Shown: positions 1-33,999 of the stretch, piece after piece
Position numbering within the stretch: the first letter of the stretch is position 1
How the letters are laid out: the number at the start of each line of letters is the position of its first letter
Source: a virus
DNA length: 33,999 nucleotides
IMG/VR virus record: IMGVR_UViG_3300020470_002062
Coordinates: 1-33,999 of that record
Strand: one strand, 5' to 3'
The notes under the pieces: generated by a model
Seen by the model: only the letters and a program-made list of their open reading frames with translations
The model's database searches: none
Told to the model about the DNA's origin: nothing
Translations under genes and position numbers: made by a program

Positions 1-666
1 AACAACCAGACACAGGATGTAACTGTATCATATACAATTGATGCTGGACAGTTCACTTGGAAGTTACGTATCATTAACGAGTTCCCATATATGGAAACAG
101 TTAATGGTGGTACAAGAACTGTCTTCACTCTTAATAACGCAACCCACGCAAATGGTCCTACTGTTGTTAATACAGGTGACTTCAGTACTTACACTGGTCA
201 GTTAGCAACTGCTACTGGTCTGTTACGTGAGTGTCCTTTCCGTGGTGATACTAGTATTAACCTACCTGTTGACTTCAGTGTGAAGAATGACATTCAACCT
301 GCCATCTTCCCTGCACGTGGTACTCAGAAACTTTATACCCTATGGGTAGAACTAGTTGAGTCACCATTTAGTCTCACTGATTTGATTCATCTTACTGCAG
401 TTGCTGATCCTTGTCACGATCAGACATATGACTTCGCTTACACACAGAACGGTGCTTGTATCACACCATCTAACGATTACTTCTGTAACTTCGTCAAGCC
501 ACTGAAGGATCGTAACCACGCTGAACAACCTATCACTGGTATGGAAGGTGTAGCACAAGTACAAGTAACAGATGGTATTACACCAAGAGTACTGGACTTC
601 CAGATTCCTGCTCCTTGGCCAGTTCTGTTCTCATATTTGGGTGATTGTAACCCCACTTGCGCATAA
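1..666 (+). CDS. Virion structural protein, C-terminal part (5' end outside window)
   Basis: The frame is open from the first base, so this is the C-terminal about 221 residues of a longer protein; the ATG at 91 is internal. The sequence is beta-rich with few charged residues and several cysteines (near PCHD, CFV-type spacing and a C-terminal CNPTC), which suits an extracellular virion component. No catalytic motif is visible. It precedes a run of tail-fibre genes on the same strand, so a tail or fibre-associated structural role is inferred from context only. Exact function unknown. Confidence 0.7.
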   Translation, partial: NNQTQDVTVSYTIDAGQFTWKLRIINEFPYMETVNGGTRTVFTLNNATHANGPTVVNTGDFSTYTGQLATATGLLRECPFRGDTSINLPVDFSVKNDIQPAIFPARGTQKLYTLWVELVESPFSLTDLIHLTAVADPCHDQTYDFAYTQNGACITPSNDYFCNFVKPLKDRNHAEQPITGMEGVAQVQVTDGITPRVLDFQIPAPWPVLFSYLGDCNPTCA

Positions 667-690
667 ATTAAAGTATAGAGATCTCTAAAA

Positions 691-2640
691 ATGGCAATCG
701 TTTACCCGCCAGCGTTGGGTAATATCCCATCACCATCTTCCCTGACACCAACTGTAGTTACTACATTGTTCTCAGGTGTAGGTGGTGTAGGTACTCACGC
801 TTCTACTGACTGGCAAATATCGACAACAAATACCTTTACAACTGGTACATTTGCATATAACCAGAATGATGCAGTTAACTTAACATCGTTAACGGTACCT
901 GCAGCTACATTGTCTAGCAATATCACGTATTATATGCGTGCTAGGCATAGAGATAGTAATGGAGATATATCAAATTGGTCAAAGACTGCTACATTTAATA
1001 CTGGGTTACAGATTGCCACTCCCAGTGTTACTGTATCCTCTCCTACACCATTGATTCCTATACTGGCAGCATCAGCATTCTCTGGTGTTAATACACATTC
1101 ACGTAGTGACTGGGATATTGCTACTGATGAACTGTTTACAAATATTGTTGAGACTAACACTGATACTCCAAGCGATTTGACGCAGTGGTCTCCACAAACA
1201 CTATCATTCGACACATTATATTACGTAAGACTTAGGTATAAAGATAACTTAGGTCAGTATTCTGAATGGTCTAGTCCTACTTCATTCTATACTGACACAC
1301 AGACTAATGTTAATCCAAACATTAACCGTCCTTCTATTACCTCACCTGCTAACGCAGCAACTGGTAGTACATTAACACCAACACTATCAGGTTCTGGTTT
1401 TATCGGTGCTAATGGTGCTACTCACGTGTCATCTACTTGGCAGATAGCATTAACTTCAAGTTTTGGTAGTAGTTCTGGTCAAGCTCCAGGTGGTATAGGT
1501 ACTCCTTCACCACAAATTTCTAGTACTAGTGGTTTGGTGTTTGAATCAGCAAATGATATCAACAACAAAACTTCTATTAGTATAAATCCTGGTGTTTTAG
1601 ATGAATACAAAACATACTATGTACGAGTCAGGTATCAGTATGTTGATCTCCAGAATGTCACGTGGTATTCAGAGTGGTCTGAACCAATATACTTTAGTAC
1701 TATTGCTGTTCCTGCTGAATTACAAGTCCCTTCAATTGGTAGCGTCACAGAATCAACCATCTATGACAGAATGGATGTTGTTTCTTCTGCATTTGTAGCA
1801 ACACAAGCTGCAGGTCAGACGCACGTTAGTAGTGACTGGCAGGTAGCAACTGACTCAGGATTTGGTAACGTAGTTATTCTTGCAACAAACGACACGACTA
1901 ACAAGGTTAACTTCCCAATTCCATTGGACTCCATACGTCCATCAACAGATTATTATGTTAGGGTAAGGTACTATAATGGTACTATCTACTCTACATATTC
2001 ACCTGGATTCTCATTCCAGTCTCCTGCTACTGCAACTGGTACTCTTGCAGACTTTACTAGAGTACAGACTGATACCTTGGATGACCTATCTGTGTCAACC
2101 AGTAAAATTATTAATCTATCAGTCACTAATGCTAAGCTAGCAGACAATACAATTACATCTGCTAAAATTAATGTAGGTGGCATCGATGGATCTGCATCAC
2201 TTGCAGACGATTCTGTTACTGACGTTAAATTGAATAGTACAACTGGTAGTGAAGCAGTTGTAACTGATACTATTCGTAACTTGAATATTACAACTGAGAA
2301 GTTGGCTGACAATGCAGTCACATCAGATAAGGTAGATATATCTGGTGCTGTAGATCCTTCTACTCCTATTAATGGACAGATATTCTACAATACTTCTGAG
2401 GATACATTCAAGACATATAATGGTGCTCAATGGAAAGAGTCTGGTGATGCAGGTGATTACTATATTATTCAGAAACCAACAGCAGGACAATATAACCTGA
2501 CTGTTATTAAGTCTGGTAGATCTACCAATGTATCATATGCTGAGTATTCAAACCCACTCAATACTCACCAGTTCTTCGCACCAGCGGGTCTGACTTTCAA
2601 TATAGATAGTAGTGGGCATCTCATCGTCACTGTAAGGTAA
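691..2640 (+). CDS. Tail fibre protein with four fibronectin-III-like repeats
   Basis: 649 residues. Four internal repeats each carry a TH(A/V)S(S/T)DWQ(I/V)A-type motif (near residues 35, 135, 245 and 375) followed about 60 residues later by YYVRVRY and then a YSEWS-type strand, the pattern of fn3-like beta-sandwich domains. The C-terminal third changes to short LADNTITSAKI / LADNAVTSDKV repeats, a form seen in trimeric phage fibres, then a PINGQIFYNTSEDTFKTYNG segment. The role, host-surface contact or a fibre shaft, is inferred from repeat architecture. The stop overlaps the next start as TAATG, so the two genes are probably co-translated. Confidence 0.8.
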   Translation: MAIVYPPALGNIPSPSSLTPTVVTTLFSGVGGVGTHASTDWQISTTNTFTTGTFAYNQNDAVNLTSLTVPAATLSSNITYYMRARHRDSNGDISNWSKTATFNTGLQIATPSVTVSSPTPLIPILAASAFSGVNTHSRSDWDIATDELFTNIVETNTDTPSDLTQWSPQTLSFDTLYYVRLRYKDNLGQYSEWSSPTSFYTDTQTNVNPNINRPSITSPANAATGSTLTPTLSGSGFIGANGATHVSSTWQIALTSSFGSSSGQAPGGIGTPSPQISSTSGLVFESANDINNKTSISINPGVLDEYKTYYVRVRYQYVDLQNVTWYSEWSEPIYFSTIAVPAELQVPSIGSVTESTIYDRMDVVSSAFVATQAAGQTHVSSDWQVATDSGFGNVVILATNDTTNKVNFPIPLDSIRPSTDYYVRVRYYNGTIYSTYSPGFSFQSPATATGTLADFTRVQTDTLDDLSVSTSKIINLSVTNAKLADNTITSAKINVGGIDGSASLADDSVTDVKLNSTTGSEAVVTDTIRNLNITTEKLADNAVTSDKVDISGAVDPSTPINGQIFYNTSEDTFKTYNGAQWKESGDAGDYYIIQKPTAGQYNLTVIKSGRSTNVSYAEYSNPLNTHQFFAPAGLTFNIDSSGHLIVTVR

Positions 2641-3896
2641 TGGCAGAATTTTTTATCGACGTTGGTAAGATCAAACTTACCTGGCAAGGGTTATGGTCTA
2701 ATGCGACTGACTACAAGATAGATGATCTTGTCCATTACGATGATGGATCAACTATCAGTGCATATATTGCAGTAGCAGATAATACAAACACAGTGCCGTC
2801 AGTCACTGGTACAGTAGATACTGCAAACTGGAATCTATTTGCATCTGGTGGTCTTGCTGGTGGATTACAGCCAGGTGGTACTGCTAGTAACCAAGTCCAA
2901 TATAAAGATGGACTAGCACTAGGTGGTGAGGTAGGATTTACTTACGATCCATCGACAGATTTACTTACAGTTCCTTCTATTACTGTATCAGGTACAAGTA
3001 CAACGTATGACGTTGATGTAACTGGTAGTGTACGTGCTACAGCATACTATGAAGGTGTTAATCAATTAACATATAATATTTCAGGAGCACAGGTAACCTC
3101 TGGTACTATTGATAATGCCAGATTACCAGCAGATATATCAGTAACTAACCTTACAGCATCCACTGGACTTAATGTCAAGTCAGGTGGATTAATATTTGAT
3201 GATAGTACTAACCGAGTTGGTATTGGTACTGCAGTTCCAGCAACTACTCTCGATATTAGATCAGTAGCATCTGCAAATACAGATGATATAGTAGCAAGGT
3301 TTAGATCAGACCATACTACTGCGAATGGAACATATATTGAGGTAATGCCTAATACCGCACAGGCACAGAAGTCTGGTATTACATTACATAAGAATTCGTT
3401 GAGGACAGAAGGATTTGTTATTGAGAATGATGGTGGTGCAGTAGTTGTAGCAAACTCTCACGCATCTTCACCTACAATTACAGTAGCACTTGCAGGTACT
3501 GACAAGCTTGTCATTGCTGATAGTGTTCTTACACTCAACAATCCCTTTAGAGTTAATGGATGTTTTGATGAAGCAGTAGTTTCATCTGCTATTAGTGCTG
3601 GTACTCTAACGTTAGATGCTACATCAGGATCTGTATTCACTGTGAATAGGGGTGCTGATATCACTACGATGCAAGCAACATTACCTTCTGGTGCACGTGG
3701 TGTATCTCTTACTATGGTATTCACCAATACAACTGGATCATCACATAGTGTCGCTTGGCCTGCAAATACCAAGTGGGCAGGTGGTGGTTCACCTACATTA
3801 TCAAGTACTCAAAACCACGTTGATATTATTACATTATCAACAACAGATGGTGGTACTTCTTGGTATGGTTTCGTAGGAGGCACTGATTATCAATGA
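2640..3896 (+). CDS. Tail fibre-like structural protein (paralogue of the 4707 gene)
   Basis: 418 residues. The N-terminus (about 1-70) has IDVGKIKLTWQGLW, a YKIDDLVHYDD strand and a closing TANWNLFASG, resembling small carbohydrate-binding or fibre-attachment modules with conserved Trp/Tyr. The middle has collagen-poor, Thr/Ser/Gly-rich beta repeats and TSGTIDNARLPADIS, typical of phage fibre shafts. The C-terminus ends with KWAGGGSPTLSS... WYGFVGG. Both ends match the protein at 4707-5624, so the genes are paralogues. It starts inside the previous stop codon and its stop overlaps the next ATG (ATGA). Probable fibre subunit; receptor unknown. Confidence 0.75.
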   Translation: MAEFFIDVGKIKLTWQGLWSNATDYKIDDLVHYDDGSTISAYIAVADNTNTVPSVTGTVDTANWNLFASGGLAGGLQPGGTASNQVQYKDGLALGGEVGFTYDPSTDLLTVPSITVSGTSTTYDVDVTGSVRATAYYEGVNQLTYNISGAQVTSGTIDNARLPADISVTNLTASTGLNVKSGGLIFDDSTNRVGIGTAVPATTLDIRSVASANTDDIVARFRSDHTTANGTYIEVMPNTAQAQKSGITLHKNSLRTEGFVIENDGGAVVVANSHASSPTITVALAGTDKLVIADSVLTLNNPFRVNGCFDEAVVSSAISAGTLTLDATSGSVFTVNRGADITTMQATLPSGARGVSLTMVFTNTTGSSHSVAWPANTKWAGGGSPTLSSTQNHVDIITLSTTDGGTSWYGFVGGTDYQ

Positions 3897-4675
3897 CACC
3901 TCCTGTTGGCTGGGCTCAAGGCGTTATTACTACTGCATCAGGTGGTGGAGGTGGTAACGGAGCAACATCACAAAATCCTGCAGATTCAGGACGTGCAGCG
4001 TACGAAGGAGGACTCCGTACTAGCAAGGCTTGGATAACAATACCTGGTAATGGTGCGTTTGAATTTGATTATGACTACAGTGACAGGTATGGAACTGGTG
4101 AGTATGGTTGGATTAAGTATGATAGATGGTTCTTTGGTGCTAATTACAATAGCATAAGTTGGACACAATACGGTAGTCCTAACAGCATATATCCTGCTTG
4201 GAGTACTGATAACAATACTCACTCTAACAATACTATCAGTGAAGGTAGGTTTAGAATAGGTAAAGAGGAATCACATAATGGTGGTAACTCTCTATCAACT
4301 ATTAGATACCGACTACCTGCACATACATCAGTACGTTGGTGGATGCAAGCACACACATATGGTGGTGACACTGCTGATTGTGGTTATATGAATGAGAATT
4401 ACTATGGTATCATTAATAATTCTCCTTATGAAAATAATGGAAATGGATACTGGACTGTAATATGGGACGGTAGTCCAAGTGGATCTTGGGGTAGTAATAT
4501 GCTCAGTCTAGATCCAGGTAACTGGTGTTCAGGTAATAACTGGCACTCTGGTTCACAGTATAGAAGCTGGGGATCTGAAAGAGGAACGTCATACAACTCA
4601 TATTGTATTCACGGTACGACAGATGCGTACAGAGAATATAGAATTATGAACGAATGGGAGTTGTGGCTCCACTAA
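3893..4675 (+). CDS. Aromatic- and Gly-rich putative fibre tip protein
   Basis: 260 residues. After a Gly-rich linker (about residues 17-24), the protein is unusually rich in Trp, Tyr, Asn, Gly and Ser and ends in a YRIMNEWELWLH segment. This composition suits a compact beta-structured receptor-binding or lectin-like tip, but I recognise no named domain. It starts four bases inside the preceding fibre gene (ATGA) and lies between two paralogous fibre genes, so a tip or adhesin role in the same fibre apparatus is a reasonable inference. Confidence 0.7.
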   Translation: MTPPVGWAQGVITTASGGGGGNGATSQNPADSGRAAYEGGLRTSKAWITIPGNGAFEFDYDYSDRYGTGEYGWIKYDRWFFGANYNSISWTQYGSPNSIYPAWSTDNNTHSNNTISEGRFRIGKEESHNGGNSLSTIRYRLPAHTSVRWWMQAHTYGGDTADCGYMNENYYGIINNSPYENNGNGYWTVIWDGSPSGSWGSNMLSLDPGNWCSGNNWHSGSQYRSWGSERGTSYNSYCIHGTTDAYREYRIMNEWELWLH

Positions 4676-4678
4676 ATA
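4672..4678 (+). promoter_or_regulatory. T4-like late promoter motif CTAAATA
   Basis: CTAAATA lies 28 bases before the ATG at 4707 and overlaps the stop of the preceding gene. T4-like cyanophages use a CTAAATA-type late box in place of a full -10/-35. The position just upstream of a structural gene supports the call. Confidence 0.55.
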
Positions 4679-4706
4679 AACCTAGAGAACAAGTATCTTG
4701 AGTTAA

Positions 4707-5624
4707 ATGGCTCTCACTATAGACGTTGGTAAGATCAAGATTAACTGGAGAGGCACGTACAATAGTGGTACCGCCTACGAAGTTGATGATGCTGTTAGTT
4801 TCTACGATGGAGCAACTACATCAGCATATATCTGCATAGCCAACAGTACAGGGAATGATCCCTCAACAAATAATACACCGCACGCAAGTTGGAATTACTT
4901 AGCACGTGGTACAGAGTCAGCGTCAGGTGGTACTGCTGACGGACAAATCCAGTATAAAACTGGTACAGGATTTGCAGGTGAGACAGGATTCTCATACGAT
5001 GCTGCTGGTAATACTCTTACTGCACCGAACGTCACTGTAACAGGAGATCTCACGGTTCAAGGTTCTCAAACTACTGTATCAACTACCAATACTACTATCT
5101 CGGATAATACCATTGTTCTCAACTCTGGTGAGACTGGTGCTGGTATTCAGCACGCAGACGCAGAGTCTGGTATTGAGATAGAGAGAGGTACTGAATTGAA
5201 TGCTAAGTTTGCATTCAATGAAACAAATGATTACTTTGAGATGCTTTTAGGTAGTAGTCCTGCTAGACTACACGTACCTTCATATTCAGAGAAGGTTCAG
5301 GCAGAGAGTATATCATCAGGTTCTGTTACTATTGATTTGACTAGTGCTGCTATCTTCACTGTCACCCTTACTGAAAATGTAACTGGTTTTACTGTATCAG
5401 GAGAACAAGCAGCAGCATCAACTAGTTTCATACTTGTATGTACACAGGATGGTACTGGTGGTAGAACTGTAGATCTAACTAACTTTGTAGGTCGTACAGT
5501 TAAGTGGGCAGGTGGTGTTGTTCCAACAGTATCTACTAACCCAAATACTACTGACATCTTCCTATTCACCACATTTAACGGTGGTACTGTGTACTACGGA
5601 TTCACATCTGGTCAAGAGTTCTAA
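4707..5624 (+). CDS. Tail fibre-like structural protein (paralogue of the 2640 gene)
   Basis: 305 residues. The N-terminus (IDVGKIKINWRGTY, YEVDDAVSFYDG, ASWNYLARG) aligns with that of the 2640 gene; DNA identity is also visible in the GACGTTGGTAAGATCAA stretch. The middle has DLTVQGSQTTVSTTNTTIS and NTIVLNSG repeats typical of fibre beta-helices. The C-terminus (VKWAGGVVPTVS... YYGFTSG) again matches the paralogue. It has its own late-promoter motif and is followed after three bases by the next gene. The pair suggests duplication with divergence of the shaft between conserved ends. Confidence 0.75.
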   Translation: MALTIDVGKIKINWRGTYNSGTAYEVDDAVSFYDGATTSAYICIANSTGNDPSTNNTPHASWNYLARGTESASGGTADGQIQYKTGTGFAGETGFSYDAAGNTLTAPNVTVTGDLTVQGSQTTVSTTNTTISDNTIVLNSGETGAGIQHADAESGIEIERGTELNAKFAFNETNDYFEMLLGSSPARLHVPSYSEKVQAESISSGSVTIDLTSAAIFTVTLTENVTGFTVSGEQAAASTSFILVCTQDGTGGRTVDLTNFVGRTVKWAGGVVPTVSTNPNTTDIFLFTTFNGGTVYYGFTSGQEF

Positions 5625-5627
5625 ACA

Positions 5628-8600
5628 ATGCCATTATTTGCAGCTAAAGGAATGTCTGCCTCAGGTGGAGGCGGTAACTTCTACACATTAGTCGAAGCTA
5701 AGCGTGCTAACTTGAATGACGCTAGTTATCGTAAACCTTCTGGAATGTTTGATGTAGCAACATCAAGTTCTGGTGAGGTTTATACTCTTAATGGAGAGAG
5801 AAACCCTTTAACTGGTTTATATAATGCAGTCATTGCTAAGTTTGGTTCAATTGGTTCTATATCTTGGCAGTATACTATATCATCAGCAAAGAACTGCTAC
5901 CCCTGTGCACTAGGATGTTATCAAGGAGATAATAGTGTATACATCATAGTGATGGAGACCACTGATCTTAGTGGTGCAAATAATTACAACGCAAAGAGAG
6001 CAAACGAGACTAACTCAACGATGATGGATAGCACTCACGATGCTGTCTATCGTTTCATTAAATTTACATCGTCTGGTACTAGAGTCTGGGAGAATACGTA
6101 CTCTAGTTCTAACTCAACATTATATCCCTGTGCTATTAGTCAGGTCACACAAGGTACTGCTGATCATAGTTACTCTAATGTGTTTACTAATAGGAATCAC
6201 GATAGTAATATATGGCATAGTCTAGTTGGTGCACCTGACCTTCAACTCAATAAGGTAGTTGCTAAGCCTGGTAGGACATCACCAACTGACAATGAGGATT
6301 GGAACCACGAGACTAGTAATAATGTTATATCATCTAGTGATAGTATTGCAGTCTTAGGTGTAACAGATACTGGATACAGATCTTATGAGATGTATTCAAC
6401 TGATGGTCCCCACTTTGGTGGTAGACCACAGGCAACATCCAACATTTGTATGGATGATGCTAACCTGTGCTTCTATGTACTGGTTGCTGCTAATGCTACT
6501 ACGACTGATATGTCAAGGTCACGTAGCACGATGAACATATTGAAGGTACCTCTTACTGGTGTCTCAATTAATGCAAGAGAGATAGTATTTCCTGGTGGAT
6601 GGGATCAGAATGCTAAGTTAACAATGGACAGTGACGGTAAGTTACTGATACCTTGGACATCCACAACTAAAGAGAGACAGTATCATAATCAATCATTGAG
6701 TACTGCATCAGGTGATGTACAGTACTATAGATTCTATGACACTGGTGATCCTAACAATGCTACCAGTGAGAACCTAGGATCATACATCAGATATGATTTC
6801 ACTGCAACTGATTTCGATCTCACTACGTATGCTACAGGTGCAGTAGCTCCACCTAAGGTATGTAAGGTAGAGCCAGAACCAACAGCAGAAGGTACTACGT
6901 ATGAGTACGTAACTACAGCAGGTCTACAACCTTCACCTAATGCAGAACTTGGTGGTGCTAATATTGGTAGAGATAACGTAGGTGATGGACACAAGAAAAC
7001 TGGTAGATACAATAATTTCGTACAATTACACAAGTCAAATAAGGGAACTGGTGCATTAGACTGGGTTCGCACATTCTTTGCAATTCCACATCAGGCAAGA
7101 AGGGATCAATCTAATAACACTCAGGATGGTGCTGGATCTAGTTCTTGGGATGCTCCAACTGTCAACACACCTGATATTATGGTTGCTGACACAAAAGTAT
7201 TTTCTAATGGAATATACTATGTTGGTAATGTCGTATATAATACAGGAGGTTTGCCTAACGCTTCCACATATACTAACAAAAACTCATACATTGGATGGGT
7301 TGCAAAAATTAATTTTGATGGAACTATAGATTATATCAGGGAAGTTAGAAGTTTAGTAGATAATGTCTCAGAATATACTAACAATAATCCTGGTGATTTC
7401 CCACCATATTATTATCAAGCAGAGCAAAATGGTGGTGTATTGTTAGATAGTATCAACTTCGATGCTTTCAACAATATGATAATAACTGGTAGGCACGTTA
7501 GTGATAGTAATGTTGGTGCATCTGGTCATTTCATTGATAATATAGTCTTCAAATTACCTCATAATGGTGATTTAATTGGGCCAATTGTTGTTAGAGATTT
7601 ATTCCCACCAGTAGGAACTACAGATTTAAGATTAAGAAGATTCACATATACTCCTGCTACATTAGTAAGATGTTGGGAAGATGTTATCTTTGATGCTAAT
7701 ATTAACTACAACACAGCTGGACGTGAAACTTATAAGATATTGAGATGTTGTGCACTTTGGAATGATAATCACAACTGGCAAACTACACCGACAAGTGTTG
7801 GTGCTACTACAACATTGTCTAACTATCAAGCATTATTGGGTATCAGTCCTGATAGATTAGTAACACTTGATACTGGTACATTTAGTGGTAGATTGTTGTG
7901 GCAAACTCCAACAACATTCTTACAGTTAGATACTACTGGTACTAGAGCTTGGGATAGAGCAGAACGTCGTCAATCTTCCAATATATTCTTACAAACGTTT
8001 GAAGAAAGTGATGCTGCTTCGATGATAGAAGCACAGGCATCTTGTCCTGCTTATTTGTATGTTGATCAGACAGTTAATACTGATAACGCACAAACAGATT
8101 TTGATGCTGTAAGTTATACTAAACTACTTGGTGATGGTTCATTAGAAGACTCAAGGATTAAAAAGCAAGAGCATCCTAATGGTATAATCACAGTGTCACA
8201 GTATTATGATGGAAGTGGATTGCGTAAACAATTACTATCAAGACACACACCTACTGGTGGTATTGAAACCAGAATGTATGACACTGGGTTTAACACATAC
8301 CCTAAAGATGTTGTTATTGATGAGATAGGTAACATCTATACAGTTGGATGGACTGCTGATACAGGTGGTGGTAATAACTATGGTGTTGGTTATGTCACTT
8401 GTTATGATAAGACAATGACATTCCAGTGGGATTATAGATTTGTTAACAATGATAGTACATCATTAGTTGATGCTGCTGATAACTTCCAGATACATTGTGC
8501 TGCAGTCACAGTAGATGGTGCTAACACTGCTAAGTTATTCATTGGTGGTCATTATACATCAGTAAATGCAGGAACACCAACACAACACGGAATTGTATCT

Positions 8601-9854
8601 TGTATTCCATTAACTTTAGCTGGAACTGGATTACCAACTGTAGTATCTACAAGTAATGCTGGTACATCAGTTGAAATAGGTGCTGCTCAAAGTAATAATG
8701 CAATTGATGGTATCTTTGGTCTTGATGTATTCCAGATGGATGCATCAGGTGGTAGTATACTATACGTAGGATATGCAGGTAAATTATATGATACAACTGG
8801 TGCTACAACTCGTGGTACCTATGGCATTATTGAATATGCTGCTAGTACACCAGATATTGTCGTTGCATCTAACTCTTCAGGATATATTATTGGTGACGAG
8901 TTAGAACTTAGTAGCTTTAGTTTCAGAGGTGGTGTTGATGCTTACCAAGGTATTTCAGGTAATACTTATGGTATGTACTATGCAGTTGGTGGTAAAGAAA
9001 CACAGTCAGGTGATACTAATGGTGTAGTATTAGTATGCAACACAGAACAAACACTCAATGGTCAGACATCGTGGACATCATATGATGATCATCCATACTC
9101 AATTACATCATTTGTAATTAATAATAGTAATGGTGCTGACGTTGTAAAAGATTTACGTTGGGGATTCGTTGAGGTACCTGGAGTTAATAAGACCAAGGCA
9201 GCAATGAATGATTCCTCATATGATACAGGTAATGATCATAACAGATTTAATGATCGTCTGTGTTGGAATGATAGATTGTGGGTTACTTGCGCTATCACTA
9301 ACCAGTACTCACAGATAGACACATATATTGTTGAGATTACATCAGCAAACTTAACCATTAGATCTGATGGTGGTAATAATAATGTACAGAATAAAACACC
9401 AGATGCTGCAAATATAACACGTGCTGGTAAGTTAAGCACTTCAGGTATCACAGATCCTGGTGGTATTGTCATCAATGGTCCTGAATTAGGAACTATAATG
9501 GTATCAGCAACCTCTGCTAACTCTGGTACTCCTAATGATCGTCAACTGTTGACGTGTAAGGTACCAATGGATATGAGTAAATCAGATTCAAGTTACAGAG
9601 ATGTAGGATCACAGTTTGTTTACTGGGATGAGCCAGACTTCTCTCTCAATATGCAGGGTAAATTCTTGATGAATGCTGAGTTTAATGTAAATGACTCCAG
9701 TAACTACAGAGATGGTACTAGGTTTATATGGACAACAGATGGTATGGTTGGAGAACTAATGGCATTTGCGTCACCAACTCAACTTAATGACATTTCTGGA
9801 GTGGGCACATTTACAAGTGTTACAAAAGACTTGCAAGCATACAAGCAATCGTGA
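5628..9854 (+). CDS. Large virion protein with beta-propeller-like repeats
   Basis: 1408 residues, one of the two longest genes here. Recurrent units have the form D..GNIYTVGWT... Y..C.DK...FQWDYRF (about residue 905) and GEVYTLNGERN...IAKFGSIGSISWQY (about residue 50), the pattern of SBBP-type beta-propeller repeats in which a short strand pair ends in a Trp. No signal peptide or enzyme motif is seen. Its place at the end of the fibre cluster suggests a fibre or adhesin subunit that binds the host surface. The repeat assignment is by pattern only; the precise role is unknown. Confidence 0.75.
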   Translation: MPLFAAKGMSASGGGGNFYTLVEAKRANLNDASYRKPSGMFDVATSSSGEVYTLNGERNPLTGLYNAVIAKFGSIGSISWQYTISSAKNCYPCALGCYQGDNSVYIIVMETTDLSGANNYNAKRANETNSTMMDSTHDAVYRFIKFTSSGTRVWENTYSSSNSTLYPCAISQVTQGTADHSYSNVFTNRNHDSNIWHSLVGAPDLQLNKVVAKPGRTSPTDNEDWNHETSNNVISSSDSIAVLGVTDTGYRSYEMYSTDGPHFGGRPQATSNICMDDANLCFYVLVAANATTTDMSRSRSTMNILKVPLTGVSINAREIVFPGGWDQNAKLTMDSDGKLLIPWTSTTKERQYHNQSLSTASGDVQYYRFYDTGDPNNATSENLGSYIRYDFTATDFDLTTYATGAVAPPKVCKVEPEPTAEGTTYEYVTTAGLQPSPNAELGGANIGRDNVGDGHKKTGRYNNFVQLHKSNKGTGALDWVRTFFAIPHQARRDQSNNTQDGAGSSSWDAPTVNTPDIMVADTKVFSNGIYYVGNVVYNTGGLPNASTYTNKNSYIGWVAKINFDGTIDYIREVRSLVDNVSEYTNNNPGDFPPYYYQAEQNGGVLLDSINFDAFNNMIITGRHVSDSNVGASGHFIDNIVFKLPHNGDLIGPIVVRDLFPPVGTTDLRLRRFTYTPATLVRCWEDVIFDANINYNTAGRETYKILRCCALWNDNHNWQTTPTSVGATTTLSNYQALLGISPDRLVTLDTGTFSGRLLWQTPTTFLQLDTTGTRAWDRAERRQSSNIFLQTFEESDAASMIEAQASCPAYLYVDQTVNTDNAQTDFDAVSYTKLLGDGSLEDSRIKKQEHPNGIITVSQYYDGSGLRKQLLSRHTPTGGIETRMYDTGFNTYPKDVVIDEIGNIYTVGWTADTGGGNNYGVGYVTCYDKTMTFQWDYRFVNNDSTSLVDAADNFQIHCAAVTVDGANTAKLFIGGHYTSVNAGTPTQHGIVSCIPLTLAGTGLPTVVSTSNAGTSVEIGAAQSNNAIDGIFGLDVFQMDASGGSILYVGYAGKLYDTTGATTRGTYGIIEYAASTPDIVVASNSSGYIIGDELELSSFSFRGGVDAYQGISGNTYGMYYAVGGKETQSGDTNGVVLVCNTEQTLNGQTSWTSYDDHPYSITSFVINNSNGADVVKDLRWGFVEVPGVNKTKAAMNDSSYDTGNDHNRFNDRLCWNDRLWVTCAITNQYSQIDTYIVEITSANLTIRSDGGNNNVQNKTPDAANITRAGKLSTSGITDPGGIVINGPELGTIMVSATSANSGTPNDRQLLTCKVPMDMSKSDSSYRDVGSQFVYWDEPDFSLNMQGKFLMNAEFNVNDSSNYRDGTRFIWTTDGMVGELMAFASPTQLNDISGVGTFTSVTKDLQAYKQS

Positions 9855-9884
9855 TAAGATGCTGACAAAGCATTAACTGTCACA

Positions 9885-10148
9885 ATGGGAGCACACTCAA
9901 GTCCAAGTCTACATCGCAATCCATCTAATAATGATATGATTGATTCACGTGAGGTCTCACTGACGAGAGACGAGCGAGGTTATTTAAAAGAACTTCTCAG
10001 GACATACAAGTTTATGTTTGCAGAACAGATGACTGCACAGCGATTTAGTATGACCACTGATATGACAAAGAGGCAACAATATATGGATCTGCAACAGAGT
10101 TATGCAGAACATATCCTTACAAAATTGTTAGCTAGTGAAGCACAATGA
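9885..10148 (+). CDS. Small conserved-looking protein of unknown function
   Basis: 87 residues, not recognised. From about residue 28 it is strongly helical and charged (TRDERGYLKELLRTYKFMF), then MTKRQQYMDLQQSYAEHILTKLL. It overlaps the next gene by four bases (ATGA) and sits between the fibre genes and a short basic protein. No membrane segment. Could be an assembly or chaperone factor for the fibres, but that is only a positional guess. Confidence 0.65.
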   Translation: MGAHSSPSLHRNPSNNDMIDSREVSLTRDERGYLKELLRTYKFMFAEQMTAQRFSMTTDMTKRQQYMDLQQSYAEHILTKLLASEAQ

Positions 10149-10342
10149 CCAAGGAGTTATCATTTAATGAAATTCGTGCAGTTTCATCTGCACTGGTGTC
10201 CCTTAGGATGGAACAGGTAAATAAAATTGAAGAAGAATTCGACGTTGACTTTGGTCGGATCAACGATGCTTTGTACGCAATGGCAAAACCACTTGAGAAA
10301 GTGGCACACTACAGGGTTGGCAAAGACCTGGATGCATTATAA
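10145..10342 (+). CDS. Small acidic helical protein of unknown function
   Basis: 65 residues, not recognised. It begins with ELSFNEIRAVSSALVSLRMEQV, followed by an acidic IEEEFDVDF segment, and is predicted helical. Start overlaps the stop of the upstream gene (ATGA), so the pair is probably translationally coupled. Confidence 0.6.
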   Translation: MTKELSFNEIRAVSSALVSLRMEQVNKIEEEFDVDFGRINDALYAMAKPLEKVAHYRVGKDLDAL

Positions 10343-10361
10343 TAGGTGAGTCCTCAGAAAA

Positions 10362-10775
10362 ATGCTACTTATGACAGTTGCTGCAACCACCTCTGCCAAG
10401 AAGACTCGTTCTACTCGTAAGAGGAGCACAAGCACAACACCACGTAAGGCAAGCACTACTAAGAAGACTGTAACAAAAGCAGCAGTCGTCACTAAATACT
10501 CACAACCTGTTGAGATAAAGAAAGTGACTGAACCGACTCCTGCACCAGTTGTTACGAAAGAAGCTCCAACTCGTCCAGAGAAACCTAATCTCACTTATGT
10601 GGATTATGTTGAAGATGCTAAGGTTCGCTGGGCTATTCATTCTTATGAAACCCGTGAATTGTGGTCTGACATTGTTAAGGTTTATAACAAGTCAGTTCCT
10701 GTTGTTCAGAGTGCTATCACTTATGTGAAGGACTCTTATGATAAAGCATTCAACACTGAGACAGAGAAGAAGTAG
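10362..10775 (+). CDS. Lys/Thr-rich basic small protein
   Basis: 137 residues. The N-terminal half (about 8-50) is a low-complexity Lys/Arg/Thr/Ser tail, SAKKTRSTRKRSTS-type, followed by a Pro-rich linker (PTPAPVV, PTRPEKP) and a C-terminal helical part with WAIHSYETRELWSDIVKVY. The basic tail would suit nucleic-acid binding or packaging with DNA; that is inference. An in-frame ATG three codons later (10371) is an alternative start. The stop is directly followed by a promoter element and a strong terminator, so this gene ends its transcription unit. Confidence 0.6.
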   Translation: MLLMTVAATTSAKKTRSTRKRSTSTTPRKASTTKKTVTKAAVVTKYSQPVEIKKVTEPTPAPVVTKEAPTRPEKPNLTYVDYVEDAKVRWAIHSYETRELWSDIVKVYNKSVPVVQSAITYVKDSYDKAFNTETEKK

Positions 10776-10830
10776 ACAGTCTACGTAGTGTCCACTAAGC
10801 ACCCCAAACGGGGTGCTTTTTTTGTATAAT
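10772..10830 (+). promoter_or_regulatory. Element-dependent promoter A (CAGT...TATAAT) for the 10925 operon
   Basis: Upstream element GTAGACAGTCTACGTAGTGT, with CAGT at 10777, and TATAAT at 10825-10830; the distance is 48 bp. The position where a sigma70 -35 should lie (about 10802) is CCCCAA, inside a terminator stem. The same element and spacing recur at seven other sites in the window. Probably a phage middle-type promoter using an activator. Confidence 0.6.
10798..10823 (+). terminator. Rho-independent terminator (8-bp stem, T7)
   Basis: Perfect stem AGCACCCC / GGGGTGCT with loop AAAC, followed by seven Ts. It ends the 10362 gene's transcript and lies entirely between the upstream element and -10 box of promoter A. 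Nearly identical to the terminator at 23264-23289, which has loop ACAC. Confidence 0.9.
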
Positions 10831-10836
10831 GAATAT

Positions 10837-10906
10837 GTTGAGCAATTACTCAACTGCTGCTAGTCCCTTTTGGTGGTTTCAGACTAGGAGGCGATAGGAA
10901 ACCACC
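10837..10906 (+). other. Structured 5' leader with two hairpins
   Basis: Downstream of promoter A's -10, the predicted transcript start is followed at once by a 6-bp hairpin GTTGAG/CTCAAC (10837-10854). A second, stronger hairpin follows, GGTGGTTTC/GAAACCACC (9 bp, 10872-10880 with 10898-10906), whose 17-base loop carries AGGAGG (10886-10891) and which is followed by a pyrimidine run. The ATG of the first gene is at 10925. It could be an RNA-stability or translation-control leader, an attenuator, or a small RNA. Confidence 0.45.
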
Positions 10907-10924
10907 TTTCTTTTATGAGGTTCA

Positions 10925-11095
10925 ATGGACTATCCTAAAGTCAACAAGCACACCAGAGCACCACGTGACGGTAGATACATTGTCTGTCCTCATTGTGAAG
11001 GTGCTTACAGAGTCTACAACTTTGCTTTCAGTTCATTAACTTGTATGTACTGCAAGCGTGATGTAGACAAATTCAACTTTGGAGTTGTAGCCTAA
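10925..11095 (+). CDS. Zinc-ribbon small protein
   Basis: 56 residues. Two Cys pairs, CPHC near residue 21 and CMYC near residue 42, about 17 residues apart, form a classic four-cysteine zinc ribbon. The rest is basic at the N-terminus (KVNKHTRAPRDGRY). Such ribbons bind nucleic acid or protein partners; a regulatory or adaptor role is likely but unproven. First gene after promoter A and its structured leader; its stop overlaps the next start as TAATG. Confidence 0.75.
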   Translation: MDYPKVNKHTRAPRDGRYIVCPHCEGAYRVYNFAFSSLTCMYCKRDVDKFNFGVVA

Positions 11096-11337
11096 TGACA
11101 CTTGAAGATCAACTACTTGCTGACCTTGCCTATTCTATCAAAGTAATAGGATGTAATGAGGAAGAAGCAAATGAACTCATCCAAGCAGCAGACAATACTG
11201 GATGTAATGTTGAGTATTTCTGTGAGGAGTTCATCTTTGGTGGTCAGGACGTGATGAAGTATCACGATGATGATTACCTTGACATCGAAGGATTCAATGC
11301 TTATCACGGAATCTATTTTGAGGAAGTATCTGAATGA
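11095..11337 (+). CDS. Acidic small protein of unknown function
   Basis: 80 residues, strongly acidic with many Asp/Glu and two Cys. It begins TLEDQLLADLAYSIKVIG and ends FNAYHGIYFEEVSE. Not recognised. Overlaps both neighbours (TAATG at the start, ATGA at the end), so it is embedded in a coupled operon. Confidence 0.65.
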   Translation: MTLEDQLLADLAYSIKVIGCNEEEANELIQAADNTGCNVEYFCEEFIFGGQDVMKYHDDDYLDIEGFNAYHGIYFEEVSE

Positions 11338-11621
11338 AGTTCTACTATCAGCATTATGACAATGCCAAGTATAATACTGTGAATGCACAGGCATTGTACA
11401 AGCAGTATCCACCTACATTTGAAGAGACTGAACGCAAGTGGAAAATGAACTTGTTTAAGTCACGTAAATGTAGGAATGCTAGGAACGTATGGAAGATTCT
11501 TAACTGGAGTCTACCACAAGAAGAATACGAACAGTTACGATATCGTGCTGTTACCTTCCCTGTAGTGTATGATAAGTGGGGATTCAAGCGTAAAGGTGAT
11601 TTTCTTGCTGGTGCAATGTAA
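11334..11621 (+). CDS. Basic small protein of unknown function
   Basis: 95 residues, basic and aromatic-rich: QHYDNAKYNTVNAQALYKQ, then KWKMNLFKSRKCRNARNVWK. Not recognised. It starts in the stop of the acidic gene and its stop shares a base with the next ATG (TAATG). Confidence 0.6.
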   Translation: MKFYYQHYDNAKYNTVNAQALYKQYPPTFEETERKWKMNLFKSRKCRNARNVWKILNWSLPQEEYEQLRYRAVTFPVVYDKWGFKRKGDFLAGAM

Positions 11622-12181
11622 TGGATGGAGTTAAGAACTTATTCTCTGTCCCCATATTTGAAACTCAGGTTGACATCACTCAAGTGGTGTTGCCTGAGTC
11701 TTCTTATGAGTACAATTCAGAGGTTAACTGGTCATTTGGTAGACAAGAATGTCCTGAGCAGACCTATGATTATCTTCATAGTCTGATCTCTCCTTTCTTA
11801 TTGAGCTATGATCCATATATTAATTGTACATTCACAAATATATGGAGGAATAGGTATGAGGAGAAAGACTATCAAGGTTATCACATACACGCACAGAGTC
11901 AATGGAGTTACATAATATATGAGACTGTTGACTCTAAGACAGTATTATACAATCCTGCTTGGATGTTAATACAAAACCATATGCCAGGTACCAAACTGTT
12001 CCCAGTATGCTATAATACTGAACTGAAAGCTGGTAGTATGATAGTTTTCCCATCGTGGATTGCACATCACGTGAAACACGGTAATGTAGGGACAACTATC
12101 AGTGGTAATATACTATTAGAGTATGATACTGCTCATCTACAACTCCACGAACAGTTCCAAGATCAACACCAATTTCACTGA
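11621..12181 (+). CDS. Putative 2-oxoglutarate/Fe(II) oxygenase
   Basis: 186 residues with the shape of the phage 2OG-Fe(II)_Oxy_5 type. FTNIWRNRY (71-79) precedes the first iron-ligand region HIHAQSQWSYIIY (88-100), and the distal His lies in PSWIAHHVKHGN (145-154) after the strand GSMIVFP. In this fold the ligands bind Fe(II) and a distal basic residue binds 2-oxoglutarate; I do not see a clear distal Arg here, so activity is less sure. Substrate unknown; phage members are candidates for protein, nucleotide or sugar hydroxylation. A second homologue lies 170 bases downstream. Confidence 0.7.
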   Translation: MDGVKNLFSVPIFETQVDITQVVLPESSYEYNSEVNWSFGRQECPEQTYDYLHSLISPFLLSYDPYINCTFTNIWRNRYEEKDYQGYHIHAQSQWSYIIYETVDSKTVLYNPAWMLIQNHMPGTKLFPVCYNTELKAGSMIVFPSWIAHHVKHGNVGTTISGNILLEYDTAHLQLHEQFQDQHQFH

Positions 12182-12366
12182 TGTTAAGCACAAAATACAG
12201 ACTAGAACTCACTGATATCTGTTGTCGTATGATTACAGATGATGGAATAGAAGTCACACTTGAAGAGAGAATTTGGATGAACAAACTATGCGAGCATAAT
12301 AATACTGCTAAAGCATTAGTTGAATCTTTACTATGTCCTTATAAGTATGAGCCACGCACCGATTGA
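12181..12366 (+). CDS. Small protein of unknown function between two oxygenases
   Basis: 61 residues, not recognised; contains three Cys and an acidic middle (TDDGIEVTLEERIWMNKLCE). Starts in the stop of the upstream oxygenase and overlaps the start of the next by about 20 bases. Gene order suggests co-expression with both oxygenases. Confidence 0.6.
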   Translation: MLSTKYRLELTDICCRMITDDGIEVTLEERIWMNKLCEHNNTAKALVESLLCPYKYEPRTD

Positions 12367-13042
12367 ACCAAACTTCAGGGTTATAAACATACTGCCTACA
12401 TCTATATTTGAGGCAGAGGTACCACCTGATCTGTATGCTGATCTAGTATCCATAGTCACTAACTGTGACTGGGATGAATCAACATACCTTAAGAACTTAG
12501 AAAAATATCAGAGTGGTGCTGTTAGTACAGATTTACTAAAGCAGTATCGTGATAGTACTGAAGTAGAAGACAGACAACAAGGTATACTACACAGTAACTT
12601 GTTTGATAATTTTCGTGTGTGGTGTGAGAATCAGTTAAACCAACTGTTACCATACATTGTTAAGGAACCATTTGCATCAGATATGGAGATAAATGCTGCG
12701 TGGATCAACAGGTATAGACTAGGTGAGAACCTAGTTGCACACTGTCATCCTTGGGCTGTTGTGTCTGGTACTGTGTTCTTAACTGGCAACAGTGGTGATG
12801 TACAGTTCGTTAAGAGAAATGCATACAGTGATTTGAAGGGACTGGGTATTACAAGATATAGCGATGCATTTACATATCCTGTATCACCTGGTAAGATGGT
12901 GATATTCCCGTCATCATTAAGTCATAGGGTGTTACCCAACGAATCAGACGCAATGCGTTACACTCTAGCATTTAATGCGATGCCCACAACAGTTTATGAT
13001 GGACATACTGTCCAGTTCATAAAGCGTCACAAGCCAACGTGA
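12347..13042 (+). CDS. 2-oxoglutarate/Fe(II) oxygenase (2OG-FeII_Oxy_5 type)
   Basis: 231 residues from the ATG at 12347 (the frame is open to a TTG at 12320, but ATG is preferred). The family signature is clear: INAAWINRYRLGENLVAHCH (115-134) with HCHPWAVVSGTVFL, then SPGKMVIFPSSLSHRVLPNE (180-199) giving the distal His, and R204 in DAMRYTLAFN as the likely 2-oxoglutarate-binding Arg. A soluble enzyme that would hydroxylate an unknown substrate at the expense of 2-oxoglutarate and O2. It is last in the operon from 10925; a new promoter follows immediately, its upstream element lying inside this gene's 3' end. Confidence 0.85.
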   Translation: MSHAPIEPNFRVINILPTSIFEAEVPPDLYADLVSIVTNCDWDESTYLKNLEKYQSGAVSTDLLKQYRDSTEVEDRQQGILHSNLFDNFRVWCENQLNQLLPYIVKEPFASDMEINAAWINRYRLGENLVAHCHPWAVVSGTVFLTGNSGDVQFVKRNAYSDLKGLGITRYSDAFTYPVSPGKMVIFPSSLSHRVLPNESDAMRYTLAFNAMPTTVYDGHTVQFIKRHKPT

Positions 13043-13066
13043 CTTTCCTCTCATTTCCTCTATAAT
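13008..13066 (+). promoter_or_regulatory. Element-dependent promoter G for the 13092 operon
   Basis: Element CAGTTCATAAAGCGTCACAA, with CAGT at 13013 inside the oxygenase 3' end, and TATAAT at 13061-13066: spacing 48 bp. No -35 hexamer at the expected place (CGTGAC). The ATG at 13092 follows an AAAGGA ribosome-binding site. Confidence 0.6.
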
Positions 13067-13091
13067 AACAGAGTAAACACAAAAGGATCTT

Positions 13092-13463
13092 ATGAATTCT
13101 TATCTTGAACCAGTTGCTGCTTCAAAAGAGTGCACAGTTGATGAAATTCTGCCTCTTGAAGTCAGGGTGTATACTTGGGCAGAGACCCTAGTACATTGCC
13201 TTGAGCAACAGTACAAGCATCAGTACCCTAATTCAAGCGATCCTGTAACGTTTAGCATCACCACTGGTAAGAAGTACCTTAAAATTGTACAGAACCGTGG
13301 TGGTGTTCACGCCTTTATAGATAGGAAAACTGGTCAGGTCTACAAACCAGCATCTTGGAAATCACCAGCAAAGCACGTTAGATATGATCTCCGCATCATA
13401 CGTGAACGTGAGTTGTGTTTTGCAAATGCTGATTGGGCTGGCGGTTACTTATACTTAAGGTGA
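13092..13463 (+). CDS. Protein of unknown function
   Basis: 123 residues; start chosen for the AAAGGA site seven bases upstream. The C-terminal part has a beta-rich region, YLKIVQNRGGVHAFIDRKTG then QVYKPASWKSPAKHVRYDLR, resembling small phage proteins that end in a K.ASWK.PA..VRY..R pattern. I cannot name a function. First gene of the operon that leads to the endonuclease-like and methyltransferase genes. Confidence 0.7.
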   Translation: MNSYLEPVAASKECTVDEILPLEVRVYTWAETLVHCLEQQYKHQYPNSSDPVTFSITTGKKYLKIVQNRGGVHAFIDRKTGQVYKPASWKSPAKHVRYDLRIIRERELCFANADWAGGYLYLR

Positions 13464-13469
13464 TTCGTG

Positions 13470-13724
13470 ATGATTGAACTGGGTGATCACATCGTAACTC
13501 CTGACGGTACTTCTGGTACCGTCATTTTTATTAGTCAGGAGTATTTGACCTTGCAAATGGACGGTGAACGTGATCCAGACAATCAGACTGGGTTAAACTT
13601 TACACTCCACGATTACTCTAAGAAATCATTTGCACATCCCTTAATTTACAGGAGCGTATGGAATGAATGTACCATCACAAAGCGAACTAACTCATCTACA
13701 ACTCCAAGCGATGATGAGGGATAA
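13470..13724 (+). CDS. Small SH3/KOW-like beta-barrel protein, function unknown
   Basis: 84 residues from ATG 13470 (an in-frame GTG lies one codon earlier); AAGGTG upstream fits as ribosome-binding site. The N-terminus IELGDHIVTPDGTSGTVIFI looks like a small KOW/SH3-like barrel (G...V..PDG..G.V). The C-terminal 20 residues are Ser/Thr-rich and overlap the next gene. No further function supported. Confidence 0.6.
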   Translation: MIELGDHIVTPDGTSGTVIFISQEYLTLQMDGERDPDNQTGLNFTLHDYSKKSFAHPLIYRSVWNECTITKRTNSSTTPSDDEG

Positions 13725-13845
13725 TAATTTCCCACCTTCAGAGATATTATATCTTGGTCTTGAAGATGGTGAACATTATTATCTAATCAATGGAGAGCAT
13801 CGTGTTCCAGCATCTAAAATAGAAGATCTAGAACGCTGCGATTGA
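13663..13845 (+). CDS. Small protein of unknown function
   Basis: 60 residues; AGGAG about eight bases before the ATG supports the start although it overlaps the upstream gene by 62 bases. Contains ILYLGLEDGEHYYLINGEHR, a small beta-hairpin-like core. Not recognised. Confidence 0.55.
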   Translation: MNVPSQSELTHLQLQAMMRDNNFPPSEILYLGLEDGEHYYLINGEHRVPASKIEDLERCD

Positions 13846-13869
13846 CCCTACAACCCCTCTGAAATCATT

Positions 13870-14391
13870 ATGACTAAGTATTCCCCTGAACAAGCAAAAG
13901 AACTCTTCAAGAAGCATTTTGAAGGGTTATATGAGGTCTGTGAAGACCAAGGATGGGGTGATCCATTCTCTTATGCTAGGTCACGTGAAATTCATATGGC
14001 TATTGAATTAGGTCACGAGGTATCTGAAGACTATTCAGGTTCAGATGCTACTGATGACAAGGGAGAAGTAGAGTACAAGAGTACAATAGGTGATAAGATC
14101 TCTGCAACATACAATGGTATCTCTGTTAAGGATACTTGGGAGGAGCAGGATGAGTATTTGCGCAGTGAGAAACTACTTAAGTACCATAAACATTACTATG
14201 CACGCTATGAAGGAGCGCAGATTGTAGAATTATGGAGCTTGGGTGGTGATACTGTGTACAATTACCTTGCACCTAGGTTAGAGAAGAAGTTCAAGAAGCT
14301 TAAAGCAAGAGCTAAGCAACCCGCAGATCCACGTTTAGGTGATAATATATGCGCAGGATACATTAAAAAGCACGCATATAAGATCAGATGA
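13870..14391 (+). CDS. Putative restriction endonuclease-like protein (PD-(D/E)XK-like)
   Basis: 173 residues, not matched to a named enzyme. The features that matter are SGSDATDDKGEVEYKST (56-72), which contains acidic residues (D59, D62, D63) followed by E68-Y69-K70, the spacing and form of a PD-(D/E)XK nuclease core, then ISATYNGISV and a WEEQDEYL helix. The C-terminus is basic (KKFKKLKARAKQ) and ends in PADPRLGDNICAGYIKK. Its stop overlaps the start of a DNA methyltransferase (ATGA), the usual order of a type II restriction-modification pair. Size suits a small type II endonuclease. Inference rests on one motif plus context; an alternative is a methyltransferase partner or DNA-binding protein. 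Confidence 0.5.
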   Translation: MTKYSPEQAKELFKKHFEGLYEVCEDQGWGDPFSYARSREIHMAIELGHEVSEDYSGSDATDDKGEVEYKSTIGDKISATYNGISVKDTWEEQDEYLRSEKLLKYHKHYYARYEGAQIVELWSLGGDTVYNYLAPRLEKKFKKLKARAKQPADPRLGDNICAGYIKKHAYKIR

Positions 14392-15338
14392 GAGATATTA
14401 TACTATATGGTGACTGTCGTGACACTCTCAAGACTATAAGTGAACCAGTTAGAATGTGTGTCACATCTCCACCATACTACGGTCTACGTGACTATGGTGG
14501 AGAAGATAGTCAAATTGGTCAGGAACAAACACCTGACGAATACATACAAGCATTGGTAGAAGTATTCAGGAGTGTACGTGATGTGCTCACAGATGATGGA
14601 ACTTGTTGGGTTAATATTGGCGATAGTTACTATAATTACAGACCTGGAAGAGGACAAGGACTGGTTAAACAAACAGTCTCAAATAGTAAGCAAGACTTAC
14701 CAGATGTGTGTCCTCGCAGAGGAAATAGACTCGACGGAATCAAAGAAAAAGATTTGATAGGCATACCTTGGATGCTTGCATTTGCACTACGTGCTGATGG
14801 ATGGTATCTAAGGCAGGATATCATATGGCATAAACCTAATCCAATGCCTGAGAGTGTACGTGATCGATGTACTAAGTCTCACGAGTACATATTTTTATTG
14901 AGCAAGTCTCGCAAGTATTATTATAACAATGAAGCTATTAAAGAACCTGCTAAAGACTGGGGTACGAGAGATAGGACAAACGGTAAGTATCACAATAAAG
15001 GGACTGGACTACAGCCACACTCTGGTCTTTCAAAGTCTTATCCCACGAAGAATAAGCGTAGTGTCTGGTCAGTCACTAACAAACCGTACAAGGGAGCACA
15101 TTTTGCTACATATCCACCTGACTTGATTGAACCCTGTATTAAAGCAGGATCAGAGCGAGGTGACATAGTATTAGATCCCTTTATGGGATCAGGTACCACT
15201 GCAATGGTTGCCAAGTCATTAGGCAGGGATTACATAGGGTGCGAACTGCACGAGAACTATGGTAGTCTCATTCAGCAACGCATTCAGTCTCAGTGTGCCA
15301 GTGCACAAAGTGTCACACGCTTTCTCCACGGTGGGTAA
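14388..15338 (+). CDS. Site-specific DNA amino-methyltransferase (beta class)
   Basis: 316 residues. Catalytic motif IV is TSPPYYGLRDYGG (26-38) near the N-terminus and the S-adenosylmethionine motif I is LDPFMGSGTTAMVA (262-275) followed by GRDYIGCE near the C-terminus: the IV-before-I order of beta-class enzymes. SPPY is typical of N4-cytosine but also occurs in N6-adenine enzymes, so the modified base is open. The region between (about 90-240) holds IPWMLAFALRADGWYLRQDI and a likely target-recognition segment. It would methylate phage or host DNA. Overlaps the endonuclease-like gene upstream; the 3' end contains the element of promoter H. Confidence 0.9.
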   Translation: MRDIILYGDCRDTLKTISEPVRMCVTSPPYYGLRDYGGEDSQIGQEQTPDEYIQALVEVFRSVRDVLTDDGTCWVNIGDSYYNYRPGRGQGLVKQTVSNSKQDLPDVCPRRGNRLDGIKEKDLIGIPWMLAFALRADGWYLRQDIIWHKPNPMPESVRDRCTKSHEYIFLLSKSRKYYYNNEAIKEPAKDWGTRDRTNGKYHNKGTGLQPHSGLSKSYPTKNKRSVWSVTNKPYKGAHFATYPPDLIEPCIKAGSERGDIVLDPFMGSGTTAMVAKSLGRDYIGCELHENYGSLIQQRIQSQCASAQSVTRFLHGG

Positions 15339-15351
15339 TATGTCCTATAAT
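15293..15351 (+). promoter_or_regulatory. Element-dependent promoter H for the 15378 gene
   Basis: Element CAGTGCACAAAGTGTCACAC, with CAGT at 15299 in the methyltransferase 3' end, and TATAAT at 15346-15351: spacing 47 bp, one less than the usual 48. No -35 hexamer at the expected place (TCTCCA). Confidence 0.6.
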
Positions 15352-15377
15352 AGTCAGGTACCAAACAAAGATTGACA

Positions 15378-15641
15378 ATGCGTCTCTCAACCACTGACGG
15401 CTCTGCGACTCTTGACTACTATCCTGTTCGTATGCCTCTAGGTGACATCTCTCACAAGTATCTTCTCAAGATCATCAACTTTGGTCGTAATGGACAACGC
15501 AAGGAGTTTGTTACAAAAGATGACTTCAAGACAGAAGTAACTCAGGCAACTGAAAACTTCGGTTATAATGTCATCGACTTCAATATTGAACCACAGTTAG
15601 GTAATCCACTTGTTTCGGGAACACCATACGCATTTGCATAA
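15378..15641 (+). CDS. Small protein of unknown function
   Basis: 87 residues from ATG 15378 (an in-frame TTG two codons earlier is less likely). Sequence includes TTDGSATLDYYPVRMPLGDI, a helix-rich middle FVTKDDFKTEVTQATENFGY, and a Gly/Pro C-terminus. It is alone between promoter H and a terminator, so it forms a monocistronic unit. Not recognised. Confidence 0.7.
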   Translation: MRLSTTDGSATLDYYPVRMPLGDISHKYLLKIINFGRNGQRKEFVTKDDFKTEVTQATENFGYNVIDFNIEPQLGNPLVSGTPYAFA

Positions 15642-15662
15642 ATGTGAGATTCCCTCTATAAT
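15634..15662 (+). promoter_or_regulatory. Sigma70-type promoter nested in a terminator
   Basis: TTGCAT (15634-15639), 17 bp, TATAAT (15657-15662). The -10 lies on the left arm and loop of the terminator hairpin at 15651-15682, so a transcript started here would begin within the right arm and could not form the hairpin. It would serve the GTG-started gene at 15687. Confidence 0.5.
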
Positions 15663-15682
15663 TAATAGAGGGATCTTTTTTT
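15651..15682 (+). terminator. Rho-independent terminator (9-bp stem, T7)
   Basis: Stem TCCCTCTAT / ATAGAGGGA with loop AATTA, then TC and seven Ts. It ends the 15378 gene. Confidence 0.85.
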
Positions 15683-15686
15683 AACT

Positions 15687-15896
15687 GTGTCTACTAAGAA
15701 AATCAAAGTGTTGCTCTCACAAGATGAAATCCGAACCATCACAGATGCTCTCCAGTGTCTCACACAACGAGAGCAACAGTCCACAGAGTCAGTCAACGGA
15801 GTTTGTTGTAGTACCCTGCATTCCAAACTCTGCGAACACCTTCAACGTGACTATGAACGAATCTCAGCAGGATACTACAATGAGGAACTCGACTAG
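15687..15896 (+). CDS. Small protein of unknown function (GTG start)
   Basis: 69 residues; GTG is the only start available in the frame after the terminator. Helical: STKKIKVLLSQDEIRTITDA then HLQRDYERISAGYYNEELD, with three Cys. Not recognised. Overlaps the start of the next gene. Confidence 0.55.
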   Translation: MSTKKIKVLLSQDEIRTITDALQCLTQREQQSTESVNGVCCSTLHSKLCEHLQRDYERISAGYYNEELD

Positions 15897-16248
15897 GCTT
15901 CAACTCGAAGAACTTATTATGGAATACATCGGTGACGATGTAAACTGTACGAGTTATGATTTCATTGCTGATCTTAAGCAGTCATTATATGAACTGCAGG
16001 ATCATTACCAAACACATTTGACTCGCATCAATGCTATTATAGCATATTTGCACGATGATTGCTCACCTGACTTGTTCGTCAAGAAAGGGAACAGACTCAC
16101 TGTGGAGAATGGTAAGGTAGCTGTTGAGGTTACTGATCGTAAGGAAGACTACAATGATTTCTGGTATAACAGTGAGGATGTGATGGAGTATTCTTATGAA
16201 TCACCCAACACACCTGAGTATGGACAAGACCCTAGTCAGGATATCTAA
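15880..16248 (+). CDS. Acidic protein of unknown function
   Basis: 122 residues from ATG 15880 (AGGA upstream). The frame stays open upstream to an ATG at 15724, but that stretch is low-complexity Ser/Asn and overlaps the 15687 gene, so the shorter form is preferred. Helix-rich N-terminus (RLQLEELIMEYIGDD, LKQSLYELQDHYQTHLTRIN), acidic C-terminus. Not recognised; TAATG overlap with the next gene. Confidence 0.6.
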   Translation: MRNSTRLQLEELIMEYIGDDVNCTSYDFIADLKQSLYELQDHYQTHLTRINAIIAYLHDDCSPDLFVKKGNRLTVENGKVAVEVTDRKEDYNDFWYNSEDVMEYSYESPNTPEYGQDPSQDI

Positions 16249-16451
16249 TGCCCAGAACTAAGAAAAAATGGGAAGTGAACGTGCTTTCCAAGATACACCA
16301 CAAGATGCAATGGACTAAGTTCCACGCATCCAGTGTAGACCCTGCAACTGCTGTTAAACAAGCATTTGCTAAGTATCCTGACCTTACGACAATCCTTATA
16401 AATCTAGAGGAGTTAAGCCCTACCAAGGACACCGATGAAGGATCAGAATAG
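16248..16451 (+). CDS. Small basic protein of unknown function
   Basis: 67 residues: PRTKKKWEVNVLSKIHHKMQ, then SVDPATAVKQAFAKYPDLTT. The N-terminus is basic and the C-terminus acidic. Starts in the upstream stop and overlaps the next gene by 17 bases. Not recognised. Confidence 0.55.
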   Translation: MPRTKKKWEVNVLSKIHHKMQWTKFHASSVDPATAVKQAFAKYPDLTTILINLEELSPTKDTDEGSE

Positions 16452-16635
16452 TATAACTGATAAAGAATCTGCTAAGGACAAATGGTTCAGAGCACATTCT
16501 ATATTCCTTGAGTCATTGCATAAACCAGACAATGTACTCAGGTCGTGTGCACATAATCAGAAGTGTTACAATGAGTTGATGGAAATACGTGATCAAATGT
16601 TAGAACTAGCTAAAACCCTTCAAAACCCGCACTAG
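16435..16635 (+). CDS. Small helical protein of unknown function
   Basis: 66 residues, mostly helical: SAKDKWFRAHSIFLESLHKP and NELMEIRDQMLELAKTLQNP. Its stop codon lies in the loop of the terminator hairpin. Last gene of this plus-strand unit; not recognised. Confidence 0.6.
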   Translation: MKDQNSITDKESAKDKWFRAHSIFLESLHKPDNVLRSCAHNQKCYNELMEIRDQMLELAKTLQNPH

Positions 16636-16645
16636 CGGGTTTTTT
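16622..16645 (+). terminator. Terminator between convergent genes
   Basis: Stem AAAACCCGC / GCGGGTTTT (9 bp) with loop ACTA and six Ts on the plus strand. It separates the plus-strand unit from the convergent minus-strand oxygenase. On the minus strand the T run is only four, so it is stronger for the plus strand. Confidence 0.85.
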
Positions 16646-16646
16646 A

Positions 16647-17381
16647 TTAGTTACTCTTAAAGTAACTGATCATTTGCTCACTTGGTTTGATACACTGTAG
16701 TGCTGCGTCCTCAGTGTCAGCATCCATACGTGGTAGTCTGCTAGCCCACGTGGTAGCAATATATTTCCTACCACTCAAGGGAGGATTGCCACGATGCACG
16801 TGTGTGTATGATGCTGGAAATATTACTGTCTTACCCTTCTCTGGTTTAATCCTGATGCCTTGAGCAATGAATTCAGTCTCACCACCATCTACGTCATTTA
16901 AGTATGTGATGAAGACAAACTCTCTGTCTTGGACAAAGTAACCAGCATTATCATAGTGCCAAGCGTGGAAACCTTCACCTGGATTTGTTATTTGTACCTT
17001 AGCAGCACTCATCCAGAAGTCACCACGTGCTAATTGACTGAATTCTTCTAGGTATTGTCTGGTTGCTAGTTTAGACCATCCACTTAGCAGTGTATTCCTA
17101 ACGCTAGGTGATGTCCCTTCAGTCATCCAAAAGAACCAGTCATTTCTATTATACTTCTGCGACTCCAGATTACTACCAGTTACTTCATTATTGATTTCAC
17201 CTTGGTATAATTGGTCAGCGTATGCCATAAGCATATCACAGAACTCAGGAGGCACGTGGTTAGGATACTCACGTATAAATGTCTCGTGGTCTTTACTGTG
17301 CTTGATTACCTTACGCTCTGGTCTCATTGGTTCACGTAACCGTCGGTGTTCAGTTACCATAGTATCGTAGTCTCTATCCAT
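16647..17381 (-). CDS. Prolyl-4-hydroxylase-like 2-oxoglutarate/Fe(II) oxygenase
   Basis: 244 residues from the ATG at 17381; upstream in-frame ATG (17396) and TTG (17405) starts are possible, but 17381 overlaps the upstream stop and has GGTGGT before it. The iron site is H142-Y-D144 in GFHAWHYDNAGY and distal H196 in THVHRGNPP, with K206 in SGRKYIATTW as the 2-oxoglutarate-binding residue: the full HxD...H...K set of the P4H family. It would hydroxylate a protein side chain or similar substrate, not identifiable from sequence. One of few minus-strand genes here, in an apparent two-gene unit with a small Cys-containing protein. Confidence 0.85.
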   Translation of the reverse strand: MDRDYDTMVTEHRRLREPMRPERKVIKHSKDHETFIREYPNHVPPEFCDMLMAYADQLYQGEINNEVTGSNLESQKYNRNDWFFWMTEGTSPSVRNTLLSGWSKLATRQYLEEFSQLARGDFWMSAAKVQITNPGEGFHAWHYDNAGYFVQDREFVFITYLNDVDGGETEFIAQGIRIKPEKGKTVIFPASYTHVHRGNPPLSGRKYIATTWASRLPRMDADTEDAALQCIKPSEQMISYFKSN

Positions 17382-17553
17382 CTTGGTGACCACCATCAAA
17401 TACAAATGTCATAGCTTTAGTTCTGTCATCAAATGGAACTATTTTGCCTGAATCACAACGCACGTGCCATTTATCACCGATCTGTGTTATAATGTGTGAG
17501 AACATTTGAAACTCTAGATCTTCCAATGATTTTTCACAGTCCTTGCAACTCAT
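17374..17553 (-). CDS. Small Cys-containing protein of unknown function
   Basis: 59 residues. The N-terminus has SCKDCEKS (a CxxC pair) and a third Cys in KWHVRCDSG, then MTFVFDGG. Possible partial zinc or redox site. Its end overlaps the oxygenase start by eight bases on the same strand, and its start is 38 bases from the divergent pur operon. Confidence 0.6.
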   Translation of the reverse strand: MSCKDCEKSLEDLEFQMFSHIITQIGDKWHVRCDSGKIVPFDDRTKAMTFVFDGGHQDG

Positions 17554-17591
17554 AAATAGTCCTCGCGTGCTTACTACTAATTATACCACAT

Positions 17592-17756
17592 ATGGATCTA
17601 CCTATCAACGATTCAGAACTAGAGACGATCATTAAATCATTAACACTGGGAGGTGATACAGCACTCTACAACAAATTAAAACTAGTAAGTGAGTTGAAAG
17701 CACTAGGAAAACCATACAAGAAGATATTAAGAGAACAGTACAACATCGTTTGCTAA
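17592..17756 (+). CDS. Small protein preceding purN
   Basis: 54 residues: DLPINDSELETIIKSLTLGG, then YNKLKLVSELKALGKPYKK. Helical and basic in the second half. Not recognised, but the codon pattern, tight three-base spacing to purN and a divergent promoter region argue it is a real leader gene of the purine operon. A weak AT-rich -10-like TTATACC lies just upstream. Confidence 0.65.
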   Translation: MDLPINDSELETIIKSLTLGGDTALYNKLKLVSELKALGKPYKKILREQYNIVC

Positions 17757-17759
17757 ACT

Positions 17760-18284
17760 ATGCGACTCGGTATTATGTGTTCTGGTAACGGAACAAACTT
17801 TGAGAACATTGTTAGAACTTGTACAAAAGATGAAGTTGTGTTGATGATACACAACAAAAAGAAATGTGGTGCTGCTAAGAGAGCAGACAAATTAGGTATA
17901 CCACATTGTCATATCAGTCACGAAGATGAAGACCAGATCATCCAATTAATGCAAGCGTGGAGAGTAGAGCTCATCATACTTGCAGGATGGATGAGAATAG
18001 TATCACCTAAGCTCATAAATGCATTCTCTGAACGCATAATTAATGTACATCCGTCATTACTACCAAAGTATAAGGGATTACACGCAGTAGAACAGGCATT
18101 AGAGAGTGGAGATACGGAAACTGGAGCTAGCGTGCACTTTGTTGATGAAGGACTAGACACTGGTCAGGTCATCATACAACAATCAGTACCTATTGAACCT
18201 GATGATACGGTTGAATCATTGACTCGTAGAATACAATTGATGGAGTATTCTATTTTACCTGTTGCAATTAATGAACTAAGATAA
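17760..18284 (+). CDS. purN: Phosphoribosylglycinamide formyltransferase
   Basis: 174 residues. Transfers a formyl group from 10-formyltetrahydrofolate to GAR in step three of purine synthesis, in the cytoplasm. The phosphate-binding start is SGNGTNFENI (8-17); the catalytic triad Asn95, His97 and Asp133 is visible in INVHPSLLPKYKG and VDEGLDTGQVI. It lacks the C-terminal tail of the bacterial enzyme (212 residues in E. coli), a compact phage form. Followed by purC with a shared base (TAATG) and purM. Phage purine genes are thought to supply nucleotides for genome replication when host supply limits. Confidence 0.95.
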   Translation: MRLGIMCSGNGTNFENIVRTCTKDEVVLMIHNKKKCGAAKRADKLGIPHCHISHEDEDQIIQLMQAWRVELIILAGWMRIVSPKLINAFSERIINVHPSLLPKYKGLHAVEQALESGDTETGASVHFVDEGLDTGQVIIQQSVPIEPDDTVESLTRRIQLMEYSILPVAINELR

Positions 18285-18997
18285 TGGAACATTTAATCAC
18301 ACCAATTAATACTGGCAAGGTTAAGACTGTCTTCGATGTTGATGGAGATGCTCAGAGAGTATACATCCGATATGAAGATAGAATCACAGCATTTGAGGGT
18401 GAAAGAATTGATTACCCTGAGAATAAGGGATCAATTTGTTGTCTCATCTCAGCATTATTATTTGAAATGTGTGAGAAGAATGGTATTAAGACTCATTTTA
18501 TTGAGCTACCATCACTCAACACAATGTTGTGTCGTAAGTTGACCATCATACCATTAGAAGTGATTGTACGTAACATTGCTGCTGGTAGTATTGTCAAGAA
18601 CACTAACATCAATGAAGGACAATTAATAAACCCACCGATCGTAGAATACTTCCTTAAAGATGATGCTAAGGGTGATCCATTACTAACAATGGATAGAGTA
18701 CGATTGATGGGTATTGATCCTGAGCCATTAAAAGAGCGTGCACTTGCAGTTAACTATCAATTACAATCATTGTTCACACTAATGGGCATTGATTTAGTTG
18801 ATTTTAAACTAGAGTTTGGCTTTGATGCTCACGGTGATCTATTTTTAGGTGATGAACTATCACCAGATAATATGAGATTGTGGAAGAAGGATACTAAAGA
18901 AAGATTTGACAAAGATTTGTTCAGAAAGGATGAGGGTGATGTTGTTGAAGCATATCGGAAAATATTAATGCAACTACGTCAATTTGTACCACAATGA
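18284..18997 (+). CDS. purC: Phosphoribosylaminoimidazole-succinocarboxamide synthase
   Basis: 237 residues, full family length. Joins aspartate to CAIR with ATP to give SAICAR. Seen: TGKVKTVFDVDGD (10-22) as the ATP-binding start, ITAFEG, EVIVRNIAAGSIVK around residue 95, and FLGDELSPDNMRLWKKD near 185. All key family segments are present. It lies between purN and purM with one- and four-base overlaps, so the three are translationally coupled. Confidence 0.96.
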   Translation: MEHLITPINTGKVKTVFDVDGDAQRVYIRYEDRITAFEGERIDYPENKGSICCLISALLFEMCEKNGIKTHFIELPSLNTMLCRKLTIIPLEVIVRNIAAGSIVKNTNINEGQLINPPIVEYFLKDDAKGDPLLTMDRVRLMGIDPEPLKERALAVNYQLQSLFTLMGIDLVDFKLEFGFDAHGDLFLGDELSPDNMRLWKKDTKERFDKDLFRKDEGDVVEAYRKILMQLRQFVPQ

Positions 18998-19878
18998 AGT
19001 ATCAGGTAGATATAGATGCAGGTAATGCATTTGTAGAGCGATTAAAAGAGAAAGCACCTAGTATTGGTGGATTTGGTGGTGCATTTAGAATACCTAGTGG
19101 GTATGAGAAACCTGTCTTAGTATCTGGTGCTGATGGTGTTGGTACTAAGATTAATATTGCAAGAGTATTCAATGATTACACAACCATAGGACAAGATCTT
19201 GTGGCTATGTGTGTCAATGATGTCATCTGCACTGGTGCTACACCATTATATTTCCTAGATTATATCTCTACCAAGAAAATAGATGCTAGTGTAGCAGATA
19301 TTATGGTGGGCATCCTTAGAGGATGTGAGATAGCAGAGATGGAGTTACTAGGAGGAGAAACAGCAGAGCATTGGAGGCAGAGTGAGTATGATCTTGCTGG
19401 TTTCTGCACTGGTATTGTAGAAGAGAATGAAATACTAGATGGAAGACTGATCAAACCAGGTGATAAGATCATTGGTCTACCTAGTAGTGGTCTTCATAGT
19501 AATGGTTATACTTTGATCAATGATATGTTGTGGAGGCAGAAGATATATTACAGAGATCTGCCTGAGTTATTAACACCAACAACAATCTATTGGCCACAAG
19601 TTAAAGAATTAATGAATGAGATACCTATACTTGGTATGGCTCATATTACTGGTGGTGGTATACCTGAAAACTTACCACGTTGTTTACCAAGAGGATTAAA
19701 TGCTGATGTAGAATATACTTGGGAAAGACCAGAGATATTCAATAAGATACAACAAGCAGGAGATATTGAAGAGAATGAAATGAGAAGAGTATTTAATCTT
19801 GGTATTGGATTTTGTTTAGTTGTGCCTAATGAAATCAATGATTTAGATGATAATCAAATTGGTGTTGTGACATTATAA
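18994..19878 (+). CDS. purM: Phosphoribosylformylglycinamidine cyclo-ligase (AIR synthetase)
   Basis: 294 residues against about 345 in bacteria. Closes the imidazole ring of FGAM with ATP to give AIR. Family segments: DIDAGNAFVERLK (6-18), VLVSGADGVGTKI (42-54), DLVAMCVNDVICTGA (68-82), LLGGETAEHW (119-128), GLPSSGLHSNGYTLI, ITGGGIPENLPR, FNLGIGFCLVVP. The shortening is spread over several loops, with catalytic regions kept. Final gene of the pur cassette, followed by a hairpin terminator. Confidence 0.96.
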   Translation: MKYQVDIDAGNAFVERLKEKAPSIGGFGGAFRIPSGYEKPVLVSGADGVGTKINIARVFNDYTTIGQDLVAMCVNDVICTGATPLYFLDYISTKKIDASVADIMVGILRGCEIAEMELLGGETAEHWRQSEYDLAGFCTGIVEENEILDGRLIKPGDKIIGLPSSGLHSNGYTLINDMLWRQKIYYRDLPELLTPTTIYWPQVKELMNEIPILGMAHITGGGIPENLPRCLPRGLNADVEYTWERPEIFNKIQQAGDIEENEMRRVFNLGIGFCLVVPNEINDLDDNQIGVVTL

Positions 19879-19905
19879 GACCCCTGCTACGATGTAACAG
19901 GGGTC
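19879..19905 (+). terminator. Hairpin after purM (no T run)
   Basis: GACCCCTG / CAGGGGTC, 8 bp, with a further TAC/GTA pairing around a GAT loop. No run of Ts follows, so it may be a weak or factor-assisted terminator, or an mRNA 3' stabiliser. It begins right after the purM stop. Confidence 0.6.
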
Positions 19906-19941
19906 AGTGGGCGGTATTTAAACTGGACTATTCTGTTTTGT

Positions 19942-20112
19942 TTACCTTAACAACTCGCTGCATACTTGTCTGCAACTAGTCTCCGTACCATCATCGCAAT
20001 CAATTAAGCACTCAAAGTAATTGTTGATCATATCATCTGTATGATTGAGCTGATCTTCTGATTCTTTCCAACTTGCTAGTTGATTGAACGAGATGATATT
20101 ATGTTTGCTCAT
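19942..20112 (-). CDS. Small minus-strand protein of unknown function
   Basis: 56 residues: SKHNIISFNQLASWKESEDQ, then an acidic Cys-rich part ECLIDCDDGTETSCRQVCSE with four Cys. A GAGG ribosome-binding site lies about 10 bases upstream on this strand. Not recognised. It converges on the pur operon. A CATAAATA late-like motif lies about 76 bases upstream on the minus strand (20188-20195). Confidence 0.6.
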   Translation of the reverse strand: MSKHNIISFNQLASWKESEDQLNHTDDMINNYFECLIDCDDGTETSCRQVCSELLR

Positions 20113-20193
20113 TAACTTTAAACCTCACTAAGTGAACTACATAACAAAATGATTTGGGTACATCTTGTTGTTCCCTAATTCTACCACTATTTA

Positions 20194-20258
20194 TGTCAGA
20201 AAACACTGACAGAGACTAAGTACTTAACCTCTTGTAAAGGGGTATTTATACCGAGGTT
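20194..20258. promoter_or_regulatory. Cluster of inverted repeats upstream of the early-type promoter
   Basis: TGTCAG-AAAACA-CTGACA (20194-20211) and a nested repeat: AACCTC (20226-20231) pairing with GAGGTT (20253-20258), enclosing the near-palindrome GGTATTTATACC (20241-20252). The outer arm overlaps the -35 box at 20257, the position of a repressor operator. No regulator gene is identified. Confidence 0.4.
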
Positions 20259-20285
20259 TACACATCCCACTACCTATGGTATAAT
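20257..20285 (+). promoter_or_regulatory. Sigma70-type promoter for the small membrane-protein operon
   Basis: TTTACA (20257-20262), 17-bp spacer, TATAAT (20280-20285). Five of six bases at -35, all six at -10, optimal spacing. A host-recognised early promoter; the first ATG is at 20312. Confidence 0.75.
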
Positions 20286-20311
20286 ACACAAGTGAATCAA
20301 TCCTTTATTCA

Positions 20312-20398
20312 ATGCACCTGATCCTAACGCTACTTTGTATTGGTCTCATTGCACTTGCACTAATTTATTCAATCATCCAACATTACAACCCGCATTGA
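20312..20398 (+). CDS. Tiny membrane peptide
   Basis: 28 residues, almost entirely one hydrophobic helix (HLILTLLCIGLIALALIYSI) ending QHYNPH. First gene downstream of a sigma70-type promoter, two bases before the next gene's ATG. It would sit in the host inner or thylakoid membrane. Function unknown. Confidence 0.65.
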   Translation: MHLILTLLCIGLIALALIYSIIQHYNPH

Positions 20399-20400
20399 TT

Positions 20401-20658
20401 ATGAGTTTTAGTAATAGAAAGTTAACAAAACATCAGATTAAAACACGATGGTATTATTGGTTTTGGTCTATTTGTGCGGTGGCGGTCGTCGGCGGTCAGG
20501 TCTATGTTGGTTCTGGCTACAGACAAATGTCCAAATCATTTGATAGAATCATAGATACAATTGTCGTCACATTGGAATTAGAAACAAATGGATACCCTTT
20601 CAGGTATGCACCACGTGAAATGCCATTGCACGATGATCATCCAATGGTAATTAAATGA
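20401..20658 (+). CDS. Single-span membrane protein of unknown function
   Basis: 85 residues from ATG 20401 (the frame extends upstream only to a TTG inside the previous gene). A basic N-terminus (NRKLTKHQIKTRW) precedes a membrane helix at about 17-36 (WYYWFWSICAVAVVGGQVYV), then GSGYRQMSKSFDR and a soluble tail. The positive-inside rule puts the N-terminus in the cytoplasm. ATGA overlap with the next gene. Function unknown. Confidence 0.75.
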   Translation: MSFSNRKLTKHQIKTRWYYWFWSICAVAVVGGQVYVGSGYRQMSKSFDRIIDTIVVTLELETNGYPFRYAPREMPLHDDHPMVIK

Positions 20659-20741
20659 TTACTACACTGTTTCCATTCTTATTTGCCATCGCATTAGTAT
20701 CAGCGATGCACTACACTTGGCCAATTAAATATAGACGCTAA
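20655..20741 (+). CDS. Tiny membrane peptide
   Basis: 28 residues: ITTLFPFLFAIALVSAMHY then a polar basic tail IKYRR. One hydrophobic helix. Overlaps neighbours at both ends (ATGA, TAATG). Function unknown. Confidence 0.65.
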   Translation: MITTLFPFLFAIALVSAMHYTWPIKYRR

Positions 20742-21016
20742 TGACTACACCAACAGAACGTTTACACAATGATATGCGTAAACAAACAGAATCATACGAG
20801 CAATTACTAGCAAGGTTTCGTAAACGCACCGATCAACTAAGCAAAGAGCAAGGTGAACTCGATGAAGCATACGAAAAATGGTTAAAACTTGATAGAGAAT
20901 TGAATCGCCTTGAAGGATCAATTCAAGCAATTGAATACTGTGCCTATGGCAAATTGCCTGGTGACGGTAATCACGATGGAATGAAAGATCATACACCTAA
21001 AGCACACAATATGTAA
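20741..21016 (+). CDS. Coiled-coil protein of unknown function
   Basis: 91 residues. Residues 5-62 form a long charged helix with heptad-like spacing (EQLLARFRKRTDQLSKEQGE, EAYEKWLKLDRELNRLEGSI), then a polar tail. It lies among membrane peptides, so it might be a soluble partner of them. Confidence 0.7.
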   Translation: MTTPTERLHNDMRKQTESYEQLLARFRKRTDQLSKEQGELDEAYEKWLKLDRELNRLEGSIQAIEYCAYGKLPGDGNHDGMKDHTPKAHNM

Positions 21017-21017
21017 A

Positions 21018-21137
21018 ATGTGGGATTCAATTATACATTACAGAATCGCAACTCCTATCGTAGAGTTTGCAACCCTCGCCATTGGTTTAATATGGCTATG
21101 GGTATTACTAGGATACATTGGAGGCAATCCTAAATGA
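21018..21137 (+). CDS. Small membrane protein
   Basis: 39 residues with one hydrophobic helix (IVEFATLAIGLIWLWVLLGY) after a polar start WDSIIHYRIATP. One base after the previous stop; ATGA overlap with the next gene. Function unknown. Confidence 0.65.
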   Translation: MWDSIIHYRIATPIVEFATLAIGLIWLWVLLGYIGGNPK

Positions 21138-21475
21138 CAATTACATACAGAGAGTTGATGACCAAGTTATCTACTATGACACTCGATGAAATGAATGAAC
21201 CAGTAGATATGGAATGGTTAACAACAACAGTAGATACACCAATTACTTCTAACAGTGATACATTACGTGAATACTTCTCACCTAATGAATGGAAAGCAAT
21301 TAAGGATGCAGTATCAGCAGAAGCACTATGTGCTCACGAAGATGATACTGAACCCTTCAATTCTGTTGCTAGAAAGATCAACAAACTCATAGACATACCT
21401 AATCAAATGGGTAACTATGGGCTGAATGATGTAGAAGTCTATGATACATTAAATGACCCAATGGGAGGCAATTAG
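21134..21475 (+). CDS. Acidic protein of unknown function
   Basis: 113 residues, acidic: TYRELMTKLSTMTLDEMNEP, NEWKAIKDAVSAEALCAHED, KINKLIDIPNQMGNYG. No recognised domain; last gene of the operon, followed by a 334-base non-coding region. Confidence 0.65.
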   Translation: MTITYRELMTKLSTMTLDEMNEPVDMEWLTTTVDTPITSNSDTLREYFSPNEWKAIKDAVSAEALCAHEDDTEPFNSVARKINKLIDIPNQMGNYGLNDVEVYDTLNDPMGGN

Positions 21476-21809
21476 TAGACATTACGCGGAATGGCACACT
21501 CATTGGTATCACTATGAGGTTTTCCACAACCCTGTGGAAAACTATTGACATACCTGTGGAAAAACTCTCTTTTTTTAAATGTTAAATAAATCAGAGTAGT
21601 CTGTTCTATTCATCTCTTAAGTGTGAGACTTTTAGGGATCTAAGCCCGAAGTCTATCGAAAAGTCAAGCAAAAAGCAAGAAAGTTAAAATATTGAAATAT
21701 TGAGAAAGTCAAAATACTTAAAAAGTCACTTTTTTAAGATTTAACATTTAAAAGTATTGACAGATCCTTTAAATAGTGGTATTATAACAGTATCACAAAG
21801 AATTAAACA
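21476..21809. other. Non-coding region with origin-like and promoter signals
   Basis: No supported gene. Contains GTTTTCCACA-ACCC-TGTGGAAAAC (21519-21542), a perfect 10-bp inverted repeat of DnaA-box-like TTTTCCACA, and a third copy at 21555-21563. Then a T-rich tract, a hairpin AGACTT/AAGTCT (21626-21654), A-rich direct repeats of GAAAGTYAAAATA type at about 21659, 21680, 21705 and 21721, an inverted repeat CTTAAAAAGT/ACTTTTTTAAG (21717-21738), and a sigma70 promoter. Consistent with a replication-origin or early control region; inference. Confidence 0.45.
21757..21785 (+). promoter_or_regulatory. Near-consensus sigma70 promoter
   Basis: TTGACA (21757-21762), 17 bp, TATTAT (21780-21785). 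All six bases at -35 and optimal spacing. Serves the gene at 21810; likely an early promoter for host RNA polymerase. Confidence 0.8.
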
Positions 21810-22271
21810 ATGGCTGAGACTTATTCAGAGTTACCTTCCAGTGCAATTGAGTTTTTAGAGTTAGATTGGGATACAAATACTGTTAAAATAGTATATAAAT
21901 CTAATTTAAATAAACAATATCATTATAAATGTGAAGACTTAGATGAATTTCAGTCAGCATTTATGACATTGTGTGGAAAACTCGAAGCAGAGCAAGATCG
22001 AGACGATGACGATCAAGTGGTCGAAGACATAACTGACACAATCGAAAGGGAGGATGCCTCAATCGGCAAATTCATCAACGAGAGACGACAGTTGGGCAAT
22101 TTGAAAATTGACACAATCCTAACACAGCACGAGGATATGTTGGATAAGGGATGGGACGGTTTCGTAGGTAGCACAGTGCCAGAGGGAGCACTGGTCAACG
22201 TGGATATGGCAGGGGATATTGTAACAAATGTTGATCAAGAAGAAAAAACTCAGCTGCCCGTGGACAGTTGA
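21810..22271 (+). CDS. KTSC-like domain protein with divergent C-terminal half
   Basis: 153 residues. Residues 9-52 (SSAIEFLELDWDTNTVKIVY through EDLDEFQSAFM) resemble the KTSC domain (S..I....YD...L.V.F...Y.Y..V....), thought to bind RNA or proteins. The C-terminal 90 residues are acidic and not recognised. DNA for the first half is very A+T-rich; from about 21970 codon use shifts to the GC-richer style of the downstream module, suggesting a chimeric gene. The 3' end carries the element of promoter B. A TGTGGAAAA site lies at 21972. Confidence 0.7.
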   Translation: MAETYSELPSSAIEFLELDWDTNTVKIVYKSNLNKQYHYKCEDLDEFQSAFMTLCGKLEAEQDRDDDDQVVEDITDTIEREDASIGKFINERRQLGNLKIDTILTQHEDMLDKGWDGFVGSTVPEGALVNVDMAGDIVTNVDQEEKTQLPVDS

Positions 22272-22318
22272 CAAAGTGGCACAAGGTTTGATGCAGGGGT
22301 GGGGTGAGCGTGTATAAT
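22260..22318 (+). promoter_or_regulatory. Element-dependent promoter B for the 22325 gene
   Basis: Element CAGTTGACAAAGTGGCACAA, with CAGT at 22265, and TATAAT at 22313-22318: spacing 48 bp. No -35 hexamer at the expected place (GATGCA). The best match to the consensus element. The ATG is at 22325, so the leader is very short or absent. Confidence 0.65.
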
Positions 22319-22324
22319 TACAGT

Positions 22325-22483
22325 ATGAGAAATCTTCAAATCACCGAAGCAGAAGAGACCGCCTTGGTCAACGCTCTGCTTTTCATCCAAGACCTCGGCG
22401 TGCCACCTCACCTTGAAGAGGATGAAGCGTTCGACTCCCTCTGGGATAAGGTCACGGATCCTGAACCCGCCGCATACTTCTAA
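22325..22483 (+). CDS. Small protein of unknown function
   Basis: 52 residues: RNLQITEAEETALVNALLFI then VPPHLEEDEAFDSLWDKV. Acidic and helical. First gene after promoter B; stop overlaps the next ATG (TAATG). GC-richer codons than the purine and fibre genes. Confidence 0.65.
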   Translation: MRNLQITEAEETALVNALLFIQDLGVPPHLEEDEAFDSLWDKVTDPEPAAYF

Positions 22484-22647
22484 TGTACGGCGACCTCTAC
22501 CCACCTCATTTCTACACCGATTTTGAACGAAACTCATTTCACCGAATTCTTCCCTCAACTCCAACAGAAGGGGTACACCCTGAGGGAGTGCGTCCACGGT
22601 CTAGGGTCAACGAAACCGACTCAGGAGATGCCAAGCATTTACACTGA
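22483..22647 (+). CDS. Small reading frame, possibly the 5' part of a frameshifted gene
   Basis: 54 residues starting YGDLYPPHFYTDFERN, a plausible protein start directly coupled to the upstream stop. After about residue 18 the sequence becomes Pro/Arg-rich and less protein-like, while the overlapping frame (22523-22714) looks better. Either this is a separate gene, or the real product joins this start to the other frame by a frameshift. Confidence 0.4.
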   Translation: MYGDLYPPHFYTDFERNSFHRILPSTPTEGVHPEGVRPRSRVNETDSGDAKHLH

Positions 22648-22714
22648 GCGATATCCTGACCGCACCTATGATGATTACGTGGCAGACATCCACGATTATT
22701 TGAACGGTCTCTAA
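22523..22714 (+). CDS. Small protein or frameshift partner (no ATG)
   Basis: 63 residues from a TTG. Sequence is convincing: THFTEFFPQLQQKGYTLREC, then YPDRTYDDYVADIHDYLNGL, and its stop lies in the loop of the terminator. The frame is the same as the 22325 gene and is open after that gene's TAA, so readthrough is formally possible; a +1 shift from the 22483 frame is the other option. Confidence 0.5.
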   Translation: MNETHFTEFFPQLQQKGYTLRECVHGLGSTKPTQEMPSIYTERYPDRTYDDYVADIHDYLNGL

Positions 22715-22729
22715 GACCGTTCTTTTTTT
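22702..22729 (+). terminator. Rho-independent terminator (9-bp stem, T7)
   Basis: Stem GAACGGTCT / AGACCGTTC with loop CTA and seven Ts. The stop codon of the 22523 frame falls in the loop. Confidence 0.9.
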
Positions 22730-22770
22730 ATGCATACGTATGTACTAGTCGGGCGGCTGGATTTTATTAG

Positions 22771-22849
22771 GTGGACAGTTCACAAACTGGTCTTTTTTAC
22801 AACAATCCTGTTACATTTGATTTCCCTACCCCAGGTGGGAATGTATAAT
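22771..22849 (+). promoter_or_regulatory. Element-dependent promoter C, extended spacing
   Basis: Element CAGTTCACAAACTGGT, with CAGT at 22776, and TATAAT at 22844-22849: spacing 68 bp, 20 more than the usual 48 and so close to two extra helical turns. No clear -35. Serves the 22874 gene. Confidence 0.5.
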
Positions 22850-22873
22850 AGGATCAGTTCACACGAATTCCTT

Positions 22874-23230
22874 ATGCGCAAAGTTGATCGCAAAATGCTA
22901 GACGCAATTGAGTCAGGTCGCAACTTCTCAGGTGGCAACCGACTAGTCAAGCATAACGACGACGGCATCACTCAGGTCTATTTCCACGGGCACCGCATCG
23001 CGGAGATTGACAAGGGTCAAGCAATCTGGATCAACAACTGCGGTTATTGGACAGTGACCACCAAGCAAATTCTAAATGAGATTTGCTTACGCTTTGCAAA
23101 CTCCTGGTTGTATCAGCGTAAATTTGACTGGTTCGTTGAAAATCGTACCACCAAGCAGGTCACTGAGTATGTGGACGGATGGTTCAAACTTCCATTTGAA
23201 GAATACTACTCCGACGCATACTACGCCTAG
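22874..23230 (+). CDS. Conserved-looking phage protein of unknown function
   Basis: 118 residues; ATG 22874 chosen because TATAAT lies 25 bases upstream (the frame is open further upstream through the promoter). Begins RKVDRKMLDAIESGRNFSGG, with VYFHGHRIAEIDKG, TKQILNEICLRFA and FDWFVENRTTKQ, resembling a small family of marine phage proteins with a K.FNWFV-type segment. No enzyme motif visible. Confidence 0.7.
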   Translation: MRKVDRKMLDAIESGRNFSGGNRLVKHNDDGITQVYFHGHRIAEIDKGQAIWINNCGYWTVTTKQILNEICLRFANSWLYQRKFDWFVENRTTKQVTEYVDGWFKLPFEEYYSDAYYA

Positions 23231-23237
23231 AGCTAGC

Positions 23238-23296
23238 ACGACCAGTTTGAAAACTGTCACAAGAGCACCCCACACGGGGTGCTTTTTTTGTATAAT
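23238..23296 (+). promoter_or_regulatory. Element-dependent promoter D for the 23321 gene
   Basis: Element CAGTTTGAAAACTGTCACAA (CAGT at 23243), here a strong dyad CAGTTT/AAACTG, and TATAAT at 23291-23296: spacing 48 bp. A terminator occupies the interval. Confidence 0.65.
23264..23289 (+). terminator. Rho-independent terminator (8-bp stem, T7)
   Basis: AGCACCCC / GGGGTGCT with loop ACAC and seven Ts, near-identical to 10798-10823, and likewise followed at once by GTATAAT. Confidence 0.9.
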
Positions 23297-23320
23297 TAAA
23301 GAGTACACAAGCGAGGCATT

Positions 23321-23461
23321 ATGAGCACACTTCATCACGAGGCAATCATTGAGGGAATTTATGAAGACCTCGTAGAAGAACTCAGAACCGACTTGCTCTT
23401 TATGGCACAGGACCAAATCGACGCAATCGTTCAGGAACGCTTCGAGGATCTCTGCCAGTGA
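23321..23461 (+). CDS. Small acidic protein of unknown function
   Basis: 46 residues, helical and acidic: STLHHEAIIEGIYEDLVEEL then MAQDQIDAIVQERFEDL. CGAGG lies eight bases before the ATG. Stop overlaps the GTG start of the next gene (GTGA). Confidence 0.65.
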   Translation: MSTLHHEAIIEGIYEDLVEELRTDLLFMAQDQIDAIVQERFEDLCQ

Positions 23462-23637
23462 TCGAGACCTACGAGTTCAAATGTACTATCGAGGTAGGAC
23501 CAGAGGATGATGTCCAATGGTCACACCTGCCTGAAGAAATTCAGGCATACCTCGACAGTGCATACTATGAGAACCAATCCAAGGTTCGCAAGTGGACAGT
23601 CAACAAACTGCCACAACCAATGCCCACTCGCTACTAA
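23458..23637 (+). CDS. Small protein of unknown function (GTG start)
   Basis: 59 residues from the overlapping GTG: IETYEFKCTIEVGPEDDVQW, then a helix and VRKWTVNKLPQPMPTRY. The last part is encoded by the element of promoter E, so its sequence is shared between protein and control site. Not recognised. Confidence 0.6.
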   Translation: MIETYEFKCTIEVGPEDDVQWSHLPEEIQAYLDSAYYENQSKVRKWTVNKLPQPMPTRY

Positions 23638-23650
23638 AATCGTGTATATT
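23592..23650 (+). promoter_or_regulatory. Element-dependent promoter E for the 23677 operon
   Basis: Element CAGTCAACAAACTGCCACAA (CAGT at 23597) inside the 3' end of a gene and TATATT at 23645-23650: spacing 48 bp. No -35 hexamer. Confidence 0.6.
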
Positions 23651-23676
23651 AAGAGAGTCCAAAACAGGAGACCATC

Positions 23677-23799
23677 TTGAACGAATTTGACACCGACGCT
23701 CTCACCGATTTAATTGATGAGAGTCTAAGGGATGAAGAACTGGTCACCCTTGACTGTGATGACTCAGTAATTGAAGCACTGATGCAAGAGGTCTTATGA
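23677..23799 (+). CDS. Small acidic protein of unknown function (TTG start)
   Basis: 40 residues: NEFDTDALTDLIDESLRDEE, then CDDSVIEALMQEVL. The TTG start is supported by CAGGAG six bases upstream and by promoter E; no ATG fits. ATGA overlap with the next gene. Confidence 0.6.
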   Translation: MNEFDTDALTDLIDESLRDEELVTLDCDDSVIEALMQEVL

Positions 23800-23867
23800 T
23801 CAGACTTGCAAACCGACTTCTCAAACCATTCAACCGCAAACTCGTAATTTTCAAGACCTATGCCTGA
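23796..23867 (+). CDS. Tiny basic peptide
   Basis: 23 residues: IRLANRLLKPFNRKLVIFKT. An amphipathic basic helix. Supported mainly by exact coupling: it starts in the previous stop (ATGA) and ends eight bases into the next gene. Could be a coupling peptide only. Confidence 0.4.
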   Translation: MIRLANRLLKPFNRKLVIFKTYA

Positions 23868-24108
23868 AACTCTCACCCGTCCCCAGTCAACCGAAATGTA
23901 CAACGGTTGGACAAACTACGAAACCTGGAACGCTGCTCTTTGGATTCAAAACGACTCATCAAATTTTGAAGTCGCTTTTGGTTGCACCTCATATGCACAG
24001 TTCAAAGACAGAATCGGGGAACTAAGAACAGGGGACGGGGTAAGATGGGATGACCCAAAGATCGACACTGAAGAACTAGACGAGATGCTAGACGAATTCC
24101 ACGACTAG
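23860..24108 (+). CDS. Small phage protein with YNGWTNYETWN motif
   Basis: 82 residues. MYNGWTNYETWNAALWIQND (13-32) is a motif conserved in many phage and plasmid small proteins of unknown function. C-terminus acidic (DTEELDEMLDEFHD). Expressed from promoter E with two tiny upstream genes; the element of promoter F starts at its stop. Confidence 0.75.
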   Translation: MPETLTRPQSTEMYNGWTNYETWNAALWIQNDSSNFEVAFGCTSYAQFKDRIGELRTGDGVRWDDPKIDTEELDEMLDEFHD

Positions 24109-24166
24109 CAGACAGTCTACAAAGTGTCCACCATAGCCCCCACTCTCACGGGTGGGGGTTTATAAT
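24108..24166 (+). promoter_or_regulatory. Element-dependent promoter F for the 24173 operon
   Basis: Element CAGTCTACAAAGTGTCCAC (CAGT at 24113), TATAAT at 24161-24166: spacing 48 bp. A terminator hairpin fills the gap. The first 20 bases closely match promoter A. Confidence 0.65.
24137..24161 (+). terminator. Hairpin terminator with short T tail
   Basis: CCCCCAC / GTGGGGG, 7-bp GC-only-rich stem with loop TCTCACGG and three Ts running into TATAAT. Strong stem, weak T run. Confidence 0.65.
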
Positions 24167-24172
24167 TAAACT

Positions 24173-24361
24173 ATGTTCACCCAACACTCTATGATCTCAG
24201 GCAACGGTTATCTCTGCTCCCCTTCAATGGAGGATTTCTGCAAGCGGATGGTCCGCCAAGAAATCGAGCAAGAGCAAATCAGATCTGAAATCAGGCAAGG
24301 TCTCAGACCTGCACCATCTCACCAAGACTGGGGAGTTTGGAACATTTCAGACAGACACTAA
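24173..24361 (+). CDS. Small protein of unknown function, possibly leaderless
   Basis: 62 residues: FTQHSMISGNGYLCSPSMED, then a charged helix FCKRMVRQEIEQEQIRSEIR. The ATG is only seven bases after TATAAT, about where transcription should start, so the message may be leaderless; an internal ATG at 24191 is the alternative. Confidence 0.6.
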   Translation: MFTQHSMISGNGYLCSPSMEDFCKRMVRQEIEQEQIRSEIRQGLRPAPSHQDWGVWNISDRH

Positions 24362-24362
24362 A

Positions 24363-24497
24363 ATGCGAATCGCTCTTGCTTCTGTCGTTTTGGTTGTCGG
24401 GGTAATCCTCGGCAACTCCGTTATTTCCAATTTTCAGGAAATGCAAGAAACCAGAAACGACAAACTTTGCCAAATTGACCAATCCTTCTGCCAATGA
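24363..24497 (+). CDS. Small signal-anchor membrane protein
   Basis: 44 residues. One hydrophobic helix (IALASVVLVVGVILG) then a polar part with two Cys (KLCQIDQSFCQ) that would face the periplasm or lumen. Two bases after the previous stop; ATGA overlap with the next gene. Confidence 0.65.
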   Translation: MRIALASVVLVVGVILGNSVISNFQEMQETRNDKLCQIDQSFCQ

Positions 24498-24628
24498 ACA
24501 CCACGATCCGCTACTGGACCCCGTACACTCAGCAATGCAAGTACGCAAGTTTTCCAACTTACGAGCAAGCACTGAAAATGATTGAATTCTACCTCAGTTG
24601 TGGGGTACGGGCAGAGGTCAAGATCTAG
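24494..24628 (+). CDS. Small protein of unknown function
   Basis: 44 residues: NTTIRYWTPYTQQCKYASFP then EQALKMIEFYLSCGVRAEV. A compact alpha/beta pattern with two Cys. Last gene before a strong terminator. Confidence 0.6.
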   Translation: MNTTIRYWTPYTQQCKYASFPTYEQALKMIEFYLSCGVRAEVKI

Positions 24629-24636
24629 GACAGTGA

Positions 24637-24666
24637 CCCCTCGGACAGTTAACCGAGGGGTTTTTT
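24637..24666 (+). terminator. Rho-independent terminator (8-bp stem, T6)
   Basis: CCCCTCGG / CCGAGGGG with loop ACAGTTAA, followed by six Ts. Closes the small-gene module. Confidence 0.9.
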
Positions 24667-24770
24667 GTATGGAAATCGACGCAATGCAATCTATAACGAA
24701 CCAAACGAGAGAGAAAAAATATTTTGCGTGAAAAAAATCGTCTATATAGAAAATCGCCCTTAGAGTTTCT

Positions 24771-24986
24771 ATGGCTAAGAAAACTTATTGGACAATTGCA
24801 GCACAACACAAAGGTAGTGCATTATCGTCTGGTGTGATATACTGGAGACAAGATTCAGTCTGGACAAAAACGAAAGACGACGCTCATCATTTTCGCAGTG
24901 CAGCGACGGCGGAGAAAACTTTGCCAGATATCCAAAACCTTCAACCCGAAGCATATGTCCTCAAAGTCAACCCAAACGCCCTCTGA
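24771..24986 (+). CDS. Small protein of unknown function
   Basis: 71 residues: AKKTYWTIAAQHKGSALSSG, then DAHHFRSAATAEKTLPDIQN. Not recognised. Overlaps the start of the next gene and opens the second structural cluster; the 110 bases upstream are A-rich with no promoter I can defend. Confidence 0.6.
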   Translation: MAKKTYWTIAAQHKGSALSSGVIYWRQDSVWTKTKDDAHHFRSAATAEKTLPDIQNLQPEAYVLKVNPNAL

Positions 24987-25233
24987 TAATACCAAGTGGT
25001 ATGAAGAGGTAATCAACGAACTTCAACCGACACCTAATACAGAGTTAGAGAATCAAGTACAGGTTCTTATAAGGATGGTGGCGGAAATGGGAGAAAGGAT
25101 TAATAAACTTGAGAATATGAATCTGTATTATAAGAAGCCTGGTGGAAAAGAGCATATGAAACTGGCAGATTATCTCCATACTGTAGAGGAACGGTTAAAT
25201 AGTATAGAGATAAGGCAAGAACTTGACGTGTAA
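24955..25233 (+). CDS. Coiled-coil protein of unknown function
   Basis: 92 residues from ATG 24955; the frame stays open to an upstream ATG (24898) but that would overlap the previous gene by 89 bases. Contains a helix LENQVQVLIRMVAEMGERIN and LHTVEERLNSIEIRQEL. May be a small tail or baseplate-associated factor from context. Overlaps the TTG start of the next gene. Confidence 0.6.
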   Translation: MSSKSTQTPSDNTKWYEEVINELQPTPNTELENQVQVLIRMVAEMGERINKLENMNLYYKKPGGKEHMKLADYLHTVEERLNSIEIRQELDV

Positions 25234-27730
25234 TTGGCAAGCAGGTTTATCAATTAGTAGTCCATATGGGTCACCTTTTTCGTATGACGCTAGTGGATCG
25301 AATACTGCTGACAATGTATTAGGAAGTAATAACGACGAAATATATTTTGAGTATCTCTTTACATTAAACATTGTTACCTGTACCGATCAGGTAACTTGTC
25401 AGACTTATGCACCTGCAAGTATAAGGGTTACTGGAGAAGAGCAATATTTTACGTTATGGATATGCGATAGCACAACTAGTCGTATATCAGTGCGTAATGC
25501 ATCAGGGCATTTTAAAGTAGGTGAAACAATTACTGCAGCCAATGGTGCTACAGGTACAGTAAAGGAATGGCATAATTTTCGAGAGTCAAATGGGTTAGAC
25601 ATCATAGAACTGGATAATCCCTCTGGTAATTTTCCAGGAGAGACAGTAACTGGTTCAGAAACGAGCGCGACCGCCGATTGCGTGGCAGGGTGGTTCGATA
25701 CCCCTGGGAGTCAGATAGTAGGAGGTCAACCAGTAACCACAGAACCCGTAATAGCGTCGTTAAGTGGGTTTTATGCTTACCCTAAGAAAGTATCCTATAC
25801 GAAGTACCTAAAACCAAAATGTGATACCCTTGTAGACGTTTCTGGACCTGTAGGAGAATATGGGGATGCAGAGAAAGGGGTTAGAGATTCCTTTGGTACT
25901 AATTCTAATAACTGTGAGTTTAAATCTCTAGGACAAGAGACTATCGATGCCTATAAGGACGTTTGGGGTACAACCGAAACAGCAGTTAGTAGAGAATCAA
26001 CGTGGCCTGTTGCTGCTAATACAGGAATTTACATAAAACAACCTATACTGGGAGTTGACAGTGATGGTGTAGAGATCGAATTAAAAAATAAAAAGAACGA
26101 AAAATTAGAGAAACAACTAGGAAAAGCATTTGATGATTTCTTTGATCGTATATTAGGGTGTGATGATAGAAGATTTAACTCTCCTCAAGACTTCCAACAG
26201 CAATGGGAGCAAGTAACTGATCTAGTTGATACAAAATTCCAACGTGATACTATTATAGAGAATACAGTAGACGTTGGTACAGCAATAACAGATCTTCCTT
26301 TAGAGCCTGATGTGGGTGATCAGGCAGAAATGTACAGGGAGATGAGGACATACCACTGTCAAATGAAGAATGTAATTGATAATGCTATAGCAATAAGTGA
26401 ATTTACCTCAGAGGTAATGAACCAAAGTAAGACTATAGTGCCTAGTGATTGGTTTGTAGAGCAAATGCAGAAGTGGAGTACCCACGCTTTCCGTACTGTA
26501 CCCCCTGCTGGAGAGAAGTTGAAGTGGAATATCTTTGAATACATCCCTCATAGTAGAGGAACGCAGACATTTCCTTACACAATAACAGGTACTTGGTACT
26601 GTTCAGACATTGCAGGTACATATGTTGGGCAAGGTTCATCGTATACTTTCACTGTTCCCCTTGTATTAAACTCTAATTGGGACACTTATAGAGATTTACT
26701 AGCAGCAGCAGTGGATGCACAGGGTAATCCAGACGGTGATGTTAAGGTTGCACAGATAAAAGAGTTCATAAATCCGTCTGAAGTAGAGGTAAAGATCTTC
26801 GATTACGACGCAAAAGACTTTCCAAGCTTCGGTTACCTCGAATTAAACAACTATACTTACGTCGGAAGAGGTATTTCTGAGATAACAGTGCGCAATCCTG
26901 GGTTAGGTTATATGAATATGCCTACCGTTTCCTTCTCTGAACCTGATTTAGTGGGTGGAACACTCCCAACAGCGGAAGCAATTATCACTGGAGGGCGTAT
27001 ATACGGATATAAAATCCTCACAGAGGGTAGTGGATACGTACAAGCACCCATAATTACCGTCTCTGCACCCGATCCTGTGCTCACTGGTACGGGTAGTTTG
27101 CAATTAGGTAGTCCTTATGTACTCAATGTGACCTTTGCAGAGATAGAAAAGATCTTCTTAGGGGTAAAAGTGATCGATGATCCCGCTACAATGACGGAAA
27201 ATGAAGTTTTAAGGGTGATTCCTGGCGTACCTTTCGCTGCAACAGGCGATGGAACCACCTCATTACTCGTAAATAGCATACTCTTTACTGAAGAAGGGTT
27301 CGATTTAGACGATATTCAAGCAGATATGATCATTGAAGGCACTGATGACACCGCTTTAAGGGTAGTTGCAGTCGATATGCTCAATAATATCATCACTACT
27401 AACAATGCAGTGCCTGTTGGTAACTACTCATTGAACACAAAATTGGCAATTCAGCTGAATAATCCCGTTGATGTGACAGTTGGGAACGCAAATTTGGTAT
27501 TTACGGCACCTGAGACCGCTACTGCGACTGCTTATACCCGTATGTACCTCCAAGCAGAGTCAGGAAGCTCCTATGAATATGGTGGAACACGTGAAATTGC
27601 GCATTATGATGGTGTAACTATTGCAGAAGACGGAACAGTTACCCTAAATAATGTGTTAAGAGAGCGCAAACAGACGACTGCAGAGCAGCATTTGCGTGAT
27701 GACCATACTTTCTTACACATTTACGTATAA
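25223..27730 (+). CDS. Large virion structural protein (spike/baseplate region)
   Basis: 835 residues; the start is a TTG after AAGG, overlapping the previous stop. N-terminal beta-rich part with a GHFKVGETITAANGATGTV segment; middle helical part (about 280-440); C-terminal repeats of the type NPGLGYMNMPTVSF (about 557) and TEGSGYVQAPIITV (about 597), a GxGY...P.V pattern also seen in the protein at 30944. It directly precedes the PAAR tip gene (TAATG), so a spike or baseplate-hub role is likely. No enzyme motif. Confidence 0.75.
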   Translation: MTCNWQAGLSISSPYGSPFSYDASGSNTADNVLGSNNDEIYFEYLFTLNIVTCTDQVTCQTYAPASIRVTGEEQYFTLWICDSTTSRISVRNASGHFKVGETITAANGATGTVKEWHNFRESNGLDIIELDNPSGNFPGETVTGSETSATADCVAGWFDTPGSQIVGGQPVTTEPVIASLSGFYAYPKKVSYTKYLKPKCDTLVDVSGPVGEYGDAEKGVRDSFGTNSNNCEFKSLGQETIDAYKDVWGTTETAVSRESTWPVAANTGIYIKQPILGVDSDGVEIELKNKKNEKLEKQLGKAFDDFFDRILGCDDRRFNSPQDFQQQWEQVTDLVDTKFQRDTIIENTVDVGTAITDLPLEPDVGDQAEMYREMRTYHCQMKNVIDNAIAISEFTSEVMNQSKTIVPSDWFVEQMQKWSTHAFRTVPPAGEKLKWNIFEYIPHSRGTQTFPYTITGTWYCSDIAGTYVGQGSSYTFTVPLVLNSNWDTYRDLLAAAVDAQGNPDGDVKVAQIKEFINPSEVEVKIFDYDAKDFPSFGYLELNNYTYVGRGISEITVRNPGLGYMNMPTVSFSEPDLVGGTLPTAEAIITGGRIYGYKILTEGSGYVQAPIITVSAPDPVLTGTGSLQLGSPYVLNVTFAEIEKIFLGVKVIDDPATMTENEVLRVIPGVPFAATGDGTTSLLVNSILFTEEGFDLDDIQADMIIEGTDDTALRVVAVDMLNNIITTNNAVPVGNYSLNTKLAIQLNNPVDVTVGNANLVFTAPETATATAYTRMYLQAESGSSYEYGGTREIAHYDGVTIAEDGTVTLNNVLRERKQTTAEQHLRDDHTFLHIYV

Positions 27731-28272
27731 TGTCAGCATTTGGACTAACAACTGGAGTGTGTACTGGTCACGGATGCTGGCCACCTATGGGTTATGCACC
27801 CTCTCCAGTCACAAATGTGCAAGTTACGAAGCTTCCACCCCTTGTAAGTACTCAAATTCGTAATGTACACTGTAAACCGTGCGGTAAAAACCCTGCGTGT
27901 CACCCTGGAACTGTTTCTGTAGGGTGTGCAACGGTTATGTGCGGTGTAGCAGCACCTTCTACTCCAATGCCAGCACCTAAAACAGGTGATCCTGACACTG
28001 ATGCTACTCTAGCGAAGCTTGCACCCAAGTATTGTGCGTCTAGATTGCCTCCTGCGAAGATCGGAACTTCAATAAGTTGCGGATCAAAGGTTGCGGTAGG
28101 TGCCCCTAATGTGCTATTATGCTCTGGTGGGTCAGCAGCGAAGATGGCAGCGATTGCAGCAGCAATAGCCGCCCTTGGTGCTTTCCCTATCCTCTCAATT
28201 CCATCAATAGGAGGCGGAGGAGGACCAGGAAGTCAATCTCCTGGTGACAATTCTGTTACTGATTGTGATTAA
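27730..28272 (+). CDS. PAAR-type membrane-piercing spike tip protein
   Basis: 180 residues. The pattern is the PAAR fold: GHGCWPPMGYAPSPVTNVQV (14-33) with strand V..PL, CHPGTVSVGCATVMC, then PAKIGTSISCGSKVAVGAPN, with His/Cys positions suited to bind a metal at the tip. In T4 the matching role is gp5.4, sharpening the central spike. C-terminal Ala-rich helix and Gly-rich tail. Cys content is high. Adjacent to the spike-region protein. Confidence 0.85.
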   Translation: MSAFGLTTGVCTGHGCWPPMGYAPSPVTNVQVTKLPPLVSTQIRNVHCKPCGKNPACHPGTVSVGCATVMCGVAAPSTPMPAPKTGDPDTDATLAKLAPKYCASRLPPAKIGTSISCGSKVAVGAPNVLLCSGGSAAKMAAIAAAIAALGAFPILSIPSIGGGGGPGSQSPGDNSVTDCD

Positions 28273-28412
28273 TGGCACTTTATTCTAAAACAAGTCAAGA
28301 CAAACCCGAAGCTCCACCTAAAAAATCCCGTCAAGGGACTGGAAAGCATACTAAGTATGCAGCAACCTCTAGAAACCACGCCAGAAAGCGTTATCGTGGA
28401 CAGGGGAAGTGA
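28272..28412 (+). CDS. Small basic protein of unknown function
   Basis: 46 residues, mostly Lys/Arg/His/Gly: KKSRQGTGKHTKYAATSRNH then ARKRYRGQGK. Starts in the PAAR stop (TAATG) and overlaps the SET gene (GTGA). Likely binds nucleic acid or virion surface, or is a substrate of the SET enzyme downstream; both are inference. Confidence 0.65.
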   Translation: MALYSKTSQDKPEAPPKKSRQGTGKHTKYAATSRNHARKRYRGQGK

Positions 28413-28699
28413 GTTATCAAGCATTACACTCTTGGTTGAGGATTGATGATAGCCCTGTCGCAGGACAGGGACTATTTGCTGCTGAAGATATACCTTCAGA
28501 CTTTCCTTTAGGACTATCTCACCTTGTTGTAGAGGATGTAATCTACAGAACACCCTTAGGTGGGTTTATAAATCATTCTGATGACCCTAATTGCGAGAAG
28601 TGGAAGGAAGGTGATAAGTACTTTGTGAAGACAATTAAGCATATTCACAAAGGTGATGAGCTGTTTTTGAAATATACCTTTTACGAAGTCGCTAAATAA
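28409..28699 (+). CDS. SET-domain protein (putative lysine methyltransferase)
   Basis: 96 residues, GTG start overlapping the basic gene. The compact SET core is clear: AGQGLFAAEDI (18-28), GGFINHSDDPNC (51-62), the NHS..PNC S-adenosylmethionine motif, then KGDELFLKYTFY (81-92), the GEEL/Y motif. SET enzymes methylate lysines on proteins; the target is unknown. Much shorter than eukaryotic members, as other viral SET proteins. Between spike and baseplate genes, which suggests a virion or host target. Confidence 0.85.
   Translation: MSYQALHSWLRIDDSPVAGQGLFAAEDIPSDFPLGLSHLVVEDVIYRTPLGGFINHSDDPNCEKWKEGDKYFVKTIKHIHKGDELFLKYTFYEVAK
28692..28698 (+). promoter_or_regulatory. T4-like late promoter motif CTAAATA
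   Basis: CTAAATA at the stop of the SET gene, 30 bases before the gp25 start. Same motif and spacing as at 4672, before late structural genes. Confidence 0.6.
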
Positions 28700-28727
28700 A
28701 GTCACGAACTAGTGATTTCGTGCATAA

Positions 28728-29126
28728 ATGCCCAAGGCAGTCGATTTTAAGGACGTATCCATATCATTGGGTATGAATCCTGTAACTGAAGACATACTCG
28801 TCACCACTGATGAAGCAGCGGTGAAGAGATCCTTGTATAATATAATAATGACCCGTAAGGGTGAACGATTCTTTAAACCAGATCTGGGATCTAATATCGC
28901 AGATCTTCTTTTTGAACCATTAGATTCTGCAACTGCTTCATTGCTGCAGGAAGAAATTGAATATGTTATCGTAAAGTATGAACCTCGGATTAAACTAATT
29001 CGAGCAGATGTTGAGGCTAACTATGATAATAATGGTTTTGATGCTGCTATATCATTTGAGATAGTCGGAGTTGAATCCGATGTCCAAGTTCGTGAAGTTG
29101 AATTCTTCTTAGAACGAACACGCTGA
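28728..29126 (+). CDS. 25: Baseplate wedge subunit, gp25 family
   Basis: 132 residues, full length for the gp25/lysozyme-like wedge family. RSLYNIIMTRKGERFFKPDL through NIADLLFEP is the family signature, followed by the helix and beta segment EEIEYVIVKYEPRIKLIRAD. In T4, gp25 joins gp6 and gp53 in the wedge and nucleates sheath. It is followed by gp6 with a one-base overlap, the T4-like order. A late box precedes it. Confidence 0.93.
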   Translation: MPKAVDFKDVSISLGMNPVTEDILVTTDEAAVKRSLYNIIMTRKGERFFKPDLGSNIADLLFEPLDSATASLLQEEIEYVIVKYEPRIKLIRADVEANYDNNGFDAAISFEIVGVESDVQVREVEFFLERTR

Positions 29127-30940
29127 TGTCCTACGTACAAGTTGCTGATTTAGATTTTAATCAGATCAAAACATCACTCAAGGAGTATCTTCGCTCTAAT
29201 AGCGATTTTACTGATTACGACTTTGAGGGTTCGACTCTTAGTACCCTGTTAGACGTACTCGCCTATAACACTTACTATACAGCGTTTAACGCTAATATGG
29301 TAGTTAATGAGGCATTCCTTGAATCTGCGACTTTGAGGGACAATGTGGTGTCTCTGGCTAAGCAAATAGGTTATCTTCCTAAGTCTGCTGTAGCACCAAC
29401 CGCTGTTCTTAACATTAGTGCTGATTTTAGTACAGAAAACAATATACCTTCGATCATAAAACTTCCTAGAGGGTCACAATTCCTTACTAGGATCAATGGA
29501 ACCACTTATTCTTTCCTTACAGACAAAGATCACGTCGTTGGACTTAATTCTCAGGACATTGCTGTATTTGAGAACATAGAAGTTAGGGAAGGAAACTACG
29601 TTTTAGAGACTTTCACCTTTAATGCAGGTGTAAATCAAAGATTTATTTTACAAAACTCAAATATAGACACTACTACATTAAAAGTAGTGGTTAGACCTAC
29701 TGTAGATTCTACTTCGTCAGTAGAATATCGCTTGGCAGAGAGTATAATCGGTTTTGATGGTACATCACCCGTATACTTCCTACAAGAAGGCGAAGATGAA
29801 CGCTACGAAATCATTTTTGGAGATGGAATATTAGGTAAGAAGTTAGAAACTAACAATTATGTTGAGATTACCTATATTACTACCAATGGAGCTGCAGCAA
29901 ATGCTGCTAAAGTCTTCTCATATGGTGCTGTATTAGAAGATTCTACTGGTGGTAATGATTATGCTCCTAGTGTAACTATTACGACTGTTACAGCAGCAAA
30001 TGGAGGTGAACGACTTGAAACAATTGATTCAATTAAGCGAAACGCTCCACTCTTTTTCAATGCACAGAATAGAGCAGTTACCGCAGATGACTACGAATCC
30101 ATTATCCGTCGTATTTACCCTGCGGTTGCTGACATTGTGTGTTTCGGTGGAGAAGACGCTAGCCCACCTGAGTATGGTAAGGTCAAGATCGTTATAAAAC
30201 CTCAATATGCGAGTGCTTTATCACAATATACAAAAAATCTGATTTCTACAGATCTTAAGAAGTACGCTGTAGTCTCAGTTACACCAGAAATTGTCGATCC
30301 TTCAATAATATACGTTGAATTGAACTCAAACGTGTATTATAACAAGTCGTTAACGACTTTAAACCAGTCTGAGATAAAAGCAGCAGTAATTTCTGCTCTC
30401 GATGGGTATAGAGCAACCTCAGACTTAGAGAAGTTCAATGGTAGATTCAAGTACAGTCGTATTGTTGGTATTATCGATGCTACTGATCCTGCGATTACCT
30501 CTAACGAGACAGATATTAAGCTACGTAAGGATTTCATACCAGTATTGAACACGATTACTGAATATGAGATTTGTTATCAGAATGTTGTAAAGAGTGGATG
30601 CTCTAATCCCTCTGTACAAAGCAGTGGATTTGTTGTAGCAGACTATCCTAGTGATGTTGTTTACCTTGCCGACGATCAACAGGGTTCTATTTACCTTTAT
30701 AAGATCGATCCTACGACACAAGACCGATTTGTCCTAAATGCGCAACAGGGAACAATCGACTATGCCAAAGGAGAAGTAATGTTGAATCGGTTAAATATAA
30801 TCAAAGGAAGTTATAGTGATGAGAGGATAGAACTTCGTGTTCTTCCAACCAACAAAGACATATATGCTTATCGTGAAGCATATTTAAGTATGGATCTACA
30901 AAGTAGTGTATTCCTTATTACTCAAGAAGCGTTAATCTAG
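29126..30940 (+). CDS. 6: Baseplate wedge subunit, gp6 family
   Basis: 604 residues (T4 gp6 660). Starts YVQVADLDFNQIKTSLKEYL, with STLSTLLDVLAYNTYYTAFN and MVVNEAFLESATLRDNV, and QIGYLPKSAVAPTAVL, all in the gp6/gpJ family. Central PLFFNAQNRAVTADDYESII (~ 315) is the conserved J-like core. It forms the dimeric ring of the baseplate periphery. Late cluster with gp25. Confidence 0.93.
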   Translation: MSYVQVADLDFNQIKTSLKEYLRSNSDFTDYDFEGSTLSTLLDVLAYNTYYTAFNANMVVNEAFLESATLRDNVVSLAKQIGYLPKSAVAPTAVLNISADFSTENNIPSIIKLPRGSQFLTRINGTTYSFLTDKDHVVGLNSQDIAVFENIEVREGNYVLETFTFNAGVNQRFILQNSNIDTTTLKVVVRPTVDSTSSVEYRLAESIIGFDGTSPVYFLQEGEDERYEIIFGDGILGKKLETNNYVEITYITTNGAAANAAKVFSYGAVLEDSTGGNDYAPSVTITTVTAANGGERLETIDSIKRNAPLFFNAQNRAVTADDYESIIRRIYPAVADIVCFGGEDASPPEYGKVKIVIKPQYASALSQYTKNLISTDLKKYAVVSVTPEIVDPSIIYVELNSNVYYNKSLTTLNQSEIKAAVISALDGYRATSDLEKFNGRFKYSRIVGIIDATDPAITSNETDIKLRKDFIPVLNTITEYEICYQNVVKSGCSNPSVQSSGFVVADYPSDVVYLADDQQGSIYLYKIDPTTQDRFVLNAQQGTIDYAKGEVMLNRLNIIKGSYSDERIELRVLPTNKDIYAYREAYLSMDLQSSVFLITQEALI

Positions 30941-30943
30941 TAA

Positions 30944-33900
30944 ATGGCAGGTCCGAATCTAGCAGCACTGATTGAAAGTCAGCTTCCTGACTTCGTTGTC
31001 GAGGATTATCCCCTCGTAACGAATTTCCTGTCGAAATACTACGAAGCTTTATCAATTAGTGAAGGTCCACAGGACATTATCAACAATTTCGAGAAATATC
31101 TCGATGTTGATACCTTTTCACCTGAGGTTTTGGTTAAAACTGCAAATTTGCAGATCGAGATTCCTTTAGGAACCGCCAAAATCGATATTACAGTCGATAC
31201 GACTGATGGATTCCCTTCAAAGAATGGGATGATAATGATCGATCAAGAAATTTTCTTGTATTCGACTAAAACAAAGACAAAATTCCTGAATTGCATTAGA
31301 GGATATAGTGCAAAGACGAATGTAGGTGATTTATACAGTCCAGTTAAGTATCTGGATAGTGCTGCAGCAGAACATAAGGCATATGCTAAGGTTAACAACT
31401 TAAGCAACCTTCTTTTGGCTGCTTTAATCAAGAATTACGAAGAACAATATACTAGTGGTTTCCCATATCCTTATTTGAAGGATGAAACCAACAAAAATCT
31501 TCTTGTTAAGAAGATCAAGGACTTTTATAACGTTAAAGGTACTCCGCAATCACTGGAATTCATTTTCCAGATGCTTTTTAGCGTTAAACCTGATATCATC
31601 TATCCAAAAGAGAATGTCTTTAAGAATTCCGAGTCTGGATGGAACAGTAAAGAGTTATTAGTCGTAGAAGTTATATCTGGTGACATTAGAAAGATAGTTG
31701 GTAATGAAATAAGACAAACACCTGATCCATATAACCCCGAACTTACTGCAGCAACTGCAATTATCGACAATATAGTCGGTGAGCCTTACCAAGGTACCTT
31801 ACAGTACACTTTAACCATTTCACCTGGTAGTAAGAAGGGTACTTTTGCTATTGCACGTCGTTCATTCTTAATGAATGACCTTTCGGTTAATGCTGGTGAA
31901 GGAGATCGCATTGATGTGTTCTCTACGGTTGGTTTTCCTGCAAGAGATGGTCGTGTAGTCATTGGTAACGAAGAAATTACCTATAGTACTAAGACTGCGA
32001 CTCAATTTATCATTAAAGAGAGGGATGCTGTTAATACAGACAACAAACAGAACTACTCTCACTCTAAAGGAGTACGTTGTTTCACTAAAAACAACTTATC
32101 TGGTTTTTATCTTGATAATGGTGTTGAAAGAGAAGTTGAACTTCGTATTTACGGTTTGGTCTCTGGTTTGGCTGCATCTGGTATCGAACCAGAAGCAAGT
32201 GCTGGTCTAGAGTATGACGAAACAGCAGAAAGTTACTTTGATGTTGCTGCAGGAGGCATACCATATGTTTCTTTCAACAATATGGTTGAATTTAAGGATT
32301 CTGGATTCCAGGATGCCTTACCACTGTCTAATGAGTGGATTATAAACCAAGATCACTCTAAATTATCTGCTGCAGTCCCAAATAACGTTGGTACTAACAA
32401 TATTAAGGATAAAATTCTTTCTGACGTTACTGCAATCTACAGAGATTCAAAAAATTACTATATTGCGTCTTCTGGGTTCCCATCATATGCCGTTGGACCA
32501 TTCGACAACACTGCAACCCCTGAAGACCAAGAACATCTTAAGATTTTACCTAGAAAACCCATAAATGCGAGTGCAAAGCAAATTACAACTTCTAATGAAG
32601 TTGGATTATTCGTAAATGGTGTTTCTATGTTGAATCACAAGTCTAGCAATGGACTTGATTTCGGAAAAGTAACAAAAATCAATATTATTGACGGTGGACG
32701 TAATTATAGTGTTCCACCTACTGTTATTGTTGATGGAGACGCTACTGCTACTGCAGAAATCAATGGAATTGGAGAAGTAACTGCAGTTACTGTCACAAAT
32801 CCTGGTAGTGGGTATACTTCAACTCCTGATGTCACATTTACCTCTGGTTCAGGTGGTCAATTCACTGTTTTAGTTTCTCAAGGACAAATTGAGAACATTT
32901 ATCTGTCTATTGATCAAAATGCACAGATAATTGATGCAGGATCCAATTATACCGAAGCTCCTGACGTTTTCATTAGTGATTCTAGTGGAAAAGGTAAAGG
33001 TGCATTCTTTACTTGTCAAATTGACCCTACTGCTGGTGTAATTATTGGATTTACCAAACAATCAGGTGGATTTGACTATCAAGAGGCTACAACTACTATT
33101 ACACTCCTTTCTAGAGCAAGATCTGCTACTGCTACTGCAGAATTGACTAGATGGCAGTACAACAAGTACTTAGAGATGAGTGTTGACAATGGTAACGCTG
33201 CTGGTGTTGTAGATAACGCAAATGACCCTGCTTATGGGTTTGCCTACGGTCATATCATTGCTCCAACAAGTTTAAAGATTCAAAGACAAGATAATGTAGA
33301 TGGACAGGGTAACCCGCTAACTAATAAGAGTCATTCCCCTATATTGGGCTGGGCATATGACGGTAACCCCATTTATGGTAGCTTTGGCTACGACGATCCA
33401 TACCAAGATGTTACTGCTGCGAATCCTACGATCAAACGGATGGAATCCAGCTGGAGAATTAAAACAACTAGAGGATCCGACGCACCAAGCGAAACAACCT
33501 ACTCTTTAGGTCGTTTTACTAACGATTTCGAGTTTGTAGAACGTCTAGGTGATCTAGATGCTAATAATGGTCGTTTTTGCACTACACCCGAATTTCCAAA
33601 CGGTGTGTATGCATATTTTATGACTTCAGACTCAAATGAGGCACCTACTTTCCCATATTCGATCGGAGAGGCATTTTACAATGTTCCAGTCGAGGAAAAC
33701 TGGAAAAGTAAGTCTAGACAGTCTGAATTGCCATCTGGAGTCCGTAGAAAGATTGTAAACGCTTCTGAGGGAGTTGGAGAACTCTTAACTTCCAGAATTA
33801 GCGGAATTGAGTATGGACCTATTACAAATGTCGAGGTTCATCAATCTTCTTACAATTTCACGAATGAAGATGTTCTATATGTCGATAATTCCATTAATGA

Positions 33901-33999
33901 CAATGGAGATGGACTTTTTGCGGCTGTAGACCAAATTCAAGGTCAAACAGTTGCTTCTTTGTCTTGTAACACTCCAAAGAACAATTATTTCACTTGTGA
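30944..33999 (+). CDS. Large baseplate-type structural protein with YHYH-like segment, partial
   Basis: At least 1018 residues, open at the window end with no stop seen. Starts AGPNLAALIESQLPDFVVED three bases after gp6, with FYNVKGTPQSLEFIFQMLF (~ 192). The middle carries GxGY-type repeats (GRNYSVPPTVIV, NPGSGYTSTPDVTF, DAGSNYTEAPDVF). Around residue 800 is LGWAYDGNPIYGSFGYDD and GRFCTTPEFPNGVYAYFMT, resembling a YHYH domain. By position it may be the gp7-type wedge initiator, but similarity is not seen directly, so I call it only a baseplate-type protein. Confidence 0.75.
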   Translation, partial: MAGPNLAALIESQLPDFVVEDYPLVTNFLSKYYEALSISEGPQDIINNFEKYLDVDTFSPEVLVKTANLQIEIPLGTAKIDITVDTTDGFPSKNGMIMIDQEIFLYSTKTKTKFLNCIRGYSAKTNVGDLYSPVKYLDSAAAEHKAYAKVNNLSNLLLAALIKNYEEQYTSGFPYPYLKDETNKNLLVKKIKDFYNVKGTPQSLEFIFQMLFSVKPDIIYPKENVFKNSESGWNSKELLVVEVISGDIRKIVGNEIRQTPDPYNPELTAATAIIDNIVGEPYQGTLQYTLTISPGSKKGTFAIARRSFLMNDLSVNAGEGDRIDVFSTVGFPARDGRVVIGNEEITYSTKTATQFIIKERDAVNTDNKQNYSHSKGVRCFTKNNLSGFYLDNGVEREVELRIYGLVSGLAASGIEPEASAGLEYDETAESYFDVAAGGIPYVSFNNMVEFKDSGFQDALPLSNEWIINQDHSKLSAAVPNNVGTNNIKDKILSDVTAIYRDSKNYYIASSGFPSYAVGPFDNTATPEDQEHLKILPRKPINASAKQITTSNEVGLFVNGVSMLNHKSSNGLDFGKVTKINIIDGGRNYSVPPTVIVDGDATATAEINGIGEVTAVTVTNPGSGYTSTPDVTFTSGSGGQFTVLVSQGQIENIYLSIDQNAQIIDAGSNYTEAPDVFISDSSGKGKGAFFTCQIDPTAGVIIGFTKQSGGFDYQEATTTITLLSRARSATATAELTRWQYNKYLEMSVDNGNAAGVVDNANDPAYGFAYGHIIAPTSLKIQRQDNVDGQGNPLTNKSHSPILGWAYDGNPIYGSFGYDDPYQDVTAANPTIKRMESSWRIKTTRGSDAPSETTYSLGRFTNDFEFVERLGDLDANNGRFCTTPEFPNGVYAYFMTSDSNEAPTFPYSIGEAFYNVPVEENWKSKSRQSELPSGVRRKIVNASEGVGELLTSRISGIEYGPITNVEVHQSSYNFTNEDVLYVDNSINDNGDGLFAAVDQIQGQTVASLSCNTPKNNYFTC

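Follow-up and report, generated by a model that had tools for sequence, protein, structure and literature searches.

Introduction

In phage T4 the MotA box lies near -30, and the middle promoters that depend on MotA/AsiA resemble the promoters described here in combining a TATAAT box and a weakly matching -35 with a further site for an activator (a putative one here), which in our case is a 24-bp dyad near -53.5. In class I and class II activator promoters of the CRP type, too, a weak sigma-70 promoter is preceded at constant spacing by a site for a dimer. They differ in the site itself: the element found here has the form TGTG-N16-CACA, whereas CRP and NtcA sites read TGTGA-N6-TCACA or GTA-N8-TAC. 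By inspection, our PWM contains neither the NtcA box (GTA-N8-TAC) nor the Pho box (CTTA-N7-CTTA) consensus, as these are given in an excerpt of PMC3037559. Another related arrangement is found in the promoter-early-stem-loops (PeSLs) of T4-like phages (Arbiol 2010 and Comeau 2014, as cited in an excerpt of PMC4503421). In PeSLs a terminator hairpin is fused to an early promoter; here a terminator-like hairpin lies between the putative activator site and the -10 box, and in a subset of promoters.

According to the excerpted text of PMC2984593, the cyanophage members of the T4-like phages do not have the means by which T4 switches transcription. Their takeover of the cell nevertheless follows a fixed order. 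In S-PM2 and Syn9, early genes had been described in older work as preceded by sigma-70-like motifs (excerpt of PMC2984593). In this study we show that a promoter pattern in ocean cyanobacterial viruses is real and widespread, and judging from sequence these viruses appear to use it as a switch to turn on takeover genes. It is quite probable, in our assessment, that these are activator-dependent promoters forming a class that spans the T4-like cyanophage clade and most likely serves early genes, namely those of the hyperplastic region. A switch of this kind has probably been reported already in 2016, when Doron et al. (ISME J) reportedly described a novel element that controls early genes, with host-like promoters driving the middle genes of Syn9; presumably the element found here is the same. 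No passage returned by our literature search, which covered sources in part, prints the element, and papers printing it may still exist.

Predicted promoter sites in the window

The window, that is, the whole stretch of DNA analysed (33,999 nucleotides of the IMG/VR virus record IMGVR_UViG_3300020470_002062), carries nine predicted promoter sites. Eight had been listed in the initial annotation, and all of them are present with the distances from CAGT to TATAAT or TATATT that were given there: 48 in six cases, 47 in one and 68 in one. The ninth, at 10290, was absent from that list and has two mismatches to its 18-mer. The features are given below, with distances counted from element to -10 box; the ORF annotation used leaves out ORF 20335-20658 and long ORFs before 9885.

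10285..10308, plus strand: 24-bp dyad element, PWM 25.4, CACT at 10290 in place of CAGT (ninth site)
10338..10343, plus strand: -10 TATAAT, 48 from element, precedes ORF 10362-10775
10772..10795, plus strand: 24-bp dyad element, PWM 12.2, CAGT at 10777, five mismatches to the 18-mer (worst of the eight)
10797..10818, plus strand: terminator-like hairpin with T-run, between element and -10
10825..10830, plus strand: -10 TATAAT, 48 from element, ORF 10925-11095
13008..13031, plus strand: 24-bp dyad element, PWM 17.7, CAGT at 13013, within ORF 12320-13042
13061..13066, plus strand: -10 TATAAT, 48 from element, ORF 13092-13463 (phrog_818)
15294..15317, plus strand: 24-bp dyad element, PWM 31.7, CAGT at 15299, full TGTG...CACA, within ORF 14388-15338
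15346..15351, plus strand: -10 TATAAT, 47 from element, ORF 15378-15641 (phrog_500)
22260..22283, plus strand: 24-bp dyad element, PWM 33.1 (window maximum), CAGT at 22265, no mismatch to the 18-mer
22313..22318, plus strand: -10 TATAAT, 48 from element, predicted leaderless start at ATG 22325, exactly 12 nt from the first T of the box (phrog_15219)
22771..22794, plus strand: 24-bp dyad element, PWM 11.9, CAGT at 22776, the 68-bp outlier
22844..22849, plus strand: -10 TATAAT, 68 from element, ORF 22874-23230
23238..23261, plus strand: 24-bp dyad element, PWM 21.8, CAGT at 23243
23261..23286, plus strand: terminator-like hairpin with T-run, between element and -10
23291..23296, plus strand: -10 TATAAT, 48 from element, ORF from 23321 (46 aa, phrog_14136/phrog_9309)
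23592..23615, plus strand: 24-bp dyad element, PWM 25.4, CAGT at 23597
23645..23650, plus strand: -10 TATATT, 48 from element, 40-codon ORF from TTG 23677
24108..24131, plus strand: 24-bp dyad element, PWM 18.2, CAGT at 24113
24142..24159, plus strand: hairpin with short T-run, between element and -10
24161..24166, plus strand: -10 TATAAT, 48 from element, predicted leaderless start at ATG 24173, exactly 12 nt from the first T of the box

The start of ORF 22874-23230 coincides with the start of a phrog_554 match, which begins at residue 49 of the ORF opening at 22730, i.e. at position 22874.

The motif at this spacing is commoner in the window than in shuffled sequence. Using 500 dinucleotide shuffles, with TATA(A/T)T required at 47-49 and the fifth base left open, a limit of four mismatches gave eight sites on the plus strand of the window (the nine sites minus 22776, whose spacing is 68) and none on the minus strand, against a shuffle mean of 0.052 for both strands together. 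With up to five mismatches the counts were eight (plus) and two (minus) against a mean of 0.41, and with up to six they were eight and five against 1.84. Since looser limits add only minus-strand sites, it is the close matches on a single strand that carry the signal.

At full length the element forms an inverted repeat of 24 bp, TGTG(A/C)CAGTTnACAAA(G/C)TG(G/T)CACA. Its centre lies 41.5 bp ahead of the TATAAT box, counted from the first T, which places it near -53.5. The partial dyad that the initial annotation had seen near -53 is thus present, but the full dyad is longer than described there. We built the PWM from 278 distinct IMG/VR sites, for which TATAAT at 47-50 was required; it correlates with its own reverse complement at one centre (r = 0.80), whereas the 20 other centres tried gave values from -0.31 to 0.27. 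This symmetry fits a dimeric activator, which had been thought plausible. As to the reported lack of a -35, it holds in the window, where a simple rule finds a sigma-70 -35 for one of the nine -10 boxes (GTGACT, for the box at 13061), but not for the family as a whole, which has a weak -35-like patch together with an (A/G)TA start.

Spacing is narrowly distributed. Among the PWM sites it is 48 (177 sites), 49 (74), 47 (18) or 50 (9). When spacing was left open, 219 of 321 elements with at most two mismatches had TATAAT at 48 or 49, and every other offset from 10 to 119 had 0-4 elements, a peak that arises partly by construction, as the loci had been selected with TATAAT at 46-50. Eight isolate genomes and the window, scored at a threshold of 14 and compared with order-1 resampled sequence (five shuffles per genome), gave a peak at 47-49 (14, 52 and 20 elements) against 0-4 at each other offset; these genomes were not selected by the spacing pattern except P-SSM7, which had also fed into the PWM via locus L014.

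Distribution and candidate binding proteins

A search of related cyanophages at this spacing had been proposed in the initial annotation. The element is present in all 11 T4-like cyanophage records searched; the matches per record number 8-30, and the reversed pattern, used as a control, gives 0-7. The excess over this control is modest in Syn1 (16 vs 7), P-TIM40 (10 vs 6), S-SKS1 (10 vs 5) and S-RSM4 (8 vs 2). A -10-like box at 46-50 from the element was found at seven sites in Syn9 (TATAAT in two of these promoters, TATTCT in three) and at 16 listed sites in P-TIM40, two of which are the opposite strand of a listed dyad. Pattern searches of the T4, Ma-LMM01 and podovirus P-SSP7 records returned no element, and pelagimyophage HTVC008M gave one weak match. 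At least 119 IMG/VR stretches hold the element, and the IMG/VR loci matching at least one cyanomyovirus protein number 119/119 and 98/98, one of these 217 (L325) through a single weak match only. An exact-pattern scan of 84,980 prokaryote genomes yielded two hits, where about one would be expected by chance according to a rough estimate from base counts, and neither was titled cyanobacterial. One of them (L133) matches 24 cyanophage query proteins from eight proteomes, hence fewer genes, and is taken to be a cyanophage contig; the other (L132) has PHROG matches for four of the seven ORFs scanned and no match to any cyanophage protein or phage record. The view of a coherent promoter regulon in a T4-like cyanophage without a MotA-type arrangement is supported.

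At such promoters a dimeric DNA-binding protein would occupy the 24-bp inverted repeat near -53.5 and touch sigma region 4 or the alpha C-terminal domain. Through this contact, host polymerase of the sigma-70 type would be able to open a promoter that has a TATAAT box but a weak -35 hexamer or none. If the activator drives early genes it would be needed on entry, and hence would be a host or a virion protein. Perhaps a phage factor, virion-borne or made at once, is to be favoured slightly, because the element's occurrence coincides with the phage clade within the limits of what could be tested. The alternative, that a resident host transcription factor is hijacked on entry, overlaps with our preferred explanation and differs only in the binder; it is a serious possibility, although not the one we would expect. 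In its favour, early promoters must function before phage proteins exist, and phages of Prochlorococcus, of marine Synechococcus and of a freshwater Synechococcus have similar versions of the element. Against a host factor stand the genome scan, which as a strict, exact-pattern search produced no cyanobacteria-titled hit, the lack of the element in P-SSP7 (a 45-kb Prochlorococcus phage and the one podovirus tested), and the cyanomyovirus matches at all 217 IMG/VR loci examined.

A search for the regulator covered the 68 Syn9 ORFs that are conserved in at least six of seven other cyanophages. No BLAST match in HTVC008M or T4 was found for 21 of them. Eight of the 21 were compared with Pfam and PHROGs and contain no HTH family, a search that would miss a fast-changing regulator; according to the Syn9 annotation the other 13 are a helicase, a methyltransferase, MazG, two high-light proteins, PsbA, PsbD and a thymidylate synthase, or opposite-strand ORFs. 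The phage-factor reading is weakened by this result, and a host factor gains from the lack of a cyanophage-wide HTH protein in this limited search. One ORF, gp230, matches phrog_385, a transcriptional regulator by label only. We rejected gp136, which looks HTH-like by eye, as it has no match in the element-rich S-CRM01.

Genes behind the promoters

The element precedes small genes of the hyperplastic region, a helicase and cobT/cobS. For helicase gp75 the promoter position is kept in all six genomes with a match, for gp90 in five of five (with a Syn1 site 320 nt away), for cobT in five of eight and for cobS in four of eight. It is also kept for gp183 in five of eight genomes, a tally in which the Syn9 count is not independent, the gp183 start having been picked for lying behind the promoter. 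In Syn9, cobT/cobS directly precede gp45/gp44. Across eight cyanophage genomes, counting elements within 350 bp upstream, we found the element before 3 of 120 replication, 1 of 38 metabolic and 0 of 96 late genes; the class labels are our own, with gp55 and MazG counted as replication and PhoH and Hsp20 as metabolic.

These rates bear on the initial annotation's assignment to a middle class, in which an early phage protein would activate the promoters after the early and before the late genes, in place of MotA. A weak -35 with an upstream activator site does resemble an activator-dependent second wave, and gp32 (in two genomes) and gp61 (in one) have the element. A putative middle promoter has been suggested for P-SSM4 and Syn9, and cyanomyoviruses are described as lacking motA/asiA (both in the excerpted text of PMC2984593); in cultured cyanomyoviruses, genes of nucleic-acid metabolism are expressed as middle genes (excerpt of PMC7238727). 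Such genes, however, rarely have the element, which favours the hyperplastic region. In the window, 15312-22265 is free of elements of at least 8 bits, so that no such element stands shortly before the pur genes at 17760-19878. Doron et al. reportedly assign the novel element to early genes. On gene context and this account we reject the middle-class assignment, which we hold to be improbable.

Both study phages of Doron et al., Syn9 and P-TIM40, carry the element found here, and our data show it conserved across the T4-like cyanophages tested, before hyperplastic-region genes. The 24-bp dyad, the -35-like patch, the start signal, the leaderless genes and the spacer terminators may or may not be part of their account. 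A site this well defined, which probably stands before the genes switched on first, offers a direct handle (pull-down, reporter) for the responsible protein, and in uncultivated phages it can be used to look for early takeover genes.

Predicted start sites, spacer hairpins and spacing variants

Counted from the first T of the -10 box, transcription would initiate at the A or G that lies 12 nt further on, and leaderless genes are predicted at 24 of 271 family sites. A spacer hairpin is found in a subset of promoters, at three of the nine window sites and at 37 of 278 family sites (T-run of at least five, MFE at most -6); in roughly one site per seven or eight a terminator would thus fill the spacer. 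With the hairpin placed there, one transcript may stop where the next starts.

An inverted repeat in many copies, partly beside terminators at gene junctions, could also be a repressor operator or a recombination or packaging site instead of an activator site. We regard this as very unlikely in view of the rigid 48-49 bp spacing to TATAAT, the weak -35 hexamers and the conserved +1 region; as an operator, moreover, a site at -53.5 would leave the core promoter uncovered. A sigma-54 type promoter (consensus TGGCAC-N5-TTGC), whose -24 element resembles the right arm (A)CTGGCAC, is extremely unlikely, since the partner position has no conserved GC (less than 0.2 bit at offsets 19-24), TATAAT is found instead and, to our knowledge, cyanobacteria lack sigma-54.

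Returning to activator-dependent early promoters, a more specific version seems to us possible but rather doubtful as a whole. The class might be private to T4-like cyanophages, with a virion-borne or phage-supplied activator at the -53.5 dyad replacing the -35 and fixing an (A/G)T(A/G) start, possibly the start codon, which would yield leaderless takeover genes; the site might also shift one helical turn outward where a consensus -35 is present. The phasing by two helical turns that had been proposed earlier rests on the single 68-bp site and is not well supported as a phased variant: among elements with PWM of at least 18 and without TATAAT at 45-51, none has it at 61-70, and among loose matches (four mismatches) offsets 67-69 account for 8 of 1026, which is at best a small excess. 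The same set of strong elements has eight cases at offsets 56-60 and three at 71-72. A spacing of 59-60 with consensus TTGACA occurs in L024, L028 and L105, which represent one conserved locus and were counted as one case, so far the only one of a one-turn outward shift with a consensus -35.

Promoter sites in the window

The initial annotation had proposed eight promoters in which an element containing CAGT precedes TATAAT or TATATT, and all eight were found at the proposed spacings of 48 bp (six sites), 47 bp (one) and 68 bp (one), counted from the start of CAGT. A ninth site was added:

10290, + strand: element with TATAAT 48 bp on, ahead of the ORF at 10362-10775

Using the 18-mer of that annotation with its fifth base left open, up to four mismatches and TATA(A/T)T at 47-49, we found eight sites on the + strand (the nine without 22776) and none on the - strand, against a mean of 0.052 in 500 dinucleotide shuffles. 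Looser cut-offs bring in - strand matches, two at five mismatches and five at six, with shuffle means of 0.41 and 1.84. Several elements had been described as lying within upstream coding sequence; those at 10290, 13013 and 15299 are inside upstream ORFs, and others are at a stop codon or just beyond. The reported lack of a -35 box also stands: a simple sigma-70 rule assigns a -35 to one of the nine -10 boxes (13061), and a -35-like patch is mostly unrecognisable in the window. In the region as a whole this rule gives 43 promoter-like matches versus 43.3 in shuffles.

The gene content of the window, a 33,999-base virus record, identifies it as a fragment of a T4-like cyanophage. Its gp25/gp6 baseplate genes (28600-31000) match 151 phage records, nearly all from cyanophages, and its dam gene is 79% identical to that of Prochlorococcus phage P-SSM7. 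In the ORF annotation, which covers 9885 onward, about 10-25 kb hold small unknown genes, two 2OG-Fe(II) oxygenases, a methyltransferase and purN/purC/purM homologues, followed by gp25/gp6. The three pur homologues are consecutive (17760-19878) within the small-gene region and have no element close upstream.

Element and promoter architecture

From 278 distinct IMG/VR sites the consensus of the element is TGTG(A/C)CAGTTnACAAA(G/C)TG(G/T)CACA. The dyad symmetry noted earlier is borne out, as the position weight matrix (PWM) of these sites and its reverse complement agree at one centre (correlation r = 0.80; -0.31 to 0.27 at other centres tried). This centre lies at -53.5 if the -10 box is taken as -12 to -7, and the arm on the promoter side is the better conserved. 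A weak patch, (G/C)T(T/C)(G/C)AA(T/A), follows 25-31 from CAGT. Its distance to the element is the same with the -10 at 48 or 49, so that element and -35 region seem to form a single rigid unit, followed by a flexible spacer of 16-17 bp.

Of 271 sites, 141 have ATA, 37 GTA and 29 ATG as the triplet 12 nt from the -10 start, and at 24 of the 271 sites the first ORF with 30 or more codons begins exactly there. This is a predicted conserved start signal, with a subset of genes predicted to be leaderless. In the window, the ATG codons at 22325 and 24173 lie exactly 12 nt after the -10 start, at the predicted transcription start, and both genes are predicted to be leaderless; (A/G)T occupies the predicted start in eight of nine promoters, the exception being 22844. 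T-runs of at least five near the -10 occur in 41 of 278 spacers, and in 37 of these 41 the run is accompanied by a hairpin with a free energy of at most -6 kcal/mol. Terminator-like hairpins are also present in the window spacers of 10777, 23243 and 24113, the last with a short T-run.

Distribution among phages

The exact pattern with TATAAT was found in at least 119 IMG/VR stretches, and a second, dyad-based pattern gave at least 120 matches, with 98 new loci among those listed. Among the matches listed, every one of the 119 (E < 1e-10) and of the 98 loci (E < 1e-5) has a match to one or more proteins from a set of eight cyanomyoviruses. Three or more proteins of a single phage are matched by 113 of the 119 and by 94 of the 98; for locus L325 the match is one weak hit only. 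We also searched 15 whole records with up to three mismatches. All 11 T4-like cyanophages (a presumed P-SSM7 record, Syn9, P-SSM2, P-SSM4, S-PM2, P-HM2, P-TIM40, S-SKS1, freshwater S-CRM01, Syn1 and S-RSM4) carry the element, with 8-30 matches each. No match was found in T4, Microcystis phage Ma-LMM01 or podovirus P-SSP7, and a single one in pelagimyophage HTVC008M. Single matches mean little, because a reversed-pattern control yields 0-7 per record, and the excess over this control is modest in Syn1 (16 vs 7), P-TIM40 (10 vs 6), S-SKS1 (10 vs 5) and S-RSM4 (8 vs 2). At 18 bits the PWM gives 4-34 hits in eight cyanophages (both strands of one dyad may be counted twice), 0-0.2 on average in resampled genomes, and none in T4 or HTVC008M; at 14 bits HTVC008M has one hit and resampled genomes 0-1.8. 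On these matches the element is clade-wide in T4-like cyanophages.

Gene context and expression class

The element precedes small genes of the hyperplastic region and a few conserved operons. Within 350 bp upstream in eight cyanophage genomes, it was found at helicase gp75 in all six genomes where gp75 was found, at cobT in 5/8, cobS in 4/8, gp90 in 5/5 and gp183 in 5/8, the gp183 start being picked with the promoter in view. Tests at replication genes placed an element nearby in three of 120 cases (gp32 in two genomes, gp61 in one); the corresponding figures are one of 38 for metabolic genes and none of 96 for late genes. These classes are our own labels, and a gene inside an operon would have no separate promoter to count. 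In Syn9 (DQ149023, 148747-148823) the annotated gp183 start (148771) is upstream of the predicted -10 (148795), and orthologues suggest that the true start may be 148822.

The initial annotation had seen a middle-class regulon without T4 MotA boxes. According to PMC7238727, nucleic-acid metabolism genes of cultured cyanomyoviruses are middle and capsid genes late; the scarcity of the element near replication and metabolic genes therefore disfavours "middle" and speaks for "early". The absence of a MotA-type arrangement is supported. Cyanomyoviruses lack motA and asiA, as stated in PMC2984593, and PMC5780444 describes marine T4-like cyanophages as lacking T4-like middle promoters. Earlier work, as given in PMC2984593, noted sigma-70-like motifs before S-PM2 and Syn9 early genes, but not those of S-RSM4, and proposed a putative middle promoter for P-SSM4 and Syn9.

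The nine window promoters are most likely new instances of a published cyanophage early-promoter class. In the study of Doron et al. 2016 a novel regulatory element reportedly controls Syn9 early genes, with host-like promoters driving middle genes; results for P-TIM40 are said to be similar and the elements conserved among T4-like cyanophages. The portions available of the open-licence literature searched contained, for these promoters, no 24-bp dyad rigidly linked to a -35 patch, no (A/G)TA start signal with leaderless genes and no spacer terminators. All three may already be in Doron et al. 2016.

Probable activation and the putative binding factor

Activation of these promoters is probably dimer-mediated: a putative dimer on the dyad would contact RNA polymerase and compensate for the weak -35, which fits the fixed spacing, the symmetry, the weak -35 and the position outside the core promoter. 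We lean somewhat towards a dimer supplied by the phage, as all loci found look like one phage clade, the site is absent from the one podovirus tested, and none of the hits in 84,980 genomes scanned with the exact pattern has a cyanobacterial title. This host negative is incomplete, because the pattern was so strict that the Syn9 sites examined would fail it. A host factor is the less probable source, yet a real candidate: early genes must start ahead of phage protein synthesis, and a limited search found no conserved cyanophage HTH protein.

Two loci are filed under other bacteria. L133 (PAPD01000060.1), in a gammaproteobacterial MAG, is matched by 24 query proteins, taken from eight proteomes, and looks like a cyanophage contig. 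L132 (WLXB01000081.1), an alphaproteobacterial MAG contig, has a single exact element-promoter whose start triplet is GTA and gave no cyanophage protein match; this site may be due to chance or to another phage.

One locus has two tandem elements, each with a TTGAC(A/T) -35 and TATAAT, the first at 59-60 bp and the second at 49. It occurs in three matching loci, and similar DNA is found in Synechococcus phages S-SSM7 and S-SSM6a:

L024, 528-947, + strand: tandem-element locus
L028, 6051-6470, + strand: tandem-element locus
L105, 6726-7145, - strand: tandem-element locus

A conserved stretch of ~125 nt, with no tRNA or Rfam match, separates the first -10 from the second element: is it a small RNA or an origin region? 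An exact 24-mer from it is present in eight IMG/VR stretches.

What the first reader, a model, noticed from the sequence alone, without database searches (positions are those of the whole stretch)
13870..15338. Endonuclease-like gene coupled to a DNA methyltransferase
A 173-residue protein with D59/D62/D63 and E68-Y-K70 in a PD-(D/E)XK-like arrangement overlaps by four bases a beta-class methyltransferase. That is restriction-modification order inside a lytic phage genome. It could attack host DNA or rival phages. Together with CATG absence it prompts the question whether the phage nuclease, or a host system, targets CATG; if the phage methylase protected CATG, avoidance would not be needed, so the target may differ.
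Basis: partly seen in the sequence, partly recalled or inferred. Interest (0 to 1): 0.75.

Follow-up and report, generated by a model that had tools for sequence, protein, structure and literature searches.

The report
Phage restriction enzyme protected by site loss
This ocean cyanobacterial virus carries a small PvuII-like DNA-cutting enzyme and appears to survive it not by marking its own DNA but by having removed every CATG, the likely target, from its genome, while related viruses that kept CATG carry a matching protective methylase.

Summary
The 173-aa ORF (13870-14391) is real, and the PD-(D/E)XK call is right. AlphaFold (pLDDT 93.6) plus Foldseek identify R.PvuII specifically (E 1.9e-6, Z 12.4), with D59/E68/K70 aligned to D58/E68/K70. 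The methyltransferase overlapping it (14388-15338) is not its partner: that gene occurs in hundreds of marine viral loci, most without the nuclease, and near-complete nuclease carriers lack it.

The real partner is elsewhere. Nuclease homologues fall into classes. 'LS' and 'IG' carriers encode a 184-aa adenine-type methylase (M2), usually overlapping the nuclease by 4 bp; CATG mostly remains, though depleted. 'LG' carriers (the window's lineage and a distant cyanomyovirus clade) have no M2 and no CATG: 0 of ~1,700 expected in 34 nuclease loci, and genome-wide in three 182-187 kb genomes (apart from contig ends). Thirteen complete isolates with neither gene keep CATG (0.66-0.75 of expectation in the five analysed whole). 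CATG is the only tetramer of 136 that separates the groups clearly, and its loss is synonymous.

Best explanation: a cyanophage Type II R-M pair targeting CATG, run in the window's lineage as a solitary enzyme made safe by site purging. Fold and correlations are shown; CATG cleavage, M2 specificity and role (host DNA degradation or rival exclusion) are inferred.

The parts
13870..14391 (+). P0001: PvuII-fold restriction endonuclease, LG class (DPRLGD), 173 aa, PHROG 35715 (unknown function)
   Evidence: AF2 pLDDT 93.6; Foldseek/VIA-align top hits all R.PvuII; hhalign collinear with PvuII, score 23.2 vs shuffled 13.0 +/- 2.5, 1 of 200 as high; dN/dS about 0.1-0.26 within the family; PHROG
14038..14079 (+). 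Catalytic segment G57-S-D59-A-T-D62...E68-Y-K70, equivalent to PvuII G56-N-D58-A-V-D61...E68-L-K70
   Evidence: alignment; G57, D59, D62, E68, Y69, K70 invariant in 22 homologues
14107..14127 (+). TYNGISV (residues 80-86), invariant, in the region of the PvuII His83-His85 recognition segment (inferred from order; not an exact column match)
   Evidence: PvuII His84 contacts the guanine of its site (PMC4705667)
14326..14343 (+). DPRLGD (residues 153-158): D-P-R aligned to PvuII N141-P142-K143, followed by the class-specific residues (LG[DYH] / LS / IG)
14388..15338 (+). P0002: beta-class N6/N4 DNA methyltransferase (PF01555), overlapping the nuclease by 4 bp; judged NOT the cognate modification enzyme
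1..33999 (.). CATG-free genome segment (0 sites; about 93 expected by dinucleotide shuffles, 137 by second-order Markov)
   Evidence: synonymous avoidance: His CAT before G 0/41, before other bases 58/89
29126..30940 (+). gp6 baseplate wedge, used as phage backbone marker
   Evidence: PHROG 219, E 4e-202

Best explanation
The gene encodes a PvuII-type Type II restriction endonuclease (fold shown; dimer inferred) whose site is most likely CATG (inferred). In related cyanophages it is half of a phage-borne restriction-modification pair: the other half is M2, a 184-aa adenine-type DNA methylase, usually overlapping the nuclease by 4 bp, which presumably methylates the same site. In the window's lineage and in a second, distant cyanomyovirus clade M2 is missing, and self-protection comes from having eliminated every CATG in the genome, largely by synonymous change. 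During infection the enzyme would then cut any CATG-containing DNA, that is the cyanobacterial chromosome and co-infecting phages, without needing a methylase. The overlapping beta-class methyltransferase is an independent orphan MTase. Role (host DNA breakdown versus rival exclusion) is inferred and not distinguished here.
For: (1) Fold: pLDDT 93.6; all 12 Foldseek hits at E<=1e-3 are R.PvuII; PvuII Z 11-12.4 over 134-146 residues, next NhoI/Eco15I at 9.9; catalytic residues aligned and invariant. (2) Three-way pattern. LG class (nuclease, no M2): CATG 0/1713 expected in 34 loci, some of them overlapping. Whole genomes: 0 in 182 kb of G038; G020 has one, within 45 nt of the contig end; G070 has twelve, all in its last 2.4 kb. 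LS/IG class (nuclease with M2): CATG mostly present but depleted, pooled 0.12 (LS) and 0.31 (IG with M2 in the locus). Neither gene: 13 complete isolates, CATG ratio 0.66-0.75 in the five analysed whole (ratios from the printed counts). (3) M2 absent from 17/17 LG records (up to 187 kb), present in 12 of 13 LS/IG records, absent from 13/13 non-carriers (Fisher p 1.5e-7, not corrected for relatedness). Among 50,697 phage records the close M2 homologues (78-84% id) are in exactly the six records that hold the nuclease. (4) Two backbones: the window clade (gp6 >=74%; CATG 0 in all its loci) and a clade with gp6 only about 39% identical to the window's (80/80 loci CATG-free); the nuclease was found wherever the contig reaches its position. 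(5) CATG is the one tetramer of 136 that clearly separates nuclease-only from nuclease-free genomes (gap 0.51, next 0.14). (6) Of 139 ORFs shared by three CATG-free genomes, five are missing from all five non-carriers and the nuclease is by far the strongest match. (7) Purge is synonymous: His CAT before G is 0/41, 0/213, 0/215, 0/208 in CATG-free phages, 0.76-0.87 in non-carriers. (8) Many Prochlorococcus genomes lack R-M systems (PMC8262939), which weakens host restriction as the cause.
Against: No cleavage or methylome data; CATG as target is inferred from absence. Some LS-class phages that have M2 are also CATG-free in the stretches seen (for example L117 0/61, L138 0/59), so M2 does not force retention. 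Other palindromes (CCGG, GCGC, CGCG, TCGA, GTAC) are also absent from some cyanophages with no known cause. LG members within each clade are not independent, so there may be as few as one or two independent site-loss events; the nuclease tree does not resolve whether LG is one clade. Hosts of the IMG/VR phages are not known. Four IG loci lack M2 in the locus; P-SSM2 has it about 7 kb away, and one 31-kb record has none.
Confidence: 0.77

Rival explanations
1. CATG loss was driven by host CATG restriction (an NlaIII/CviAII-like system), and the PvuII-like nuclease is incidental.
For: Site avoidance against host R-M is a known phage strategy (PMC6286503); other palindromes are purged in cyanophages without an identified phage nuclease.
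Against: 13 non-carrier cyanophage isolates without M2 keep CATG; many Prochlorococcus lack R-M; two unrelated backbones share the CATG-free state together with this nuclease class and no M2. Host genomes could not be searched here.
Confidence: 0.14
2. The adjacent beta-class methyltransferase is the cognate modification enzyme.
For: Four-base overlap in the window; P-TIM68 also has a 79% homologue just upstream of its nuclease.
Against: At least 600 loci carry this MTase family and nearly all of the 80 best lack the nuclease nearby; near-complete LG genomes G020, G038, G070 have no PF01555 gene; adjacency not conserved in the closest relatives.
Confidence: 0.04
3. The nuclease is modification-dependent (like NhoI/Eco15I) or a structure-specific resolvase, unrelated to CATG.
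For: NhoI/Eco15I (Z 9.9) and Hjc resolvases (Z 7.6) are the next structural matches.
Against: PvuII is first by Foldseek and Z and aligns collinearly; linkage to the M2 methylase and the CATG pattern would be unexplained.
Confidence: 0.05

Closest known systems
R.PvuII (Type II, CAGCTG; PDB 1PVI, 1F0O)
   Same: Fold over nearly the whole chain, catalytic D/E/K, size (157 vs 173 aa), order of elements
   Different: About 19-24% identity; recognition residues N141-P-K replaced by D153-P154-R155 plus a four-residue insertion; CAGCTG is not the purged site, since close carriers keep some; the partner in relatives is a TaqI/EcoRI-like adenine-type methylase, whereas PvuII sites are protected by m4C
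CviAII restriction-modification system of chlorella virus PBCV-1
   Same: A virus-encoded restriction-modification pair at CATG (PMC7248222)
   Different: Eukaryotic algal virus that methylates its CATG sites; homology to these proteins not tested here
Solitary restriction enzyme PacI of Pseudomonas alcaligenes
   Same: Restriction enzyme without methylase, its survival explained by a genome that lacks its sites (PMC3488263)
   Different: Eight-base site (own knowledge) in a bacterium, against a four-base site expected about 600-700 times in a phage genome; fold not compared
T4-type host DNA degradation nucleases
   Same: Phage nucleases that spare the phage and destroy host DNA (own knowledge)
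   Different: T4 distinguishes self by modified cytosine; here self is distinguished by absence of the site (inferred)

Membership tests
PvuII-type PD-(D/E)XK Type II endonuclease | PvuII fold | tested here: met
PvuII-type PD-(D/E)XK Type II endonuclease | Catalytic D...E-x-K conserved across homologues | tested here: met
PvuII-type PD-(D/E)XK Type II endonuclease | Significant full-length sequence similarity to PvuII | tested here: inconclusive
   hhalign E 0.005 but probability 7%, 1 of 200 shuffles as high; HMMER profile search of PDB finds no PvuII
PvuII-type PD-(D/E)XK Type II endonuclease | Mg2+-dependent cleavage at a defined palindrome | not testable with these tools
   CATG inferred from genome statistics only
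Type II restriction-modification system | Cognate MTase (M2) in the same genome as the nuclease | tested here: not met
   For the LG class: no M2 in 17 records nor in the window. Met in LS/IG relatives
Type II restriction-modification system | M2 is a DNA adenine methylase | tested here: inconclusive
   PHROG 799 DNA methyltransferase 3e-34, PF13651 0.0012 (below cut-off), SNPPF motif, top fold hit M.TaqI but model pLDDT only 66
Solitary restriction enzyme with site-free genome | No cognate MTase and no recognition site in the genome | tested here: inconclusive
   Met if the site is CATG; the site itself is unproven

The most novel reading that the evidence does not exclude
Two lineages of cyanophages carry a methylase-less restriction enzyme as an infection weapon and achieve immunity by purging a four-base site from whole ~180-kb genomes, while sister systems keep the site and the methylase: a natural experiment in how an R-M pair and a solitary nuclease interconvert.
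Probability: 0.68. Interest if true: 0.87.

Novelty: new variant of a known kind. Interest (0 to 1): 0.82.

Why it matters
It would explain an extreme compositional feature (complete loss of CATG in two cyanophage clades) by a phage's own enzyme rather than by host defence, give a function to PHROG 35715, define a cyanophage R-M family with a compact methylase, and offer a testable mechanism for rapid host DNA degradation or phage-phage exclusion in the ocean. It also warns that site avoidance in phage genomes need not mean host restriction.

Tried and rejected
HMMER searches of PDB with the family profile: only chance hits. Pfam DUF6810 and NCBIfam YceI matches are sub-threshold. AGCT, CAGCTG and CCGG as target: AGCT and CAGCTG occur in close carriers; CCGG is also absent from non-carriers. 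A longer motif containing CATG: all flanks are depleted. A strictly absent site peculiar to the LS or IG class: none convincing. Dam-type (PF02086) and C5 (PF00145) methylases as partner: the former in carriers and in non-carrier P-SSM7 alike, the latter in none. Bacterial or plasmid origin: one 40% homologue in a Flavobacteriales MAG contig, none in plasmids. The 16-kb samples of non-carriers understate CATG (S-PM2 8/42 locally, 498/758 genome-wide), so whole genomes were used for the main comparison. For M2 only Foldseek was run on a partly low-confidence model.

Full report
Observation. The window is an IMG/VR record of 33,999 bases, with gp6 and gp25-like baseplate genes, 2OG oxygenases and purine genes as in T4-like cyanomyoviruses.

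What the protein is. Homologues were found in Prochlorococcus phages P-SSM2, P-SSM5 and P-TIM68 and in 334 IMG/VR stretches, and almost only in phages. The alignment keeps G57, D59, D62, E68-Y-K70, TYNGISV and DPR invariant. The AlphaFold model (pLDDT 93.6) matches R.PvuII first by a clear margin. A profile alignment to the PvuII sequence (verified against PDB) runs collinearly over 135 columns and aligns the catalytic residues; one of 200 shuffled PvuII sequences scored as high. The gene is under purifying selection.

The neighbour is not the partner. The beta-class MTase belongs to a family with at least 600 IMG/VR loci, nearly all of the 80 best without the nuclease nearby. It sits about 3 kb upstream of the nuclease, or is not in the stretch held, in the closest relatives, and three near-complete carriers have no PF01555 gene.

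CATG and nuclease classes. Homologues divide by the residues after the invariant DPR. Every LG-class locus is CATG-free. The LG class occurs in the window clade (gp6 at least 74% identical) and in a second clade whose gp6 is only about 39% identical to the window's (80 loci, all CATG-free). In that second clade the nuclease was found in 22 of 50 records; judged by contig coordinates, the other 28 end before the nuclease position, about 10-12.7 kb upstream of gp6. Whole-genome counts give 0 CATG in 182 kb of G038, and in G020 and G070 only at the extreme contig ends. Five non-carriers analysed whole keep 0.66-0.75 of expectation. CATG is the single tetramer that clearly separates the two sets. 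The avoidance uses synonymous codons: in the ORFs counted, CAT for His is never used before a G, and codons ending in C never precede Met.

The true partner. Loci of the LS and IG classes, which mostly still contain CATG, carry directly after the nuclease, typically with a four-base overlap, a conserved protein of about 184 aa (50 loci). It matches PHROG 799 DNA methyltransferase (3e-34), weakly EcoRI_methylase, has an SNPPF motif, and its partly low-confidence model's best fold match is M.TaqI. It is absent from all 17 LG-class records tested, present in 12 of 13 LS/IG records and absent from 13 complete non-carriers. Among 50,697 phage records its close homologues occur in exactly the six that carry the nuclease. 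In P-SSM2 it lies about 7 kb from the nuclease.

Interpretation. Nuclease plus M2: sites mostly tolerated but depleted. Nuclease alone: sites eliminated. Neither: sites present. This is what a CATG-specific R-M pair would produce, with the LG lineages relying on site loss. Which state is ancestral is not resolved. Host restriction does not predict that non-carriers without M2 keep CATG, and many Prochlorococcus lack R-M systems (PMC8262939). Remaining doubts are the lack of biochemical data, relatedness among LG members, a few M2-bearing phages that are also CATG-free in the stretches seen (L117, L138), and unexplained loss of other palindromes.

Role. Cutting at CATG would spare the phage and hit the host chromosome or competitors. 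Host DNA degradation within a few hours is reported for cyanophages (PMC7852597). No test here separates the two roles.

Known relatives. PvuII for the fold; PBCV-1 CviAII for a viral CATG system (PMC7248222); PacI for a solitary enzyme in a site-free genome (PMC3488263). Searches of the open-access library found no paper holding both cyanophage and CATG as words, and three holding cyanophage and PvuII, none apparently on this subject from title and abstract; the library is incomplete.

Noticed in passing
window 1-33999; L175-L177, L259-L270, L384-L483: CCGG is absent (0/14 in the window, 0/188 G020, 0/85 P-SSM2, 0/67 P-SSM7) in most marine cyanomyoviruses but normal in ACG-2014j, ACG-2014f and S-SKS1; cause unknown.
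   Followed up: partly
P-SSM2 and P-SSM7 (L404-L413, L441-L446): CGCG and GCGC are completely absent in both phages, which share Prochlorococcus NATL1A as recorded host.
   Followed up: no
L233, L237, L240, L248; L270; L238: Other cyanophages lack other tetramers: TCGA 0, GTAC 0/49 (S-RIM44 region), TGCA 1/56; each might mark another phage or host nuclease.
   Followed up: no
G070 185063-187493 (L393): All 12 CATG of this 187-kb contig lie in its last 2.4 kb, probably a chimeric contig end.
   Followed up: partly
window 17760-19878: Run of purine genes: phosphoribosylglycinamide formyltransferase, SAICAR synthase and AIR synthetase homologues.
   Followed up: no
L258 2811-3293: A 40% identical nuclease homologue (DPRLA) on a Flavobacteriales MAG contig, perhaps a phage sequence.
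   Followed up: no
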